This document shows, piece after piece, positions 1 to 64,000 of a stretch of 64,000 nucleotides of DNA. Numbering within the stretch: position 1 is the first letter of the stretch; every line of letters starts with the position of its first letter. The DNA is from Saccharomonospora glauca K62 (GTDB lineage Bacteria; Actinomycetota; Actinomycetes; Mycobacteriales; Pseudonocardiaceae). The position numbers and the translations under genes are program-made. The stretch spans positions 4,419,450 through 4,483,449 of the forward strand of contig NZ_CM001484.1 in assembly GCF_000243395.2 (NCBI RefSeq). Reading direction: 5' to 3'. The notes beneath the pieces were generated by a model, which searched no databases, was not told the origin of the DNA, and was given only the letters and a program-made list of their open reading frames with translations.

Positions 1-81
1 TTCGTCATTGTGGGCGGTGTTCGCGGCTCTCCGGCCGTCGAACGACCGCGATTGTCGGCCCTTCGGGGCAGGCTTACGGGT

Positions 82-666
82 ATGACGCTCGACTTCGTTC
101 CCGCCACCCGCGCGGTAGCGGATCTGCTGCCCCGAATCACCGATCTCGCCGCCCCGACCCCCTGCGAGCACTACACCGTGGCCGATCTCCTCGACCACCT
201 CGACGGCCTCGCGTTCGCGTTCACCCTCGCCGCGCGTAAAGAGCCCGGGCCGGTGACCGACCAGCCGCCCGCGCCGAACGGCGCGAACCTGTCCGACGAC
301 TGGCGCACGCGGCTCCCCGAGCGGCTGGAGGAACTCGCCCGTGCCTGGCGCGAGCCCGCGGCGTGGGAGGGAACGACGAAGGCCGGCGGCATAGAACTGT
401 CCGGCGAGCAGGCGGGCCTCGTGGCCTTGACGGAGGTCGTGGTCCACGGCTGGGACCTGGCTCGCGCCACCGGCCAGTCCTACGACCCCGATCCTCGGGC
501 CCTGACGCCCGTCCACGAACACACGAACGCGATCGCCGCCGCCGGGCCGGTGGAGGGCCTGTTCGGACCGGCCGTCGAGGTCCCCGCCGACGCGCCGCTG
601 TTGGATCGCGTCATCGGCCTCACGGGGCGGGACCCGAAGTGGCGACCTCGCACGTCGACTCCGTGA
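82..666 (+). CDS. TIGR03086-type DinB-like metal-binding protein
   Basis: A 194-residue protein that resembles the TIGR03086 family, related to the N-terminal domain of mycothiol-dependent maleylpyruvate isomerase. The N-terminus (MTLDFVPATRAVADLLPRI) and the early LLDHLDGLAF helix, then a later VVHGWDLARATGQ segment, fit the four-helix DinB fold, in which spaced histidines bind a divalent metal. The substrate is unknown; members are inferred to be thiol- or metal-dependent transferases. Reading frame is open further upstream to position 10, but the ATG at 82 begins at the usual family start. It converges with the GNAT gene, leaving 10 bases between stop codons. Confidence 0.8.
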   Translation: MTLDFVPATRAVADLLPRITDLAAPTPCEHYTVADLLDHLDGLAFAFTLAARKEPGPVTDQPPAPNGANLSDDWRTRLPERLEELARAWREPAAWEGTTKAGGIELSGEQAGLVALTEVVVHGWDLARATGQSYDPDPRALTPVHEHTNAIAAAGPVEGLFGPAVEVPADAPLLDRVIGLTGRDPKWRPRTSTP

Positions 667-676
667 CGTCGGCCTC

Positions 677-1114
677 TCAGCCGCCCACGAGATCCCGCAC
701 GTACACCGGTTCGTCGTGCTTCGTTTTGCCCGTGTCGCGGAAACCGCAGCGACGCCAGAACCCCTCCGCGCTGTCGTCCCCCGGCACGAAGGTGGTCTCG
801 ACCGACGTCCAGCCGCGCTCGCGCAGTTCCTCGACGAGCCGCTCCACGGCCTGTCGGCCGATACCCCTGCCCTGGTACGACGCGTCGATCATGAACCGTA
901 CGAGGTACGGCACCCCGGTCTCGACCTCCACCAGGAGCACGCCCACCACGACGTCGTCGAGGTGGATCGCACGCAGAATGGCGTCCGGTTCGTAGTTCCC
1001 CTCGGCCACGGTGTAGGCGGCGGGGGCCACCAGCCGTTCCTGCCCCTCGGCCAACCTCAGCTCGCACACCGCCCGCACGGTGTCCCGAGTCACCGGCCGC
1101 AACGACACAGCCAT
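677..1114 (-). CDS. GNAT-family N-acetyltransferase
   Basis: A 145-residue GNAT acetyltransferase that would transfer an acetyl group from acetyl-CoA to an unidentified amine. The acetyl-CoA pyrophosphate loop is visible as YQGRGIGRQAVERLV (Q/R-x-x-G-x-G/A type), preceded by the beta-4 strand PYLVRFMIDA and followed by the beta-6/7 segment FWRRCGFRDTGKTKHDEPVY. The ATG at 1114 was chosen over an upstream in-frame start because a TACGGT box ends 7 nt before it and because the family fold starts at SLRPVTRDTV. The protein shape resembles the YhbS/ElaA-like small GNATs; substrate cannot be predicted. Confidence 0.85.
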   Translation of the reverse strand: MAVSLRPVTRDTVRAVCELRLAEGQERLVAPAAYTVAEGNYEPDAILRAIHLDDVVVGVLLVEVETGVPYLVRFMIDASYQGRGIGRQAVERLVEELRERGWTSVETTFVPGDDSAEGFWRRCGFRDTGKTKHDEPVYVRDLVGG

Positions 1115-1121
1115 GCGGGGA

Positions 1122-1127
1122 ACCGTA
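1122..1127 (-). promoter_or_regulatory. -10 box, leaderless promoter of GNAT gene
   Basis: TACGGT on the minus strand ends 7 nt before the ATG at 1114, with no Shine-Dalgarno between. The geometry matches other leaderless starts in this window. Confidence 0.5.
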
Positions 1128-1180
1128 GCCGTCTCGGGGCCGTTGTCACCACGAAATTCCGGAGGCCGACGTACCCGAGG

Positions 1181-1243
1181 TGCGAACACGCGTACGCAGA
1201 CTGCGGACACGCGTTCGTAAAGTGCGGACACGCGCGGAAGAGG
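1181..1243. repeat. three 21-bp tandem repeats
   Basis: TGCGRACACGCG occurs at 1181, 1202 and 1223, exactly 21 bases apart. The first two units also share the following half (TACGCAGAC versus TTCGTAAAG); the third diverges after the 12-base core. The array lies in the 226-base gap between divergent GNAT and VanZ genes. A 21-bp period puts the cores on one face of the helix, as expected for a cooperatively bound protein, but the array could also be a dispersed genomic repeat. Confidence 0.7.
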
Positions 1244-1328
1244 TTCGACGAACGGCCATCGGCCGGATGGCCGACGCGACGCGGCGAGACGGTCCGCTCG
1301 GCCGAGGTCGCCCGCCCCTCACCGGCCA

Positions 1329-1334
1329 TAGCGT
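1329..1334 (+). promoter_or_regulatory. -10 box, leaderless promoter of VanZ gene
   Basis: TAGCGT ends exactly 6 nt before the ATG at 1341; there is no ribosome-binding site in between. Confidence 0.5.
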
Positions 1335-1340
1335 CAGGGC

Positions 1341-2084
1341 ATGACTTCGGCACAGGAGACAGCCCTGACGTACGGATTCGGCGCGTTCATGGTCGTGTGG
1401 GCGGTACTACTGATTCCCCAACTCATCAGCCACCATGCGAGGTTCGGGCGCGTCGACGTCCGGCGCGTGGTGGTGACCGGCGTCGTCACGCTGTACACCT
1501 GTCTCGCCGTGGCCGTGGTGTTGCTGCCCCTGCCCGAACCGGGGGACCCACGCCTGACGCAGACCGTGCAGCTCGTGCCGTTCCAATGGATCGCCGACGT
1601 GGGCACCGAACTCGACAAGTACGGACTGCCGGACTCCCACGCGCTGTTCACCCAGACGTTCCAGCAACTGGCGATGAACGTGCTGCTGTTCGTGCCGCTG
1701 GGCATGTTCACCGTGCTGCTGTGGAGGCGCGGGCCGGGGTTCGCGCTGCTGACGGGATTCGGGGTCTCGCTGGCGGTGGAGATCACGCAGCTCACCGCCA
1801 ATTTCGGCACCGCGCCGTATCCCTACCGCATCTTCGACGTGGACGACCTGATGGCCAACACGGCGGGTGCCGTACTCGGCTGGGTGGCCGCCGCCCTGTT
1901 CAGGTACCTACGACGGGTCACGAAGGAGGACGCCGCAGTCCGTGCCCCGGAAACCGCTCGGACCATGCCGCTCGCGGTGCCGCCTCGATCTCACCGAGCC
2001 GGATCAACCGCTCCCGCCTTTGCCGCTCGCGTCGGCGCGACTCCCTCTGATCCTCGTACACAACCGTTATCGCAGCTGCGATGA
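1341..2084 (+). CDS. VanZ-family membrane protein
   Basis: A 247-residue integral membrane protein with four to five hydrophobic helices (about 10-30, 45-65, 105-130, 135-155 and 175-195). The VanZ domain is seen in NVLLFVPLGMFTVLLW, GVSLAVEITQL and DVDDLMANTAGAVLGW, the conserved N-x-x-x-F/Y-x-P-x-G, E-x-x-Q and D-x-x-D-x-x-x-N-x-x-G blocks. VanZ was named for low-level teicoplanin resistance, but most actinobacterial members have no known role. The last 55 residues are basic, low in hydrophobicity and overlap a convergent small gene by 167 bases, so the true tail may be of little functional weight. Confidence 0.85.
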   Translation: MTSAQETALTYGFGAFMVVWAVLLIPQLISHHARFGRVDVRRVVVTGVVTLYTCLAVAVVLLPLPEPGDPRLTQTVQLVPFQWIADVGTELDKYGLPDSHALFTQTFQQLAMNVLLFVPLGMFTVLLWRRGPGFALLTGFGVSLAVEITQLTANFGTAPYPYRIFDVDDLMANTAGAVLGWVAAALFRYLRRVTKEDAAVRAPETARTMPLAVPPRSHRAGSTAPAFAARVGATPSDPRTQPLSQLR

Positions 2085-2124
2085 GCAGCAGCACCACGCC
2101 GAGAAAGACCAGAGCCAGTTGCAC
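1918..2124 (-). CDS. small membrane protein, convergent overlap with VanZ
   Basis: A 68-residue protein with one N-terminal membrane helix (LALVFLGVVLLLIAAAITVV) followed by a highly charged amphipathic segment (EDQRESRRRERQRRERL). That layout is typical of single-pass anchors with a cytoplasmic basic tail. AAGGGAG lies immediately before the ATG, closer than ideal, and a TAGACT -10-like box lies about 38 bases upstream (2162-2167). It overlaps the 3' end of the VanZ gene by 167 bases on the other strand. No family recognised. Probably real because the hydrophobic/charged split is unlikely by chance. Confidence 0.55.
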   Translation of the reverse strand: MQLALVFLGVVLLLIAAAITVVYEDQRESRRRERQRRERLIRLGEIEAAPRAAWSERFPGHGLRRPPS

Positions 2125-2216
2125 GCCATCTCCCTTGATGCCGTTGTGTGTGGCTCGTCACAGTCTAGGGACTTCGTAACCGCCCCACCACCCCGTGAAT
2201 TCGAGAACGAGGCCGG

Positions 2217-2570
2217 TCAGCGCGGGGGCAGCACGCAGAACTCGTTGCCCTCGGGGTCGGCGAGCACGACCCACGGATGACGCTCGGCCTCGTCCACGAC
2301 CTTCGCGCCCAGCCTCACCAACCGCCTCACCTCGTCGTCCCGGCTCCCCGACTCGGGAGCGACGTCGAGGTGCAGGCGGTTCTTCACGGACTTGCGCTCC
2401 GGCACGGGCTGGAACACCAATGTCGGTCGCCCGTCGAGCTGGACGTAGGTCAGGCCGTCGGCATCCCGCCACCGCCGCGGGGGTGGCGTTCCGAGAGCTT
2501 CTCGCCAGAAGCTCGCGAGCGCGTCGGCGTCCTGGCAGTCGATCGCCACTGCTATCACGTGTGCGGCCAC
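2217..2570 (-). CDS. VOC-family (glyoxalase/bleomycin-resistance-like) protein
   Basis: A 117-residue single vicinal-oxygen-chelate protein. The N-terminal beta-alpha-beta unit begins VIAVAIDCQDADALASFW and the second half contains KNRLHLDVAP (metal-ligand histidine) and ends with the family signature WVVLADPEGNEFCVLPP (ligand Glu in GNEF). Length and layout match the glyoxalase-like domain (PF18029 type) group. The substrate is unknown; these often detoxify or sequester hydrophobic compounds. GTG start; a TAGCAC element 6 nt upstream resembles, but does not fully match, the leaderless -10 pattern. Confidence 0.85.
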   Translation of the reverse strand: MAAHVIAVAIDCQDADALASFWREALGTPPPRRWRDADGLTYVQLDGRPTLVFQPVPERKSVKNRLHLDVAPESGSRDDEVRRLVRLGAKVVDEAERHPWVVLADPEGNEFCVLPPR

Positions 2571-2730
2571 ATCTCGGTGCTACCCGGACGAGACGGTGCA
2601 CACTCAACGCCCCCGTGTCGCACTACCCGGTGTAACTCTTGTGGTTCGGTGTAACCACTTCGGTCCAGCGGGAATACCCCATCCAGGGGAGCGGCACGCC
2701 GGGGGGACGGGCGTGCGGAGGGAGGACGGG

Positions 2731-3477
2731 ATGGCACACGGCACACACGCCGCGCGCGGCGCATACGGCTTGAACAGGGCGACCCGTACGCTCACCGTGG
2801 CCGCCGTGGACTCGGTGCCCATCTTCCGGGACGGCCTCAGCGCCGTCATCAGTCGGACGCCCGGCCTACGCTGGGGAGGCCATGCGGGCAACCATCACGC
2901 CGGCATCCAGATGTGCGAGCAGCTCCGCCCCGACGTGTTGCTGATCGACTCGGCGCTCGACCCGCACGGTCACCTCTCCCGGCTGCTGGCCGAGGGGCAT
3001 CCGATGTTGGTGATCATGATATTGGTCGACCCGGCGCACCGCACCAGCGCCTATCTCGACATGATCATGAGTACGGGCGTGCACGGCGCTCTGCCCCGGT
3101 CGGTGGAACCCCGACAGCTCACCGAGGGCATTCGGCGTGCCTACGTCGAGCGCCACTACACCGATCCGGCACTGGCTCCCCTGGTACCCACGCAACGGTC
3201 CGGGGAGGCCGGGGCCGCCCGGCGACCGCACATGCCGCTGTCCCGCCGCGAGTACCAGGTGTTGCAACTGATCGCCGAGGGCATGGAGAACTCCGCGGTG
3301 GCCGACACGCTCTTCCTCTCCGTGGAGACGGTCCGCACCCACGTCAAGAGCATCCTGCGCAAGTTGTCGGCACGCGATCGCACCCATGCCGTCACCAAGG
3401 CGTTCCGTTCCGGCCTGCTCGTCGTCACTCCCGAAAACGGCGGTCGCCCCGACGAGAGGACCCCCTCCCGCCCCTGA
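2731..3477 (+). CDS. atypical NarL/LuxR-family response regulator
   Basis: A 248-residue DNA-binding regulator. The receiver-like domain (about 20-140) has the expected phosphoacceptor Asp in VLLIDSAL, but the acidic pocket is reduced ([12 protein letters not shown]), the switch Thr/Ser is replaced around VIMILVDPA and the conserved Lys is Arg in GALPRSVEP. The C-terminal LuxR helix-turn-helix ([20 protein letters not shown] ... [14 protein letters not shown]) is intact. Loss of the switch residues suggests activity independent of phosphorylation. The start at 2731 follows GGAGGGAGGA by 4-5 nt. No histidine kinase is adjacent, so it is an orphan. Target genes unknown; it lies just upstream of the fadE operator region. 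Confidence 0.85.
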
Positions 3478-3566
3478 AAACCGAAGGCCGGAACGGGCCG
3501 TGTCGGCCCGGCTACCAGCACATTGCGACATCCGCGTCACAGCCCCGCCGGGACTCTCGCCTTCCA

Positions 3567-3580
3567 TTACCGCCTAGTAG
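3567..3580. promoter_or_regulatory. fatty-acid regulon operator, copy A (upstream of fadE)
   Basis: TTACCGCCTAGTAG, one of three copies of YTACCGSCNAGTAG in the window. It begins 24 bp before copy B; TATCCT (3581-3586), a good -10 candidate, lies between them. Confidence 0.65.
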
Positions 3581-3590
3581 TATCCTTATG

Positions 3591-3604
3591 TTACCGGCCA
3601 GTAG
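3591..3604. promoter_or_regulatory. fatty-acid regulon operator, copy B (upstream of fadE)
   Basis: TTACCGGCCAGTAG, 77 bp before the fadE ATG. It differs from the fabG4-fadA2 site (29670-29683) at two of 14 positions. Two copies spaced 24 bp suggest two bound dimers around the promoter. Confidence 0.7.
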
Positions 3605-3680
3605 GGCAGTGCTACCGCGTGTCCTGTCCGCGACAGGAGTGCCCAGCCGGAGTGCCGAACGACCCGTACGGAGTGACGAC

Positions 3681-5525
3681 ATGGGCCACTACAAGAGCAA
3701 TGTCCGAGACCTGGAGTTCAATCTCTTCGAGGTCCTCGGCGTGCAGGACCGCCTCGGTAAGGGAGTGCTCGCGGAATCCGACGAGGAGACCGCCCGCGGT
3801 GTGCTGTCCGAGCTGAACAACCTCGCCGTCGGTCCACTCGCCGAGTCCTTCGCCGACGCCGACCGCAACCCGCCGGTCTACGACCCCAAGACCTTCTCCG
3901 CCACGCTGCCGGAGTCCTTCAAGAAGAGCTACCGCGCGCTCTGGGACGGCGAGTGGTGGCGGCTCGGCCTCACTAACAACCTCGGCGGCTTCGGCCTGCC
4001 CCCCACGGTGCAGTGGGCCGCCGCCGAACTGATCCTCGGTGCTAACCCGGCGCTCTACATGTACATGGCCGGCCCGAACTTCGCGATGATCCTCGACCGC
4101 AACGGTACCGAGGAGCAGAAGCGCTGGGCGCGGATCATGATCGAGCGCGGCTGGGGCGCCACGATGGTGCTCACCGAGCCCGACGCCGGTTCGGACGTGG
4201 GCGCGGGCCGCACCAAGGCCATCAAGCAGGAGGACGGCTCCTGGCATCTTGAGGGCGTCAAGCGGTTCATCACCTCGGGCGACCAGGACATGACCGAGAA
4301 CATCATGCACCTGGTGCTGGCCCGGCCCGAGGGCCCCGGCATCGAGCCGAAGCCCGGCACCAAGGGCCTGTCGCTGTTCCTGGTGCCGAAGTTCCACTTC
4401 GACACCAACACCGGCGAGCTCGGCGAACGTAACGGCGTGTTCGTCACCAACGTCGAGCACAAGATGGGCCTCAAGGTGTCCACCACCTGCGAGCTCACCT
4501 TCGGCCAGCACGGCACCCCCGCCAAGGGCTGGCTGCTCGGCGAGGTGCACGACGGCATCGCGCAGATGTTCCAGGTCATCGAGTACGCCCGCATGATGGT
4601 GGGCACGAAGGCCATCGCGACGCTGTCCACCGGCTACCTGAACGCGTTGGAGTACGCGAAGGAACGCGTGCAGGGCCCGGACCTCACTCGGCAGACCGAC
4701 AAGACCGCCCCGCGCGTCACCATCATGCACCACCCGGACGTGCGCCGGTCGCTCATGCTCCAGAAGGCCTACGCCGAGGGGCTGCGCGCGGTGTACCTCT
4801 ACACCGCGTCGTTCCAGGACCAGGTGTGGACGCAGGAGGGCGACGCCGAGTCGCTCGACCTCGCGGAGCGCGTGAACGACCTGTTGCTGCCCATCGTCAA
4901 GGGCGTCGGCTCCGAGCGGGCCAGCGAGCAGCTCATCCAGTCGCTGCAGACCCTCGGTGGTTCCGGCTTCCTGCAGGACTACCCCATCGAGCAGTACATC
5001 CGCGACTCGAAGATCGACTCGCTGTACGAGGGCACCACCGCCATCCAGTCGATGGACTTCTTCTTCCGGAAGATCGTCCGCGACAAGGGCAAGGCCCTCG
5101 GCTACATCGCGGGCGAGATCGTCAAGTTCATCGAGTCCGAGGCGGGCAACGGCCGGCTCAAGAAGGAGCGCGAGCTGTTGAAGCAGGCGCTGGACGACGT
5201 CCAGGGCATGCTCGGCACGATGATCGGCTACCTGACCTCCTCGCAGGAGGACGTCACCAACATCTACAAGGTCGGCCAGAACACGGTGCGACTGCTGATG
5301 TCGGCCGGTGACCTGCTGGTGGGCTGGCAGCTGCTCAAGCAGGCCGAGATCGCCCAGGCCAAGCTGGACGCGGGCGCCTCCGAGAAGGACGTGCCGTTCT
5401 ACAAGGGCAAGCTCGCCGTGGCGTCGTTCTTCGCCAAGACGGTGCTGCCGGAGCTGTCGGCCCGCCGGGCCGTCGTCGAGGCCACCGACAACGACCTCAT
5501 GGAGGTCGACGAAGCGGCGTTCTGA
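3681..5525 (+). CDS. fadE5: acyl-CoA dehydrogenase, FadE5 type
   Basis: A 614-residue FAD-dependent acyl-CoA dehydrogenase catalysing the first oxidation of fatty-acid beta-oxidation. Length and layout match the large mycobacterial FadE5 group rather than the 380-residue short-chain type: an N-terminal helical extension, the flavin/acyl-CoA core with [20 protein letters not shown] and [10 protein letters not shown], the catalytic region [20 protein letters not shown] with Glu in YEGT, and a C-terminal ~130-residue helical extension. The ATG at 3681 lies after a 200-base regulatory gap holding two copies of the operator also found between fabG4 and fadA2. In M. tuberculosis the FadE5, FabG4, FadA2 and HtdX homologues are neighbours; here fadE is 22 kb away yet shares the operator. 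Confidence 0.93.
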
Positions 5526-5550
5526 GGCGCCGTCGACCCGACTCAGGACG

Positions 5551-5589
5551 ACGAGGGGCCACCTCCCCGTGCGGGAGGTGGCCCCTCGT
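5551..5589 (+). terminator. 17-bp perfect hairpin after fadE
   Basis: Arms 5551-5567 (ACGAGGGGCCACCTCCC) and 5573-5589 pair without mismatch around a 5-nt loop. There is no U tract, as is common for high-GC terminators. Confidence 0.8.
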
Positions 5590-5665
5590 GCACGTGTGGG
5601 TTGGCGATCGACAAAGGTGGGTACCTCACTCGGGTCACTGACCCGGTGTTGAAGGAGCAGCCACC

Positions 5666-5941
5666 ATGGCGATTTCGGGAATCATCTCCGCGATAGTGGT
5701 GGGTCTGGTGCTCGGGGCGCTCGCCAGATTGATTCTTCCCGGCAAGCAGAACATCCCCATCTGGCTCACCATCCTCGTCGGAATCGTCGCCGCGTTCCTC
5801 GGCACGGCCATAGCGCGCGGCCTGGGCTACGCCGACACGGACGGCTGGGACTGGCTGGAGTTCATCACGCAACTCGTGGTCGCCGCGATCGGTGTCTCGA
5901 TCACCGCGAGCGTGTACCCGCGCAAGCACATCCGAACCTGA
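5666..5941 (+). CDS. GlsB/YeaQ/YmgE-family membrane protein
   Basis: A 91-residue small membrane protein of the transglycosylase-associated (Transgly_assoc) family with three hydrophobic helices. The first contains the family GALARLILPGKQ motif (AxxxARxxLPGxQ), the second is ILVGIVAAFLGTAIARGLG, the third is FITQLVVAAIGVSITASVY. Related proteins are induced by envelope or general stress and may anchor Asp23-type proteins; no Asp23 gene is adjacent. Gene is monocistronic, flanked by the fadE terminator and a convergent YoaR-like gene. Confidence 0.85.
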   Translation: MAISGIISAIVVGLVLGALARLILPGKQNIPIWLTILVGIVAAFLGTAIARGLGYADTDGWDWLEFITQLVVAAIGVSITASVYPRKHIRT

Positions 5942-6028
5942 AAGGTCACGGGCGACGCGGCAAGAACACTCCCGCCGCGTCGCCTGCGTGGCGACCCGAT
6001 CGGTGGTTCCACAGCCGGCCGTCCGGCA

Positions 6029-7495
6029 TCAGGAGTGGCTGCCCCAGAGGGTGACCCGCACCGTCGACGACAGGGACCGGACGTCCACGGCGACGGCCGT
6101 CTTGGTGTCGTTGGTGAGGATTCCTCCCTCGCCCACCGACAGGCCGGCCTGCTCACCCGCTTCCTCCAACGCCGCCGCCAACGGCGGTGGAGCGCCGTAC
6201 GCCCGCGGGTCCAACGTCTCGCCCGGTCGCACCACCACACCGCTCAGCTGCCCGGCCGCGACGTCCGCACCGGCGAGGTCGGCGGGCGCGTGCCCGCTCG
6301 CCGTTGTGGTGGCGACGATCTCCTCGATTCCCAGCCCACGGATGTCCTCGGTGGTGACGGCAGGTTCCACGGCGTCGTAGAGCACCATGATCTCCCGCTG
6401 ATCCGGCGGTGCCGTCGCAAGCGTTTGCGTCATCCCGGCGAAGGTGCGTTCCCAGTCGATGCGCGTACCTCGCACCGACGGCACCACCACGGGCGCCCCG
6501 TTGCGGAACACGAGCGCGGCGTCCCGCGCGGGACGCTCGGTGGGCCCCAACTCGCCCCGAACGGCGCTGCTCAGCACCGCGTGGTCCAGGGTCACGGCCA
6601 GGCTCGCGCTCCCCCCGTCGTCACGGATCTCGAACCCGAGCGCCTTGTGGATGTCCTCGGGCAGCAACACGGATTCGGCCCCGTCACCGCGCACCAGTAC
6701 GGGACCGTCCAGCAACGGCCGCACGGTGTCCTCCAACACGGCGTGCACGGCCTCCGACGTCAGCCGCGGCCGCAACACCTCCACGGGAAGCTCGATACGG
6801 CTCAACGACGGCCAGTGGGCCCGAACGGCGGCGACGGCGGCGTCCAGGTCCGTCATCCGCGTACCGGCCTTCGGCTCGATCACCCTGGCGGACACCCCGC
6901 CGTCGTCGTGCTCCCCCTCGACGGGTCGCAGCACGATCCCGCCGTCGAGAGCGGGGCGGTTGACACGCTCCCGCGCCACGCGGTCCAACGCGGCCTTCAG
7001 CGCCTTCTCCTCGACGGTGGTCACCAACGGCACCTCGCGACCACCGAACAGCGCGGCGAGTCGGTCCCACGGCAACCACGGCTGTCCGCCCGCCTGTTCG
7101 ACGGTGGCTGTCCAGTCCACCCCGAGGCCGGCCTCCACCGGGTCGAGCGAGACGTCGATCCCCGCGGCGCGCAGCTCCACGGGGCGCGTCACGCGCGGGC
7201 CGAGTTCCCGGCGCAGTTCGGCCTCCGCCTCCTGTTTGTCGAGTCCGCCGATGTCCACGCCGGCGACGGTGACGCCACGAGGCACGTCACCGATACCGGC
7301 CACCAGATCGACCACGTACACCACGGCGAGAAGCCCGATGATGACGCCGAACGCCATCAGGGCGTTGCCGACACCGCGACGCCAGCGAATTCCGGGAGAA
7401 GCCCGACCCCAGTCACGAGTCCCCTCCTCGGGGAGGAACTCGTCGATCACATCGGTCTCGGAGGTGGTTCCCTCGCCGTCGTCAGGACCACCCAT
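6029..7495 (-). CDS. YoaR/VanW-related cell-wall protein, membrane-anchored
   Basis: A 488-residue protein with an acidic cytoplasmic N-terminus, one membrane helix (about 45-66: ALMAFGVIIGLLAVVYVVDL) and an extracytoplasmic region. Two copies of the YoaR-like putative peptidoglycan-binding fold follow: the first opens VPRGVTVAGVDIGGLDKQEA, the second spans LTSEAVHAVLEDTVRPL to FRNGAPVVVPSVRGTRID. The C-terminus (VVVRPGETLDPRAYGAPPPL) resembles the beginning of a VanW domain, but the domain is incomplete, ending about 60 residues later. Likely a cell-wall-associated structural protein. It lies 20 bases downstream of the GroES-like gene on the same strand, so co-transcription is likely. Confidence 0.8.
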   Translation of the reverse strand: MGGPDDGEGTTSETDVIDEFLPEEGTRDWGRASPGIRWRRGVGNALMAFGVIIGLLAVVYVVDLVAGIGDVPRGVTVAGVDIGGLDKQEAEAELRRELGPRVTRPVELRAAGIDVSLDPVEAGLGVDWTATVEQAGGQPWLPWDRLAALFGGREVPLVTTVEEKALKAALDRVARERVNRPALDGGIVLRPVEGEHDDGGVSARVIEPKAGTRMTDLDAAVAAVRAHWPSLSRIELPVEVLRPRLTSEAVHAVLEDTVRPLLDGPVLVRGDGAESVLLPEDIHKALGFEIRDDGGSASLAVTLDHAVLSSAVRGELGPTERPARDAALVFRNGAPVVVPSVRGTRIDWERTFAGMTQTLATAPPDQREIMVLYDAVEPAVTTEDIRGLGIEEIVATTTASGHAPADLAGADVAAGQLSGVVVRPGETLDPRAYGAPPPLAAALEEAGEQAGLSVGEGGILTNDTKTAVAVDVRSLSSTVRVTLWGSHS

Positions 7496-7515
7496 GAGCG
7501 CCTCCCGGATGCCAC

Positions 7516-7869
7516 CTACAGGTAGAGGCCCGTTCCGTGCTCCGTCCGCTCACTGGCGACCGCGTGAATGTCGCGTTCCCGCATCACGAGGTACGCATTG
7601 CCTTGGATCTCGACCTCGAGTTGGTCCTCGGCGTTGAACAACACGCGGTCGCCGACCTTGACGTTGCGTACGTTGTTGCCCACTCCCAGCACGTTGCCCC
7701 AGGAGAGCCGCCGTGCCACCTGGGCGGTCGCCGGGATCACGATGCCACCGGTGCTGCGCCGTTCACCGTCCTCCGGCGGCATGCGCACGAGCACCCGGTC
7801 GTGCAGCATCTGGATTTCGAGCTTGGCGTCCGAGGCGAGTGGACCGTTGCTTTCTGACACGTCATTCAT
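7516..7869 (-). CDS. GroES-like co-chaperonin paralogue
   Basis: A 117-residue single-domain chaperonin-10 fold protein. It keeps the core strand LHDRVLVRMPP, a mobile loop with RRSTGGIVIPATAQ (hydrophobic tripeptide that binds GroEL in true GroES), GNVLGVGNNVRNVKVGDRVLFNAEDQ, and VMRERDIHAV. Differences from housekeeping GroES: 17 extra N-terminal residues, a shortened roof region, and a 12-residue C-terminal tail. No groEL is adjacent. It may be a GroES-like protein with a private client or partner. Upstream lies the convergent end of nothing: the thioredoxin-NHL gene on the same strand ends 48 bases before it. Confidence 0.85.
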   Translation of the reverse strand: MNDVSESNGPLASDAKLEIQMLHDRVLVRMPPEDGERRSTGGIVIPATAQVARRLSWGNVLGVGNNVRNVKVGDRVLFNAEDQLEVEIQGNAYLVMRERDIHAVASERTEHGTGLYL

Positions 7870-7917
7870 GCTACGTCGCGGTAAGGAAACGAAACGGGTC
7901 CCGGTACCGACCTCTGC

Positions 7918-9822
7918 TTACTCGGCCGGAGTTCCCGCCATGACGAGAGGCAATCCCTCGGCCCCTTGCGATTCGATCCGTACGGGGACTCCCCAGTCCT
8001 GGCGAGTGATCCGGCACACCGGGTGCTCCGCGTCGGTGGCACAGCTCGCGGCCTGTGCCACCACCTGGAGTACTCCACCCTCCACGTCGGAGGCGAGCGT
8101 GACGGTGCGTTCGAGATCGGTGCCGACGCCTCCACCGTCGACCAGCAACTCCGGCGGCGAGGCACTGACTTCGAGGCGGGTGGAAGGACCGTACCGGTCG
8201 TCGAGCTTCTCCCCCGGCGGCGGCACGAACGTCACCGTCAGCCGGACCTGCCCCGGCGCGAGCACCGTGGGCGGGCGCCGCACGGCCAGCTCGGCGCCGT
8301 CGACGACCTCTCCCTCCGAGTCGTCCTCACCGCTGTCCAGGGGACGCAGTCGATGCGCCGCCGACTCCACGACGAACACCCCGCTGTCGGTGACGACGAG
8401 GTCGGAGGGCTCCGCCAGGTCACGCAGCAACGTGGTGACCTCGCCGGTGTCGGGGTCGAACCGCCGCACCGCGCCGTTGTACGTGTCGGCCACGCCGATC
8501 GCACCGTCGGGCAGCACGGTGATTCCCAAGGGGTGTTGGAACAGCGCCGAGTCGGCGGCTCCGTCGCGGTGGCCGAAGGTGAATAGGTCGTGCCCCACGG
8601 CGGTGCCCACGACGAACCCGTCCCCGGTGTCGTCGCGCTCCACGTACCGCAGGGCCGAGGTCTCGGCGTCCACCAGCCACAACCGGTCGCCGGCCACGGC
8701 CAGCCCAGAGGTCTGGGCGAAGAACGCCTCGGCGGCGGGGGCGTCCCGGAGGCCCTCCACGGTGGTGCCCGCGAACCGCGAGATCGTGCCCTCGATCGGG
8801 TCGAACAGTCCGAGGGTGTGGTTGCCCGCCATCGCCACCACGACTCCGCCCGCGACGTCCCACCAGCGCACGTCCCACGGGCTCGTCAAGTCGACGTCGA
8901 GGGCGGGGCCGGAGTCGTCGCCGTCGCGCCACTGCCGCCCGGTGCCCGCGACGGTCCGCACCGCGCCCGTGCGCAGGTCGACACCCCGGAGCAGGTGGTT
9001 GGCGGTGTCGGCGATGAGCAGGTGGTAACCGACCCGGTCGGCGACATGCGTGGGGAGCAGGGTCAGCCCCGACGGCTCCGCGAAACGCGCGACGTCGAAC
9101 GCGCCGTCCACCGAACCCCTTCGACCGTCGCCGAAACGACGCAGCAAGGTCTCGACGTCGGAGGCGAACTCCGCGATCGAGTGGTTGGCCGTGTCCGCGA
9201 CCAGCACCCGACCCTCGGCCGTCACCACGGCCTTCGACGGGAACCGCAGGCCGTCGAGCCACCCACCGCGGTTGTCGGCCGCGGCCCGCGCCGCCTCGCT
9301 CGGGTCGAACGCGCCCCGGCGCAGGGTGCCCTTCTCCTCGTGGAGGGCGACGAGGTCGCCGATCACCCGGCGCAAGGCGTCACCGTGTCCCTCACCCGCG
9401 GCGACGTGCGCCACGTAGCCCTCGGGGTCGACGACCACGAGCGTCGGCCACGCCTTCACGGCGTACTGCTGCCACAGGCTCATGTCCGGGTCGCTCACCA
9501 CCGGGTGGTCCACGCCGAGCCGCCCCACGGCGGCGGCCACGGAGTCCCGACCACCCTCGTGGGCGAACTTCGGGGAGTGCACGCCCACGGTGACGAGCAC
9601 GTCGGCGAACTCCTCCTCCAGGGGCCGCAGCTCGTCGAGGACGTGCAGACAGTTCACACACCCCGAGGTCCAGAAATCGAGGAGGACGATCTTGCCTCGC
9701 AGCCCGGCGAGCGTCAGCGGTTCGCCACCGGTGTTCCACCAGGCGTCGCCGGTCAACTCGGGCGCCCGCACTCGGGCACGGGGCTTCGACTGCTCAACAC
9801 TCACGACGGGAGTCAACAACAC
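7918..9822 (-). CDS. thioredoxin-like / NHL-repeat protein (NHLRC2 type)
   Basis: A 634-residue fusion. Residues ~15-165 form a thioredoxin-like domain with the redox motif FWTSGCVNCLHVLDEL (Cys55 and Cys58) and a cis-Pro region (VKAWPTLVVVDPEGY). Residues ~190-500 hold NHL beta-propeller repeats, recognisable by VLVADTANHSIAEF, LLIADTANHLLRGV and IGVADTYNGAVRRF. A C-terminal ~110-residue region (RRPPTVLAPGQVRLTVTFVP) is a beta-rich extra domain. This is the architecture of bacterial relatives of human NHLRC2. No signal peptide, so it is likely cytoplasmic. GTG at 9822 follows a GGGGGG stretch; a second GTG at 9804 is possible. Confidence 0.9.
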   Translation of the reverse strand: MLLTPVVSVEQSKPRARVRAPELTGDAWWNTGGEPLTLAGLRGKIVLLDFWTSGCVNCLHVLDELRPLEEEFADVLVTVGVHSPKFAHEGGRDSVAAAVGRLGVDHPVVSDPDMSLWQQYAVKAWPTLVVVDPEGYVAHVAAGEGHGDALRRVIGDLVALHEEKGTLRRGAFDPSEAARAAADNRGGWLDGLRFPSKAVVTAEGRVLVADTANHSIAEFASDVETLLRRFGDGRRGSVDGAFDVARFAEPSGLTLLPTHVADRVGYHLLIADTANHLLRGVDLRTGAVRTVAGTGRQWRDGDDSGPALDVDLTSPWDVRWWDVAGGVVVAMAGNHTLGLFDPIEGTISRFAGTTVEGLRDAPAAEAFFAQTSGLAVAGDRLWLVDAETSALRYVERDDTGDGFVVGTAVGHDLFTFGHRDGAADSALFQHPLGITVLPDGAIGVADTYNGAVRRFDPDTGEVTTLLRDLAEPSDLVVTDSGVFVVESAAHRLRPLDSGEDDSEGEVVDGAELAVRRPPTVLAPGQVRLTVTFVPPPGEKLDDRYGPSTRLEVSASPPELLVDGGGVGTDLERTVTLASDVEGGVLQVVAQAASCATDAEHPVCRITRQDWGVPVRIESQGAEGLPLVMAGTPAE

Positions 9823-10110
9823 CCGGCCCCCCCAGTGTTCCGTGGGGTGACCCGTCCGAGTCGGTCGTCACGCCCCGGCCGGCTCGAACCCGCCCGACGC
9901 GGTGACGACGCGGTGTCACCCGCTCCGGTCCACACTCCGTTGTGGACCGATTCGGGTGGCTTCGCGGACCTTCTGACTCAGGGAGTCGGTGTCGGGCGGA
10001 GGGAAACCCTGGTGCCCACGACCTGAGCCGTGGTAGTTTTTTTACGCATAAGAAAATATGACTTCGCCACGGCGGCCACCGGGCCGCGTCGATCCGCGAC
10101 GGGAGTGGTC
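9823..10110. other. intergenic region with AT-rich promoter island
   Basis: No gene visible. The distal part (about 10032-10062) is strikingly AT-rich for this genome, with a T7 run followed by ACGCATAAGAAAATATGA, and is probably the promoter/operator of the divergent MFS gene. No convincing ORF or RNA seen. Confidence 0.4.
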
Positions 10111-11397
10111 ATGAGCACCAACACCCCGAAAGCCACTGACAAAAAAAGCCGATCTTGCTGGTCTGCCTGGCCGTGTTCGGCCTGATGGTGGGCCAGCAGA
10201 TGGTCACACCGATCCTCGCCCCGCTCGCGCGCGAGCTCGGTTTCAGCGAGCTCGCCATGGGCGTCGTGATGGCCGTCAGCGCCTCGGGCGTGGTGGTCGT
10301 CAGCTCGTTCTGGGGCCGCCGCGCGGCCGCGTGGGGACACCGGCCGGTGCTCCTGATCTCGGTCGTGGGTGCCATGCTCGGACTGCTGACGTCCGCGGTC
10401 GTGGCCCAGGTCGGACTCACCGCCACGCTCGCCCTGCCGGCGCTGTTCGCGCTGTTCCTGCTCACCAGAGGCTTGGTGTTCGGACTCTTCTGGGGAGCGA
10501 CCCCCGTCACCGCGCAGTCCTATGTGGCTGACGTGACCGACGGCGAGGGCGAGCGGGTCCGCGGTATGTCCATGGTCGGCGCGGCGCAGGGACTCGCCTT
10601 CGCGGTCGGCCCCGCGCTCGGCGGGCTGTTGAGCGGCTCGGGACTTCTCGCCCCGATGTACGCGGCTCCGGCCCTGCTGGTGGTGATCGCTCTCGTCCTG
10701 TGGCGGGTCCTGCCCAAACCCCCCGGCACGCCGGGAACGCCCCGTCACCGTGAAGGTGAGCCCCTTCGACCGCCGCATGTGGCCGTTCCTGATCACCGGG
10801 TTCGGCATGTACCTCGGCCTCACCGTCGCCCTGATGACGGTGGGATTCCTCCTGCAGGACCGGATGCACCTCACCGTGGGGGAGACCGGACGAGCCAGCG
10901 GACTGGTGCTGCTGGCCGCCGCGGGCATGGTCGTGATCGTCCAAGCCGTGGTGGTGCCACGGCTGGGCTGGCCGCCGGCCCGCTTCATGCGGCTCGGCAC
11001 GGCGCTGATGACCCTCGGCGCACTCGTCACGGCGATCGCGCCGAACCAGCCCTTGCTCGCCGTGGGCTTCGCCGTGCTCGGCACGGGGTTGGGCTTCGGC
11101 CTTCCCGGTGTGATGGCCGCACCGACCCTGCTGGCCACCCGCGAAGAGCAAGGCGCGGTGGCCGGACTCGTCAGTGCCGGCACCGCGCTGACCTTCGTCG
11201 TGGGTCCGATCGTCGGCAGCGGCCTGTACGAGATCGCCCCCACCCTCCCCTACGCCCTGGTCACCGTTCTCCTGAGCGCGCTGACGATCTTCACCTTCGT
11301 ACATCCCGCGGTGCGTCAGACCTCTGCCGTGGCGGCCAACGGCGCACCCGACCCTGGGACGGTCGAGGAACCGCGACCGGCCAACACCCCGACGTGA
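10111..11397 (+). pseudogene. MFS transporter, broken by two homopolymer indels
   Basis: Once joined, this encodes a ~428-residue 12-helix major facilitator carrier. The ATG at 10111 follows GGGAG, but its frame stops within 90 bases. At 10141-10147 an A7 run must be read as A8 to join MSTNTPKATDKK to KPILLVCLAVFGLMVGQQM. The first six helices then run in another frame until a C6 run at about 10718-10723; read as C5 it gives LPKPPARRERPVTVKV and rejoins the last six helices (from MKVSPFDRRMWPFL at 10750), which stay open to the stop at 11397. Motif A-like WGRRAAAWGHRP follows helix 2. The two lesions compensate (-1/+1). Could be sequencing errors, slippage-controlled expression or a decayed gene. 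Likely partner of the TetR gene downstream. Confidence 0.75.
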
Positions 11398-11626
11398 GCT
11401 CCGGCGACCGCGCTGAGAACACGAAACGCGGTCGCCCATGCTCGTCCGCACGGCTCCGGGGCGGAGTCACGACAGCGGGCGACGTCGTCAACCTCCGCTG
11501 CCCTGCGCGGCGAACTCGGCCGACTGTCGAGGACAATCGCGCAGGGCCCGGACGTGCAGCCGGTGTCTCGGACGCGGCCTCGCGTCGGCCCGCCGTCCCG
11601 AGAGAAGTGCAGTGGAGGTTGCGACG

Positions 11627-12292
11627 ATGCCCGCAGACAGGTCCCGTGGGAAGAACGTCGGGAGACCCCCACGGCTGTCCGTGGACGCGATCATCGCCGC
11701 GGCGGACCGCATCCTGCGGGCCGAAGGCGCGGAGAAGCTGTCGATGCGACGCCTGGCCGCCGAGCTCGACAGCACCCCGATGGCGTTGTACTACCACGTG
11801 CGCGACAAGGACGAGTTGCTGCTGCTCGTGATCGAGTCGCACGCCCGGCGCCTGCCTCGACCGCACTTCCCCGAAGACCCCAAGGAGCGACTCCTCGCCG
11901 CGGCGCTCACGCTGTACGAGCTGCTCTCCGAACGACTGTGGATCGTCGAGGTGCTCACCAGCGACGGCCTCGCCGCCCCGTCCGCGATGTGGATGGTCGA
12001 GGCGATGCTGCAGGCCTCCGTGGACTACGGACACACCCCGGACCACTCCGTCTACGTCTACCGCACGATCTGGAACTACATCGTCGGGAACCTGATGCTC
12101 CGGCTGAATCGGGAACGACGTCGGGCCCACACCGACTCCCCGGTCCACTGCGACCGGATCATCGCCGACCTGCCTCCCGACACGCACCCGCGACTGGCCG
12201 CGGCCTCGCCCCGATGGGCCGAACTCACCAGCCGTGACACCCACCGCGAGGCGTTGGCGGCCATCGTGGACGCCCTGCTTCCCGACCGGTGA
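11627..12292 (+). CDS. TetR-family transcriptional regulator
   Basis: A 221-residue repressor. The N-terminal helix-turn-helix (about 20-65) reads DAIIAAADRILRAEGAEKLS then RRLAAELDSTPMALYYHVRD, typical of TetR proteins. The C-terminal ligand domain resembles TetR_C groups found with drug exporters (YELLSERLWIVEVLTSDGLA). ATG at 11627 is preceded by GTGGAGG at 9 nt. It lies 229 bases downstream of the broken MFS gene on the same strand and is a good candidate for its regulator; the gap between has no other gene. Confidence 0.88.
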   Translation: MPADRSRGKNVGRPPRLSVDAIIAAADRILRAEGAEKLSMRRLAAELDSTPMALYYHVRDKDELLLLVIESHARRLPRPHFPEDPKERLLAAALTLYELLSERLWIVEVLTSDGLAAPSAMWMVEAMLQASVDYGHTPDHSVYVYRTIWNYIVGNLMLRLNRERRRAHTDSPVHCDRIIADLPPDTHPRLAAASPRWAELTSRDTHREALAAIVDALLPDR

Positions 12293-12467
12293 TCACGCCC
12301 GAAGCGCTCCCCTCCACCTCGGCACGCACACTGCTCCCCGAGCCACCGACGCAGCCACGTGTTACTCGGAGACCTCCTCCGCGACCTCACTCGGAAGCCA
12401 CCGCTCCGACCGTTCCGAGCCGGTGATCTTCGGACCCGGAACCGGGGCACCTGATAGGAATTTGCGC

Positions 12468-12986
12468 ATGGTCTCCGCTGCCGATGGCGCCATGACGCGG
12501 AAGAAGCCACCGCGCGTGTTGCGCTGGGTCCTCCTGCTCCTGCTGGTATGGGTGATCACCCTCGGCTACTTCCTCGTCTCCAGCGAGTTCCTCATCTGGT
12601 CCCGTGTCTTCGGCAAGGACGAGGTCACGGCCGACCCGGTCGCGCGGGTGGAGCTGGAGCAGGGCCAGCCCTTCGGCCTGGCCGCGAGGAACGACGAGCA
12701 CGTGGAATGTCAGGTGGTCCCGGACTCCGGCGAGGTGCGGGAGTTCGTTCCCGACCGCCCGACCTACAGCCGCCGCAGCTCCCGCCTTCCGGCCCCGGAA
12801 CCGGCGTGGTTCTCCGGCTCGGCGGAGGTCCGCTGCACCGGCCCCACCACGGTCCTGCTCCCGGAGCGCTACGACAGGACCAACCTGTACGTCCTGGGAG
12901 GGCTGCTGGGCGCGTCCGGCCTGCTGATCGTCGTGGTCGTGGTGCAGATCACCCGGCGGGTGCGGTTCGCCAACCGGCCCCGCTAG
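12468..12986 (+). CDS. small membrane protein, two helices, unknown function
   Basis: A 172-residue protein with a membrane helix near the N-terminus (about 18-40: LRWVLLLLLVWVITLGYFLV), an extracytoplasmic region of about 100 residues with two cysteines (VECQVV and VRCTGP), and a second helix near the C-terminus (about 143-163) followed by a basic tail. The layout matches small actinobacterial DUF-type membrane proteins with a disulfide-bonded external loop. The ATG at 12468 is preceded at 7 nt by TAGGAA, suggesting a leaderless start; a second ATG lies at 12492. No family assigned. Confidence 0.7.
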   Translation: MVSAADGAMTRKKPPRVLRWVLLLLLVWVITLGYFLVSSEFLIWSRVFGKDEVTADPVARVELEQGQPFGLAARNDEHVECQVVPDSGEVREFVPDRPTYSRRSSRLPAPEPAWFSGSAEVRCTGPTTVLLPERYDRTNLYVLGGLLGASGLLIVVVVVQITRRVRFANRPR

Positions 12987-13092
12987 GGGCGGTCGAACCG
13001 TTTACTCACGGGAACGAAGGCCGAAAGATCGGGATTCGCCGTCGCCGGTCGGCTAGCCTCGTCGCATCACCTTCGAGTCCAAAGGGGAGTCG

Positions 13093-13326
13093 GTGAACAC
13101 TTCCGTCTCGGGCGGTCGGACGACATCGGGCCGGGCTTCGGTCGGTGAGGGCTTCGACGAGCGCGATTCACGAGATCGCACCGACGGCTCGGCCCTCGGT
13201 GCCGAGCGTCCCCGCCCCGGTCGCCGCCGGGACGATCCGCTTGAACCTCCGGTGATCGAACACGTCCCCGGTATGGGCCGAGCTGTCGAGGAAGACCGCG
13301 TGACGGTCGCGATGAGTACGGAGTGA
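13093..13326 (+). CDS. short hydrophilic ORF leading the paralogue pair
   Basis: A 77-residue, Arg/Gly-rich, predicted disordered protein. A GTG start follows AAGGGGAG at 5 nt, and the stop codon lies one base before the start of the next gene, implying translational coupling. No hydrophobic core or family motif is seen. It may be a real leader gene of a three-gene operon, or a coupling leader of no protein function. Upstream, TAGCCT at 13052 could be the -10. Confidence 0.4.
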   Translation: MNTSVSGGRTTSGRASVGEGFDERDSRDRTDGSALGAERPRPGRRRDDPLEPPVIEHVPGMGRAVEEDRVTVAMSTE

Positions 13327-13327
13327 T

Positions 13328-14056
13328 GTGGTGAGCAAGCGAGTCGGTGGAGTCCTGGCAGCTCGGCACGGGTGGTGCGGACCCGACGAGGTGATCCGCT
13401 TCGCGGTGCCGTGCACGCCGTCCGGCATCCGCTTCGACGTCGACGGCCTGTCGTGGGACGGCCGCTCCGGCTCGGCGGGCAAGGGCATCGAACGCGCCTT
13501 CAGCGCGGTGGAGGGGCTGGTGAACGCCTCGTCCGACTACGACGACCGCCTTCCCCCGCCGAAGGTCGTCTGCTTCGGGCCGGGCCCGCAGTCGCAGGTC
13601 ATGGGGTTCCGCCCGGTCACCGAGGACGCCGACGTGCGCTTCACCTGGGTGTTGACGTCGCACCGCCTCGCCCTGCTGGCTGAGGTGCCCGAGCCTCCCG
13701 AGCCCGAGCAGGAGAAGGAGGAGTCCTCGGGGTCGTTCTGGCAGAAGGCCCGCAAGTTCGGCGCCGGGGTCAGGGACTTCTCCCGCGACGTGGCGGACAT
13801 CCTGCAGGACAAGAAACTCGGCGCGTACCCGGCGAACGAACCGGTCCCGGTCGCACCGGTCACCTCCCTCGGGGAGGTGACCGTGCAGCAGGTACGAGCC
13901 ATCGGCCGGGCGACCCGGAAGCTGCCCCGTTCGTACGCTTCGCGCAAGGTTTTCGCGCTGCGCGTCGAACTCGCCGACGGATCCGGTCTCGACGTGATCT
14001 CGGCGGCGGAGGAAAACATCGTCCGTCTCGAAGCGATGGCGTTCGGCCGGCAGTAA
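13328..14056 (+). CDS. unknown protein, first of a tandem paralogous pair
   Basis: A 242-residue soluble protein of no recognised family. It shares layout with the next gene: N-terminal WCGPDEVIRFAVP ... IRFDVDG, a middle block FTWVLTSHRLALLAEV, an acidic linker EPPEPEQEKEESSG, an amphipathic stretch FWQKARKFGAGVRDFSRDV, then a C-terminal region ending in FALRVELADGSGLDVISAA. The middle and last blocks look like split halves of a PH-like or immune-type beta fold, but that is only a guess. GTG starts at 13328 or 13331. It is followed after 7 bases by its paralogue. Confidence 0.75.
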   Translation: MVSKRVGGVLAARHGWCGPDEVIRFAVPCTPSGIRFDVDGLSWDGRSGSAGKGIERAFSAVEGLVNASSDYDDRLPPPKVVCFGPGPQSQVMGFRPVTEDADVRFTWVLTSHRLALLAEVPEPPEPEQEKEESSGSFWQKARKFGAGVRDFSRDVADILQDKKLGAYPANEPVPVAPVTSLGEVTVQQVRAIGRATRKLPRSYASRKVFALRVELADGSGLDVISAAEENIVRLEAMAFGRQ

Positions 14057-14063
14057 GGGGTTT

Positions 14064-14756
14064 GTGGTGCTCAAGGACCCGTTGAAACTGGAGAAGCTCG
14101 CGGCTCAGACGTGGTGCGAGCGGGGCGAGACCCTGCTGATGCGGATCGGGCCGAGGTGGGGGCACGTGGCGTTCGACGTCGCCGGTCGCCGCGGGGCACC
14201 GCACGAGGACGGCGGGCGGATCTCCCCACGGAGCGTCGGCGTCCCGGAGTGGCCGTTGCCGACCGAGGCGGTCGCCGCCGGGAACTACCACGGTGACGAG
14301 TGGGTGCACGACCCGTCGATCTGGGCGTGGGTCCACGCGCCGAACCCCACCGCCACGGCGGTCGGCTGCGCGGACGGGCTCGCCGCCGGAGGGGCCGACG
14401 CGTGGCTGGTGTTGTCGAACCGCCGGCTCGCGGTGGTGATGGCGGCCTCCGCCGCGCGAGAGACGGAGCCGGAGGACGAGCAGCAGTCCTCCGGCGGGTG
14501 GTTGTCACGAGCCAAGTCGATCGCCAAGGGCGCGCAGTCCCTGGTGCGCTCCGAGGAGGAGTCCCTGCTGACGCTGTGGGAAGCGCCCAGCACGGTGATC
14601 CACCACTTCGGCGCGTTGCCGATGGGACGTGACGTCGAACCCGCCTGGTTCGGGCAGGTCGCCTTCCGGGACACCTCGACCCTGCTGATCCGGATGGACA
14701 ACAAGGTGGCGGCGGAGTCCGTCGTGTCCGCCGGAAGTGCCCTCACCTCGGCATGA
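14064..14756 (+). CDS. unknown protein, second of a tandem paralogous pair
   Basis: A 230-residue soluble protein related to the preceding one. Matching blocks are TWCERGETLLMRIGP ... VAFDVAG, ADAWLVLSNRRLAVVMAAS, an acidic linker ETEPEDEQQSSGG, the amphipathic WLSRAKSIAKGAQSLVRS and a C-terminal strand region FRDTSTLLIRMDNK. Overall identity is low, so the duplication is old. Start is one of two adjacent GTG codons (14064/14067). The two proteins probably form a heteromer; function is unknown. Confidence 0.75.
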   Translation: MVLKDPLKLEKLAAQTWCERGETLLMRIGPRWGHVAFDVAGRRGAPHEDGGRISPRSVGVPEWPLPTEAVAAGNYHGDEWVHDPSIWAWVHAPNPTATAVGCADGLAAGGADAWLVLSNRRLAVVMAASAARETEPEDEQQSSGGWLSRAKSIAKGAQSLVRSEEESLLTLWEAPSTVIHHFGALPMGRDVEPAWFGQVAFRDTSTLLIRMDNKVAAESVVSAGSALTSA

Positions 14757-14802
14757 CGAGCACTGCCCTCCCCCGGGCGACGCGGTGACCTCTGCGAGAC
14801 GC

Positions 14803-14842
14803 CTCACCGAGTCCGGGTGGGACCACCCGCGGGCTCGGTGAG
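14803..14842. terminator. large interrupted hairpin, probably bidirectional
   Basis: CTCACCGAG (14803-14811) pairs with CTCGGTGAG (14834-14842), and an inner CGGGTGG/CCACCCG pair lies between them. It sits between the convergent paralogue operon and a small lipoprotein gene whose stop codon lies inside the left arm. Confidence 0.6.
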
Positions 14843-15007
14843 CGTCACGGTCGGGGTCTGCGACGACGATCGTGAATCGGACGAGCTCGGCTGCCCGGCC
14901 GCCCTGCCCGAGCAGGCGGTGGCGCAAACGACCACAAGAGCGGCGGCGACCAACGGCGTGGCGACACGACTGGCTGCACGGGATTCACGGAAGCAGGGTC
15001 TGGACAC
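14804..15007 (-). CDS. small putative lipoprotein
   Basis: A 67-residue protein with a basic N-terminus, a hydrophobic stretch (VATPLVAAALVVV) and a lipobox-like CATAC-SG, followed by a Ser/Thr/Pro-rich mature part of about 34 residues. GTG start without a clear Shine-Dalgarno. Its stop lies inside a hairpin, and the mature part has no motif. Could be a real short surface lipoprotein or a chance ORF. Confidence 0.45.
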   Translation of the reverse strand: MSRPCFRESRAASRVATPLVAAALVVVCATACSGRAAGQPSSSDSRSSSQTPTVTLTEPAGGPTRTR

Positions 15008-15062
15008 GTGGCGTCATCGCCGTTGCGTCGTACGACGTTACGGCTTCTCAGCCGGGATTAAC

Positions 15063-17417
15063 TCAGTTGGGGCTGGTGCGCCGCAACGTCCGGGTGACGC
15101 CCGCCGCCACCGTGGTGACGAGCACCCAACCCATCGCGATGAACCCCGTGGAGACCCACTTGTCCAAACCCCCCATGTGCCAACGCCCCTTGTTACCGAA
15201 GTCGGCGAGAGGCACCAGCAGATCGACGGTGTAGAGCACGGGGTCCCATTCGAGTCCCGTGTCGTCGGCGTTGACGGCACATCGCTCGCCGAGGACGACG
15301 AACCGGTCGGGGTCCAGGGTGCAGTCGTCGCTGCCGAGCCCGAACCACAGGCTGCCCAGCACGAGCAGCGCGAGCAACCACGCCAGCGCCCTCACGGGCC
15401 GGTAGCCGTAGCCGACCATCCACCGCTGCAACCAGCTCCACACCCGAACCCCGAGTCCGAAGAACTGGCCGTAACCGGTGGCGAGTGACTCGTAGCGGTA
15501 CTGCTGCTTACGCATCAGGACGGCATCGGCGTGTTCCTCGTTGCCGCAGGCCCGAAGCATCGTGGCGAGCTGGTCGTACGGGCCGGGGCGGTACCCGCGC
15601 ATGGCGTGCCGCAGCCACGTCAGCCGCAACTCGACCTGTTGATCGCCCTTGAGCGGGATGGGGTTGTGGAGGGCTTCGTAGCGAAAGTCCTCCAGTTCGA
15701 TCCCGCCCGAGGCATACCAGAGTCGTTCGTTGTCGTGCAGCGTCCCGCATTGCGCTCCGCGCAGCGAGATCCTGCCGTCGGGCACCGTGGCCGGGGTGAG
15801 CTCGAACTCCTCGGCGATGGTGTCGCCCGCGTCGAGCGCGAGCCCGTTCCTGCCCGCGGAGAGCACCGCGCCCGCGATGCAGAACTTGCGCTTGATCACC
15901 GCACCGTCGAGCGTCACCCCACCTTCGCTTCGGAACGTGCCGTCGTCCCGACTGTGCATCAAAACGCTGCGAGAGACCTGCACCGAACGCAGATCCACGG
16001 CCCATTGGGCGGAGTCGTCCCGCTCCGGCTCGGTCACGGTGGTGTTCTGCAGGTCGATGCTGCCGCCGACCGTCATGCCCTGCAGCCGGACGGTTCCCCT
16101 CATGGTGCACGTACTGAGCATGAGGTTGCCCGACACCCGGCTGCGCCGAGCGGAGAACACGTCGCGGAACGGGTGCGACAGGTCGCCGTCGCGGACGAAC
16201 ACGTTGCCGCGCACCGTCACGTCGGCCAGCCGGAACTGTCCCTCGGTGCGCAGTTTGCTGCCTTCGAGGTCACCGTTGATCTCGCTGCCGTCGAGGTGGA
16301 TGGCGCGGTCCTTGTACGGCGGCTCGACGTTGCGGGGCACGGTGACCTTCGCCCCGGCCAGGCGCAGCGACCCTCCGATTCGGGTGTTCACCATGCGCAG
16401 GGTCCCCGTCGCGCGCAGCCCGTCACCCATCTCGACGTTGCCTTCGACGTGCATACGGTCGGCGATGAACGCCGGGTGCGGATCGACGTACCAGTCGCCG
16501 GTCTTCCACGCGTCCACCACGATCTCGCCGTCGGGGTCGACCTCCAGTCGCGCGCCCCGGAACACGAGGTCGCCCGCGACCCGCATGCTCGGTACGTACA
16601 CCATGCCGGTGGCCGAGAAGGGCCGGGGGGAGTTGGGCCGGTAGTGGTCCATTTCGCACAGCAGGCTTCCCCTGACGGTGATGCCGTTGCCGTTCAGCGC
16701 GAAGCCCTTCGGGTTCCGAAGCCGAGCACCCGAGAAGTTGACGTTACCGTGCGCCGTCATCCCCGGAACGCGAACCTCGCCATCGGTGGTGAGCCGGTAG
16801 GCGAGGAAGGCGCCGACGACGTTGAGCCGGTCGGCCTGCAAGGCCTTGCCGCTCGGATGGTGGATTCGCGTGCCGGTGAGGATCACCGTGCCGTCCACCG
16901 TGGCGTCGGTGAGGTTGACCGCCGCGTTCGGAACGCCTCGGTCGGTGCGGGTGGCGAGAACGTCGGTGCCGCGTTCCTCGCTGTCGTCGTCCACCTCGAC
17001 CCGGCACCGAATCAGCCGGACGTCGTTGCGGCTGCGGAAGTTACGGGCCTTCAGCCCCGGCAACCAGCACCGGTAGAACGACAGCCCCAGCAGCGTCGCC
17101 TCGCGCACGTCGGGCGGGTACTCGAACCGGCAGTTCTCGAAGCGGAGCAACACCGCGAGCTCCGCAGCCCGCAGATCGAGCCGACCCCGCACGAAACGGT
17201 TCTCGACCTGAAGGATCGGGGCGTTCGTCGCCTGCCGACGCCAGCGCAGCAGTCCCCGGCTGTCCTGCTCGCGCAACGGCTTGAGCAGTTCCTCGGCCTC
17301 GATCACCGCTTCTGCGGGCGGATCGGGGTCGAACGGGTCGAAATTGACAGGCGCCTGGTTATCTCCTTCGGGGACGTCCGAACCACTCCCCGAAGGGCGC
17401 CACCGTATCGCCGGCAC
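15063..17417 (-). CDS. large membrane-anchored beta-helix-like protein
   Basis: A 784-residue protein. Residues ~60-570 consist of irregular ~20-25-residue units with recurring V/I-x-G-(N/S/D)-(L/V) turns: GTVILTGTRI, GNVNFSGARL, GDLVFRGARL, GSLRLAGAKV, GTVRLQGMTV, GSIDLQNTTV. This pattern suggests a parallel beta-helix of the kind seen in bactofilin or pentapeptide proteins. Residues ~580-680 form a helical linker, and two membrane helices (about 690-710 LAWLLALLVLGSLWFGL and 755-775) flank an external loop with DDCTLDPD...GERCAV. Relatives in Streptomyces are often labelled membrane-associated oxidoreductase without support. GTG at 17417 follows GAGGAGG at 6 nt. A cell-envelope scaffold role is a guess. 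Confidence 0.75.
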   Translation of the reverse strand: MPAIRWRPSGSGSDVPEGDNQAPVNFDPFDPDPPAEAVIEAEELLKPLREQDSRGLLRWRRQATNAPILQVENRFVRGRLDLRAAELAVLLRFENCRFEYPPDVREATLLGLSFYRCWLPGLKARNFRSRNDVRLIRCRVEVDDDSEERGTDVLATRTDRGVPNAAVNLTDATVDGTVILTGTRIHHPSGKALQADRLNVVGAFLAYRLTTDGEVRVPGMTAHGNVNFSGARLRNPKGFALNGNGITVRGSLLCEMDHYRPNSPRPFSATGMVYVPSMRVAGDLVFRGARLEVDPDGEIVVDAWKTGDWYVDPHPAFIADRMHVEGNVEMGDGLRATGTLRMVNTRIGGSLRLAGAKVTVPRNVEPPYKDRAIHLDGSEINGDLEGSKLRTEGQFRLADVTVRGNVFVRDGDLSHPFRDVFSARRSRVSGNLMLSTCTMRGTVRLQGMTVGGSIDLQNTTVTEPERDDSAQWAVDLRSVQVSRSVLMHSRDDGTFRSEGGVTLDGAVIKRKFCIAGAVLSAGRNGLALDAGDTIAEEFELTPATVPDGRISLRGAQCGTLHDNERLWYASGGIELEDFRYEALHNPIPLKGDQQVELRLTWLRHAMRGYRPGPYDQLATMLRACGNEEHADAVLMRKQQYRYESLATGYGQFFGLGVRVWSWLQRWMVGYGYRPVRALAWLLALLVLGSLWFGLGSDDCTLDPDRFVVLGERCAVNADDTGLEWDPVLYTVDLLVPLADFGNKGRWHMGGLDKWVSTGFIAMGWVLVTTVAAGVTRTLRRTSPN

Positions 17418-17527
17418 CGTTCACCTCCTCATGGCTCCCAGTGCGGCGGGACGGACCCAGCCGCCTTCCATGAGACGAAGGCCGTGCGTGTTCAGTTCCG
17501 TGCGGCGCGTGTACGGAAAACGGGGGA

Positions 17528-18283
17528 CTACTCGTCGGCGTGGACGGGGTTGAGCACACGGGCCAGGAACGTCTGGGTCCGTTCCTGCTGCGGGTTACCG
17601 ATCACCTGCCGCGGCGGACCCTGCTCGACGACCACACCGCCGTCCATGAACAACACCGTGTCGGCGACCTCACGGGCGAACTGCATCTCGTGGGTGACGA
17701 CGAGCATGGTCATGCCCTCGTCGGCGAGCTGCCGCATCACCTTGAGCACGTCGCCCACGAGTTCCGGGTCGAGCGCCGACGTCGGCTCGTCGAACAGCAT
17801 CACCGCCGGGTTCATCGACAACGCCCGCGCGATGGCCACGCGCTGTTGCTGACCACCGGAGAGCTGCGCGGGCATCGAGCCGGCCTTCTCAGCGAGCCCC
17901 ACCTTGGTGAGGTTCTCCATCGCGATGCGCTCGGCCTCGGCCTTGTCGCGCTTCAGGACCTTGCGCTGCGCCACGGTCAGGTTGTCCAGAACGGACAGAT
18001 GACCGAACAGGTTGAAGTTCTGGAAGACCATGCCGACGGTGCGGCGAGCCCGGTCGATGTCGCAGTCGGGGTCGGTCAGCTCGAACCCGTTCACCACGAC
18101 CTTGCCCGAGTTGGGCTCCTCCAGCAGGTTCACGCACCGCAACAGGGTCGACTTGCCCGAACCGGACGGGCCGATGATGCAGACGACCTCGCCGCGCCGC
18201 ACCTCCAGGTCGATGCCCTTGAGCACCTCGAGACGGCCGAAGGACTTGTGCAGGTCCGAGACCTCGACGATCACGTCACTCAT
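17528..18283 (-). CDS. polar amino-acid ABC transporter ATPase
   Basis: A 251-residue ATPase of the GlnQ/HisP/GluA class that drives uptake of a polar amino acid, likely glutamate or glutamine. Walker [14 protein letters not shown], signature [15 protein letters not shown], Walker [15 protein letters not shown] and the switch histidine in [12 protein letters not shown] are all present. Its ATG overlaps the permease stop by one base (TGATG), so the two are translationally coupled. It is the last gene of the three-gene transporter cluster. Confidence 0.93.
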
Positions 18284-19092
18284 CAGGCCGTCACCTTCAA
18301 CCCTTGCTCCTCCTTACGGCCACTGCGGCGCTCCAGGTAACGCGACAGGTATCCCAGCGGCACCGTGATGATGAGGTAACACAGACCCGCGAGCAGGATC
18401 GGGGTCAGCGACCCGGTGGCGTTCAAGCCCTCCCTGCCGAACTTCGCCAGCTCGTACTCGTCACGCGCGAGCCCCAGCAGGTAGATCAGCGACGAGTCCT
18501 TGGTCAGCAGGATCAGCTCGTTGGTCAGCGGCGGCAGGATGATCCGGAAGGCCTGCGGAATGACCACCGTGACCGTGGTCCTCGCCTGCGACATCCCCAA
18601 CGAGCGCGCCGCCTCGATCTGACCGTGCGGCACGGCCTGGATGCCCGCACGGAGGGTCTCGGCGATGTAGGCGGACCCGACCAGCCCCAACGCGATGGCC
18701 GCGGTGGAGTAGATGTCGAACCGGATCCCGAACGCGAGCGGGACCCCGTAGCCGAGCGCGATGAAGACCAGCAGCGCCGGGATGCCGCGGAAGAACTCGA
18801 TGTACAACGTCGCCAGCCAGCGGTACGGACCGACCGACGACAACTTCATCAACGCGAGCACCATGCCGATGCCGAGGCCCAGGGCGAAGCCCAACGCCGT
18901 GTACACGACGGTGTTGAGCAGCGCGTCGGTGAAGATCTCGGGGAACTGGGTAGCCGCCGCGTCGACGTTGAAGAAGGCGTTCTTGACCGTCTCCCAGTCC
19001 GCCAGGAATCCCAGCAGGACCACGATCAGGACGAGGACGGCGTACTGGACACCGCGGACCAACCGTGCGCGTTTACGCCGCGACATCGCCAT
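18283..19092 (-). CDS. polar amino-acid ABC transporter permease
   Basis: A 269-residue permease of the HisM/GlnP type with five membrane helices. The ATPase-contact EAA loop reads [20 protein letters not shown]. The sequence [19 protein letters not shown] is the typical sugar-free amino-acid permease signature. A single permease subunit with one ATPase implies a homodimer. It is separated from the solute-binding gene by a stem-loop, which would allow more binding protein than permease. Confidence 0.92.
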
Positions 19093-19118
19093 GACGAAAA
19101 ACTCCTCGTTCGAAGCGC

Positions 19119-19162
19119 GGTGAGGGCCTGAAACGGTAACCCATTCCCCTCAGGCCCTCACC
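19119..19162 (-). terminator. intercistronic stem-loop between binding protein and permease genes
   Basis: GGTGAGGGCCTGA (19119-19131) pairs perfectly with 19150-19162 around an 18-nt loop. Placed between the first and second genes of the operon, it probably acts as a partial terminator or 3'-stabiliser of the binding-protein mRNA. Confidence 0.65.
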
Positions 19163-19194
19163 GGCGCCCTGTGCTCTCGAAGTGGTTCGTTCCC

Positions 19195-20013
19195 TTACTT
19201 GCTCTCCGGCTTCTTACCGAACCACTTCTCGTAGATCTCGTCGTAGCGGCCGTCCTGCTTCGCGGCGTCCAGCACCTCGTTGATCTTGGCGACCAGCGCA
19301 CCGTTGCCCTTGCGGACGGCGATGCCGTACTTCTCGCCCGTCTCGAACTCGGTGGTGACCTCCACGTCGGAGTTGTCCTTGACGAAGTCGTAGAGCACGG
19401 AGTTGTCGTTGATGCCCGCGGCGATCTGGCCCGTCTTCACCGCGGTCTCCAACAGCGCCAGGTCCTCGAACTGGCGGGTGGTGTAGCCGAACTCCTCCTT
19501 GTGCTCCTCGGCGTACGCCTCACCGGTCGTGCCGAGCTGCACCCCGAGCACCTTCCCCTTGAGGTCGGAGAGGTCGGAGATGCCGGAGCCCTTCTTCACC
19601 AGCAACGCCTGGTTGGCGTCGTAGTAGCCCTCCGAGAAGTCCATGACCCGCTGGCGCTTCTCGTTGATGGTGATGGCCGCCGCGGCGAGGTCGCACTGAC
19701 CGGTGTCCAGCGCGGCACCGGACTCGATGCTCTCGAAGGAGGTGTCGAAGATCTCCTGCTTGACACCGAGCTCCTCGGCGACCAGGTCCACGAGGTCGAC
19801 ATCGAAGCCCACCGTCTTGCCGCCCTCGGTGAACTGGAACGGCTTGTAGGGCAGGTGCGTGCACGTCGTCAACGTGCCCTCTTTGATCAGGCTGATCTCA
19901 CCACCGGCCTCGGTGTCTCCACCCGTGTTGACTTCCTCGGCACAGCTCGCCGCGGTGGCGGCGAGAGCGAGGGCGGGCAGCAGGGTCAGCGCCCTGGTGA
20001 GTCGACGCGCCAC
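19195..20013 (-). CDS. polar amino-acid ABC transporter solute-binding lipoprotein
   Basis: A 272-residue secreted lipoprotein of the family-3 binding proteins. The signal peptide ends at the lipobox TAASC (Cys ~24). The ligand region begins KEGTLTTCTHLPYKPFQF and GFDVDLVDLVAEELG, with the family block CDLAAAAITINEKRQRVMDF, typical of glutamate/glutamine/cystine binders. The C-terminus YDEIYEKWFGKK closes the second lobe. Start GTG follows GAGGAG. It is the first gene of the transporter cluster; its leader contains overlapping inverted repeats. Confidence 0.92.
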   Translation of the reverse strand: MARRLTRALTLLPALALAATAASCAEEVNTGGDTEAGGEISLIKEGTLTTCTHLPYKPFQFTEGGKTVGFDVDLVDLVAEELGVKQEIFDTSFESIESGAALDTGQCDLAAAAITINEKRQRVMDFSEGYYDANQALLVKKGSGISDLSDLKGKVLGVQLGTTGEAYAEEHKEEFGYTTRQFEDLALLETAVKTGQIAAGINDNSVLYDFVKDNSDVEVTTEFETGEKYGIAVRKGNGALVAKINEVLDAAKQDGRYDEIYEKWFGKKPESK

Positions 20014-20050
20014 GATGTCACTCCTCGTAGTCCCATACCGGCCAGTTCAA

Positions 20051-20086
20051 GCATCCTGCCACCTGGATGCGCTAATGCGCAGCATC
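20051..20086 (-). promoter_or_regulatory. overlapping inverted repeats in leader of amino-acid ABC operon
   Basis: GCATCC (20051-20056) can pair with GGATGC (20065-20070), while the same GATGC (20066-20070) can instead pair with GCATC (20082-20086), around TGCGC-TAAT-GCGCA. The pairings are mutually exclusive. They lie 38-73 bases before the start of the binding-protein gene. Could be an operator or an RNA switch. Confidence 0.35.
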
Positions 20087-20120
20087 AGCTTCGTTACAGC
20101 CTCGTTGCACAAGCCGTCAC

Positions 20121-21548
20121 TCAGCTTCGCGCGTGCGCATCGATCACCGTGGCGATCGTCTCGGTGACGCGCTGCGCATAGTCGAGGTGCAGCCACTCGT
20201 CGGGCACGTGGGCGTTCGAGTCGGGACCGAGCGCTCCGGTGACCACGAACTGGGCCTCCGGGTACTTCTCGCCGAGCAACCCCATGAACGGGATCGACCC
20301 GCCGAGCCCGACCGTGCCCCACGGTTTGCCGAAGATCTCGTCACTGGCCTTCGCCAACGCCTCGGCGAGCCACGGTGCCAGCTCGGGCGCGTTCCAGCCG
20401 TCCGCGGCCTCCATGCCCGACAGCTCTACGGTAGCGCCGTACGGAACGTCCGAGGTCAGCGCCTTCGTGATCGCGTCGAGCGCGGCCTTCGAGTCGGCCG
20501 TCGGCGGAAGCCGGAAGCTCAGCGCGAGCGTGGTGGCCGTGCGCAGCACGTTGCCCGCCTCGGCCGGGTCGGGCATCCCCGACGCCCCGATGACCGACAG
20601 CGTGGGCCGCCAACTGTTGTTGAGCACCAGCTCCAGCTCGTCCTCGACCACCGGCCGGGTGGCACCGTGCAGAGGCATCGAACCAATGATCGAGCCCGGA
20701 GCGGCCTCGACGGTGGCCCTGGCCTCGGCGACGCGATTGGCCGGGATCTCGACGTTGCACTCGGCGAGCTTGACGGCGCCGGTCTCGGAATCCTCCAACC
20801 GGTCGAGCAGGGTGCGCAGCACGCGGAAGGAGCTGGGCACGATGCCGCTGGCCATACCCGAGTGCTGGGCCGTTTCGAGGACCCGCACGGTGACGTGCAC
20901 CTGCGCCAGCCCACGCAAGCTCGTGGTCAGCCACAGCCGCTCGTAGTCGTTGCCCCCGGAGTCGAGGCAGACCACGAGCGTCACCCGCCCGAGTCGCTCG
21001 GAGAGATGGTCGAGGTAGGCGGGCAGGTCGGGGCTTCCGGACTCCTCGCCGGTCTCCAGCAACACGACGATCCGTGCGTGAGAACCGCCCGCCTCGCGCA
21101 CGGCCGTCAGGGCGGCGGTGGCCGCGTACCCGGCGTAGCCGTCGTCCGCCGCGCCCCGACCGTAGAGCCGCCCGTCCCGCACCACGGGTGTCCACGGCCC
21201 GAGACCGTCGGACCAGCCCCCGACAGGAGGCTGCTTGTCCAGGTGCCCGTACATGAGGACCGTGCCCTTGTCCTCGGCGCCCTCGGTGGCGGGCACGTCG
21301 AGCAGCAGCACGGGGCTACGGCCGGGCAGCCGCACCACGTCGATCGAAGCGCCGGGCAGGTCGCGTTCGGCGAGCCATCCCTTGACGTGCTCCACCGCGG
21401 CATCGAGGTGGCCGGTCTCGGCCCACCGGGGGTCGAAGACGGGCGAGAGTGCCGGGATCGAGACGAGTGTCGACAGGCTGGGCAGGATGTCGTCCGCCCA
21501 CGTCCGCCGGACCGAGTTCTTCACGCTTTCCAGTTCCACGCGCCCCAT
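20121..21548 (-). CDS. M20-family metallopeptidase (dipeptidase-like)
   Basis: A 475-residue M20/M25/M40 zinc peptidase that would cleave dipeptides or N-acyl amino acids in the cytoplasm. First metal site: LMYGHLDKQPP (His ligand, then Asp) and GRGAADDGYAGYAA (bridging Asp). LLETGEESGSPDL holds the catalytic Glu-Glu. The C-terminus SNAHVPDEWLHLDYA supplies the last His ligand. Between them lies the M20 dimerisation domain. ATG at 21548 is preceded by GGTGGGTGG; a GTG four codons earlier is possible. Position beside an amino-acid importer suggests a shared nutritional role, though a separate promoter is likely. Confidence 0.92.
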   Translation of the reverse strand: MGRVELESVKNSVRRTWADDILPSLSTLVSIPALSPVFDPRWAETGHLDAAVEHVKGWLAERDLPGASIDVVRLPGRSPVLLLDVPATEGAEDKGTVLMYGHLDKQPPVGGWSDGLGPWTPVVRDGRLYGRGAADDGYAGYAATAALTAVREAGGSHARIVVLLETGEESGSPDLPAYLDHLSERLGRVTLVVCLDSGGNDYERLWLTTSLRGLAQVHVTVRVLETAQHSGMASGIVPSSFRVLRTLLDRLEDSETGAVKLAECNVEIPANRVAEARATVEAAPGSIIGSMPLHGATRPVVEDELELVLNNSWRPTLSVIGASGMPDPAEAGNVLRTATTLALSFRLPPTADSKAALDAITKALTSDVPYGATVELSGMEAADGWNAPELAPWLAEALAKASDEIFGKPWGTVGLGGSIPFMGLLGEKYPEAQFVVTGALGPDSNAHVPDEWLHLDYAQRVTETIATVIDAHARS

Positions 21549-21918
21549 CGTGCCACCCACCCCGCACGGTGACAGGAGTCACAGTCGCCCACCGAGTTAC
21601 GACAACCGGCTCGAAACGCCGGTGCCGATTTTCACAGGGAAGACGGCGACGGCACTGGTCCGCTCGTTGCTCGTGGGTACGACTTTCGGCGGTCGCACGG
21701 TTTGTCTTCCAAGCGTTTACGCAGCTCAACAACGGATTGGAGGGAACAAATCGGCTGTCAAGACTCTCCAAAACGCCGGTTTCCATGCCAGGATGAGCGC
21801 GTGAACCGTCACCGCCGACGGACACCAGGGCGCTGCGGACCCAGTTGCGCATCCGGTGGCCGGCGGCGCGTCGCGGGCCGCCACAAGCGGCTGTGCGACA
21901 CGACACCAAGGAGATGCG
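21549..21918. other. 370-base intergenic region
   Basis: Divergent promoter region between the M20 and bkdA genes. It holds two copies of AAACGCCGGT (21614 and 21771) and a small dyad ACCGGC-N7-GCCGGT (21605-21623). No gene or RNA is convincing. A regulator of the bkd operon could act here. Confidence 0.35.
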
Positions 21919-23130
21919 ATGTCGTCCCCAGAACAGTGGACGCGCCCGCAGTCCGGCGCCGGATCAGCCGCGACAGCGGCACGACCGTCCCCGGAACAGG
22001 TGATAGCGGGTTTGCGAGCGACCAGCGAAGGCGGAGCTGAACTCACCCAGCTCCTCACTCCCGAAGGCGAACGCCTGTCGTCGGAGCAGTTCGATCCCTA
22101 CATCGCCGACATCGACGCCGAGGCGCTGCGCGGTCTCTACCGCGACATGGTCATCGTCCGGCGAGCCGACCGCGAGTCCAACGCCATGCAGCGGCAGGGC
22201 CAGCTCGGCATCTGGGTCCCGTTGCTCGGCCAGGAGGCCGCCCAGGTCGGCTCGGGGCGAGCCCTGAAGCCGCAGGACATGGCGTTTCCCAGCTATCGCG
22301 AACACGGCGTCGCCTACACCCGCGGGGTCGATTTCAAGGAGCTGCTCGGCATCTTCCGCTGCACCGACCACAGCAGCTGGGACTTCCGCAAGCACCGGTT
22401 CCACCCGTACACCATCGTGATCGGCAACCAGGTGCTGAACGCCGCCGGCTACGCGATGGGGCAGAAGTTCGAGGGCAAGGTCGGCGACGACCCCGACGCC
22501 GAGGCCACCATCGTCTACTTCGGTGACGGCGCCACCAGCCAGGGCGACGTCCACGAGGGCTTCGTGTGGGCCGCCGTGTACGACGCGCCGCTGGTGTTCT
22601 TCTGCCAGAACAACCAGTGGGCCATCTCCGAACCCACCGAACGTCAGTCGCGCCTGCCGCTCTACCAGCGGGCTCGCGGCTACGGCTTCCCCGGCATCCG
22701 GGTCGACGGCAACGACGTGCTCGCCTGTCTGGCGGTCACCCGCTGGGCGCTAGACGAATGCCGCAGGGGCAACGGACCGGTGCTCATCGAGGCGTTCACC
22801 TACCGGATGGACGCCCACACCACCACCGACGACCCGACCCGCTACCGGCTGTCGGACGAACTGGAGGCGTGGAAGCTCAAGGACCCGATCGAGCGCGTGC
22901 GGGTGCACCTGTCCCGCACCGGAGGCGCCGACGCGGCGTTCTTCGAGGAAGTACAGGCCGAGGCCGACCGGTTCGCCGCCGAACTCCGCGACTACTGCTT
23001 CAACATGCCCGACCCGCCGCCCGAGCGGGTCTTCTCCGCCGTCTACGCGGAACCGTCACCGTTGCTGGAGGCCCAGCGCGAGGAATACCTCTCCTATCTC
23101 TCCGGCTTCGTCGATGGAGGTGAGCGTTGA
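21919..23130 (+). CDS. bkdA: branched-chain 2-oxoacid dehydrogenase E1 alpha
   Basis: A 403-residue thiamine-diphosphate-binding subunit of a 2-oxoacid dehydrogenase complex, which decarboxylates 2-oxo acids from valine, leucine and isoleucine. The ThDP motif runs from YFGDGATSQGDVHEG to QNNQWAIS (GDG-x~26-NN). The substrate-side block FPSYREHGVAYTRGVD and the phosphorylation-loop-like TYRMDAHTTTDDPTRYR are typical of E1 alpha of BkdA/PdhA type. ATG at 21919 follows AAGGAG at 5 nt. The E1 beta start overlaps its stop (TGATG). Pyruvate as a substrate cannot be excluded. Confidence 0.92.
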   Translation: MSSPEQWTRPQSGAGSAATAARPSPEQVIAGLRATSEGGAELTQLLTPEGERLSSEQFDPYIADIDAEALRGLYRDMVIVRRADRESNAMQRQGQLGIWVPLLGQEAAQVGSGRALKPQDMAFPSYREHGVAYTRGVDFKELLGIFRCTDHSSWDFRKHRFHPYTIVIGNQVLNAAGYAMGQKFEGKVGDDPDAEATIVYFGDGATSQGDVHEGFVWAAVYDAPLVFFCQNNQWAISEPTERQSRLPLYQRARGYGFPGIRVDGNDVLACLAVTRWALDECRRGNGPVLIEAFTYRMDAHTTTDDPTRYRLSDELEAWKLKDPIERVRVHLSRTGGADAAFFEEVQAEADRFAAELRDYCFNMPDPPPERVFSAVYAEPSPLLEAQREEYLSYLSGFVDGGER

Positions 23131-24170
23131 TGGCGGCGCCCGTGAACGCCAAGCCCGCGACCCCGACCACCCAGGCGGCCACGAACGTGCAGAACCTCAC
23201 CATCGGCAAGGCCCTCAACGCGGGTCTTCGGGCCGCGATGGAAGCCGACGAGAAGGTCATCGTGATGGGCGAGGACGTCGGCAAGCTCGGCGGTGTCTTC
23301 CGCATCACCGACGGTCTCCGGAAGGACTTCGGCGAACACCGTGTGCTCGACACGCCGCTGGCGGAGTCGGGCATCGTCGGCACCGCGGTCGGGCTCGCCG
23401 TCCGCGGGTTCCGGCCGGTGTGCGAGATCCAGTTCGAGGGGTTCATCTTCCCCGCCTTCGACCAGATCTCCAGCCAGCTCGCGAAACTGCACTACCGCAC
23501 CCAGGGCGCCATCAAGGTGCCCGTGGTGATCCGGGTGCCGTTCGGTGGCGGCATCGGCGCGGTGGAGCACCACTCCGAGTCTCCGGAGTCGCTGTTCGCG
23601 CACATCCCCGGCCTGAAGGTCGTGTCGTGCTCCAACCCGGTCGACGCCTACTGGATGATCCAGCAGGCCATCCAGTGCGACGACCCGGTGCTGTTTTTCG
23701 AGCCGAAGAAGCTCTACCACTCGGGCGCGCTCAAGGCGCCGGTGGACCCGTCGGCCACTCCCGACCCGCTGTTCGCGTCGCGCGTCCTGCGGCAGGGCAC
23801 AGCGGCCACGCTGGTGGCGTACGGCCCCTCGGTGCAGGTGTGTCTCGCCGCGGCCGACGCGGCCGCGGAGGAGGGCACCGAGCTTGAGGTCATCGACCTG
23901 CGCACGCTGTCGCCGCTGGACCTGGAGCCGGTGTTCGAGTCGGTGCGCCGCACCGGGCGTCTGATCGCCGTCAGCGAGGCGTCCTCGGAGGCGTCGCTGA
24001 CCTCCGAGATCGCCGCTCGTGTGCAGCAGGAGTGCTTCTACTCGCTGGAGGCACCCGTGCTGCGGGTGACCGGCTTCGACACGCCGTACCCGCCGTCCAA
24101 GTTGGAGGAGCACTTCCTGCCGGACCTCGACCGAGTGCTCCACGCCGTCGACCGCGCTCTGGAGTGGTGA
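23130..24170 (+). CDS. bkdB: branched-chain 2-oxoacid dehydrogenase E1 beta
   Basis: A 346-residue transketolase-type E1 beta subunit that forms the alpha2-beta2 E1 with the preceding product. Family blocks are VIVMGEDVGKLGGVFRIT, LDTPLAESGIVGTAVGLA, EIQFEGFIFPAFDQI and the catalytic-loop RVPFGGGIGAVEHHSESPES with paired His. The last third is the transketolase C-terminal domain (VIDLRTLSPLDLEPVFESV). An N-terminal Pro/Ala-rich extension of ~22 residues precedes the domain. GGAGG lies 10 bases before the ATG. Confidence 0.92.
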   Translation: MAAPVNAKPATPTTQAATNVQNLTIGKALNAGLRAAMEADEKVIVMGEDVGKLGGVFRITDGLRKDFGEHRVLDTPLAESGIVGTAVGLAVRGFRPVCEIQFEGFIFPAFDQISSQLAKLHYRTQGAIKVPVVIRVPFGGGIGAVEHHSESPESLFAHIPGLKVVSCSNPVDAYWMIQQAIQCDDPVLFFEPKKLYHSGALKAPVDPSATPDPLFASRVLRQGTAATLVAYGPSVQVCLAAADAAAEEGTELEVIDLRTLSPLDLEPVFESVRRTGRLIAVSEASSEASLTSEIAARVQQECFYSLEAPVLRVTGFDTPYPPSKLEEHFLPDLDRVLHAVDRALEW

Positions 24171-24179
24171 GGGGGAGAC

Positions 24180-25553
24180 ATGCCCGAGTACAAGCAGTTT
24201 CCTCTCGCCGACACCGCCGAAGGACTGACCGAGGCCGAGATCGTCGAGTGGAAGGTCAAGCCCGGCGACGAGGTGACCGTCAACCAGATCGTCGTGGAGA
24301 TCGAGACGGCGAAGGCCGCCGTCGAACTGCCGATCCCGTGGGCCGGAGTGGTCACGGAACTCCTGGTGGAGCCGGGCCAGACCGTGGAGGTGGGCACGCC
24401 CATCCTGACGGTGGACGTCGACCCGCACGGCACGGCGAGCCCGTCGACGAACGGGTCGTCCCCCTCCTCCGCCGCACCGAGCGAGGCGGCGGACGAGGAG
24501 ATGAAGCCGCTCGTCGGATACGGGTCGAAGGCGACGTCCAGCAAGCGCAGGCCACGCAAGCGGCCCGGAGGAGCACCGCAACCGACGGCCACCGGTACGA
24601 AACCGACCTCGGTCCAGATGGTCAAGCCGAGGCAGGCTCCCGACGACATGTCGAGCCCGGCACCGTCCGCGTACGTGCCGCTGGCGAAACCGCCGGTACG
24701 CAAGTTCGCGAAAGACCTCGGGGTCGACCTGCGCACGGTGACGGGCTCGGCCTCCGGCGGTGTCATCACCCGCGAGGACGTGCTCCGTGCCGCGGAGGGC
24801 GCCACCACCGAACCCACCGCGACGGCTCCGACCGGGTCGTCGTACGACCCCGCCACCCGCGAGCGGCGCGTCCCCATCCGTGGGGTCCGCAAGGCCACCG
24901 CCCAGGCGATGGTGCACAGCGCCTACACCGCGCCGCACGTCACGGAGTTCCTCACCGTCGACGTGACCCCGATGATGGAGCTGCGCGACAAGCTCCGGCG
25001 TACTCCCGAGTTCGCCGACGTCAAGTTGACCCCGCTGGCCTTCGCGGCCAAGGCCGTGTGCCTGGCGGTCAAGCGCACTCCGGACGTCAACGCGGTGTGG
25101 GACGAGGACGCCGGCGAGATCGTCTACAAGGACTACGTGCACCTCGGTATCGCGGCGGCCACTCCGCGCGGTCTCGTGGTGCCCAAGGTCCGCGACGCCG
25201 ACGCCAAGTCGCTGGTGGAGCTCGCGCGTGACATCGGTGAGCTGACCACCACGGCCCGAGAGGGCAAGACGCCGCCGGAGGACATGCTGAACGGCACGTT
25301 CACCATCACCAACGTCGGCGTGTTCGGGGTCGACACCGGAACCCCGATCATCAACCCCGGCGAGTCGGCCATCCTGGCGCTCGGAGCGATCAGGGACATG
25401 CCGTGGGTGGTGGACGGTGAGCTCGCGGTGCGCAAGGTCATGCAGCTTTCGCTGAGCTTCGACCACCGCGTGATCGACGGACAGCAGGGCTCGCAGTTCC
25501 TCGCCGACGTGGGAGCGCTCCTGGCCGACCCGGCCATGGCGATCACGTACTGA
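24180..25553 (+). CDS. bkdC: branched-chain 2-oxoacid dehydrogenase E2 (lipoyl acyltransferase)
   Basis: A 457-residue E2 core subunit. One lipoyl domain (residues 1-80) has the modified lysine in EIETAKAAVELP. A long Ser/Pro/Lys-rich linker (~85-160) leads to the peripheral-subunit-binding domain (VRKFAKDLGVDLRTVTGSAS ... GVITREDVLRAA, ~172-207). The catalytic domain (~235-457) ends with the active-site motif SFDHRVIDGQQG, His and Asp present. One lipoyl domain fits BCKDH-type E2. The gene follows E1 beta by 9 bases. No E3 gene is present; E3 must come from elsewhere. Confidence 0.93.
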   Translation: MPEYKQFPLADTAEGLTEAEIVEWKVKPGDEVTVNQIVVEIETAKAAVELPIPWAGVVTELLVEPGQTVEVGTPILTVDVDPHGTASPSTNGSSPSSAAPSEAADEEMKPLVGYGSKATSSKRRPRKRPGGAPQPTATGTKPTSVQMVKPRQAPDDMSSPAPSAYVPLAKPPVRKFAKDLGVDLRTVTGSASGGVITREDVLRAAEGATTEPTATAPTGSSYDPATRERRVPIRGVRKATAQAMVHSAYTAPHVTEFLTVDVTPMMELRDKLRRTPEFADVKLTPLAFAAKAVCLAVKRTPDVNAVWDEDAGEIVYKDYVHLGIAAATPRGLVVPKVRDADAKSLVELARDIGELTTTAREGKTPPEDMLNGTFTITNVGVFGVDTGTPIINPGESAILALGAIRDMPWVVDGELAVRKVMQLSLSFDHRVIDGQQGSQFLADVGALLADPAMAITY

Positions 25554-25680
25554 CGGCGTCGTTCCGGCTCGCCGGGGCATCGGCCCCGGCGGGCCGGGAC
25601 CCGATGACGAGTTCGTCGGGGAACACCGTGCCCACCAGCTTCACGGTCGGGTGAGCGGCGCCGGACCGAGCCAGCTCCAC
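25543..25680 (-). other. 45-codon coding-like stretch in frame after NUDIX stop
   Basis: From GTG at 25680 this reads MELARSGAAHPTVKLVGTVF and on to DAVST, with third codon positions almost all G or C. TACTCT lies 9-10 nt upstream. It is in the same frame as the NUDIX gene, separated only by that gene's TGA and 11 codons, and overlaps the bkdC end by 11 bases. It may be a small gene, a decayed C-terminal domain or readthrough extension. Confidence 0.3.
25570..25591 (+). terminator. hairpin after bkd operon
   Basis: CGCCGGGGC (25570-25578), loop ATCG, GCCCCGGCG (25583-25591); 9 bp, no U tract. It overlaps the small convergent ORF described separately. Confidence 0.6.
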
Positions 25681-25713
25681 GCACCGTGAGAGTAACGACT
25701 CGTGGGTGACCGT

Positions 25714-26112
25714 TCAGTCGATCAGGGACTTCGCCGCCAGGTGGTCGAGCACCGAACGGCTCACGGCCGACACGAGGGAGCGGTCGGCGTGGCCGAGCCA
25801 GCGCAGCTCCTCGATCTCGCTGTTCGGCGCGAGCGTGCCCTCGTAGTCGGCGGTGTAGCACGTCATGCGCACCACGACGTCGGGGTCCCGACCGTGCGCG
25901 GGCGCCTCGAAGGTCCCCACCAGGGACTCCGTGCCACGCACGACGGTGACGGAGAGCTCCTCCGTGACCTCGCGGACGAGCGTGTCGATGTCGGACTCCC
26001 CCGGCTCCCGCTTGCCACCGGGCAGGTAGAAGGTGTCCTTGCCTCGGGAGCGGGCGGCGAGGACCCGACCGTCCTCGACCCTGACCCACGCCACCTTGTC
26101 GATGTTGCGCAT
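25714..26112 (-). CDS. NUDIX hydrolase
   Basis: A 132-residue pyrophosphohydrolase. The Nudix box is GKREPGESDIDTLVREVTEE (G-x5-E-x7-R-E-U-x-E-E), with Ser in place of the last Gly. The N-terminus RNIDKVAWVRVEDGRVLAA is the usual strand, and C-terminal LRWLGHADRSLVSAVSRSVL a helix. Substrate unknown; the group resembles small 8-oxo-dGTP/housecleaning enzymes. TAGCCT ends 6 nt before the ATG, a leaderless start. Downstream sequence in the same frame continues to look coding after the stop. Confidence 0.9.
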   Translation of the reverse strand: MRNIDKVAWVRVEDGRVLAARSRGKDTFYLPGGKREPGESDIDTLVREVTEELSVTVVRGTESLVGTFEAPAHGRDPDVVVRMTCYTADYEGTLAPNSEIEELRWLGHADRSLVSAVSRSVLDHLAAKSLID

Positions 26113-26118
26113 GCGAAA

Positions 26119-26124
26119 AGGCTA
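26119..26124 (-). promoter_or_regulatory. -10 box, leaderless promoter of NUDIX gene
   Basis: TAGCCT on the minus strand, 6 nt before the ATG at 26112. Confidence 0.5.
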
Positions 26125-26170
26125 GAGCCGGATCGGGAGCAAATCGTCCGTCCCACACGTTGAACGGGAC

Positions 26171-26650
26171 ATGGCCGCCATATTCCTGCTCTGGGTGATC
26201 GCCGAGATCGCCGCGATCTGGGCCGTCGCGTCGCTCATCGGTTTCCTCGCCACGCTGGGCCTGCTGGTCGCCGGCGCCCTCGTCGGCTCCTGGCTCGCCA
26301 GGCGGGAGGGCGGCAAGGCCATGCGCGCGGTGTTGGACACGGCGCGCGCGGGCCGGTCCCCGTTGGGGGAGGTCACCGACGGCATGTTGATCGGCCTCGG
26401 TGGCCTGCTGATCTTCGTTCCCGGTTTCGTGAGCGACGTCGCGGGTCTGTTGTTGCTGCTTCCGCCCACCCGAGCCGTCGCACGCCGCCTGTGGCTGAGG
26501 CGGTTGGAACGGCGGGGCCCGATGACCCCCCACGGGTTCGGGAGCTTCTCCCGGAGCGGGCGCGTGATCGTCGTGGACAGCGAGGTCGTCGACACCTCCC
26601 ACGACGACCGGCGCGAGCCTCCCCAGCGCCCCGTCATCGAATCGGAGTGA
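26171..26650 (+). CDS. fxsA: FxsA-family membrane protein
   Basis: A 159-residue membrane protein with four hydrophobic segments. The first block (MAAIFLLWVIAEIAAIWAVA) and the second (FLATLGLLVAGALVGSWLAR) match FxsA, as does the later DGMLIGLGGLLIFVPGFVSD and LLLLLPPTRAVARR. FxsA in E. coli lowers F-plasmid exclusion of phage T7 when overproduced; its normal role is unknown. The C-terminal ~50 residues are charged and cytoplasmic. Confidence 0.88.
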   Translation: MAAIFLLWVIAEIAAIWAVASLIGFLATLGLLVAGALVGSWLARREGGKAMRAVLDTARAGRSPLGEVTDGMLIGLGGLLIFVPGFVSDVAGLLLLLPPTRAVARRLWLRRLERRGPMTPHGFGSFSRSGRVIVVDSEVVDTSHDDRREPPQRPVIESE

Positions 26651-26717
26651 TCGCACCCCGGATCGCCCCGGCCGACGTCCCGCTCGGGTAGGTTTGGCCG
26701 GACGACAGGAGGTGCTG

Positions 26718-27383
26718 GTGGCGCAGGACGTGCAGCGCTCGCCCGAGCGGGCTAAGCGGCTTCCCCGTGCGGTCCGAGAGAAGCAGATTCTCGACGCCGC
26801 CGTGAAGGTGTTCTCCCAGTACGGCTACCACCTCGCGTCGATGGACGAGATCTCGGACGTCGCGGGCGTGTCCAAGCCGATGATCTACAGCTACCTCGGT
26901 GCGAAGGAGGAGCTGTTCGGCCACTGCGTACGCAGGGAGGCGAACCGGATACTCACCGCCGTACGCGAGGGCATTCGGGTCGACGTACCCCCGGACATGC
27001 AGCTCTGGCACGGTCTGCGTTCGTTCTACGGCTTCGTGGCCGACTACCGGGAGTCGTGGCTCGTGTTGCACCGCCACGCCCTCACCGCGGGCGGCCCGTT
27101 CGCCGAGGAGGTCGTGGCCCTGCGCAGCCGCGCCATCCGACTGGTCAGGGATCTCGTGGTGTCGGCGGGCACGGAACGGGGACTCGCCTCGCAGGCGGAG
27201 TTCTCCGGGGAAGGCATGGCCGCCGCGCTGGTCGGAGCGGCCGAGTCGCTGGCGGACTGGTGGCTCGATCACTCCGACGTGCCCGCCGGGGTGCTGGCGT
27301 CGTGGCTGATGAACCTCACGTGGCTGGGCTTCAACGACCTGGTGGAGGGCGACGTGTGGCGCCCCACCGAGCAGCCGGAGTGA
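26718..27383 (+). CDS. TetR-family regulator, candidate for the fad/fabG4 operator
   Basis: A 221-residue TetR repressor. The HTH block reads QILDAAVKVFSQYGYHLASM, DEISDVAGVSKPMIYSYLGA, followed by KEELFGHCVRREANRIL; the ligand domain is all-helical (~70-215), with TEROS-like ending ASWLMNLTWLGFNDLVEGD. GTG at 26718 follows AGGAGG at 5 nt. It lies immediately beside the MaoC-FabG4/FadA2 locus, as a TetR gene (Rv0238) does beside the equivalent M. tuberculosis genes. Its own promoter region contains a GTAGGTT half-site (26688-26694), so autoregulation is possible. Assignment to the operator is inference. Confidence 0.88.
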   Translation: MAQDVQRSPERAKRLPRAVREKQILDAAVKVFSQYGYHLASMDEISDVAGVSKPMIYSYLGAKEELFGHCVRREANRILTAVREGIRVDVPPDMQLWHGLRSFYGFVADYRESWLVLHRHALTAGGPFAEEVVALRSRAIRLVRDLVVSAGTERGLASQAEFSGEGMAAALVGAAESLADWWLDHSDVPAGVLASWLMNLTWLGFNDLVEGDVWRPTEQPE

Positions 27384-27422
27384 CCGCCCGGCGGGGCTTG
27401 CCGCACGAGGTCGGAGCTCGGG

Positions 27423-28283
27423 TCACGCGGTGATCGTGCCCCGCAGGTGCGGTTTCGGCTTGCGGGCGTGCCACAGTTCGAACGACCAGCCGTTCTCACC
27501 CGTGCGCCACGTCGTGAACGCCACCTTCGCGGGCAGGAACACCGGCAGTTGGAACCGCACGTCGACGGTGTAGGCGTCCGGCAACCTGCCCTCGAACGCG
27601 GCGAGGCACCGGGCCTTCGTCCACATGCCGTGCGCGATGGCCGACCGGAACCCGAAGGCTCGCGCGGTCAGTTTGTGCAGGTGGATGGGGTTGCGGTCGC
27701 CCGAGACCTCGGCGTAACGCCGACCGATGTTCCCCGGAACCGGCCACACGGCGCTCGGCGCCGGCGGCGCGAGTTCCGTCTTCTTCGCCGACGAGCCGCC
27801 CGAGCCGGGGCCCCGGTGCAGGTATGTGCTCACGTCCGTCCACACCGGAGTACCCGTGGCGTCGAGTTCCGGCGCGAGCTCGCTGATCACGTCGAACTGC
27901 GTGCCCTTGTCGTGCGGCCGCAGGTTCTCGGCCCGCACCCGCAACGTGAACTTCTCGTCGAGGCGCACCGGCCGGTGCTGGGTGATGCGGTTGGCGATGT
28001 GCACCATGCCGAGCAGCGGGAACGGGAAGTCCGGCTGCGTCATCAACGCCATCTGGAGCGGGAAGGCGAGGACGTGCGGATACGTGGCGGGCAGGTCGTC
28101 GGTGAGCCGGAACCCGCACACGCGGTTGTAGGCGGCGAGGTGCGCCGGGTCGACGGTGACGCCTCCCCGCACGTACTCGGTGTCCGGGAGCGTGTCACCC
28201 GCGGCCTTGCGCAGTCCCCCGAGCACCGCCTTCGGGTACAGCGTCGCGAGGCTGGGCGAGCTGGTCAGTTCCTTCACCGTCAT
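27423..28283 (-). CDS. htdX: MaoC-like 3-hydroxyacyl dehydratase (HtdX type)
   Basis: A 286-residue double hot-dog protein that would hydrate 2-enoyl-CoA or dehydrate (3R)-hydroxyacyl thioesters. The C-terminal half contains the hydratase-2 motif VSGDRNPIHLHKLTARAFGF with catalytic Asp and His, then SAIAHGMWTKARCLAAFEG. The N-terminal half lacks the catalytic pair, as in HtdX. It starts 3 bases after the fabG4 stop, so the two are cotranscribed from the operator-bearing intergenic region. It converges with the TetR gene. Confidence 0.9.
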   Translation of the reverse strand: MTVKELTSSPSLATLYPKAVLGGLRKAAGDTLPDTEYVRGGVTVDPAHLAAYNRVCGFRLTDDLPATYPHVLAFPLQMALMTQPDFPFPLLGMVHIANRITQHRPVRLDEKFTLRVRAENLRPHDKGTQFDVISELAPELDATGTPVWTDVSTYLHRGPGSGGSSAKKTELAPPAPSAVWPVPGNIGRRYAEVSGDRNPIHLHKLTARAFGFRSAIAHGMWTKARCLAAFEGRLPDAYTVDVRFQLPVFLPAKVAFTTWRTGENGWSFELWHARKPKPHLRGTITA

Positions 28284-28286
28284 GTG

Positions 28287-29630
28287 TCATGCCCCCAGGA
28301 AGCCCTGGCCGCACACGCGGACGACGTTGCCGTTGACGGCGGCCGACGCGGGGTTGGCGTACCAGGCGATGGTCTCGGCGACGTCCACGGGCAGACCGCC
28401 TTGCGCGAGGCTGGACAGGCGGCGACCGAACTCCCGGATCATGAGCGGCACCTTGGCGGTCATCTGGGTCTCGATGAAGCCCGGCGCCACGGCGTTGATC
28501 GTGCCGCCGCGTTCGGCCATGCGCGGGGCCGCCTCGTTGACCATGCCGATGACACCGGCCTTGCTGGTGGCGTAGTTCGACTGCCCCACGTTGCCCGCGA
28601 TGCCCGCGATGGAGGACACGCCGATGATCCGGCCGCCCTCCCTGAGCACGCCGTCGGCGAGCAGCTTGTCGTTGACGGCGAGCTGGGCGGCGAGGTTCAC
28701 GGTGATCACCGCGTCCCAGGCCGACTCCGACATCTTCGCCAGCGTCTTGTCGCGGGTGATGCCCGCGTTGTGGACGACGATGTCGACCCCGCCGTGCCGC
28801 TGGGTGAGGTGGTCGGCGAGCCGCTGCGGGGCGTCGTCGGCCGTGATGTCGAGCTGCAGCGCCGAGCCGTGCACGCGGTTGGCCACGGCCGACAGTTCGC
28901 CGCCTTGCGCCGGGATGTCGAGCGCCACGACGTGGGCGCCGTCGCGGGCCAGCACCTCCGCGATGGCCGCGCCGATGCCTCGCGACGCACCCGTGACCAG
29001 CGCGACCTTGCCGTCGAGGGGCTTGGCCCAGTCAGCCGGCGCCTGCGCGGTCTTCGTACCCACGGTGCCGACCCGGATCACCTGGCCGTCGACGAACGCC
29101 GACTTCGCCGAGAGCAGGAACCGCGTGGTCGACTCCGACGCCTCCTCCGCGCCGGCGGCGACGTAGACGAGCTGGGAGGTGGCGCCGCGCTTGAGTTCCT
29201 TGCCCACCGTGCGGGTGAAGCCTTCGAGCGCGCGCTGCGCGATGCGTTCCCGCCCCTCCACGAGTTCGGGGGGAGTGCCGAGGACGACCACCCGACCGGA
29301 CGGCCCAATGTCGCGGATAACCGGGTGGAAGAACGAGTACAGCTCGCGAAGCTGTGTCGGGTCGGTGATGCCGGTGGCGTCGAACACGAGCGCGCCGTAG
29401 CGGGTGCCCTCGGACGGGGCACGCACGATCTCGATACCCGCCGAGTCGAGCTGGGCGGCGAGCGTCTTCTCCAGCCTGCCACCCGGCGCCGCGCCCAGAA
29501 GTGCGGGACCATCGAGTGGTGGCTGGCCGGGTCGGTAGCGCCGCAGCACGGGCGGTTTGGGCAGCCCCAGCTTCGACGTGGCGAACTTGCCGAGGGGTGT
29601 CCTGGTGAACTGCTGGTACTTGTCAGCCAT
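28287..29630 (-). CDS. fabG4: high-molecular-weight 3-oxoacyl reductase FabG4
   Basis: A 447-residue short-chain reductase that reduces 3-oxoacyl-CoA or -ACP. The N-terminal ~200 residues form a degenerate flavodoxin-like domain typical of HMW FabG. The catalytic Rossmann domain starts KVALVTGASRGIGAAIAEVL and has the Ser-Tyr-Lys set in GVSSIAGIAGNVGQSNYATS-K. A conserved C-terminus (ANPASAAVNGNVVRVCGQGF) completes the fold. ATG at 29630 follows GGGAGG. It is divergent from fadA2, separated by 103 bases bearing the shared operator. Confidence 0.93.
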   Translation of the reverse strand: MADKYQQFTRTPLGKFATSKLGLPKPPVLRRYRPGQPPLDGPALLGAAPGGRLEKTLAAQLDSAGIEIVRAPSEGTRYGALVFDATGITDPTQLRELYSFFHPVIRDIGPSGRVVVLGTPPELVEGRERIAQRALEGFTRTVGKELKRGATSQLVYVAAGAEEASESTTRFLLSAKSAFVDGQVIRVGTVGTKTAQAPADWAKPLDGKVALVTGASRGIGAAIAEVLARDGAHVVALDIPAQGGELSAVANRVHGSALQLDITADDAPQRLADHLTQRHGGVDIVVHNAGITRDKTLAKMSESAWDAVITVNLAAQLAVNDKLLADGVLREGGRIIGVSSIAGIAGNVGQSNYATSKAGVIGMVNEAAPRMAERGGTINAVAPGFIETQMTAKVPLMIREFGRRLSSLAQGGLPVDVAETIAWYANPASAAVNGNVVRVCGQGFLGA

Positions 29631-29666
29631 CGGTTGCCTCCCGTGCCCAGTGTGCAGCGCCAGCCT

Positions 29667-29686
29667 AACCTACCGGCGAGTAGGTT
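29667..29686. promoter_or_regulatory. operator between fabG4 and fadA2
   Basis: AACCTAC-N6-GTAGGTT, a perfect 7-bp inverted repeat containing CTACCGGCGAGTAG (29670-29683). TACACT (29686-29691) is a -10 candidate for fadA2 and TAGGCT (29662-29667, minus) for fabG4, so a bound repressor would block both. Confidence 0.75.
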
Positions 29687-29733
29687 ACACTGTCGACGGG
29701 TTCCGAGAACGCTGACCAGGGAAGGCGAGAGCC

Positions 29734-31092
29734 ATGAGCCAAGCGCAGAAGTCCGGCGGTGGCCGGGCGCGATCGAGCCGGAACAAGGCAGTGCCCGCGG
29801 CGAAGTCCGAGGTGAACGCTCCGACGGTCCGCAAGGTCGCGATCGTGGGCGCCAACCGCATCCCGTTCGCCCGGTCGAACGGCCCTTACGCCGACGCCTC
29901 AAACCAGGACATGCTCACTGCCGCTCTCGACGGCTTGGTCAGCCGGTTCTCCCTGCAGAACGAGCGGATCGGCGAGTTCTCCGCCGGAGCGGTGTTGAAG
30001 CACTCGCGGGACTTCAACCTCGCCCGCGAGGTGGTGCTGGGCAGCGCGCTCTCCCCGACCACGCCCGCGTCCGACGTGCAGATGGCGTGCGGCACGGGCC
30101 TTCAGGCCATCGTGAACGTCGCCAACAAGATCGCGCTGGGACAGATCGACTCCGCCATCGCGGGTGGCGTGGACACCACGAGTGACGCTCCTCTGGCGGT
30201 GAACGACCGGCTGCGCAGGCTGCTCGTGAAGGTCAACGCCGCGAAGACGGTCGGCGAGCGGGTCAAGCTCCTGGCCAAGATCCGCCCCGGACACATCGTC
30301 CCGGAGATCCCCCGCAACGCCGAGCCGCGCACCGGGCTGTCGATGGGAGAGCACGCCGCGCTGACCGCCAAGGCGTGGGGCGTCACGCGCGCCGAGCAGG
30401 ACGAGTTGACGGCCACGAGCCACCGGCGCCTCGCCGCCGCGTACGAACGCGGTTTCTTCGACGACCTGCTCACCCCGTACCTGGGGCTGACCCGTGACCA
30501 GAACCTCCGCCCCGACTCGACGCCGGAGAAGCTGGCCAAGCTGAAGCCCGTCTTCGGTGGCCCCGACGGCACGATGACGGCCGGGAACTCCACGCCGCTG
30601 TCCGACGGCGCGTCCGTGGTACTGCTCGCCACGGAGGAGTGGGCCAAGGAGCGCAACCTGCCGGTGCTGGCGTACCTGACGCTCGCGGAGACCGCGGCCG
30701 TGGACTACGTACACGGCGACGAGGGCCTGCTCATGGCCCCCGCGTACGCGGTGCCACGCCTGCTCGACAAGGCCGGGCTCACGCTGGCCGACTTCGACTT
30801 CTACGAGATCCACGAGGCGTTCGCCTCACAGGTGCTCGCCACGCTCAAGGCCTGGGAGGACCCGCAGTTCGCGAAGGAACGCCTGGGCCGGGACGAGCCG
30901 GTCGGCAGCATCGACCGCGCGAAACTCAACGTCAACGGCTCCTCGCTCGCGGCGGGGCACCCCTTCGCGGCCACCGGCGGCCGCATCGTCGGCACGCTCG
31001 CGAAGCTGCTGGCGGAGAAGGGCTCGGGCCGCGGCCTGATCTCCATCTGCGCCGCGGGTGGTCAGGGCATCACCGCGATCCTGGAACGCTGA
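29734..31092 (+). CDS. fadA2: acetyl-CoA C-acyltransferase FadA2
   Basis: A 452-residue thiolase performing the last step of beta-oxidation. The nucleophile is Cys119 in VQMACGTGLQAIVNVANKI. Other active-site blocks are EIHEAFASQVLATLKA (NEAF variant), GSSLAAGHPFAATGGRI (His) and ISICAAGGQGITA (second Cys). An N-terminal ~30-residue basic extension precedes the domain, resembling FadI/FadA2 rather than PhbA. ATG follows GGGAAGG. A hairpin terminator follows. Confidence 0.93.
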   Translation: MSQAQKSGGGRARSSRNKAVPAAKSEVNAPTVRKVAIVGANRIPFARSNGPYADASNQDMLTAALDGLVSRFSLQNERIGEFSAGAVLKHSRDFNLAREVVLGSALSPTTPASDVQMACGTGLQAIVNVANKIALGQIDSAIAGGVDTTSDAPLAVNDRLRRLLVKVNAAKTVGERVKLLAKIRPGHIVPEIPRNAEPRTGLSMGEHAALTAKAWGVTRAEQDELTATSHRRLAAAYERGFFDDLLTPYLGLTRDQNLRPDSTPEKLAKLKPVFGGPDGTMTAGNSTPLSDGASVVLLATEEWAKERNLPVLAYLTLAETAAVDYVHGDEGLLMAPAYAVPRLLDKAGLTLADFDFYEIHEAFASQVLATLKAWEDPQFAKERLGRDEPVGSIDRAKLNVNGSSLAAGHPFAATGGRIVGTLAKLLAEKGSGRGLISICAAGGQGITAILER

Positions 31093-31102
31093 CACGCCAC
31101 GT

Positions 31103-31139
31103 GAGGGCCGTCCTCGTCCGGTCGACGAGGGCGGCCCTC
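31103..31139 (+). terminator. hairpin after fadA2
   Basis: GAGGGCCG-T-CCTCGTC (31103-31118) pairs with GACGAGG-G-CGGCCCTC (31124-31139), one G-T wobble, 5-nt loop. Confidence 0.75.
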
Positions 31140-31201
31140 GCTCGTCGTCCACCACGTCCCCCGCGCCGATCACAAAACCGGCGACTGTCGGCCGTCGCTC
31201 C

Positions 31202-31207
31202 TAGTCT
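31202..31207 (+). promoter_or_regulatory. -10 box, leaderless promoter of ABC exporter
   Basis: TAGTCT, 6 nt before the ATG at 31214. Confidence 0.5.
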
Positions 31208-31213
31208 GGCCGT

Positions 31214-32182
31214 ATGCCCCCCACGGACGGCACCGTCGCTGTCCGCGCTCGTGGCCTGACGAAGACCTACGGCACCACACGGGCGTTGAACGGCGTCGAC
31301 CTCGACATACCCACCGGGCAAGTGCTCGGGCTGCTCGGCCCCAACGGTGCGGGCAAGACCACCGTGGTCCGTATCCTGACCACCCTGCTTCGGCCCGACG
31401 AGGGAGAGGCGACGGTCGCGGGCCACGACGTGCTCACCGAACCGGACGCCGTGCGACAGGCCATCGGGGTGTCCGGCCAGTACGCGGCCGTCGACGAGAA
31501 CCTCACCGGGTTCGAGAACCTCTACATGATCGGCAGGCTGTACGGGCTGTCGAAGCACCGGGCCAAGGAACGCTCCCGCGAACTGCTCGACCGCTTTCAG
31601 CTCTCCGCCGACGCCGACCGAGCCGCCAAGGGCTACTCGGGCGGCATGCGGAGGCGGCTCGACCTCGCCGGCGCGCTCGTGGCCGAGCCCAGCGTCGTGG
31701 TGCTCGACGAGCCCACCACCGGCCTCGACCCCCGAGGCAGGCTCGGCATGTGGGAGGTCATCGAACAGCTCGTCGCCACCGGCGCGACGGTGCTCCTCAC
31801 CACGCAGTACCTGGAGGAGGCCGATCGCCTCGCCGACTCCATCGTGGTCATCGACCGGGGCAGGGTGATCGCACGCGGCACCGCCGACGAACTCAAAGGA
31901 CAGATCGGCGGGGAACGTCTCGAACTCGTCGTGGCCGACCACCAGGGCCTCGAATCGGCAGTACGCGTGTTGAAGGAGGTCGGCACGAGCGAACCCGTGG
32001 TGGATGAGCACGCGGGCAGCGTGTCGGTGTTCGTCGACACCGGAGCCGCCTCCCTGGTGGAGGCGCTGCGACGGCTCGACTCGCTGGGCGTCGCCATCGG
32101 TGACGTCGCACTCCAACGCCCCACCCTGGACGACGTCTTCCTGTCCCTCACCGGGCACGCCACCGAGGAGGAGGGCACATGA
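31214..32182 (+). CDS. DrrA-type ABC exporter ATPase
   Basis: A 322-residue ATPase of the daunorubicin-resistance (DrrA) family. Walker A LLGPNGAGKTTVV, signature YSGGMRRRLDLAGAL, Walker B VVVLDEPTTGLDPRGR and H-loop equivalent LLTTQYLEEADRLAD are present. The C-terminal ~100 residues form the DrrA regulatory domain (DVALQRPTLDDVFLSLTGHA). It overlaps the permease start by 4 bases. Function is export of a lipophilic compound or lipid; substrate not predictable. Confidence 0.92.
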   Translation: MPPTDGTVAVRARGLTKTYGTTRALNGVDLDIPTGQVLGLLGPNGAGKTTVVRILTTLLRPDEGEATVAGHDVLTEPDAVRQAIGVSGQYAAVDENLTGFENLYMIGRLYGLSKHRAKERSRELLDRFQLSADADRAAKGYSGGMRRRLDLAGALVAEPSVVVLDEPTTGLDPRGRLGMWEVIEQLVATGATVLLTTQYLEEADRLADSIVVIDRGRVIARGTADELKGQIGGERLELVVADHQGLESAVRVLKEVGTSEPVVDEHAGSVSVFVDTGAASLVEALRRLDSLGVAIGDVALQRPTLDDVFLSLTGHATEEEGT

Positions 32183-32991
32183 ACACCACGAAGATCGTCT
32201 CCGACTCGGCGGTCATCACCTGGCGCAACGTGATGAACGTGCGGCGCAACCCCGACTGGCTGCTCGGGGCCACCGCGTTTCCGATCATGTTCGTGCTGCT
32301 GTTCGCCTACGTCTTCGGCGACGCCATCGGTGGCCCCGGTGGGGGCGGTGCGGAATACCGGGAGTTCCTGATCGCCGGGATCTTCGCGCAGACGGTCGCG
32401 TTCAACTCGTCCTACACCGTCATCGGATTCGCCAACGACCTGCAGAAGGGCATCATCGACCGGTTCCGCTCGCTGCCCATGTCACGGCTCGCCGTCCTGG
32501 TGGGCCGCACCACCGCCGACCAGGTGCTCAGCGTGGTGGTGCTCGTCGTCATGACGGTGTGCGGGCTGCTCATCGGCTGGCGCATCCGAAGCGGGCTGTT
32601 CGACGCCGCGCTCGGCTACCTCATGATCCTGCTGTTCGCGTTCGCCATGTCGTGGATCGGCGCCTACATCGGGCTGGTGGCCCGCAGCGTCGAGGTGGCC
32701 AACAGTGCGGGCCTGATCTGGATGTTCCCCCTCACGTTCATCTCGTCGGCGTTCGTTCCGCAGGAGAGCCTTCCCGGCGTGCTGGGCACCATCGCGGACT
32801 GGAATCCCTTCACCGCCGCCGTCAACGCCACCCGGCAGTTGTTCGGCAACACCAGCCCCGCGGGCTGGCCGGAGGCCTCCGGCTGGCCCGCCGAGAACGC
32901 CGCCCTCTACGCGATCCTCAGTTGCATCGCCATCGTCGCGATCTTCGCGCCGTTGGCCACCGCGAGGTACAGCCGGGTCTCCTCCACCTGA
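32179..32991 (+). CDS. DrrB-type ABC-2 exporter permease
   Basis: A 270-residue ABC-2 membrane subunit with six helices. An N-terminal amphipathic segment (TWRNVMNVRRNPDWLLG) precedes helix 1 (FPIMFVLLFAYVFGDAIGG). The loop KGIIDRFRSLPMSRLAVLVG is the characteristic ATPase-contact motif, and FVPQESLPGVLGTIADWNPF is the re-entrant segment before helix 6. Translationally coupled to the ATPase through an ATGA overlap. Confidence 0.92.
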   Translation: MNTTKIVSDSAVITWRNVMNVRRNPDWLLGATAFPIMFVLLFAYVFGDAIGGPGGGGAEYREFLIAGIFAQTVAFNSSYTVIGFANDLQKGIIDRFRSLPMSRLAVLVGRTTADQVLSVVVLVVMTVCGLLIGWRIRSGLFDAALGYLMILLFAFAMSWIGAYIGLVARSVEVANSAGLIWMFPLTFISSAFVPQESLPGVLGTIADWNPFTAAVNATRQLFGNTSPAGWPEASGWPAENAALYAILSCIAIVAIFAPLATARYSRVSST

Positions 32992-32996
32992 CCCGG

Positions 32997-33713
32997 TCAG
33001 TGGGTCATCGCCGGCATGCGGCCGTGCTTGTGCTTGCCGCTCTTCGCCGCCTTGGCCGCCTTCTTCACGGGCAGGGCCACGCCCTTCACGGCCTTGCCTT
33101 TGCCTTTCGCGACTCCCACGACCACGCCCGCCTTGCTGCCCGCCTTGGCGGCCTTGGTCGCGGCCTTGTCGGCGACCATGCTCGTCCTCGCCGCGGCCAT
33201 ACCGGCCCTGCGCTGCACCTTTCCGGCCGCGCCCTGCACGTGGTGGCTCGCTTCCTCGGCGGCGTGCCGCGCCCGCCACCCGAGCGAGGGCTTACCGCCC
33301 GTGTCGGCGACCGCCAGCAGCAGGCCACCCGCGAGTCCCGCGTTCTTAAGGAAGTCGACGAGCTGCTGCTGCCGCTTCTCCGGGTCCTTCTCCTCCCAGA
33401 ACGCGTGAGTGGCGAGTGTCGTGGGCGTCAGGCTGGCCAGCAGCAATGCCGCCGCGACCCGAGGCAGGATGCCGAGCGACAGCATGGTGCCTCCGACGAT
33501 CTTCGCGATCGCGTCCACCTGGACCATCGTCACCGGATCACCCGGCAGGGATTCCGTGGACTCCCCGGTCTTGCGCCTGACGGTCTTGTCGGCGGCCTTG
33601 TCGAGGAACGGCTTGACCATCTCGGCGTGGTCTTCCTTGTTCCGCAACGTGTTGATGCCGCCCATGATGAAGATCGAGGCGAGCAGTGGGCGTGCCACCC
33701 GGCGGAGAATCAT
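32997..33713 (-). CDS. DoxX-family membrane protein with Lys/Ala-rich tail
   Basis: A 238-residue protein. The first ~140 residues contain four short membrane helices with the DoxX pattern (RPLLASIFIMGGINTLRNKE, GGTMLSLGILPRVAAALLLA, LKNAGLAGGLLLAVAD). The last ~95 residues are a low-complexity Ala/Lys/Gly repeat (KAATKAAKAGSKAG, KKAAKAAKSGKHKHG) that is basic and likely disordered, binding acidic polymers or lipids. DoxX proteins are linked to redox and sulfur stress. Converges with the ABC permease gene with 5 bases between. Confidence 0.85.
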   Translation of the reverse strand: MILRRVARPLLASIFIMGGINTLRNKEDHAEMVKPFLDKAADKTVRRKTGESTESLPGDPVTMVQVDAIAKIVGGTMLSLGILPRVAAALLLASLTPTTLATHAFWEEKDPEKRQQQLVDFLKNAGLAGGLLLAVADTGGKPSLGWRARHAAEEASHHVQGAAGKVQRRAGMAAARTSMVADKAATKAAKAGSKAGVVVGVAKGKGKAVKGVALPVKKAAKAAKSGKHKHGRMPAMTH

Positions 33714-33783
33714 GCGACCTCCCTGTCGAAGTCCGGACCTTGCGAGAATTCACCGTCAGGGAGCTACCCACTCCTGCCCGTCT

Positions 33784-34854
33784 TCATCCGTGCCGCTCTC
33801 GTAGGGGATACTGCTTGGGCAGTGGGAAGCCCCGTTCCGCCGCCACCTTCCGCAACCGGTCCGGGTAGTCGGTGATGATCCCGTCCACCCCGTCGTCGAT
33901 GAGTTTGTGCATGGTGGCCTCGTCGTCCACCGTCCACGGGATCACCTTCAGCCCGGCCGCGTGGGCCTCGGCGACCAGTTCCTTCGTGGTGAACGGCACG
34001 TAGTCGTCGTCGCCCACGGTGCCGTCCTGGGGATCGCCGTGCACGGGGGACAGCGCGGACGCCCCGAACGACGCCGCCGCCTTCACCGGGCTGCCGTCGA
34101 AATCGTCGATGTCGAGGCCTCCGAGCCACGGTGACCTTCCCGGTTGCCCGACCCGGAGGAACTCCGGCTGGGTCAGGGCCACCACGGGCAACCACGGCGC
34201 CTTACGCCTCACCTGCATCAGCGCGCCCCAGTCGAAGCTTTGAATCGTCACGTTCCGGGCGAAACCCGACCGGGCGACCTCGCGAATCACCCGATCGACG
34301 AACCATTCCCGCGGCGCGGTCTCGTGGGGAGCGGCCGCCTCCACCTTGGTCTCGATGTTGAACTTGATCCCGTACGCCCGGTGACGGCGCGCGAGGGCGA
34401 ACACCTCGGCCAGGGTCGGCATCCGAGCTCCGGGCGAGAGTTCCTGGTCGGGGTGGTCCGGCAGCCGCCGTGAACCGCAGTCGAGCGTGCGCACCTGGGC
34501 GAAGGTGAGGTCCTTGACGTACGACCCCACGTAGGGGTACTGCGGGTCACCCGGCCACGCCGGTCGCGTGTCCCGGCACTTCGCCGCGCTGATCTTCCGG
34601 TCGTGGGTGACGACCTCCCGCCCGTCGCGGGTGATCTGGATGTCGAGTTCCACGGTGGTCACCCCGAGTTCCATCGCGCGGGAGAACGCGGCGAGCGTCC
34701 CCTCCACGGTGAGCCCGAGCCCACCTCGGTGTGCCTGGATGTCGAATTGGTGCGGCCCACCCCGGCGCGGGTGGGCGGCCGCCGGTACGGCGAGACCGCT
34801 CGCGAGTACGGCCACCAGGGCGGCCACGAGAACGGCGAGTCCACGTCGCGTCAT
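33784..34854 (-). CDS. glpQ: secreted glycerophosphodiester phosphodiesterase
   Basis: A 356-residue exported GDPD enzyme that releases glycerol-3-phosphate from glycerophosphodiesters. The signal peptide (TRRGLAVLVAALVAVLASGL ... AAAH) has a cleavage site near residue 28. The catalytic signature is QAHRGGLGLTVEGTLAAF and TVELDIQITRDGREVVTHD (His, Glu, Asp, His). The C-terminal barrel reads VIPWTVDDEATMHKLIDDGV, DGIITDYPDRLRKV. ATG at 34854 follows GGGAGGTGA at 5-6 nt; an earlier in-frame start lacks a ribosome-binding site. A link with phosphate supply is plausible, but no PHO box is seen here. Confidence 0.9.
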   Translation of the reverse strand: MTRRGLAVLVAALVAVLASGLAVPAAAHPRRGGPHQFDIQAHRGGLGLTVEGTLAAFSRAMELGVTTVELDIQITRDGREVVTHDRKISAAKCRDTRPAWPGDPQYPYVGSYVKDLTFAQVRTLDCGSRRLPDHPDQELSPGARMPTLAEVFALARRHRAYGIKFNIETKVEAAAPHETAPREWFVDRVIREVARSGFARNVTIQSFDWGALMQVRRKAPWLPVVALTQPEFLRVGQPGRSPWLGGLDIDDFDGSPVKAAASFGASALSPVHGDPQDGTVGDDDYVPFTTKELVAEAHAAGLKVIPWTVDDEATMHKLIDDGVDGIITDYPDRLRKVAAERGFPLPKQYPLRERHG

Positions 34855-34932
34855 GTGCGTCACCTCCCCCGAGCACCGTGGCACGGCGAGGTGACGGGGA
34901 ACCGAATCTCACCCGAACACCCGAGGATTTCG

Positions 34933-35105
34933 CCACGACCCTGCCCCCGAAAGGGGGATGACGCGTGGTTTGTACCGTTCAATACCATCCATTGGTGTGA
35001 TCCACACTACATCTGGGTTTGGATGTAACACCGCCGAATGTGGTGCCGATAGAACCGATGACCCCGTGATGCTGGCGGACCCCCGACCTGGCAGCATCAC
35101 GGGGT
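34933..35105. ncRNA. structured intergenic region, possible non-coding RNA
   Basis: A 386-base gap (34855-35240) separates the divergent GDPD and septum-formation genes. It contains (1) CCACG (34933-34937) / CGTGG (34964-34968) enclosing CCCCC-GAAA-GGGGG (34944-34957), a GNRA-capped hairpin; (2) CATCC (34986) / GGATG (35021) enclosing GTGTG/CACAC (34995-35007); (3) a perfect 14-bp hairpin, arms 35061-35074 and 35092-35105, with a C5 run in its loop and TTT following. On the plus strand the last would be a terminator, yet no upstream plus gene exists. A small RNA is the simplest reading; strand and promoter are unproven. 6C-type RNAs also carry C-rich loops but should have two. Confidence 0.4.
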
Positions 35106-35227
35106 TTCCAATCTCTCCCGCAAGCCGGAGGGCCTTGTCGGTCCGAACCTCTCGCGAACCATGCACCGCCCCCGAGCCACCCACCGGGAAGTGGTGCCAA
35201 CATTGAGTGTTCTCACGCTTCGCTCGG

Positions 35228-35233
35228 TAGGGT
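35228..35233 (+). promoter_or_regulatory. -10 box, leaderless promoter of septum-formation gene
   Basis: TAGGGT, 7 nt before the ATG at 35241; TTGAGT (35203-35208) is a possible -35 at 19-bp spacing. Confidence 0.5.
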
Positions 35234-35240
35234 CTTCTCG

Positions 35241-36134
35241 ATGTCCAGACAGGGGTTAGCGCTAGCAGGGGCCACGCTGCTGGTCGCCGTGACGGTGACG
35301 GCGTGCGTCACCGAGGTCGAGGGCACGGCGGCGGCACCCACCACACACGCCGTGACGGGCAACACCGGCCCGGCCACCACCAGCCGACCCTCCTCCCCTC
35401 CCGAGGAGAAGGCTCCGGACGAGACCTCCGTGGCGGCTCCGGGCCAATGCATCGACGGTGACGAACCCGCTCCCGTCGACTGCGACAAGCCCCACACCGT
35501 GGAGATCACCGCGGCGGGCACGTTCGGCGGCGCGATGGCTGAGGAGCCCCCCGAACGCGACGAGGTCTTCGCCGCCGTGTTTCCCTCCTGTCGCAAGGAG
35601 GCGGCCGACTACCTCGGCAGCGACGACTACGACCTCACCACCCTCTCCGCCTGGTTGGTGTGGGCGGGCAAGGAAGCCTGGGCCCGTGGCGAGCGCTGGT
35701 ACCGCTGCGGCGTCGTCGAACTCGACAAGACCGACGTGGCCAAGCGGCGGACCGGCTCCATCCGCAACGCACTGCGCGGCGACGGCGTGCACGCCTACCG
35801 CTTCTGCTCGCTCACCGCGCCGTCGGAGAAGCCCCCCACGCTGACGACCTGCGATCGACCGCATCGCGGCGAGGCCGTGGCCCTGGTGCCGATGGGCGAA
35901 CACACCGAGCCGCTGCCCGACGAGAAGGAGTTCGAGGCCGCCGCGAAGGACGCGTGCGAGGGCGCCGTGATCGACTACCTCGGCGCACGACGCGGCGACG
36001 TGAAGCTGGCATGGCGCTGGCCCGACGAATCCGCGTGGCGCCTGGGGTTCAACAACCTGACCTGCTACCTGGAGACCGAGACCCCCGTCACCACGTCGCT
36101 GCGGGCCATCGGAAACAGCCCACTGCCCAGATAG
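35241..36134 (+). CDS. septum-formation-family lipoprotein
   Basis: A 297-residue exported lipoprotein. The signal peptide (ALAGATLLVAVTVTAC) ends at lipobox VTAC. A Thr/Pro-rich linker (30-65) precedes two repeats of the septum-formation-type fold: the first has PGQCIDG ... VDCDKPHTVEITAAGTF ... RWYRCGVVELD, the second FCSLTAPSEKPPTLTTCDRP-H ... NNLTCYLE. Paired cysteines in each repeat probably form disulfides. The domain name comes from an association with cell-division loci, not from a proven role. Start supported by a leaderless promoter. Confidence 0.8.
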   Translation: MSRQGLALAGATLLVAVTVTACVTEVEGTAAAPTTHAVTGNTGPATTSRPSSPPEEKAPDETSVAAPGQCIDGDEPAPVDCDKPHTVEITAAGTFGGAMAEEPPERDEVFAAVFPSCRKEAADYLGSDDYDLTTLSAWLVWAGKEAWARGERWYRCGVVELDKTDVAKRRTGSIRNALRGDGVHAYRFCSLTAPSEKPPTLTTCDRPHRGEAVALVPMGEHTEPLPDEKEFEAAAKDACEGAVIDYLGARRGDVKLAWRWPDESAWRLGFNNLTCYLETETPVTTSLRAIGNSPLPR

Positions 36135-36190
36135 GACACAAGCAGAACAAGATCGCGCATGCGGGCTTTTCCGGGGGCCAGTCGCCGGTT

Positions 36191-36196
36191 TAGCGT
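36191..36196 (+). promoter_or_regulatory. -10 box, leaderless promoter of Nramp-like gene
   Basis: TAGCGT, 6 nt before the ATG at 36203. Confidence 0.5.
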
Positions 36197-36202
36197 GCTC
36201 GC

Positions 36203-37504
36203 ATGTCGAATGACACGCGTCCCGACGAGGTGGCCGACCACGTACCCCTGAACTGGCGGGAACGCCTGCGCCACATTGGACCGGGCATCATGGCGGCCGC
36301 GACCGGAGTCGGCGCGGGGGACCTGGTGGCCACGATGGTGGCGGGCTCCCGCTACGGCTACACACTGCTGTGGGCGGTCATCCTGGGCACCGTCTTCAAA
36401 CTCGCGCTCGGGGAGGCCGTCGGTCGCTGGCACCTCGCCTCCGGACAGACACTGCTGGCGGGCTGGCGCACCCTGGGTAGGTGGGTGCTCGTCTACTTCG
36501 GCGCCTACGCCGTCGTCTGGGGTTTCGTCTACGGGGCCACGGCGATGTCGGCCTCGGGGCTACCGCTGAACGCCCTCATGCCGGGACTGTCGGTGCGGTA
36601 CTGGGCGATGATCTGCGGGGTGCTCGGCTTCGTACTCGTGTGGTTCGGGCGTTACGCCGTCATCGAGAAGATCATGACGGTGCTCGTGGGCGTCATGTTC
36701 GTGACGGTTGTGGGCACGGCGGTGCTCGTGGCACCGAACCTGTTCGACGCGAGCAAGGGCCTGGTGCCCTCCCTGCCCGACGGCTCCCTGGTGTACGTCC
36801 TCGGCCTGATCGGCGGTGTCGGTGGCACCATCACGATGGCCGCGTACGGCTACTGGACCATCGCCAAGGGATGGCACTCACCGCGTTGGCTGTCGATGAT
36901 GCGCCTCGACAACACGGTCGGCTACATCACCACCGGCGTGTTCGTGGTCGCCATGCTCGTCGTCGGCTCGGAGCTGCTGCTCCACCAGGACGTCGTGTCC
37001 GGTGACGAAGGGCTGCTCGTGCTGGGGGACGCGCTCGCCGAGGACTACGGGCAGTGGGCCCGCATTCCCTTCCTCATCGGCTTCTTCTCCGTTTCGTTCA
37101 CCTCACTGATCGGGGTGTGGAACGGCGTGAGCCTGCTGTTCGCCGACTGGTGGCGCACGTGGCGGCTGCCCCGTTACGTCAAGGGGGAAGCCGAGGCCGA
37201 CCTCGACGACTACGAGCGCAAGGCCGGCGAGCGTAGCCCCGTGTTCCGCGGCTACCTGGTGTGGTTGACCTTCCCGCCGATGGCGTTGCTGTTCTTCGAT
37301 CGACCGTTCCAGTTGACCGTGGCCTACGGGGCCCTCGGCGCGTTGTTCATGCCGTTCCTCGCCGGCACTCTGCTGGTACTGCTGAATTCCAAGCGCGTGG
37401 CACCGGAGGGCAGGTCCCGGTGGGTGTCGAACACCCTGCTGGCCGTGTGCCTCGCCCTGTTCGCCTACCTGGCCGTGAACGAGCTCGTCGGGTTGTTCGA
37501 CTGA
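36203..37504 (+). CDS. Nramp-family transporter, non-canonical metal site
   Basis: A 433-residue carrier with 10-11 membrane helices of the LeuT/Nramp fold. Helix 1 reads IGPGIMAAATGVGAGDLVAT; the canonical DPGN metal motif is replaced by TGVGAGD. In helix 6 the canonical MPHN-type block is also absent (GGVGGTITMAAYGYWTIAKG). The GWHSPRWL loop and DYGQWARIPFLIGFFSVSFT segment are family-like. Loss of the Asp/Asn/Met ligands suggests that Mn/Fe is not the substrate; Mg, another cation or an organic solute are options. TAGCGT lies 6 nt before the ATG. Confidence 0.85.
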   Translation: MSNDTRPDEVADHVPLNWRERLRHIGPGIMAAATGVGAGDLVATMVAGSRYGYTLLWAVILGTVFKLALGEAVGRWHLASGQTLLAGWRTLGRWVLVYFGAYAVVWGFVYGATAMSASGLPLNALMPGLSVRYWAMICGVLGFVLVWFGRYAVIEKIMTVLVGVMFVTVVGTAVLVAPNLFDASKGLVPSLPDGSLVYVLGLIGGVGGTITMAAYGYWTIAKGWHSPRWLSMMRLDNTVGYITTGVFVVAMLVVGSELLLHQDVVSGDEGLLVLGDALAEDYGQWARIPFLIGFFSVSFTSLIGVWNGVSLLFADWWRTWRLPRYVKGEAEADLDDYERKAGERSPVFRGYLVWLTFPPMALLFFDRPFQLTVAYGALGALFMPFLAGTLLVLLNSKRVAPEGRSRWVSNTLLAVCLALFAYLAVNELVGLFD

Positions 37505-37516
37505 GCGGTCCGCCGG

Positions 37517-38395
37517 TCAGCGCAGCCGGTCGAACACGGCGGCGAAGTCGGTCATGGCGTTGTCCAGCACGGTGAAGTAGGTGATTCCGTACCTCGCGCG
37601 GTGGGCACGCACCTGTTCGGCGATCTCGTCGAGCGTGCCCACCAGCAGGTACGGCACCTGCCCGAGCGTGTCGGCCGGGATGTCGAAGAACTCACGGGAG
37701 AGCTTCTCCAACGCCGCCGCCCGGTCGTCGGTCACCACGACCCGCTGCACGAGCAGGTTGAACTCCAGCTCGTCGGCCCGGTCGCCCGCCTCCTTGCGCA
37801 CGAACGCGACTCGCTCGTCCATCTCCTCGGCGTTCGCGACGACCAATCCGGAAGGCGTGTAGGAGTGGCCGGTGAACCCGACGATGTCGGCTTCTCGCGC
37901 GGCGAGCCGCAACATGCGGTCCCCGTGTCCGCCCAGTAACAGCGGCGGCGTGGGGCGCTGTGCGGGAGCGGGCTCCAACTCGTCGAAGGCCCGGCGAAGC
38001 TCGGCGATGGTGTGCTTGAGGTGGTCGATCCTTTTGCCCGGAGTCGGGAACGGGATTCCCGCCCTGTCGAACTCCGACTCGACGTAGCCGGTGCCGAGCC
38101 CCAGGTCCAGCCTGCCGTCAACGAGCCGGTCGGTGCTCGCGACGTCACGGGCCAACAGCACGGGGTTGTAGAAGGCCGTGTTGAGGACGAAGGTGCCGAG
38201 GCGCACCCGGCTGGTGGCCCGCGCGGCGGCGACCAGCGAGGGGAAGGGCGCGGGAAAGCCCAGGTGGTCGGGAATGCACACGACGTCGTAACCGAGTCGC
38301 TCGGCCTCACGGACCTTGGCGGTCAGCTCCTCGTGCGAGGTGAACCCCAGCAGGTTCACTCCGAAACGGAACGGGGCCTGCTCGTTGTCTGCCAC
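37517..38395 (-). CDS. F420-dependent LLM-class oxidoreductase
   Basis: A 292-residue luciferase-like monooxygenase-fold protein, likely using coenzyme F420. Blocks include FRFGVNLLGFTSHEELTAKV, LGYDVVCIPDHLGFPAPFPS, TSRVRLGTFVLNTAFYNPVL, LVDGRLDLGLGTGYVESEFD and RPTPPLLLGGHGDRMLRLAA, matching the TIGR03621 type. The GTG at 38395 was chosen because TACTGT ends 6 nt upstream; the frame is open further but crosses the pckG terminator. Substrate unknown. Confidence 0.88.
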   Translation of the reverse strand: MADNEQAPFRFGVNLLGFTSHEELTAKVREAERLGYDVVCIPDHLGFPAPFPSLVAAARATSRVRLGTFVLNTAFYNPVLLARDVASTDRLVDGRLDLGLGTGYVESEFDRAGIPFPTPGKRIDHLKHTIAELRRAFDELEPAPAQRPTPPLLLGGHGDRMLRLAAREADIVGFTGHSYTPSGLVVANAEEMDERVAFVRKEAGDRADELEFNLLVQRVVVTDDRAAALEKLSREFFDIPADTLGQVPYLLVGTLDEIAEQVRAHRARYGITYFTVLDNAMTDFAAVFDRLR

Positions 38396-38401
38396 ACGAG
38401 C

Positions 38402-38407
38402 ACAGTA
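38402..38407 (-). promoter_or_regulatory. -10 box, leaderless promoter of LLM gene
   Basis: TACTGT on the minus strand, 6 nt before GTG at 38395. Confidence 0.5.
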
Positions 38408-38422
38408 GAGGACCGGAAACGG

Positions 38423-38464
38423 CCGGGAGGCCACCTTCGCGATCAGCGAACGGTGGCCTCCCGG
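38423..38464 (-). terminator. terminator of pckG
   Basis: CCGGGAGGCCACC (38423-38435) pairs with 38452-38464; TTCGC/GCGAA extends the stem inward to a 5-nt loop with one bulged base. Confidence 0.75.
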
Positions 38465-38481
38465 ATCGTCCTCACGCGACT

Positions 38482-40317
38482 TCAGCCGAGTCGCTGCTTC
38501 AGCGTTTCCAGCTCGTCGAGCAGAGCGGACGGGATCCTGTCCCGACCGATCTTGTCGAACCACTCCTCAATGAGCGGGATCTCCTGTCGCCACTCCTCGG
38601 GGTCGACCTCCAGCGCGGCCTGGATGTCCTCCAGCGGCTGGTCCAACCCGTCGAGGTCGAGATCGGTGGCCTTCGGCACGAAGCCCACCGGGGTCTCGAC
38701 GGCCGAGGCCTTGCCCTCGATCCGCTCGATGACCCACTTCAGCACACGCGAGTTCTCGGAGAAGCCCGGCCACAGGAACCGGCGGTCGTCACCGCGACGG
38801 AACCAGTTGACGTAGAAGATCTTGGGAAGCTGCGCGTTCTCGGCGTGCTTGTCGATCTCCAGCCAGTGCCGGAAGTAGTCACCGACGTGGTAGCCGAGGA
38901 ACGGCAGCATGGCCATCGGGTCGCGCCGCACCTCGCCGACCTTGCCCGCCGCCGCGGCCGTCTTCTCCGACGACATCGTGGCACCCAGGAACACGCCGTG
39001 CTGCCAGTCGCGGGCCTCGTTCACCAGCGGCACCGTAGTCGCACGACGACCACCGAACAGGATCGCCGAGATCGGCACGCCCTTCGGGTCGTTCCACTCC
39101 GGAGCGAGGATCGGGCACTGCGACATCGGCGTGCAGTAGCGCGAGTTCGGGTGCGCGGCGGGCTCACCGGCCTCGCCGTCGGCGGGCGTCCAGTCCTTGC
39201 CCTTCCACGAGGTCAGGTGCTCGGGCTTGGAGGACATCCCCTCCCACCACACGTCGCCGTCGTCGGTCAGGGCCACGTTGGTGAACACCGTGTTGCCCTG
39301 CTCGATGGTCTTCATGGCGTTCGGGTTGGTGTGGTTGTCGGTCCCCGGAGCGACGCCGAAGAACCCGAACTCGGGGTTGATGGCGTAGAGCCTGCCGTCC
39401 TCGCCGAACCGCATCCACGCGATGTCGTCACCGAGCGTCTCGGCACGCCAGCCGGGGATGGTGGGTTGGAGCATCGCCAGGTTGGTCTTGCCGCAGGCGC
39501 TGGGGAACGCCGCCGCGATGTAGTACGCCTTGTTCTCCGGGGAGATCAGCTTGAGGATCAGCATGTGCTCGGCCAGCCAGCCCTCGTCGCGGGCCATCAC
39601 CGAGGCGATGCGCAGCGAGTAGCACTTCTTGCCGAGCAGCGAGTTGCCGCCGTAGCCGGAGCCGTAGCTCCAGATCGTGCGGGTTTCGGGGAAGTGGCTG
39701 ATGTACTTCGTCTCGTTGCAGGGCCAGGGCACGTCCTTCTCGCCCGGCTCCAACGGCTTGCCCACCGAGTGCAACGCGGGCACGAACTCACGCTCGGTGC
39801 CGTCGGGGGCGATGAACTTGTCCAGCGCTGCCTTGCCCATCCGCGTCATGATCCGCATCGAGGCCACCACGTAGGCGAAGTCGGTGATCTCGATGCCGAG
39901 CTTCGGATCGTCGGCGTCGAGCGGACCCATGCAGAACGGGATGACGTACATCGTGCGACCACGCATGCAGCCCCGGTAGAGCTCGGTCATGGTCGCCTTC
40001 ATCTCGTTCGGGTCCACCCAGTTGTTGGTGGGCCCGGCGTCGGCCTCACGTTCGGAGCAGATGAACGTCCGCTCCTCGACGCGCGCGACGTCGCTGGGGT
40101 CGGAAGCCGCCCAGTACGAGTTGGGCTTGGCCTTCAACGGCACGAAGGTTCCGGCCTTGACGAGCTCGGCGTTGATGCGCTCGGCCTCTTCGTCGGAGCC
40201 GTCCACCCACACGACCCGATCGGGCGTGGTGAGTTCGGCGACCTCCCGCACCCAGGAGAGCACGCCGCTGTGTGTCGTTGGTGCCTTCTCAAGACCGGGG
40301 ATGGCTACTGCAGTCAT
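38482..40317 (-). CDS. pckG: phosphoenolpyruvate carboxykinase (GTP)
   Basis: A 611-residue GTP-dependent PEP carboxykinase that converts oxaloacetate to PEP in gluconeogenesis. Kinase-1a loop [17 protein letters not shown], kinase-2 [20 protein letters not shown], and the reactive-cysteine region are in place; [40 protein letters not shown] and the C-terminal [14 protein letters not shown] are GTP-type blocks. ATG at 40317 follows AGGAG at 6-7 nt; an in-frame ATG eight codons earlier has weaker signals. Own promoter lies in the 330-base upstream gap and a strong terminator follows. Confidence 0.95.
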
Positions 40318-40585
40318 CTCTACTCCTGTCTTCGACGACAAAAGCCCACACTCCGAACGCAGCTCGCGCGTCCGGATGCGGGCTCCGTTGCCGGCGACCG
40401 AATTGGCTCAAAGCGCACCGACGAGCGGTGTGCTGGCATTGGGATGCCCCGAGAGTAGCGGTCTGACACGGAAGAACAGTGCTCCGGAAGAGTCGGTTCT
40501 CTCACAGGAACGATAAGGTGATCGATTCAGTTTCCGCTGAATCGCGCAAGTGTGAAAGATGTTCCGGAAGCTCGGTAAAACGGAA

Positions 40586-40614
40586 AAAGGCTCGACGCGT
40601 ATCGCGTCGAGCCT
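40586..40614 (-). terminator. intrinsic terminator of the calcium-loop protein gene
   Basis: AAGGCTCGACGCG (40586-40598), loop TAT, 13-bp complementary arm 40602-40614; on the minus strand a T5 run follows. The rest of the 40318-40650 gap holds the pckG promoter and no visible gene. Confidence 0.85.
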
Positions 40615-40650
40615 TCCGGAATCTCCTTATTCGCCGCTTTTGGAGTGGAA

Positions 40651-41340
40651 TCAGTTCTGGCTGATCCACTGCCCCGTGGTCGCGTCGATGCGAGCCACGC
40701 CCTCCAACGGCTGGGAGACGGCCCACTCGCTGTCGGTGCTCGTCGCACCGGTCGGGCTGGCGCTGTCGACTTCGACCCACTCTCCGTCCCCGGAGTGCTC
40801 GTAGGTCACCGCGTTGCCCTGACTGTCGATCTCCGTCGCGACGTCGGCCTCGCCGTCGCCGTCCACGTCGGTGAACGCCAGCGTGGTGCCGTCGTCGGTG
40901 GTGACCACTGCGGTGTCGTTCACGCCGTCGTGGTCGGTGTCCACCGTGGCGGGCCCCACCTCCAGATCCTCATCGCCCAGATCCGCCGTGATCACGCCGC
41001 CCATGCCGGTCTGTGTCTCGGCACTGTCGTCCCCGACGGAGACGCCTCCCGAGATGTCGACCCACTCGCCGGTCGACTCGTCGTACTCGGCGGCGGCCAC
41101 GACGTCCCCTTGCGCGTCCACCGCGAGGTACCCGTCGGCGTCGCCGTCGCCGTCTTCGTCGATGAACGCCTGCGCCGAGCCGTCCTCGTGCTCGATGACG
41201 GCGGTGTCGGCGACACCGTCCCCGTCGATGTCTAAGTTGATCTCCGCCGAGTACTCCTCGCCCCCAACGGTGATCAGCAGGTCGTCGGACGTCTCCTCGG
41301 GGCCCGCGGCCCCGGCCCCAGTACCATCGTCAGCCCACAC
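40651..41340 (-). CDS. acidic protein with four EF-hand/dockerin-like calcium loops
   Basis: A 229-residue, strongly acidic protein. Four Asp-rich loops occur as two pairs: DIDGDGVADTAVIEH with DEDGDGDADGYL, and DTDHDGVNDTAVV with DVDGDGEADVATEID. Each is D-x-D-x-D-G, as in dockerin or thrombospondin-3-type Ca2+ sites. Between them are YDESTGEWVDISGG-like strands, and the C-terminus ends DATTGQWISQN. No signal peptide or membrane helix is seen, which is odd for calcium loops; it may be exported by a type-VII or other route, or act inside the cell. GTG at 41340 follows GGAGGGGGAG. Similar actinobacterial proteins are called DUF6802. Confidence 0.75.
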   Translation of the reverse strand: MWADDGTGAGAAGPEETSDDLLITVGGEEYSAEINLDIDGDGVADTAVIEHEDGSAQAFIDEDGDGDADGYLAVDAQGDVVAAAEYDESTGEWVDISGGVSVGDDSAETQTGMGGVITADLGDEDLEVGPATVDTDHDGVNDTAVVTTDDGTTLAFTDVDGDGEADVATEIDSQGNAVTYEHSGDGEWVEVDSASPTGATSTDSEWAVSQPLEGVARIDATTGQWISQN

Positions 41341-41463
41341 TGGCGTTACTCCCCCTCCGGTCAGGGCACGGCTTTCTCGCTGTTCGCTTGTTAAGACTCA
41401 CCGTAGGCACATTCGGTTCCCGAACCAAGGGCGTGGCGTTTCCGTGGCAGCTCCCTGCCCCGC

Positions 41464-43317
41464 TCAGCTCTGCCGCGGTCGATCACGCAACGCCCTGATA
41501 CGGCGGAGGAAACCCTCGGCCTGCTGGATGCCCTCCCGGACCTCCTTGGCCCGGCGCGACACCTGGGCCAGCTTCCGCGCCCGCTCCTTCTCGTCCAGCT
41601 TGATCGTGGCGTCGAGTTCCTTCAGCTCGGCCTCGATGGCCTCGATCCGCCTGCTCAGCGCGTCGTCCAGCGCGAGAGCGAGTTGCTGTTCGGCCTCGAT
41701 GAGCTGCTCGGCGACGAGTTGGTCGAGCGTCGAGCGAGCCTCCGCGATCGACTCGATGAGCCACTGCTTGGCGTGCTGCTTGTCCGCGGCGTGGCGGCGG
41801 GTGCGCGCCATCCACCATCCCGCGCCCAGCCCGATGGCGATCGTGGCCGGGAGCACCACGGGGGTGAACAGAGCCGCGCTGAGGAAGGGAGCCGCGACCA
41901 GCTTGGCCGCGCCCGCACCCCCGGACACCCCCATGAACACGAGCAGCTTGTCCTCGGCCGTGGGCGGTCGCTTGTCCGGCGGCCGGAGCGTCACCGAAGG
42001 CCCCGTCCCACGCGCGAGCTGGCCCCGGATCACGGCGAGTTCCTCGGGCGAGAACAGATCGGCCAACACGGCCTCGGCGACCTGGTTGACCCGCTGCGCG
42101 AGCAGTCCCGACACCTGTTGCGACATCGCCTGCAACGAGGCGTCGACCTGTTGGGGAAGCGCGGCCAGTTCCTCGCGGTTCGCCGCGTCGATGCGCTGCC
42201 GGAAGTGTGCCTGCGCCTCCCGCATCTGCCTGCTGACCTCGTGGCCCAGGTCCACGCGAGCGCGCTGCACCTCGCCACGCATCCGAAGCTGCCACCCCTT
42301 CGTGGAGGAGCGTCGTTCGGAGACGAGTTGGTCGCGGCGCTCGCGCAGCTTGGTGGCCTCCGACTCACCGGAGGTCAGCGCCCGCTCCCGCGCGGCCAAC
42401 TTCGCCTGCTGCTCGCCCAGCGCACTCGCCAGCGCCCGCAGCGTGTTCGCCTCGCCCAGCATGGCCGACCGCCCCACCAGCAGCTCCTGCAACGCGGTCT
42501 GCAACTCGGCGATCCCCGACTTCTCCCGCAACATGGCCGCGGCCTGCTCGTTCGGCGCCTTGGCCGCCATCTCGAACATCCGTGCCGACACCGGGTGGAA
42601 CGGCGACTCCGCGAACCTCGGCGCGTGCTCGGCGAGCAGCTTCCGGTCGGCGTCGAGGATCTGTCGCCAGCCCCGGAACTGGTCGGTCTTCGACAACGCG
42701 AAGACCACGGTCTCGACGCGTTCGGCCATCGTCGACAGGAAGTTCAGCTCCGGCGACGTGAACGGAGCCGAGGCGTCGACCACGAACAGCAACGCGGTGG
42801 CTCCCGCCGCCGCCTCCATGGCGAGTTCGCCGTGGGCGGAGTCGAGCCCGCCGACACCCGGCGTGTCCACCACGCTGATGCGCTCCAGCAGCGGAACCGG
42901 GCCGCTCACCTCGACGTAGCGGGGCGGAAGCTGCCCTTCCGGCAGCTCGTGGCGCGCGCACACCCAGCGGGGGAGTTCGTCGAGTCCGAACTCGACCGGC
43001 GCCAGCTGTCCCGGATAGCACGCCTTCGCCCGCCATTCGGCGGCATGTTCGAACACCAGGTAGGTGGCCGTGGCGACCTCGGCCTCCACCGGCGACAGCC
43101 CCGGCTGCGCCAACAGGGCGTTGACCAACGAGCTCTTGCCCCGGTTGGTCTCGCCGACCACCACGACCGACGGCTTCTCCGTTCTCGCGCCGCGCTGGTC
43201 CTCGACCCACTTGGCCGCCCGGGGGTCGAGGTCTCGTAACAGCGCGAGCAGAGACTCGCGTGCCTTCTTCACCTGCGCCGGCAGGCTCGGTTTGCCGATC
43301 GAGGGTGCCGTGCTCAC
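41464..43317 (-). CDS. dynamin-like GTPase A (IniA/IniC-like)
   Basis: A 617-residue dynamin-superfamily GTPase. G1 is VVGETNRGKSSLVNALL, G3 ISVVDTPGVGGLDS and G4 FALSKTDQFRG; G2 is the Thr in ATATYLVFE. A long helical stalk (~290-450) with coiled-coil character follows, then a hydrophobic paddle (~455-505: FMGVSGGAGAAKLVAAPFLS ... IAIGLGAGWWMAR) and a C-terminal helix (~510-617). This fits a membrane-remodelling bacterial dynamin. IniA-type proteins repair drug-damaged membranes. TAAGGT lies 8 nt before the GTG, so it has its own promoter inside the cluster. The gene is 46 bases after the GrpE-like gene. Confidence 0.88.
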   Translation of the reverse strand: MSTAPSIGKPSLPAQVKKARESLLALLRDLDPRAAKWVEDQRGARTEKPSVVVVGETNRGKSSLVNALLAQPGLSPVEAEVATATYLVFEHAAEWRAKACYPGQLAPVEFGLDELPRWVCARHELPEGQLPPRYVEVSGPVPLLERISVVDTPGVGGLDSAHGELAMEAAAGATALLFVVDASAPFTSPELNFLSTMAERVETVVFALSKTDQFRGWRQILDADRKLLAEHAPRFAESPFHPVSARMFEMAAKAPNEQAAAMLREKSGIAELQTALQELLVGRSAMLGEANTLRALASALGEQQAKLAARERALTSGESEATKLRERRDQLVSERRSSTKGWQLRMRGEVQRARVDLGHEVSRQMREAQAHFRQRIDAANREELAALPQQVDASLQAMSQQVSGLLAQRVNQVAEAVLADLFSPEELAVIRGQLARGTGPSVTLRPPDKRPPTAEDKLLVFMGVSGGAGAAKLVAAPFLSAALFTPVVLPATIAIGLGAGWWMARTRRHAADKQHAKQWLIESIAEARSTLDQLVAEQLIEAEQQLALALDDALSRRIEAIEAELKELDATIKLDEKERARKLAQVSRRAKEVREGIQQAEGFLRRIRALRDRPRQS

Positions 43318-43325
43318 GAGCCGAG

Positions 43326-43331
43326 ACCTTA
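43326..43331 (-). promoter_or_regulatory. -10 box, internal promoter of dynamin A
   Basis: TAAGGT on the minus strand, 8 nt before GTG at 43317. Confidence 0.4.
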
Positions 43332-43363
43332 TCGTGGCACCGCCCCGGCCCGTGGCGAAACCG

Positions 43364-43855
43364 TCAGCGCCGCGTGTACACGGTGACGACCGGCGCTCTC
43401 AGCAGCCGGTCATGATCGACGAAACCCACCACCTCCGTCTCCGCGACGGTGCCTTCGAGGGCCGCGTCGTCGGTCGGCACGGCACCTCCCGCCTCGTGCA
43501 CGGAAGGGTCGAAACGCTGGCCGTCGGGTCGCATGGCATGAACTCCGACGCCGGCGAGCCCCTGCTCGATGCGTTCGGCGACCCCGCCGCTGCGGGCCCG
43601 GTCCATCGCGTAGAGGCAGAGCTGGATGAGGGCATGACGATCAGCGAGCGCCTGTTCGTGGTCGATCGGCGCGGAAGTTACTCCCACGGGTTCCACGCCG
43701 GACTTCGACGCGACGGGCCGTGGCATGGTTCCCGATGTCCCGCTGTCGGAGCAACGGTGCGCGGGAAGCGGGATGCGCCCCGTGGGGGTGTCCTCGTCGA
43801 GTGGGTCGGCCGGGACGTGCGAACCATCGCCGTGGGCCGTCGTGTCGGCGCTCAC
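43364..43855 (-). CDS. GrpE-like nucleotide-exchange factor
   Basis: A 163-residue protein. The first ~65 residues are disordered and Asp/Pro-rich. Residues ~70-163 form a GrpE-like domain: a helix (EQALADRHALIQLCLYAMDR) followed by the GrpE beta-domain signature GQRFDPSVHEAGGAV, then VAETEVVGFVDHDRLLRAPV, as at the end of GrpE. The long N-terminal GrpE helix is missing or very short, so dimerisation would differ. GTG at 43855 overlaps the dynamin B stop (GTGA) and follows GGGGAGG at 5 nt. No Hsp70 gene lies in the window. It may release nucleotide from an Hsp70 or from the neighbouring GTPases. Confidence 0.8.
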   Translation of the reverse strand: MSADTTAHGDGSHVPADPLDEDTPTGRIPLPAHRCSDSGTSGTMPRPVASKSGVEPVGVTSAPIDHEQALADRHALIQLCLYAMDRARSGGVAERIEQGLAGVGVHAMRPDGQRFDPSVHEAGGAVPTDDAALEGTVAETEVVGFVDHDRLLRAPVVTVYTRR

Positions 43856-45453
43856 CGGGCCTCCCCGGAAGCCTTCAGTTGTTGCCAGATCAGGAAGTAG
43901 GCCCGGTGGACCACGTGCGCGACGCGGCTCTGCGCCGGTGTCGCGCCGAACGAGGCGAACGAACGCCACCAGCCGGCCCGCTCCAACGCATACGTCGCCA
44001 GCTCGGCCGGGGACCCGCCGGGCTTGCCGAGCTGCGCCGCGATGTCGGCGTTGCTGCCCACCCGCAGCACTTCCTCCACGAGGTCCTCGGGCATCTCCAC
44101 GGCCCCCGACGTCACCAGCGTCAACGCCTCCAGCACACGCAACTGATGCGCCTCCGGCTTGGCGAGCAACACCTCGATGGCGTCGTGCACCCGCTGTCGT
44201 TCCGCCGCGTCACCCGCCGCGTGGGCCAACGCCGTGACCGAGGCCAGCGCCGCCGCGGCCTTGATGCCGTCCGCCCGCGCGGCGAACACCGTGTTCAACC
44301 TCGCCCGCACGGCCGCGAGCCCGGAGGCGTCGAGCAACAGTCGGCGCAGCGCGCCCGCGGTGATGTCGGGTTGCTCACGTACCGCCTCGACCGCGCGCCG
44401 GATGCCGTAGAGGTCGAGCTTCTCCAACAGCCGCGCCCGCACCCCGGCGGGAACGTCACACTCCCAGCTGGTGAACATGTCCGCCGACAGCAGCATGACG
44501 TCGAGCGCGTCGTCGTCCAGCTCCGCGAGCTGACGCAGCGCCTCGGCGTCGGCCGAGGTGAACAACCCGGCCTCCGCCGACTCGGCGATGAGGCCGATGA
44601 CGGGCAGCACGTCGGCCACCCTGGGCTTCAACATGTCGGCCTGTTTCTTCGCCAGCAGCGTCGCGGCTCGCCAGACGTCTCCGTCGGAGCCCTCCACGGT
44701 CTCGGCCACGATCGTGTCGGCCTTGTTCAGTACCGCGATGGCGTTGACCGGGCCCGCCTCCCGGCTGGCCGTGGCCGCTGTGAACGCCGCGAGCGCCTGC
44801 TCGTCGTCGGCCCGCAACCCCTGCGTCATCACGTAGAGCACCGCCTCGGCACCCGCCACCGCGTTGCGCGAGGTCTCGTCGAGCTCCCCGACGTCGGAGT
44901 CCTCGTCGGAGTCGTCTCCCTTCGCGCTCTCCCGCGCGGCGCTCAACAGGTGTTCGGTGCGCTCGACCGACGCGGCGTCGAGCGAACCGAGCCCCGGCGT
45001 GTCGATCACGGTCATGTGCTGCAGGGCCGCGTTGGTGAGGTAGGCCTCGATGTGCGAGACGGTGTCGATGTCGACACCCAGCTCCGCCGGGATCATGCCG
45101 TCCGGCGCGAACGGCAGCACCTGCTTGCGGCCGTCCTTGAACACCACCTCGATGCGGTCGACGGTGCCGTACTGGAAACGCGTCACCAGGCGCGTGCACT
45201 CGCCGATGTCGGTGGGAGCCACCCTCCGTCCGATGAGGGCGTTGACGAGCGTGGACTTCCCCGACTTGATGCGGCCCGCCACGGCTACCTGCAACGGCGC
45301 GCCGAGTCGGCGCAACACCTGCGCGAACCCCGCCGCCGTTCGTGGCGACACCTGCGACTGCAACCGTCGGCACAGGTTGGCCACCGACGCCGACAGCGGC
45401 CCCGCGAGCCTGCCGCCCTGTTCCATCGCGCTCACTGCTGCCCCCTGTGTCAC
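43852..45453 (-). CDS. dynamin-like GTPase B (IniC-like)
   Basis: A 533-residue dynamin-superfamily GTPase. G1 VAVAGRIKSGKSTLVNALIG, G2 in GECTRLVTRFQYG, G3 MTVIDTPGLGSLDA and G4 AIAVLNKADTIVAE are clear. An acidic insert (KGDDSDEDSDVGELDE) lies in the GTPase domain. The helical stalk follows, without an obvious hydrophobic paddle, so it likely needs the partner protein for membrane binding. Start GTG 45453; GTG at 45435 follows AGGGGG and may be the true start. It is the first gene of a dynamin-GrpE-dynamin cluster and lies 28 bases after the SDR gene. Confidence 0.88.
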   Translation of the reverse strand: MTQGAAVSAMEQGGRLAGPLSASVANLCRRLQSQVSPRTAAGFAQVLRRLGAPLQVAVAGRIKSGKSTLVNALIGRRVAPTDIGECTRLVTRFQYGTVDRIEVVFKDGRKQVLPFAPDGMIPAELGVDIDTVSHIEAYLTNAALQHMTVIDTPGLGSLDAASVERTEHLLSAARESAKGDDSDEDSDVGELDETSRNAVAGAEAVLYVMTQGLRADDEQALAAFTAATASREAGPVNAIAVLNKADTIVAETVEGSDGDVWRAATLLAKKQADMLKPRVADVLPVIGLIAESAEAGLFTSADAEALRQLAELDDDALDVMLLSADMFTSWECDVPAGVRARLLEKLDLYGIRRAVEAVREQPDITAGALRRLLLDASGLAAVRARLNTVFAARADGIKAAAALASVTALAHAAGDAAERQRVHDAIEVLLAKPEAHQLRVLEALTLVTSGAVEMPEDLVEEVLRVGSNADIAAQLGKPGGSPAELATYALERAGWWRSFASFGATPAQSRVAHVVHRAYFLIWQQLKASGEAR

Positions 45454-45481
45454 GAGAGCATCTTGTCACGCGACGGACGAC

Positions 45482-46414
45482 TCAGCGGTAAGGCGAGGGG
45501 TCCACTGTGAGCGGATCACGACCGGCCTCGAAGACCTCGGCGAAGTACCGTCCGAAATCCGGCCTGCTGCCGTCGACGTCGGTGATGCCGTAGGTGCGCG
45601 CCAGGGTCCACGAGGCGAGCGTGCGCCCGGCGAACCGTTCGACCTCGGGGTCGGCCACCAGCGCGGCGACCCCACGGGCCAGGTAGTACGGCGTCTCCGA
45701 CACGGCGAACTCCGGCCGCTCGTCGGTGATCGCGTCACGCCAGTTGTCCTCGGTGACGCCGAAGAGATCGAGCATCGCCTCCGAGCGGAGGAAGCCCGGC
45801 GTCACCGCCAACGCCGTGCACCCGTGCTCGGCGAGCTTCGGGGCCATCGCCCTCGCGATCGCCCGTACCCCGCACTTGACGAGGTAGTACGGCAACGCCG
45901 CGCCGTGGACGGTGTCGTCGTCGCCGTCGGTGACCTCCACGAGCAGCCCTCCGGGACGCCGCACCAGCAGTGGCAACAGCCGGTGCAACGCGATCAGGTG
46001 GGTGTCCAGCCCGTTGCGCATGAGCGTCAGGACGTCACCGAGGTCCGACTCCCAGTACGGGCTGACGTGGTCGGCGTAGCGGTCGCCGCCCCACACGTCG
46101 TCGACCAGGATGTCGAGGCTTCCCTCGGAGGCCACGTGTTCGGCGAGGGCGTCGACGTCCGACACGGACGTGAAGTCGCACCGCACGGGGATGCCACGGC
46201 CGCCCGCCGCGGTGACGAGTTCGGCGGTCTCCTCGATCGTCTCGGGCCGGGCCAGCACGGAGGGGTTGCCTCGCGTGCTCCGGCCCGCGACGAACACGGT
46301 GGCGCCCGCACGCCCGAGCTCGACCGCGATCGCGCGCCCGCATCCCCTGGTCGCGCCGGTGACCACCGCCACCTTGCCGTCCAGAGCGGCATTCGAACCG
46401 CTCGCCGTGGTCAT
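45482..46414 (-). CDS. SDR-family oxidoreductase
   Basis: A 310-residue short-chain dehydrogenase. Cofactor motif KVAVVTGATRGCGRAIAVEL with Arg at VAGRSTRG favours NADP. The Asn/Ser region LDILVDDVWGGDRYADHVSP and the active-site block PGGLLVEVTDGDDDTVHGAA-PYYLVKCG show Tyr-x-x-x-Lys (YYLVK), but the usual catalytic Ser is not obvious. ATG at 46414 overlaps the TetR stop (ATGA). Coexpressed with the TetR gene upstream and probably controlled by it. Substrate unknown. Confidence 0.88.
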   Translation of the reverse strand: MTTASGSNAALDGKVAVVTGATRGCGRAIAVELGRAGATVFVAGRSTRGNPSVLARPETIEETAELVTAAGGRGIPVRCDFTSVSDVDALAEHVASEGSLDILVDDVWGGDRYADHVSPYWESDLGDVLTLMRNGLDTHLIALHRLLPLLVRRPGGLLVEVTDGDDDTVHGAALPYYLVKCGVRAIARAMAPKLAEHGCTALAVTPGFLRSEAMLDLFGVTEDNWRDAITDERPEFAVSETPYYLARGVAALVADPEVERFAGRTLASWTLARTYGITDVDGSRPDFGRYFAEVFEAGRDPLTVDPSPYR

Positions 46415-46992
46415 TCCCACCAACTCCTCGTGATCGCGTCGATGTCTCGGTTCAAGCGCGTGACCAGGTCGCCACGAGGCCGGATCGACCAGTCGATCGC
46501 GGCGCCGTTCGCCACGGCCAGCAACACCCGTGCCGCGTGGTCGGGGTCCGGACCTCTCCGGTGCGTCGCGTCCTCCGTGGCTCTACGGAGCACGTCGCGC
46601 AGCGCGTCCTCGACGACGGCGTAGTGCCGGGCGAGCAGTTCCCGCAGGGCCGGGTCGGCCAGGTCCACTCCCAACTGGGCCAGGTGGTTGGCCGCCGAGG
46701 TGGCGTCGCCGAGCCCCGAGTACAACGCCACGAGCGCCGCGCGGGCCGCCTCCCGTGGGGTGGACGCCGCCTCGGCCGCCTCCCGCAGCAGGTCGGTCAC
46801 CCGCTCGGTGGCCCTGGTGCTCAACGCCACCAGCAGACCGTGCTTGGACCCGAAGTGTCCGGCCACGCTACCGACCGAGACACCGGCTCGCTCGGCGACC
46901 TTGGCCAGGGTGAAACCGGGGCCCTCCTGTGCGATGACCGCCGCGGCGGCGTCGAGCAATCGTTGCCGGTCGACTGTGCGAGGTCTGGCCAC
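46411..46992 (-). CDS. TetR-family regulator of the SDR gene
   Basis: A 193-residue TetR repressor. HTH: RQRLLDAAAAVIAQEGPGFT, then KVAERAGVSVGSVAGHFGSK. The C-terminal domain (~75-190) is helical with HLAQLGVDLADPALRELLAR. GTG start at 46992. A perfect 9-bp inverted repeat ends 5 bases before the start, so it should repress itself and, through the overlapping message, the SDR gene. Confidence 0.9.
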   Translation of the reverse strand: MARPRTVDRQRLLDAAAAVIAQEGPGFTLAKVAERAGVSVGSVAGHFGSKHGLLVALSTRATERVTDLLREAAEAASTPREAARAALVALYSGLGDATSAANHLAQLGVDLADPALRELLARHYAVVEDALRDVLRRATEDATHRRGPDPDHAARVLLAVANGAAIDWSIRPRGDLVTRLNRDIDAITRSWWE

Positions 46993-46997
46993 GAGCC

Positions 46998-47021
46998 GTT
47001 ATTGAACCATCATTCAATAAC
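46998..47021. promoter_or_regulatory. TetR autoregulatory operator
   Basis: GTTATTGAA (46998-47006), CCATCA, TTCAATAAC (47013-47021): a perfect 9-bp inverted repeat, AT-rich against the background, 5 bases before the TetR start. Confidence 0.75.
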
Positions 47022-47168
47022 TCTGGCAACCTCGTGCCCGTGCCCTCGTCACGGACACGTACGGGAAGCGGGACCGAGAACTTCAGGGTCGACTCAGGGT
47101 GATCACGGACGCCCCGACGCGATCGCTCGGGCATGCTGGAGGCATACGGGCGAGAGCAAGGAGGACTG

Positions 47169-48116
47169 ATGATCGAGGCAGAAGGCCTCACCAAACGGTA
47201 CGGAAAGACGCTCGCCGTCGACGACCTCTCCTTCAGCGTCTCGCCGGGCAAGGTCACCGGCTTCCTCGGCCCCAACGGGGCGGGGAAGTCCACGACCATG
47301 CGCATGATCCTCGGACTCGACCAGCCCACGTCAGGCCAGGTGCGCATCGCCGGCAAGCGCTACCGGGAACTTCGCCATCCACTTCGGACAGTGGGAGCAC
47401 TGCTGGACGCCAAGTGGGTGCACCCCAACCGTTCGGCGCGCGCCCATCTGACCTGGATGGCGAAGTCCAACCGCATCCCTCGCCGCAGAGTCGACGAGGT
47501 GCTGGAGATCGTCGGACTCACCTCGGTGGCCGACCGCCGCGCGGGCGGGTTCTCGCTCGGGATGTCGCAGCGCCTCGGCATCGCCGCCGCACTGCTGGGC
47601 GATCCCGAGGTCCTGCTGTTCGACGAACCGGTGAACGGCCTCGACCCGGAGGGCATCCTCTGGATCCGCCGCTTCATGCAGCGACTCGCCGCGGAAGGTC
47701 GGACCGTGTTCGTCTCCAGCCACCTGCTGTCGGAGATGGCGCTGACGGCGTCCGAGCTGGTGGTCGTGGGCAAGGGCAAGCTCATCGCGCAGACCAGCAC
47801 CGAGGAGTTCGTCTCACGGGCGTCCGGCTCGGCCGTGAAGGTACGCAGCCCGCAACTCGACGTGCTCGGCAAGGCATTGCGCACCGAGGGCGCCGAGCTC
47901 ACCGACACCGAGGGCGGCCTGCTCGTGTCCGGCCTGACCAGCGAGCGCATCGGCGAGATCGCGTGCGAGCACAACGCGGTGCTGCACGAGCTGTCCCCGC
48001 AGCGAGGTTCGCTCGAACAAGCCTTCATGCGCATCACCGGCGACGCGGTCGAGTACCACGCCGACGCGGGATCGGACCCGGACGACGCCGCCCGCCAACT
48101 GACCACCGCCCCCTGA
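47169..48116 (+). CDS. ABC transporter ATPase (bacitracin/ABC-2 type)
   Basis: A 315-residue ATPase of an ABC-2 exporter. Walker A GFLGPNGAGKSTTMRMI, signature FSLGMSQRLGIAAALL (LSGGQ degenerated to SLGMS, common in this group), Walker B VLLFDEPVNGLDPEG and VSSHLLSEMALTA are in order. The last ~90 residues form an extra domain (SGSAVKVRSPQLDVLGKALR). ATG at 47169 follows AAGGAGGA. The permease gene begins 25 bases after its stop. Confidence 0.92.
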   Translation: MIEAEGLTKRYGKTLAVDDLSFSVSPGKVTGFLGPNGAGKSTTMRMILGLDQPTSGQVRIAGKRYRELRHPLRTVGALLDAKWVHPNRSARAHLTWMAKSNRIPRRRVDEVLEIVGLTSVADRRAGGFSLGMSQRLGIAAALLGDPEVLLFDEPVNGLDPEGILWIRRFMQRLAAEGRTVFVSSHLLSEMALTASELVVVGKGKLIAQTSTEEFVSRASGSAVKVRSPQLDVLGKALRTEGAELTDTEGGLLVSGLTSERIGEIACEHNAVLHELSPQRGSLEQAFMRITGDAVEYHADAGSDPDDAARQLTTAP

Positions 48117-48141
48117 CCGGCCAACTGACGAGGCAAGGACG

Positions 48142-48906
48142 ATGACACTGCTCGCGGTCGAACGCATCAAGCTGCTCTCCACCCGGTCACCGTGGTGGTG
48201 CGCGGTGGCCAGCATCCTGCTGGTCGGCTCCTTCACGGCACTCGTGGTGGGCAGCGCCACGGACGACTTTCCCGTGACCGTGGCCGTCACACAGTACGGC
48301 TACCAGCTCGGACTCGCCGTGATCCTGGTTCTCGGCGCACTGGCCGTGACCACCGAGTACCGCTTCAACACCATTCGCACGACGTTCCAGGCGGTGCCCA
48401 ACCGCACGGCGGTCCTGGTGGCCAAGACCGTCGTGGTGGCGGTGCTCGCGCTGCTGATCGGGGAACTCACCGCGTTCTCGTCGTGGGGCCTGTCGCTGCT
48501 GCTGGCGCCGGAGTACGACCTGGCGCTCGACAGCACCGCCGACTTCGTGAACGTCGCCGGGGTGGGCGTCGTGTTCGCGGTGGCCGCGGTGATCGCCGTG
48601 GCCGTGGGCCTGCTGGTGCGGCACAGCGCGGGAGCCATCTCGCTGCTGATGATCTACACGCTGGCCGCCGAGAGCATGGTGCGGCTCATTCCCGAGATCG
48701 GTGACGACATCTACGAGTGGCTGCCGTTCAACGTCGCGCACAAGTTCCTGACCGGCGACGGCGAGTCCAACAGCGGAGGCAGCGTCATGGGAATGCCGTT
48801 GTCCACCTCGCCGCTGTCTCCCGGTTGGGCATTGGCGTACTTCGCGGGTTTCGCCGTGGTGTTGTTGGCCGTGGCGATCATGACCACGAACAAACGGGAC
48901 GCCTGA
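48142..48906 (+). CDS. ABC-2 type transporter permease
   Basis: A 254-residue membrane protein with six helices of the ABC-2 type. The short N-terminal helix (LAVERIKLLSTRSPWWCAVA) is the elbow helix, and YRFNTIRTTFQAVPNRTAVL is the cytoplasmic coupling helix. The segment LPFNVAHKFLTGDGESNSGG precedes the last helix. Pairs with the preceding ATPase; substrate unknown. A textbook terminator follows. Confidence 0.9.
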   Translation: MTLLAVERIKLLSTRSPWWCAVASILLVGSFTALVVGSATDDFPVTVAVTQYGYQLGLAVILVLGALAVTTEYRFNTIRTTFQAVPNRTAVLVAKTVVVAVLALLIGELTAFSSWGLSLLLAPEYDLALDSTADFVNVAGVGVVFAVAAVIAVAVGLLVRHSAGAISLLMIYTLAAESMVRLIPEIGDDIYEWLPFNVAHKFLTGDGESNSGGSVMGMPLSTSPLSPGWALAYFAGFAVVLLAVAIMTTNKRDA

Positions 48907-48924
48907 AACCGGAAGCGGAATACC

Positions 48925-48966
48925 GACGGTGGGTGCGACTCGGGGGTTCGCACCCACCGTCTTTTT
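48925..48966 (+). terminator. intrinsic terminator after ABC operon
   Basis: GACGGTGGGTGCGA (48925-48938), 9-nt loop, complementary arm 48948-48961, then T5. Confidence 0.9.
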
Positions 48967-49088
48967 GTGCGCCCAATGGGTTAATTACTGGTAAAATGGC
49001 TGTGAGAGCACCCACTGAATGCGGTTGGGGAAGCTGACCACACGCCATAGTGGGTACCTCGGCGTCAGGAAAAGCCCGGAGGTGCCCC

Positions 49089-49616
49089 TTGACGGCGACA
49101 CGATTTCTTCATCTCGAACCGATGGCGGAACTCGAATGGACGGAAGCCATCGAACAAGGTTTTCACCGTACGACGGCGTCGAGTCCGGCCGAATGGCGCA
49201 ACGCGTGGATTCACCGTGCCCCGGAAGCGGACGTGCTGCGACTTTACCGGGCGACGTGTGCTCGCTCGGGTCCCGTTCCCTCACCGTGGTGGTTACGGGC
49301 CCTGGCCGAGGGAAGACTTCGCTCCCGAGCCGAGGGTTTTCGATTCGAGGACCGGGTTCACGCGTTCCTGTCGGCCCGAAGGGGGTGGGAATACGTACCG
49401 TGGGGGCTCGACGGGGAATCCGGGTACTGGGAATTCCTTCCGTCCGAGAGCACCGTTTCGGGACATCGTTTTCCCACCACGATCTCGCTGACCGATCGCC
49501 ATCCCGGATGGCTCGACGTGCTGCCCGCCCATCACGGTCCGCCCCCGGAGCCGGTCATGGTGGCGGGCGTCACCGAGCTGCGCGCCTCGGTCGAGGAGTT
49601 CGAGGCGCTGCGCTGA
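49089..49616 (+). CDS. unknown protein, AT-richer than neighbours
   Basis: A ~175-residue soluble protein with no recognised family. It is rich in Trp (AEWRNAWIHR, SPWWLRALAEG, GWEYVPWGLD, GYWEFLPSE), suggesting a carbohydrate- or ligand-binding surface or a compact beta fold. A TTG at 49089 follows GGAGG at 6 nt; GTG at 49050 and ATG at 49122 are alternatives. Codon use is visibly less GC-biased in the first half than in flanking genes, and the upstream 60 bases are AT-rich, which hints at horizontal acquisition. It ends shortly before trmB. Confidence 0.6.
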   Translation: MTATRFLHLEPMAELEWTEAIEQGFHRTTASSPAEWRNAWIHRAPEADVLRLYRATCARSGPVPSPWWLRALAEGRLRSRAEGFRFEDRVHAFLSARRGWEYVPWGLDGESGYWEFLPSESTVSGHRFPTTISLTDRHPGWLDVLPAHHGPPPEPVMVAGVTELRASVEEFEALR

Positions 49617-49633
49617 GGACCACGCCCCACGGT

Positions 49634-49639
49634 TATCGT
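49634..49639 (+). promoter_or_regulatory. -10 box, leaderless promoter of trmB
   Basis: TATCGT, 6 nt before GTG at 49646. Confidence 0.5.
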
Positions 49640-49645
49640 GCGCTC

Positions 49646-50344
49646 GTGGGAAGCGAGCACCAGCCGAGACTGCGTAGCGTCGTCAGCTACGTCAAACGCG
49701 GCGGACGGATGACGGTCGGTCAACAGCGGGCCTGGGAACGCCTGTGGCCGTTGTGGGGCCGGACGGTGACCGACCTTCCGGAGGGACCGATCGACTTCGC
49801 CGAGTGGTTCGGCCGGGAAGCCCCCGTGATGTTGGAGATCGGCTCCGGCATGGGCGAGGCCACCTCGCAGTTGGCGGCGGCGGCCCCGGAGCTGAACTAC
49901 GTCGCCGTGGAGGTGTACGAGGCCGGGCTCGGTCAGCTCATGCTGCGGGCCGAACAGCTCGGCGTCGAGAACCTGCGGCTGCTCCACGGGGACGCCGTCG
50001 TGCTGCTCACCGAGCACGTGGCCCCGGAGTCGCTGTCCGGGGTACGGATCTTCTACCCCGACCCGTGGCCGAAGAAGCGCCACCACAAGCGCAGGCTCAT
50101 CCAGCCGCCGTTCGTGTCGCTGGTGGCGTCGCGGATGGCTCCGGGGGCGACCCTGCACCTGGCCACCGACTGGGAGGACTACGCCGAGCAGATGCTGGAG
50201 GTGTGCTCGGCCGAGCCCACCCTGCGCAACCGCTACGACGGCTGGGCACCGAGGCCGGACTTCCGCCCGGTGACGAAGTTCGAACGGCGGGCTCGCACCG
50301 AGGGCCGCGAGAGTCGCGACCTGATCTTCGAGAAGCTGCCGTGA
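49646..50344 (+). CDS. trmB: tRNA (guanine-N7-)-methyltransferase
   Basis: A 232-residue SAM-dependent enzyme that forms m7G46 in tRNA. SAM motif I is VMLEIGSGMGEATSQLAAA, with LNYVAVEVYEAGLGQL (motif II). The catalytic/tRNA-binding signature GVRIFYPDPWPKKRHHKRRL is diagnostic for TrmB. The C-terminus FRPVTKFERRARTEGRESRD completes the family. GTG at 49646 is chosen from the TATCGT box 6 nt upstream. Confidence 0.95.
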   Translation: MGSEHQPRLRSVVSYVKRGGRMTVGQQRAWERLWPLWGRTVTDLPEGPIDFAEWFGREAPVMLEIGSGMGEATSQLAAAAPELNYVAVEVYEAGLGQLMLRAEQLGVENLRLLHGDAVVLLTEHVAPESLSGVRIFYPDPWPKKRHHKRRLIQPPFVSLVASRMAPGATLHLATDWEDYAEQMLEVCSAEPTLRNRYDGWAPRPDFRPVTKFERRARTEGRESRDLIFEKLP

Positions 50345-50403
50345 GAAGAGCCTGACGCGGGGCCGCCCCACCGGAGGCGACCCCGCGTTACCGCATTGCG
50401 TCG

Positions 50404-52632
50404 TCAGTCGTCGGACAGCGGCTCGTTGCTCACCCGCTTCAGCGCGGGCACGCACACCGACGCGGCGATCAGGGCGGTGAGGGCGCCGAGCACCACGGGC
50501 GCCAGCACCCACGGTGTCACCACGGGCAACGACTGGGTGAACAACCCGGCCAGGCCTCCACCGACCACAACACCGGTCGCTCCCGCGCCCACGGTCGCCA
50601 CGAGCGCGGGCATGGCGGCCTCCGTGCGCAACGCCCTGCCCAGCAACCGCACCGGGGTGCCCGCCGCCAGGAGCGCGCCGAAGGTGCGACGCCGGTCCAT
50701 CACCGAGCCCGCGGTGGTGATCGCGGCGCTGCAGCCGCTCAGCAGCGCGGCGGCCAGGAGGCCGATCACAGTGACCCGGCGCAGGTCGTCGAGCTGTGCC
50801 TGCTGGGAGGCGATCATGGCGGGCACGCTCTCCACCTTCAGCCCGCTCGCCGCACCGGCGAGCGCCGTGTGGACGACATCGGCGGTCTCGGGCGTGACGG
50901 ACACCGCGACGATCGACGGCTCGGTCTCCAGCCCGGCGGGCAACGCCGACGGATCGATCAGCGGCGGAATCGTGCCCCTGCTGCTCTCGGAGTCGATCAC
51001 GTGGACCGGAACGCCCTCCGGGAGGTCGACGTCGGGGTCCTCGAAGTTCGACACGGCCACGCCCTCGACGAGTTCGGGCGAGTCCGTGACGGCGATCCCC
51101 GGTTCCTCACAGGCCCGTCCCATGTCGACCCGGAACAGTCGCGCGGCGGAGTCGCACTCGACGACGAAAGCCTCCTGCCCCACGCCGTCGGTCCGCAGCT
51201 CCACGGCCGCGATCCGTTCGGCGCGCTGCTCGACGCCGTACCGGGCGAGCGCCGCGTCCGTGCGCTCGGCCACCACGGCGGCCTTGGAGTCGGCGTACAC
51301 GTACAGCACCGAGTCCCGGAACGGCGACGACGACCCGGCGAGGCTTTCGAGCGAGGGCAGCACCGTCAGCGCCATCGACCCGGTGAACACCGCCAACACC
51401 ACCCCGGCCGACGACCGGAAGGCCCCCTTCGGGTCGTGCCGCAGCCTGCGCCCCGCCATGAGCATCGACGGCTTGCGCCAGACGCGGGAGAACAACGCCC
51501 CGAACGTCGCCGTGAGGTACGGCCCGATGACTATCCACGAGGCGACGACCAGCCCCATCGCACCGAGCAACAGCAAAAGTCCGAGCTGGCTGCTCATGTT
51601 GCGCAGGAGCACGAAGAACACCGTCCCGGCGACGGGCAACGCCAGCAGCCGGAGCCAGTGCGGCCGCCGGGGGCGCTCGCTACGGGCGGCACCCCACGGG
51701 CTGCGTACCACCCGCCAGGTCCCGACGACGGCGGCCGCCAGCACCAACAGCGGAACCGTCACGACCACGGCGAGGGTCAGAGCGGGCGAGGTGACGAAGT
51801 CGCTCGCCTGCCAGGTTCCCCCCTCCCACTCCACGTGGGACGCCGCCCAGCGGGCCAACGGGCTCACGGCCCAGCCCAGCAGCGCGCCCCCGACCGCGGC
51901 GATCGCGTTCTCGCCCGCCACCGCGGCCACCACCTGACGCGGTGTCGCGCCCGCCAGCCGCAACGCCGCGAGACGCTGTTCCCGGCGCGCGGCGGTGAGC
52001 CGGGAGGCGGAGGCCACCAGCACGAGACTCGGGATCATGAGCACCACCACGCCCACGCCGGCGAGGAGGTCCAGGGTCGGGTTCCACACCGTGCCCGCCT
52101 CGGCGAAGCCGTTGACCGGCAGGGCCACGTTCTCCAGCTCGCTCGGGGTGTGCCCCACGAGCACGGCGAGCTGGTCGGGATGCGTCAACGCCTCGGTGCC
52201 GAGTGTCCCGACGACCTCCCCCGGAAAACGGTCGGCGAGCTCCGATGCGGGCAGGTCACCGCTGAGCCGGCGCAGCGCGGGCGACATGAGGACCTCTCCG
52301 GGAGCGGGGAAGCGCTCGACGCCGGGCGGCAGCTCGATCGCGGAAGGGTCGCCGTGCGCGGCGACGTCGATCCGAGTGATCGTGCGGTCGTCGTAGTGGT
52401 CCTCGACGACCATCAAGGACATCGCCGCCTCATCGCCGTTCTCCACGAAGTCGGCGGCGCCCAACTCCTGCCAGGCGGCCCGGTCGACGCGGGCCTGCGC
52501 GGCTCCCGGCAGTGAGACGAGGAGGAGCATCAACCCGGTGGCGACCGCGACCCCCGCCCCCATGAGGATCGCCGACGTTCTCGTGCGCCGATCGCGGCGC
52601 AAGACCCGCAGCGCGATACGGAACGCGATCAC
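50404..52632 (-). CDS. FtsX-like ABC transporter permease
   Basis: A 742-residue membrane protein with two FtsX domains. Ten helices or so fall in three blocks: N-terminal helix (ILMGAGVAVATGLMLLLVSL), then helices ~195-345, and a C-terminal set at ~610-735. Two large external regions (~45-190 and ~440-600) are soluble. The basic blocks FRIALRVLRRDRRTRTSAIL and RLAALRLAGATPRQVVAA are typical of MacB/LolC permeases. Overlaps the ATPase stop by 4 bases. Likely exports a peptide or removes an antibiotic from the membrane. Confidence 0.9.
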   Translation of the reverse strand: MIAFRIALRVLRRDRRTRTSAILMGAGVAVATGLMLLLVSLPGAAQARVDRAAWQELGAADFVENGDEAAMSLMVVEDHYDDRTITRIDVAAHGDPSAIELPPGVERFPAPGEVLMSPALRRLSGDLPASELADRFPGEVVGTLGTEALTHPDQLAVLVGHTPSELENVALPVNGFAEAGTVWNPTLDLLAGVGVVVLMIPSLVLVASASRLTAARREQRLAALRLAGATPRQVVAAVAGENAIAAVGGALLGWAVSPLARWAASHVEWEGGTWQASDFVTSPALTLAVVVTVPLLVLAAAVVGTWRVVRSPWGAARSERPRRPHWLRLLALPVAGTVFFVLLRNMSSQLGLLLLLGAMGLVVASWIVIGPYLTATFGALFSRVWRKPSMLMAGRRLRHDPKGAFRSSAGVVLAVFTGSMALTVLPSLESLAGSSSPFRDSVLYVYADSKAAVVAERTDAALARYGVEQRAERIAAVELRTDGVGQEAFVVECDSAARLFRVDMGRACEEPGIAVTDSPELVEGVAVSNFEDPDVDLPEGVPVHVIDSESSRGTIPPLIDPSALPAGLETEPSIVAVSVTPETADVVHTALAGAASGLKVESVPAMIASQQAQLDDLRRVTVIGLLAAALLSGCSAAITTAGSVMDRRRTFGALLAAGTPVRLLGRALRTEAAMPALVATVGAGATGVVVGGGLAGLFTQSLPVVTPWVLAPVVLGALTALIAASVCVPALKRVSNEPLSDD

Positions 52633-53339
52633 AACTGCACCTTGCCGTCACGCATGGACACCATCCGCGGCATCGACGCGGCGAGGTCACGGTCGTGGGT
52701 CACCACGACCACCGCCGCGTTGGTGGCGGAGGCCGCGGCGAGCAGTGCCTGCATGGTCTCCGCCCCGGTGCGGGTGTCGAGCGCCCCGGTGGGTTCGTCC
52801 GCGAAGATCACGCTCGGCCGGTGTCCGAGCGCCCTCGCGATGGCCACGCGCTGGGCCTCACCCCCGGACAGCTGCCCCGGCAGCCGTTCCTCGGCGCCCG
52901 CGAGCCCGAGCTTGCCGAGCCACTCCCGCGCCGTGGCCATCGCCTCCGACCGGGACGCACCGCCGAGCAGCAACGGCAACGCCGCGTTCTCCTGGGCCGT
53001 CAGCTCGGCCACGAGCATGCCCGACTGGAAGACGAACCCGAACTCCTTGCGGCGCAGTTCGCTGCGCGGGGCCTCGCCGAGCTGGTCGATGCGACGTCCC
53101 CCGAGAAACACCTCACCGGAGTCGGCGGGCAGGATGCCCGCGAGCACGTGCAGCAGCGTGCTCTTGCCCGACCCCGACGGTCCGACGATCGCCACGGCGT
53201 CTCCCGCGTTGATCTGGATGTTCGCTCCGTCGAGAGCACGCTGGGTACCGTAGGTCTTGGTCAGTCCCCGGCCCACGAGGACGGGCCCGGCGCCGCCCTG
53301 CCCACCGAGCGGCTGAATCGTCTGTGTCTCCGAACGCAT
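52629..53339 (-). CDS. MacB/LolD-type ABC ATPase
   Basis: A 236-residue ATPase. Walker [15 protein letters not shown]-loop FVFQSGMLVAEL, signature [15 protein letters not shown], Walker B VIFADEPTGALDTRTG and H-loop VVVVTHDRDLAA are all present. ATG at 53339 follows GGGAGG. Divergent from a histidine kinase/response regulator pair, which probably senses the transported compound and controls this operon. Confidence 0.92.
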   Translation of the reverse strand: MRSETQTIQPLGGQGGAGPVLVGRGLTKTYGTQRALDGANIQINAGDAVAIVGPSGSGKSTLLHVLAGILPADSGEVFLGGRRIDQLGEAPRSELRRKEFGFVFQSGMLVAELTAQENAALPLLLGGASRSEAMATAREWLGKLGLAGAEERLPGQLSGGEAQRVAIARALGHRPSVIFADEPTGALDTRTGAETMQALLAAASATNAAVVVVTHDRDLAASMPRMVSMRDGKVQL

Positions 53340-53468
53340 ACCGGGAGCCTCCCGCGCGGCGAGCCTTCCCCACCTCGGGCGAACGGGCGGAAGCGGGGCC
53401 GCTGCCTCGGCCGATCGACCGAGGCAGAGATGACCGAATGGCCGCGCTGGGACACACCCCGACTGCTC

Positions 53469-53474
53469 TACCGT
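53469..53474 (+). promoter_or_regulatory. -10 box, leaderless promoter of histidine kinase
   Basis: TACCGT, 6 nt before GTG at 53481. Confidence 0.4.
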
Positions 53475-53480
53475 CGTGTC

Positions 53481-55253
53481 GTGCCCACCCGGTCCTTCCG
53501 CGAACGCGTCATGCAGCCCGTCCGCGACTTCGTCGCGTCCCACTTCAGACAGATCGGGCTTCCCGGCATCGTGCTGCTGGCCGCGGTGCTCTGCGACGTT
53601 TCCATCATTGTCAAGTCTTCTGTGGACGAACTAGGTCCCACGGGCATCGACCTGCTGTTGCTTCCGGGGATCGTGGCGCTGGCGGCGTGTGCCGTGTGGT
53701 CGTACCGCGACCCGCTGCCGGCCGGGCTCACCGGCTCCGTTGTGTTGCTGACCTCCACCGCCCTGACCGTCGTCGTGGGCGTTCCCTCGTACACGGCACT
53801 GCTGGAGAAGATCACCTTCGGCGAGACGGTGGCGGGAGTCCAGCTCGTGTACTACGCGGTGTCGAAGCTTCGTCCGTGCCGGGCGGTGTTCGTCACCGTC
53901 GTGCTGATGTTCGCCGCGGTCGTCTCCTCCGGCCTGCGATCGGGGCTTTGGGGGAGCTCCGAGAACTTGCTGGCGACCGCCTTCGGAGGCACCGCGCTGC
54001 TCATCCTGACCGTGCTCGCGGGCGCCTACAACCGCAGGGAACGAGCTCCCAGCCGCGAGCACAACGAACTCGTGGCGTTCCTGCGCCGCCGGTGGCCGCT
54101 GGTCACCCTGCTGACGGTCCTGCTGTTCGTGGAACTCTCCTACGTCGAGCCGCCACCGAGCCTGGACGTCCTCGTGCTGCTGTGCAGCTGCGGGGCGGCC
54201 TTAAGCGCCCTGCTGGGATCCCGGTTCCCCTCCCAGGCGGTGGTGTACTACTGCGCGCTCATCGGAGTCTCGGGGGTTCTCTACCAGTTCACCGGGCCGC
54301 TCTACTCCACCCAGTACGGCCTCACGTCGAGTCAGATCGTCAGCGGGATGGTCCTGGTCGTACAGGTCTTCCGCCGCGAACCCACGATGCGCGCGACCTG
54401 GGTGGTCGGCCTCCAGTCCGTCACCGTCGGCTTCGTCGCCGCCCTAAACGACTCGTTCTACCTCCCCGCCCTACGGACGCCGTTCGCCCTGGCCCTGCTC
54501 GTCCTCGGCATCTGCGTGTCCATCGGCATGTACTTGAAGGCCAGGGACTCCGAGCGAAACCGGATCATCGAGACGGCCGTGGGTGATGCCCAGACCGCCG
54601 AACGCATGGCGTTGGCGAGGGAGCTGCACGACGTCGTGGCCCATCACGTGACGGGCATCGTGGTGCAGGCCCAGGCAGCGCGGATGCTCGCCGAACAGAA
54701 TCCCGCCGTGGTCACCGACGCACTGGCGCAGATCGAGCGCGCGGGCACCGACGCGATGACCGCCATGCGACGGTTGGTGCGCAGCATGCGCGGCGACGCC
54801 CCCGCCGGTGCCAGCGAGTTCAGCGAACAGGCCACCACCGACCTCGCCGCGGACCTCCGCCGGCTGGTCGAGACCGGAAACCACGGGGTTCCCACCGAAC
54901 TCACCGTCGACGTGCCCCGCGACCTCCCACCCGAGGTGGCGCGCTCGGCGCTGCGCCTGGTGCAGGAGTCGCTGACGAACGTCGGCAAGCACGCCAAGAA
55001 CGCGAGCAAGGCGATCGTCGTCGTCGAGACGACGGACGGCGAGCTCCACATCCGGGTCAGCGACGACGGCACCGGAAGCCCGGAGAGGCCCCGAGCGAAA
55101 CGGCCGTCCGACGACTCCGGATACGGTCTGGTCGGCATGCGGGAACGGGTCGACCTCCTGCGCGGCCGGTTGTCGGCGGGGCCGTCCCCGGAAGGCGGCT
55201 GGCTCGTGGAGGCGTGGCTCCCCCTGACGATAACCGGAAAGGACGGCGAGTGA
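53481..55253 (+). CDS. sensor histidine kinase, NarL type, polytopic
   Basis: A 590-residue kinase. About ten membrane helices occupy residues ~25-350 (e.g. GLPGIVLLAAVLCDVSIIV, LVTLLTVLLFVELSYV, FALALLVLGICVSIGMYL). The HisKA_3 dimerisation/H-box is MALARELHDVVAHHVTGIVV, with phosphorylated His in ELHD. The ATPase domain has the N-box VQESLTNVGKHAKNA and G-boxes RVSDDGTGSP, GYGLVGMRERV. The start is uncertain: GTG 53481 has the leaderless signal; an ATG at 53430 would add 17 residues. Stop overlaps the response-regulator start (GTGA). Confidence 0.9.
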   Translation: MPTRSFRERVMQPVRDFVASHFRQIGLPGIVLLAAVLCDVSIIVKSSVDELGPTGIDLLLLPGIVALAACAVWSYRDPLPAGLTGSVVLLTSTALTVVVGVPSYTALLEKITFGETVAGVQLVYYAVSKLRPCRAVFVTVVLMFAAVVSSGLRSGLWGSSENLLATAFGGTALLILTVLAGAYNRRERAPSREHNELVAFLRRRWPLVTLLTVLLFVELSYVEPPPSLDVLVLLCSCGAALSALLGSRFPSQAVVYYCALIGVSGVLYQFTGPLYSTQYGLTSSQIVSGMVLVVQVFRREPTMRATWVVGLQSVTVGFVAALNDSFYLPALRTPFALALLVLGICVSIGMYLKARDSERNRIIETAVGDAQTAERMALARELHDVVAHHVTGIVVQAQAARMLAEQNPAVVTDALAQIERAGTDAMTAMRRLVRSMRGDAPAGASEFSEQATTDLAADLRRLVETGNHGVPTELTVDVPRDLPPEVARSALRLVQESLTNVGKHAKNASKAIVVVETTDGELHIRVSDDGTGSPERPRAKRPSDDSGYGLVGMRERVDLLRGRLSAGPSPEGGWLVEAWLPLTITGKDGE

Positions 55254-55900
55254 TCCGGGTACTGATCGCCGACGACCAGGACATGGTGCGCGCGGGCTTT
55301 CGAATGATCCTCGGGGCGCAGTCGGACATCGAGGTCGTGGCCGATGTCAGCGACGGGGTGGAAGCCGTGAGGCAGGCACGGGAACTTCGGCCGGACGTGT
55401 GCCTGCTCGACATCCGGATGCCGGGGCTCGACGGCCTCGAAGCAACCCGGCAACTCGCGGGGCCCGACGTGGCCGACCCGCTCAAGGTCGTCGTCGTCAC
55501 CACGTTCGACCTCGACGAGTACGTGCATGCGGCGCTGCAGGGCGGGGCCTCCGGGTTCCTGCTGAAGGACGCGGGACCGGCACTGTTGATCGAGGCCGTA
55601 CGCGCGGCCGCACGGGGTGACGCGCTCGTGTCACCACAGGTGACGGTACGACTGCTGAAGCACTTCGGCACCAGCCCCGCGTCGAGTCGAGCCACCCCTA
55701 CCGTGGAGCTGACGCCACGCGAGCTCGACGTCGTACGAGCGGCGGCGCGGGGGCTGACCAACAGCGAGATCGGCGCCGAGCTGTACCTGTCCCTGTCCAC
55801 CGTGAAGACCCACCTCGCCTCGGTGCAGAACAAGCTCGGGGTCCGCAACCGCGTGGAGATCGCGGCGTGGGCGTGGCGGAACGGGATCATGGACGAGTAG
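55250..55900 (+). CDS. NarL/LuxR-family response regulator
   Basis: A 216-residue regulator. The receiver has DD in LIADDQDMVRAG, phosphoacceptor Asp in VCLLDIRMPGLDG, Thr in VVVTTFDLDEY and Lys in FLLKDAGP; all are intact, unlike the orphan at 2731. The LuxR HTH (ELTPRELDVVRAAARGLTNS ... STVKTHLASVQNKLGV) fills the C-terminus. Start GTG overlaps the kinase stop. Cognate partner is certain by position; the divergent ABC transporter is the likely target. Confidence 0.93.
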   Translation: MIRVLIADDQDMVRAGFRMILGAQSDIEVVADVSDGVEAVRQARELRPDVCLLDIRMPGLDGLEATRQLAGPDVADPLKVVVVTTFDLDEYVHAALQGGASGFLLKDAGPALLIEAVRAAARGDALVSPQVTVRLLKHFGTSPASSRATPTVELTPRELDVVRAAARGLTNSEIGAELYLSLSTVKTHLASVQNKLGVRNRVEIAAWAWRNGIMDE

Positions 55901-55906
55901 TCCCCC

Positions 55907-55912
55907 TATGCT
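55907..55912 (+). promoter_or_regulatory. -10 box, leaderless promoter of amidohydrolase
   Basis: TATGCT, 7 nt before ATG at 55920. Confidence 0.5.
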
Positions 55913-55919
55913 CGGACGT

Positions 55920-57233
55920 ATGGCCCTGCGTCTCCGCTCCGCCGTCGTCCTGCCCGCCGACCCCGACTGTTCGGTGGTGCGCGACGGGATCGTCGACATC
56001 GACGACCACGGCAGAATCTCCTACTGCGGTCCCGCCGAGACGGCACCGAGCGGAGCCGAAGCCCCGGCCGAGACCCGCAGGCTCGCGGGCATCCTGCTGC
56101 CCGGACTGATCAACGCCCACGCGCACAGCCCCATGGTGTTGCTGCGCGGCATGGGCAGTGACCTTCCTCTGCTGCGCTGGCTGCGCGAGGTGATCTGGCC
56201 CGCGGAGGCGAAGCTACGGCCCGAGGACGTGCGGGTGGGAATGACCCTCGGGTCGGCGGAGATGCTGAGCAGGGGAGTCACCACCAGCGCGGAGATGTAC
56301 TTCCACGCCGAGGAGATGGCGGAGAGCGTCCTCGCGACGGGCGCGCGCGTCGTGCTCGGATCGCCGATCATCGACCTCCCCGGAATGCGCTGGCAGACGA
56401 TGCTGGCCGAGACCGAACGCTGGATCGACGCCGACGGTCTGCGCTTCGGGCCGGGGGACCGCGTCGAACTCACCTATGCCCCGCACTCGGCCTACACACT
56501 GCCCGTCGAGGCTTTGGAGGCGGTCGCCTCCTCGGCCGCGGCGCGCGACGCGCTCGTGCAGATCCACGTGGCCGAGACCGCCGACGAGGACGCGCCACAA
56601 CGGGCGGAGTACGGCTCCGTCCCCGCCCTGTTGGAGAAGGTGGGGCTGCTTCGAGGGCGGCTGCTCGCGGCGCACGCCGTCCATCTGTCCGACGACGACA
56701 TCGCACTGCTGGCGCGAAGCGGCGCCGGGGTCGCGCACTGCCCCGGTTCGAACGCCAAGCTGGCCTCCGGTGTCGCCCGCCTAACCGACCTGCGGGCCGC
56801 TTCGGTGGCCGTCGGACTCGGCACCGACGGTCCCGCCAGCAACGACGACCTGGACCTCTGGGAGGAAGTACAGCTTTCCGCCATGCTGGCCCGACTGTCC
56901 GCGAAGGACGCCACTGCCCTGAGCGCGGGCGAGGCGCTGTTGCTGGCCACCCGCGGTGGAGCGGAGGCCCTCGGACGCGACGACATCGGCGCCCTAGAGG
57001 CGGGTCGGTGGGCCGATCTCGTGCACATCGACGTCGACGACCCCGCGTTCGCCACGGGACTGGACGTGCCGGACGACCAACTGCTCGCCAACCTCGTATG
57101 GGCGGCGGGTTCCCGCAAGGTCACCGACGTGTGGGTGGCGGGCGACCCCGTGGTGGCCGACGGCGAGTGCACCCGCGTCGACCGCACGAAAGCGCAGGCG
57201 GACGTGGCCGAAGCCGCCGCCCGCCTGCGCTGA
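55920..57233 (+). CDS. amidohydrolase, SAH/MTA-deaminase or chlorohydrolase type
   Basis: A 437-residue cytosine-deaminase-like metallohydrolase. Metal ligands appear in order: His-x-His in LLPGLINAHAHSPMVL, His in LVQIHVAETADE, a further His in LLAAHAVHLSDDD and Asp in VGLGTDGPASNDDLDLW. EIEWPAEAKL-like VIWPAEAKLRPED and PHSAYT are typical of 5'-methylthioadenosine/S-adenosylhomocysteine deaminases, which act on the adenine amino group; AtzA/TrzN-like roles are possible. ATG at 55920 follows a TATGCT box by 7 nt; four codons earlier is another ATG. Confidence 0.9.
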   Translation: MALRLRSAVVLPADPDCSVVRDGIVDIDDHGRISYCGPAETAPSGAEAPAETRRLAGILLPGLINAHAHSPMVLLRGMGSDLPLLRWLREVIWPAEAKLRPEDVRVGMTLGSAEMLSRGVTTSAEMYFHAEEMAESVLATGARVVLGSPIIDLPGMRWQTMLAETERWIDADGLRFGPGDRVELTYAPHSAYTLPVEALEAVASSAAARDALVQIHVAETADEDAPQRAEYGSVPALLEKVGLLRGRLLAAHAVHLSDDDIALLARSGAGVAHCPGSNAKLASGVARLTDLRAASVAVGLGTDGPASNDDLDLWEEVQLSAMLARLSAKDATALSAGEALLLATRGGAEALGRDDIGALEAGRWADLVHIDVDDPAFATGLDVPDDQLLANLVWAAGSRKVTDVWVAGDPVVADGECTRVDRTKAQADVAEAAARLR

Positions 57234-57258
57234 TCCCCCTGTTTCACACACCCCCGTG

Positions 57259-57948
57259 TCAGGGGACGGCTCGGCGCGTCGTCAGGTAGGCGGCACCGGC
57301 GAACACCAGCGTGATCGCCGCCGGGTAGCCCACCTGCAACGCGATGGCCGGCTGGGAGGCGAAGAAGCGTGCGAACGCCCCCCACCAGTCCTGCCACTGG
57401 ATCAACAGCACGAGTCCGAGACCCACCACGGCGAAGGCGCCCGTCAGAATCCACACGCCCCACTGGTTCCAGCGCTTGAACACGATGCCGATCCAAAGGC
57501 CGAGGAACGACAACGTCACCAGCGGCACGGTGAAGGCGAGGAACTGCAACAGCACGTTGTCGTGGCTCAGAAACGGCAGCGCGAAGAACGTGAGATCGAG
57601 CCCCCAGCCTCCGGTCGCCTCCTCCACGAGCTTGCCCAGCGTGAGCAGCACGCCGTAACCCGCTGCCTGGCCGACCACCACGAGCGTCGAGGCACCGAAG
57701 AACGCCTTCCGCGTCACCGAAAGCCCCAGGGCGAACGGGAACATCTGCGTCATCGTCTGGAGGTGGACGATGAGCATCGTGATGTAGAGCGACAGAAGGC
57801 CACCGGCGATCACGCCCTCGTTGTCGACCAGACCGGCGACCAGGAGGTTGGCCACCAGCACGAAGGCCAGGATTATCAACGGGAGCACAAGGACCGAGAA
57901 CGCGTTGACGAGTTGGATCCTCGCCACCCGCACGAGCTGTCCCATCAC
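57259..57948 (-). CDS. ABC transporter permease of the YtrA-linked cluster
   Basis: A 229-residue membrane protein with six helices (first: VNAFSVLVLPLIILAFVLVA). The loop GLSVTRKAFFGASTLVVVGQ is ABC-2-like. It overlaps the ATPase stop by 4 bases and is the last gene of GntR-ATPase-permease. Likely extrudes or immunises against a cell-envelope-active compound; substrate unknown. Confidence 0.85.
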   Translation of the reverse strand: MMGQLVRVARIQLVNAFSVLVLPLIILAFVLVANLLVAGLVDNEGVIAGGLLSLYITMLIVHLQTMTQMFPFALGLSVTRKAFFGASTLVVVGQAAGYGVLLTLGKLVEEATGGWGLDLTFFALPFLSHDNVLLQFLAFTVPLVTLSFLGLWIGIVFKRWNQWGVWILTGAFAVVGLGLVLLIQWQDWWGAFARFFASQPAIALQVGYPAAITLVFAGAAYLTTRRAVP

Positions 57949-58844
57949 CGGACCTCCTTACCGTTCGTCGCGCCCACGAACGCTCGCTCCCCGTCGGCCT
58001 TCTGGGTCGTGCGGACCACGAGTTGCTGGAGCGACACGGGCTCTATCTGGAGGTTCTCCGCTTCCCTCGGCGGTGCCGAACCCCGGATGGTGAGGCGCAG
58101 AATGCCGCCGAGCTGTTCCCGGTACAGCTCGGTGTAGCCCGCCGCGAACCGTTCCACCGCCTGCGTGGGACCGGTCACCGTGACTGCCTGCGACCGCAGC
58201 GTCTCGGCGCTGTCGTCCATGAGGATGCGCCCGGAGTCGATCACGACGACGTGCTCGATCAGGTCGGCGACCTCGTCGATGAGGTGCGTGGAGAGCACGA
58301 TCGTGCGGGGGTGCTCCGCGTAGTCGGCCAGCAACCGGTCGTAGAACAACTGCCTGGCCACGGCGTCCAGCCCGAGGTACGGCTCGTCGAACAACGTCAG
58401 CGGCGCGCGAGCGGCCAATCCGATGATCACACCGACCGCCGAGAGCTGGCCTCGGGAAAGCTTCTTGATCCGCTGGTTGGTACGCAGGTGGAACTCATCG
58501 ACGAGTTCCGCGGCGAAGTCGTCGTCCCAGTTGGGGAAGACGAGGCGGGCCGCCTCGAACGCGTGCCGCACCCGGAAGATGTCCGGGTACTTCTGCGACT
58601 CCTTGATGAAACAGACCCTCCGCAACACGTCGGAGTTCTCGTACGGCCTGGCCCCGAACACCTCGATGGTGCCGTCGCTTTGCACATCCTGCCCGGTGAG
58701 CATCCGCATCACCGTGCTCTTGCCCGCGCCGTTCCTGCCCAGCAGACCGTGGATGCGGTTCTCGTGCAACTCGAAGGAGACGTCCGACACGGCGGTGGTG
58801 GAGCCGTAGCGCTTGGTCACCCCCCGCAGGCTGGCCACACTCAT
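57945..58844 (-). CDS. ABC transporter ATPase (YtrB type)
   Basis: A 299-residue ATPase. Walker A LLGRNGAGKSTVMRML (Arg instead of Pro), signature KLSRGQLSAVGVIIGLA (SRGQ), Walker B LTLFDEPYLGLD, and LSTHLIDEVADLIEHVVVID. The C-terminal ~80 residues carry an extra domain. ATG at 58844 overlaps the GntR stop (ATGA). Resembles YtrB of the Bacillus ytr operon. Confidence 0.92.
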   Translation of the reverse strand: MSVASLRGVTKRYGSTTAVSDVSFELHENRIHGLLGRNGAGKSTVMRMLTGQDVQSDGTIEVFGARPYENSDVLRRVCFIKESQKYPDIFRVRHAFEAARLVFPNWDDDFAAELVDEFHLRTNQRIKKLSRGQLSAVGVIIGLAARAPLTLFDEPYLGLDAVARQLFYDRLLADYAEHPRTIVLSTHLIDEVADLIEHVVVIDSGRILMDDSAETLRSQAVTVTGPTQAVERFAAGYTELYREQLGGILRLTIRGSAPPREAENLQIEPVSLQQLVVRTTQKADGERAFVGATNGKEVR

Positions 58845-59200
58845 GCGTCGTCCCTCCAGTTGTCGATCATCTTCTTCAGGTCTTCCGCGTCCATCCCCAA
58901 CCGGCGCGCCTCGGCGAGCAACGGCGCGATGAACTTCTCGGCGAAGGCGTTGCGGCGTCTCGCCAACAACTTCTCGCGAGCCCCGGCCGTCACGAACATT
59001 CCGACCCCCCTCCTCTTGTAGAGCAGCCCGTCGGCCACGAGCTTGTTGATGCCGTTCGCGGCCGTCGCGGGGTTGATTCGGTGAAACGCGGCGAGCTCGT
59101 TGGTGGACGGCGCTCGAGTTTCCTCCGGCAGAGAGCCGTCGATGATCGCGTCCTCTAGCTGCTCCGCGATCTGGAGGAACAGCGGGCGACCGTCTTCCAT
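58841..59200 (-). CDS. YtrA-family GntR regulator
   Basis: A 119-residue short GntR regulator. The winged HTH reads PLFLQIAEQLEDAIIDGSLP and RAPSTNELAAFHRINPATAA with the wing GLLYKRRGVGMFVTAGA; the C-terminal 35 residues form the YtrA dimerisation helices (FAEKFIAPLLAEARRLGMDA). It controls the downstream ABC genes, overlapping the ATPase start. A -35 TTGACG (59272-59277, minus) and a dyad lie upstream. Confidence 0.92.
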   Translation of the reverse strand: MEDGRPLFLQIAEQLEDAIIDGSLPEETRAPSTNELAAFHRINPATAANGINKLVADGLLYKRRGVGMFVTAGAREKLLARRRNAFAEKFIAPLLAEARRLGMDAEDLKKMIDNWRDDA

Positions 59201-59227
59201 CAAATTCCCCGCCCGAAGAACCCCTTT

Positions 59228-59251
59228 GGTTCATTAGTCATGTAGGTAACC
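59228..59251. promoter_or_regulatory. candidate GntR operator in the ytr-like promoter; rest of gap empty
   Basis: GGTT...AACC imperfect dyad (GGTTCATTAGTC / ATGTAGGTAACC) between the TTGACG -35 and the GntR start. The rest of the 59201-59560 gap holds a 14-bp palindrome CCCGGCATGCCGGG (59348-59361) and no visible gene. Confidence 0.4.
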
Positions 59252-59560
59252 ATGCCACCAATGGAGTGAGACGTCAAGCGGGTATCGCGACGGCGGCACG
59301 GAAAGAAGGAGCGAAAGACGCGGGAAGCCGAGGCAACACAGCTGGGCCCCGGCATGCCGGGACATGGGCACGAAAAAGCGACTAGGAGAGAAACCGCAGG
59401 TCACACCGGCTCTCGTCCGACGCGCACCACACGATGCCACGCCGACGAGCCCGGGCGGGAAACCTGTCGATGACACCCCGGATCGGGCACCGGGGCCACG
59501 CCGAGGAAACCATGAACCCCGCGACTGCGGGGGAACGAGTTACCGAGTACCGGGGTGGCC

Positions 59561-60253
59561 CTAGCGGACCGGCCTCGGCCTGATCGTCACCTCGGTCAGG
59601 TGCGCGTCCGGGCTCGCGGTGACGGCGGCGGCCACGGCCGCGGCGACGGACTCCGGACGCAGGTACTTCTCGGGCGTGTACTCGCCGCCCTCGTGGGCCA
59701 CCACGCCCCGCTGCATCTCGGTGTCGGTACGGCCGGGATACACGCTGGTGACCCGAACGCCGTGGCTCTCCTCCTCCGCGCGCAGCGCGTCGGCATAGGC
59801 ACGGACGGCGAACTTGCTCGCCGCGTACGGCCCCCACCCCGCGCGGACGGCGAGCCCCTGGCCCGAGTTGACGAAGACGACGTGGCCCTTGGCGGCCCGC
59901 AACGCGGGCAACGCAAGCCGCGTCAGCTCGGCCACGGCGACGACGTTGACCTCCAGGTTCTCCCGCCACACGGCGGCCTCGGACTCCGCCACCGAACCGA
60001 GCCTCGCGACACCGGCCGAGTGCACGAGCACGTCGAGGGACTCGATCCGCGCACAGGCCTCCCCCAGCGCCTCGGCGTCGGTGAGGTCCACCGGCCACGG
60101 CTCTGCCTCGGGCAGCTCCCGCGCCCGCGCTCGCAGCGTGTCGACGTCCCTGCCACCGAGCAGCAGGCGGTGGGTGGGAGCGAGGGCAGCGGCCACGGCC
60201 GCACCGATACCGCGGCTGGCACCGGTGACGAGAGCGAGGGGTCGGTCAGCCAT
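59561..60253 (-). CDS. SDR-family oxidoreductase
   Basis: A 230-residue classical short-chain dehydrogenase. Cofactor loop LALVTGASRGIGAAVAAALA with GGRDVDTLRAR; NNAG-equivalent DVLVHSAGVARLG; catalytic Ser in GHVVFVNSGQGL and Tyr-Lys in WGPYAASKFAVRAYADAL. C-terminus VTSVYPGRTDTEMQRG is typical. TACGGT ends 6 nt before the ATG. Substrate unknown. Confidence 0.92.
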   Translation of the reverse strand: MADRPLALVTGASRGIGAAVAAALAPTHRLLLGGRDVDTLRARARELPEAEPWPVDLTDAEALGEACARIESLDVLVHSAGVARLGSVAESEAAVWRENLEVNVVAVAELTRLALPALRAAKGHVVFVNSGQGLAVRAGWGPYAASKFAVRAYADALRAEEESHGVRVTSVYPGRTDTEMQRGVVAHEGGEYTPEKYLRPESVAAAVAAAVTASPDAHLTEVTIRPRPVR

Positions 60254-60259
60254 GGCTCA

Positions 60260-60265
60260 ACCGTA
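60260..60265 (-). promoter_or_regulatory. -10 box, leaderless promoter of SDR gene
   Basis: TACGGT on the minus strand, 6 nt before ATG at 60253. Confidence 0.5.
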
Positions 60266-60310
60266 AACGCGGCGGCCGACCGACCCCTCACCGGAGGGGC
60301 GTCGAGGGAG

Positions 60311-62404
60311 TCAGAACCCGATTCGTCCCGAACGTCCCCCCTTGCCTTTCCGCCACACCGCGACGATCGCCGGCCGCGCGGGCGAGGTACCGCCGTCGGG
60401 CCAGTGCGAGTCCGGGTCCTCCGGCGTTCCGTCCTCGCCGGGATGCTGCACGGCGACCAGCACGACGTCGTCGGTGACCACCGGGCCGCACGCCTCCGCA
60501 CCGATCGGCACCGTCAGGAACTGCTTGACCTGGCCGCGGTTCGGACCGTCCACCGGCACCGCGAACAACCCGTCGTTCGAGCCGAGCGCGTTGCCGTCCG
60601 TGGCGATCCACAGGTTGCCGTGGCTGTCGAACGTCACGTTGTCGGGGCAGGAGATCGGGCTGACCTGGCTCTTGTCGAATCCGCCGAAGTAGGTGTCGGC
60701 CGCCGCGGGGTCCCCGCACACCAGCAACAGCCGCCACGAGAACGTCGTGGCGGCCGCGTCGCCGCCGTCCTCCTCCCACTCCAGCACCTGGCCGTTGCGG
60801 TTGCCGTTGCGGGGGTTGGCCTCGTCGGCCCCGGCCTTGCCCGCCACTCCCCGGTCGCTGTTGTTGGTCAACGACGCGTACACGCGCCCGTTGACCGGGT
60901 TCGGCTCGATGTCCTCGGGGCGATCCATCTTGGTCGCGCCGACCTTGTCGGCCGCCAGCCGGGTGAAGACGTAGACCTCCTCGGCGGTCATGCCCGGCAC
61001 GTGGGAGACGTTGCCGCTGGCCAGCGGAATCCACGTGCCCCGACCGTCGAACTCCCCGTCGGAGGGCAGGGTGCCGCTACCGTCGATCTCCTCGGCGGGG
61101 CTGTCGCCGGTGAACTTCGCGACATACAGGGTGCCGTCGTCGAGCAGGCGGGAGTTGTGCCTGCGGGCGTGGGCGCTGCGCCCCGGCTTGTAACGGCCGT
61201 TGGAGACGAACTTGTAGATGTACTCGAACCGCTCGTCGTCGCCGGAGTACACGGCCAACCGGCCGTCCTTCGTGATCTTGATGTTGGCACCCTCGTGCTT
61301 GAACCGGCCGAGTGCCGTGTGCTTGATCGGCGTCGAGTTCGGGTCGTTGGGATCAATCTCCACCACCCAGCCGAAGCGGTTGGGCTCGTTGGGCTCCTTC
61401 GCGATGTCCCAGCGCTTGTCGAACCGCTCCCACTTGCGGCCGCTCTCGCCGTCCTGGAACCCGTAGCGCCGGAGCCGCTCGGCCTCCACCGGGTCGGTCA
61501 CCGCGTCGGCGTTGGCGAAGTACTGGTGGATGTTCTCCTCACCGGAGAGGATCGTGCCCCAGGGAGTGACCCCGCCCGCACAGTTGTTCTGCGTGCCGAA
61601 GACCTTGCGGCCGGTCGGGTCGGCCGAGGTCTTGAGGTAGTCCGAACCAGCGGCGGGACCGCGGACCTCGAACTCGGTGTTGAGCGTGATCCGTCGGTTG
61701 TACCGGCTCGGCACCACCTTCAGACCACCCTGCGGGTCACGAACGGTCTGTACCACGGAAAGACCGTGCGCCTCCCACGCGATCCGCACCTGCTCCTCGG
61801 TCGGGTTGTCGGGGTCGTAGGTGCCCGCGGGGAACATGTGCGGCTCGGTGGTGTACTCGTGGTTGACCACCATGAGGTAACGCCACCCCGAGGAGTCCTG
61901 CGGGACGAGGCCGACGAAGTCGTTGTTGTACCCGAACTGCTTGGCCTGGGCCTCGGCGGTCTGGTTGTGGAAGTCGAACCGGGGAGCCCCCGGCAGCACC
62001 GGATCACCCCACCGGATCACCACCTCGTGGTCGTAGCCCTCGGGCACCGTCACCGCGTCGGCGGTGTTGGGGGCGACCGGCTCGAAGTCGGTTCCGGGCA
62101 CGGGCCGGGAGGGCCGTCCCCCGTGCCCGCGCCCGGCGAGCGCCGCGGGCACACCCGGTTCGGCCGCGGCCGTACCCGCCAACGCCGCGAATCCGGCCGC
62201 GGTCGCCGACATCACCGCCGTCGCCTTCAACGCACCGCGCCGCGAGAGCACGCTCCTGGCCACGTCACCGAAGTAGCCGTTGGCCGAGGTGTTGGGCGCG
62301 GGGTGAGCGCACGCGTTACCACAGCGGTACTCGCATGTGACGGCCGAACGGCCAGGACGATGGGAGCTCAGCAGGGGCAGAAGTCGCCTCGGCTCAGTGG
62401 ACAC
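60311..62404 (-). CDS. phoX: PhoX-family alkaline phosphatase, Tat-exported
   Basis: A 697-residue DUF839/PhoX phosphatase. The N-terminus has the family zinc-cluster-like CEYRCGNACAHPAPN, then a twin-arginine signal (VLSRRGALKATAVMSATAAG) cleaved near AAAEP. The mature beta-propeller holds FDFHNQTAEAQAKQFGYNND, YLMVVNHEYTTEPHMF, NCAGGVTPWGTILSGEEN, EIDPNDPNSTPIKHTALGRF and DNVTFDSHGNLWIATDGNAL, the Ca/Fe-binding acidic pocket blocks. It releases phosphate from organic esters outside the cell. GTG follows GGAGG at ~7 nt; a PHO-box-like repeat lies 63 bases upstream. Confidence 0.93.
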   Translation of the reverse strand: MSTEPRRLLPLLSSHRPGRSAVTCEYRCGNACAHPAPNTSANGYFGDVARSVLSRRGALKATAVMSATAAGFAALAGTAAAEPGVPAALAGRGHGGRPSRPVPGTDFEPVAPNTADAVTVPEGYDHEVVIRWGDPVLPGAPRFDFHNQTAEAQAKQFGYNNDFVGLVPQDSSGWRYLMVVNHEYTTEPHMFPAGTYDPDNPTEEQVRIAWEAHGLSVVQTVRDPQGGLKVVPSRYNRRITLNTEFEVRGPAAGSDYLKTSADPTGRKVFGTQNNCAGGVTPWGTILSGEENIHQYFANADAVTDPVEAERLRRYGFQDGESGRKWERFDKRWDIAKEPNEPNRFGWVVEIDPNDPNSTPIKHTALGRFKHEGANIKITKDGRLAVYSGDDERFEYIYKFVSNGRYKPGRSAHARRHNSRLLDDGTLYVAKFTGDSPAEEIDGSGTLPSDGEFDGRGTWIPLASGNVSHVPGMTAEEVYVFTRLAADKVGATKMDRPEDIEPNPVNGRVYASLTNNSDRGVAGKAGADEANPRNGNRNGQVLEWEEDGGDAAATTFSWRLLLVCGDPAAADTYFGGFDKSQVSPISCPDNVTFDSHGNLWIATDGNALGSNDGLFAVPVDGPNRGQVKQFLTVPIGAEACGPVVTDDVVLVAVQHPGEDGTPEDPDSHWPDGGTSPARPAIVAVWRKGKGGRSGRIGF

Positions 62405-62466
62405 ACGGCCTCCATGTCACTCGATCAGGCGGCAAGCTCGGGTGACGTTAGGCGCCCAAAGCAAGC

Positions 62467-62499
62467 CCCGGTATGCCTGACGGTGAACATCAAACGAAC
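62467..62499 (-). promoter_or_regulatory. PHO-box-like 11-nt direct repeats upstream of phoX
   Basis: On the minus strand: GTTCGTTTGAT (62489-62499), GTTCACCGTCA (62478-62488), then weaker GGCATACCGGG (62467-62477). GTTCACC with 11-nt period is the core of the Streptomyces PhoP site. The gap from 62405 to 62530 has no gene. Confidence 0.6.
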
Positions 62500-62530
62500 G
62501 GCCTAAACCTTCTGTCCCACTGCCGAGGTG

Positions 62531-63727
62531 TCACACGTTCTCGACGGCCACGGTGGGTTTCGGCGAGCGCCGGCCCGCCGCGAGCACCCCACCCGCCAAC
62601 GCACACAGCACCGCGGCGACGAGGAAGGGCGCGTGGTCGTAGTGGAGCCACTCGGCGATGTGTCCCACCAGCGTCGCGGCGGCGGCACCACCCAGCCAAC
62701 GGCAGAAGTTGTACCCGGCGCTGGCCACCGGCCGCGGCGCCTCGCTGATCGACATCGCCGTGCCGGTGAACAACGTGTTGAGCAGGCCCGAGACCAGCCC
62801 GCTCGCGACGATGGCGACCACGAGCACCGGCTTGGCGGGCACGAGCATCACCAGCATCAGCACCGCGTAGGCGAGCACCGACACCACCGTGGCGTTCACC
62901 TCGCCCAGCCGTGCGGCCAACCGCGGAGCCAGCACGACACCGGCCACGGCGACACACGCACCCCACCCGAAGAAGACGAACCCGATCGCGATCGCACCCC
63001 ATTCGAGCACGAACGGCGGCCACGCGAGCACGGTGAAGAAGGCCGCCGTGTAGAAGGCCGAGCCGATCGACACCCGCAACAGCCCACGATGCCGCAGTGC
63101 GCGCAGCGGGTCGCTGATCCGGACGCGAGGCCGTCGCTCGTCCGCGTCCCGCTTCAGGAACGCCGCGCACAGCACCAAGGCGATCGCCATGAGCGCGGCC
63201 GTGCCGAAGAACGGGCCACGCCAGGAGATGTCACCGAGCACCGCGCCGAGCAGGGGACCGACGGCGAGCCCGAGACCGAGCGCAGCCTCGTACAGCAGGA
63301 TGGCGCCGGCTTGGCCCCCGGTTGCCGCGCCGACGATCACCGAGAGGGCGGTGGCGATGAAGAACGCGTTGCCGAGCCCCCACACGGCTCGCAGGCCGAT
63401 GAGTTGTTCGATGCTGCCCGCGAAACCACAGGCGAGTGTGGCGAGCACGATCAGAGTGAGCCCGACGAGCACCGTCCGCTTCGCCCCGAACCGCGCACTC
63501 GACGCACTGGTGACCAGCATCGCGAGCACCTGGATTCCGAGGTATGACGAAAACAGCAGGGTGACCTGCGAGGGCGTGGCGTTCAGCCCCTCGGCGATCG
63601 AGAGCAGGATCGGGTCGACGAGACCGATGCCCATGAACGCGATGACAGCCGCGAACGCGGTGATCCACACCTGTTTGGGCTGTCCCTTGATCGCGGAGAA
63701 CAAGCTGGGGTGATGGTCTGTACTCAC
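62531..63727 (-). CDS. MFS transporter, drug-efflux type
   Basis: A 398-residue carrier with 12 helices. Motif A is SSARFGAKRTVLVG (after helix 2), and motif C-like GLGLAVGPLLGAVLGDISWR in helix 5 marks the drug:H+ antiporters. A cytoplasmic loop (KRDADERRPRVRISDPLRAL) links the halves. GTG at 63727 has TAACCT 7 nt upstream. A TTAG-N5-CTAA dyad nearby resembles a MarR-type operator, but no MarR gene is adjacent inside the window. Confidence 0.9.
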   Translation of the reverse strand: MSTDHHPSLFSAIKGQPKQVWITAFAAVIAFMGIGLVDPILLSIAEGLNATPSQVTLLFSSYLGIQVLAMLVTSASSARFGAKRTVLVGLTLIVLATLACGFAGSIEQLIGLRAVWGLGNAFFIATALSVIVGAATGGQAGAILLYEAALGLGLAVGPLLGAVLGDISWRGPFFGTAALMAIALVLCAAFLKRDADERRPRVRISDPLRALRHRGLLRVSIGSAFYTAAFFTVLAWPPFVLEWGAIAIGFVFFGWGACVAVAGVVLAPRLAARLGEVNATVVSVLAYAVLMLVMLVPAKPVLVVAIVASGLVSGLLNTLFTGTAMSISEAPRPVASAGYNFCRWLGGAAAATLVGHIAEWLHYDHAPFLVAAVLCALAGGVLAAGRRSPKPTVAVENV

Positions 63728-63734
63728 TCGCCCC

Positions 63735-63763
63735 AGGTTAACAAGTTTGCTTAGCGATACTAA
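63735..63763 (-). promoter_or_regulatory. promoter and MarR-like dyad of MFS gene
   Basis: TAACCT (63735-63740, minus) is the -10, 7 nt before GTG; TTAG-CGATA-CTAA (63751-63763) lies just upstream in AT-rich sequence. Confidence 0.4.
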
Positions 63764-63813
63764 CTAAAACTCGGAGCTGTTTACCCACGTCACACAAGGC
63801 CGGTGACCTCGAC

Positions 63814-63856
63814 AAAAACCGAAGGCCGCCATCGCCTGTCGGCGACAGCGGCCTTC
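63814..63856 (-). terminator. intrinsic terminator of ino1
   Basis: GAAGGCCGC (63821-63829) pairs with GCGGCCTTC (63848-63856), inner CGCC/GGCG; T5 follows on the minus strand (63814-63818). Confidence 0.85.
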
Positions 63857-63879
63857 TTTCGGCCCTGACCGAGCGCCGC

Positions 63880-64000
63880 TCAGCGCTCCACCTCACCCCG
63901 GATGAAGCTCTCCACGGCGTCACGGGCGGTCGAGTCGTCGTACTGCTTCGGCGGCGACTTCATGAAGTAAGAGGACGCCGACAGCAGCGGCCCACCGATA
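63880..64000 (-). CDS. ino1: inositol-3-phosphate synthase, C-terminus only
   Basis: The window cuts this gene; only the last 39 residues are seen. They read [20 protein letters not shown] and end [10 protein letters not shown], very close to the end of actinobacterial Ino1 (IGGP...ASAY-MKSPP). The enzyme makes L-myo-inositol-1-phosphate from glucose-6-phosphate for mycothiol and phosphatidylinositol. The stop is at 63880-63882, followed by a strong terminator. Confidence 0.8.

Follow-up and report, generated by a model that had tools for sequence, protein, structure and literature searches.

Two acyl-CoA-responsive TetR regulators of mycobacteria and one published palindrome are the closest described counterparts of the operators analysed here. 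Rv0238, named FdmR, is reported to repress genes for fatty-acid degradation and to respond to long-chain acyl-CoA (PMC12403877, citing Dong 2021). Compared with the FdmR regulon as citing papers describe it, the present locus likewise has, next to fabG4-fadA2, a TetR of that clade type as well as fatty-acid degradation genes, and would share the reported acyl-CoA response; it differs in that fadE5 lies ~21 kb from the TetR gene, the fdmR promoter holds a half-site only and the fadE5 operator is much more widespread than FdmR itself. In print, FasR (Rv3208) figures as an activator of fas-acpS rather than as a repressor of beta-oxidation (Lara 2020, PMC7382501). It too is an acyl-CoA-sensing TetR with clustered sites of the TAC-N6-GTA core: the 25-bp oligonucleotide of the M. 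tuberculosis FasR co-crystal reported there contains TACTGGCGAGTT and TACGTACGGGTA, both of which differ at a single position from the core TACYNNNNRGTA found here, and two such near-matches arose in 0/200,000 shuffles of that oligonucleotide. Unlike fas-acpS, a fatty acid synthesis target that is activated, the genes considered here belong to beta-oxidation and their operators overlap the promoter in a manner suggestive of repression.

The TAC-N6-GTA operator class is itself already published, as a palindrome occurring in clusters of two to three sites upstream of fatty-acid genes (McGuire 2012, PMC3388012), and the same arrangement recurs here. The palindrome section of that paper names only Rv3229c, Rv3230c and Rv2524c, without a regulator, and lacks etfB, fabG4/fadA2 and class-wide conservation; fadE5 and Rv0244c were not found in the paper's text. 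For the window, the whole 64,000-nucleotide stretch of Saccharomonospora glauca K62 that was analysed, the reading that we favour, with a probability of roughly 0.6, is that fadE5 carries an older FasR-type operator pair in its promoter, shared with FdmR, and that the site between fabG4 and fadA2 belongs to FdmR.

Three operators in the window

A preliminary description of this DNA had reported three similar 14-mers, two before fadE5 and one within a perfect inverted repeat, AACCTAC-N6-GTAGGTT, between fabG4 and fadA2 (Table 1). All three are present, as is the repeat, and the 4.56-Mb genome has no further exact match. From their sequence they are predicted operators of the TAC-N6-GTA class, which serves acyl-CoA-sensing TetR regulators. 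Within the window, nine matches to the search pattern with up to two mismatches were found against 2.39 expected, a number reached in 0/100 shuffles. In the genome scan that had been proposed, the loose matches (up to one mismatch) are fewer than those of a reversed control pattern (12 against 28) and are best regarded as noise. As the pattern was derived from the three sites themselves, what counts is whether they are conserved. At 20035 the weaker match exists, with three mismatches and a broken right arm, and was rejected as a probable chance occurrence.

Table 1. Coordinates of operators, promoter elements and genes in the window
Feature	Position	Strand	Remarks
-35-like element of fadE5 promoter, TCGCCT	3557-3562	+	degenerate in window; relatives mostly TTGCNN
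Distal fadE5 operator, TTACCGCCTAGTAG	3567-3580	+	between -35 and -10
-10 element of fadE5 promoter, TATCCT	3581-3586	+	between both operators; conserved offset in relatives
Proximal fadE5 operator, TTACCGGCCAGTAG	3591-3604	+	covers transcription start as deduced from -10 position
fadE5-like acyl-CoA dehydrogenase, 614 aa	3681-5525	+	Pfam acyl-CoA dehydrogenase domains; orthologues found
Half-site GTAGGTT upstream of TetR gene	26688-26694	+
FdmR-type (Rv0238-type) TetR regulator	26718-27383	+	Pfam TetR_N and TetR_C_46 (PF00440, PF21943) above cutoff
HtdX-like MaoC dehydratase	27423-28283	-	Pfam MaoC_dehydratas; name htdX from preliminary description
FabG4-type 3-oxoacyl reductase	28287-29630	-	NCBIfam NF006110 above cutoff
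-10 candidate TAGGCT abutting AACCTACCGGCGAGTAGGTT	29662-29667	-	by eye
Operator AACCTACCGGCGAGTAGGTT between divergent fabG4 and fadA2	29667-29686	none	perfect inverted repeat
Third 14-mer, CTACCGGCGAGTAG	29670-29683		inside AACCTAC-N6-GTAGGTT
-10 candidate TACACT abutting AACCTACCGGCGAGTAGGTT	29686-29691	+	by eye
FadA2-type thiolase	29734-31092	+	NCBIfam NF006740 above cutoff

The first two sites had been said to flank a -10 candidate of fadE5, and the relatives agree: TANNNT stands at the window's offset in 80/80 related fadE5 loci, as TATCCT in 56 of them, and in 73/80 TTG is offset from the distal core by -10 or -11. The operators stand in tandem, 24-25 bp apart, at every one of these 80 loci, an arrangement found in 0/400 shuffled promoters. 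A different -10, TAATAT, fused with the distal operator, was rejected, since all 80 loci have TANNNT at +13, a position that suits a spacer of 17-18 bp; for other orders the commoner position of TANNNT is +10 (24/29).

Conservation of the fadE5 operators

Conservation before orthologous genes, a check put forward in the preliminary description, was found in all 215 fadE promoters scanned. The operator is present in 80/80 fadE loci of relatives, in 95/95 loci from the other families of the order (0/100 shuffles reaching the score in each) and in 40/40 loci of other orders, drawn from 56 class loci, with 0/100 shuffles in 38 of these 40 and 1/100 in two. Left out of the rows were G065, G086 and L224, the last with a contig that stops at the gene. 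Genomes of the order without an FdmR orthologue retain it in 65/65 loci, and the exact core occurs in 80/80, 30/30 and 65/65 fadE5 promoters. Second fadE5 copies in one family (f8, apparently the Mycobacteriaceae) lacked the operator in the three fetched of 11. Before etfB, the exact core was found in 26/30 cases. FdmR-level matches occur in 46/121 genomes of the order and 6/37 outside it, and the fadE5 operator pair is thus kept far more widely than FdmR.

The FdmR-type regulator and the fabG4/fadA2 operator

The suggested kinship of the window TetR with Rv0238 was corroborated by its Pfam domains and by its place in a clade (support 99/94, 30 rows) of TetRs linked to fabG4, fadA2 and fadE5 and apart from FasR; on domains and tree position it is classed as FdmR type. 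The f8 TetRs, which were outside the tree, match it at 109-134 bits, and the matching gene lies 5-16 kb from fadE5 in 12/14 f8 genomes and on a different contig in two. A single-sequence AlphaFold model was set aside (mean pLDDT 55), and no plasmid match was found for the TetR gene. Since the function of FdmR is already published, the regulator envisaged in the preliminary description is largely a known one.

The half-site noted earlier before the TetR gene is present, while the full operator is absent from this promoter in the window and in its three nearest tree neighbours. Orthologous fdmR promoters bear the operator in 25/30 cases (at 0/60 shuffles; exact core in 15/30), for which reason the half-site is probably a remnant of an autoregulatory operator. 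In f8 the operator was found in 3/14 fdmR promoters at 0/60 shuffles (exact core in 4/14), and with so patchy an occurrence an operator in its own promoter is not a defining feature of FdmR.

The operator between divergent fabG4 and fadA2 was present in 22/22 FdmR-bearing genomes tested, that of the window included, and the outer base is C in 50/54 fabG4 half-sites. The corresponding 0/8 in genomes without FdmR is a confounded comparison, because all eight carry fadA2-fabG4 as a co-directional operon. Upstream of fadA2 in these eight, two have a GTTAC..GTAAC (TAC-N6-GTA) site, five have none in the 130-226 bases available, and the eighth offers 75 bases only.

Which regulators read the operators

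The earlier proposal that the window TetR reads all three sites is supported for the fabG4/fadA2 operator, which fits FdmR in 22/22 FdmR-bearing genomes; as a single explanation it falters at fadE5, where the operators are equally kept in the absence of FdmR and in other orders. In its strongest form, FdmR alone would repress at the three sites and release on long-chain acyl-CoA, another reader serving fadE5 where FdmR is missing. The published role of FdmR (PMC12403877) and the shared core in the fdmR and fabG4 promoters speak for this, but outside the window's own family the outer bases of fadE5 operators (G/A/T/C) are alike with and without FdmR (70/23/14/9 and 144/55/7/28), and the fadE5 sites differ from FdmR-linked ones, with their outer C, also in spacing (mostly 23-26 bp outside the window's family, as against 16 bp), which leaves this reading rather unlikely. 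That the three 14-mers resemble each other by accident, the genome being GC-rich, would agree with loose matches being no commoner than the reversed control, but is refuted by the 215 conserved promoters and hardly deserves credence.

That the fadE5 pair is far more widespread than FdmR argues that it is probably read by another, older regulator as well, and FasR is the candidate. It was present in 25/25 genomes of the order tested and 36/37 of the class; in one class genome (G184) the fadE5 operator is present and a close FasR absent. The genome's own orthologue (G000:C1:715202-715453, minus strand) falls in the FasR clade (99/99), whose members outside the window's family adjoin a DUF3107 gene at 47/48 loci, against 0/7 within that family (L431 and L453 were too short for this survey). 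FasR and FdmR have a recognition-helix core, SKPxxY, in common. Another TetR (G000:C1:3408526), first taken for FasR, lies outside that clade; by eye, its gene adjoins one resembling a Baeyer-Villiger monooxygenase. MadR was rejected as the binder, its consensus TCTGTGxxxxxxxGT (PMC8872791) being a different motif. The link between FasR and fadE5 is indirect, because many FasR promoters are without a clear site (13/25 loci of the order and 21/28 of the class, with 12/25 of the order bearing the operator at 0/60 shuffles) and the sites there have no G preference at the outer base (G 5, C 8, A 5, T 4). The same shortage would suit a third TetR of equal core specificity reading fadE5 and etfBA class-wide, FasR and FdmR sites being merely similar, and one site in this genome (L025) does adjoin another TetR gene. 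Such a regulator would need a distribution as wide as that of FasR, however, and the FasR oligonucleotide already matches the core, so that we consider it quite improbable.

Under the favoured reading of an older FasR-type pair and an FdmR site, which builds on computed sites, conservation, promoter geometry, orthology and co-occurrence, we infer binding, ligand and sign of regulation as follows. Dimers of acyl-CoA-sensing TetRs would read the three TAC-N6-GTA operators. At fadE5 the two operators, 24 bp apart, form part of the promoter, the distal one separating -35 from -10 and the proximal one covering the start, so that bound dimers would stand in the way of RNA polymerase; their release by long-chain acyl-CoA would switch beta-oxidation on. 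The fabG4/fadA2 operator would be read by the window TetR as an FdmR site, and the older fadE5 pair by FasR, with FdmR as a probable second reader in those lineages where it occurs.

Implications for the class

A broader proposal, which we hold tentatively and at somewhat below even odds, is that the double-operator fadE5 promoter has been kept across the class Actinomycetes with FasR as the ancestral brake on beta-oxidation, that FdmR, a relative of later origin, acquired a portion of the regulon, its sites having C in place of G as the outer base and a tandem spacing of 16 bp, and that the Saccharomonospora regulon gained a secreted cutinase/PET hydrolase. A similar operator precedes the cutinase/PETase gene in 5/5 congeners. 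Should FasR indeed read fadE5 and etfBA, synthesis and breakdown of fatty acids would both be set by a single acyl-CoA sensor in the greater part of a bacterial class, and FdmR could serve as a test case for the division of an old regulon by a related regulator. Through the operator predicted upstream of the cutinase gene, one could ask directly what turns on a PET-degrading enzyme.

The fadE5 operators and their conservation

The three 14-mers built on a TAC-N6-GTA palindrome are present exactly where the preliminary description had placed them, and a pattern scan of the whole 4.56-Mb genome found no exact match to YTACCGSCNAGTAG besides them. With one mismatch allowed, however, the pattern gave 12 genome matches versus 28 for a reversed control pattern, so that conservation, and not the pattern by itself, predicts sites. 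The finding is real. The preliminary description had proposed scanning related genomes for the motif before beta-oxidation genes, and it recurs at every orthologous fadE locus scanned. In the best 80 of 301 orthologous fadE loci, by title mainly from Pseudonocardiaceae, the motif was found with at most two mismatches within ~120 bases of the start in 80/80, and a position matrix trained on these loci was then applied to loci outside the training set. A fadE5 match was present in 113 genomes of the order, 98 of them outside the window genome's family; promoters were taken from 96, one being cut by a contig end, and the site was found in 95/95, its score equalled by 0/100 shuffles (shuffling throughout preserved only single-base composition). 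A fadE5 match occurred in 61 of 79 genomes of the class Actinomycetes; 5 of the 61 belong to the order of the window genome, and of the remaining 56 loci 40 were scanned, all 40 carrying the site.

No operator was found before second fadE5 copies in another family of the order, f8, probably Mycobacteriaceae (L241-L243; 3 of 11), where the best score was reached by 40-99 of 100 shuffles, and these copies are a useful negative control. Lacking an operator, these fadE5-like paralogues may differ in control.

The two fadE5 operators are spaced 24 bp apart in 68 and 25 bp in 12 of the 80 loci, a tandem seen in 0/400 shuffled promoters, and a TANNNT element lies between them in all 80 (in 56 as TATCCT, the window's form), with TTG 17-18 bp further upstream in 73. 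With this spacing one operator falls between -35 and -10, and its partner covers the transcription start deduced from these promoter elements, a geometry that suits repression by blocking. Beyond the 80 loci the tandem is less regular (23/30, 51/65 and 29/40). A gene at window 2596-3477, its end 90 bp upstream of the fadE5 operators, has a product that resembles a LuxR-type regulator by eye.

The window TetR is of the FdmR type

The window TetR consists of TetR_N and TetR_C_46 domains, and its nearest solved protein is 3f1b, followed by 6o6p and 6o6n, which we take to be FasR entries. Matches of at least 109 bits occur in 46 of 121 genomes of the order, the other 75 having nothing above 88. 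In a tree of 71 TetRs, the window protein belongs to one clade (30 members, support 99/94) and stands apart from a second (30 members, 100/99). Forty TetR loci were drawn from 35 genomes that lack an FdmR-level match, and all of them fall outside the first clade. The matching TetR lies 5-16 kb from fadE5 in 12/14 f8 genomes, as in the Rv0238-Rv0244c region, and on a different contig in 2. Rv0238, named FdmR, is described in PMC12403877 as a repressor that responds to long-chain acyl-CoA and controls genes for fatty-acid degradation and modification, and PMC10501769 and PMC9301340 also mention FdmR; the regulator is essentially known already, in mycobacteria.

An operator is present in 25/30 fdmR promoters at 0/60 shuffles (26/30 by score with an earlier start set), with an exact core in 15/30; in f8 it is present in 3/14. 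In the window genome (window 26640-26718) and its three nearest tree neighbours (L121-L123), the autoregulatory operator is gone or reduced to a half-site.

Other likely members of the regulon

Features of the window and its genome (G000; L numbers are loci compared)
Feature	Position	Context
TAC-N6-GTA 14-mer	window 3567-3580	before fadE5
TAC-N6-GTA 14-mer	window 3591-3604	before fadE5
TAC-N6-GTA 14-mer	window 29670-29683	divergent fabG4/fadA2
FdmR-type TetR gene	window 26718-27383	
symmetrical-form site	L022:1501-1512 (G000:C1:3340774)	before etfBA
palindrome ACCTACTCGCGAGTAGGT	L025:1500-1511 (G000:C1:3534829)	between double-HTH TetR gene and acyl-CoA dehydrogenase gene
symmetrical-form site	L023	before enoyl-CoA hydratase
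symmetrical-form site	L029	before citrate synthase
CTACCCGCCGGTAG operator	G000:C1:3301488-3301501 (L010, L473)	~100 bp before cutinase/PETase gene

Sites of the symmetrical form numbered 18 and 13 in the window genome versus 9 and 10 for controls, and chance may therefore account for about half of the single ones. In four genomes without FdmR, scans with a similar pattern found 7, 16, 6 and 13 sites versus 8, 4, 3 and 9 for controls; some, but not all, of these genomes are enriched. The L025 TetR gene is SACE_7040-like but under that family's cutoff.

Among these members, cross-genome tests covered etfB and the cutinase gene. Before etfB the exact core is found in 26/30 genomes, and the site stands at 0/60 shuffles in 25/30. 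The cutinase gene product matches 4wfi 'Cutinase', named Cut190, and Pfam PETase. A site is kept in all 5 congeners where the gene was matched, 117-122 bases upstream of the matched start and with paired changes in the centre, and an exact core precedes the gene in 2 further genomes among 30 loci examined. This operator suggests that a polyester hydrolase may be under acyl-CoA control.

FdmR and FasR as candidate readers of the operators

The preliminary description had the window TetR bind all three sites. That would fit the divergent fabG4/fadA2 operator, found in 22/22 FdmR-bearing genomes tested, but the fadE5 operators are kept far beyond FdmR: their exact core, TACYNNNNRGTA, is present at 30/30 loci with and 65/65 without it, and they appear indifferent to its presence. 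In 8 genomes without FdmR, fadA2 and fabG4 form an operon; none has a site before fabG4, and before fadA2 two have GTTAC..GTAAC, five have none in the available bases and one could not be judged. In such genomes without FdmR, the operon promoter upstream of fadA2 (L307-L312) shows by eye another palindrome, of the type GATAC..GTATC.

The second TetR clade adjoins a DUF3107 gene at 47/48 FasR loci outside the window genome's family and 0/7 within it, an arrangement like that of Rv3208 (FasR), which adjoins Rv3208A. A second tree places the FasR of the window genome with those of other genomes of its family and f8 in the FasR clade (99/99, 18 rows). FasR is present in 25/25 genomes of the order tested and in 36/37 class genomes of the 40 whose fadE5 promoter was scanned (G184 lacks a close one), and FdmR-level matches occur in 6/37. 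The recognition helices, SKPMIYSYL in FdmR and SKPVLYQHF in FasR, have SKPxxY in common. FasR promoters carry a site at 0/60 shuffles in 12/25 order loci, including TACCCACGAGTA in the window genome, and in only 7/28 class loci. The second strand of the 25-bp DNA co-crystallised with M. tuberculosis FasR, as given in PMC7382501, holds TACTGGCGAGTT and TACGTACGGGTA, both of which differ from TACYNNNNRGTA at a single position; among 200,000 shuffles of this oligo, 3,793 had one such core and 0 had two. TACGTACGGGTA is one base off TACGTACGAGTA, the site in a relative's fdmR promoter (L131). McGuire 2012 (PMC3388012) reports a clustered TAC-N6-GTA palindrome before Rv3229c, Rv3230c and fas. The literature searched yielded no report linking FasR to fadE5 or etfBA.

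The sites come in two flavours. On the outer side of YTAC, C stands in 50/54 fabG4 and 26/44 fdmR half-sites, and G in 44/54 at etfB and in 375/670 at fadE5 (three groups; C in 108), while the tandems are offset by 16 bp at fdmR and fabG4 and mostly by 23-26 bp at fadE5. Outer base and offset together suggest two overlapping specificities. A simple rule that G means FasR would fit poorly with FasR's own promoters, where this base varies (G 5, C 8, A 5, T 4 of 22). The window's proximal fadE5 site combines both flavours, with G in its left arm and C in its right. What is added here is that the fadE5 operators are kept much more widely than the TetR first proposed to read them, and the best candidate for a shared reader of the operators is FasR.
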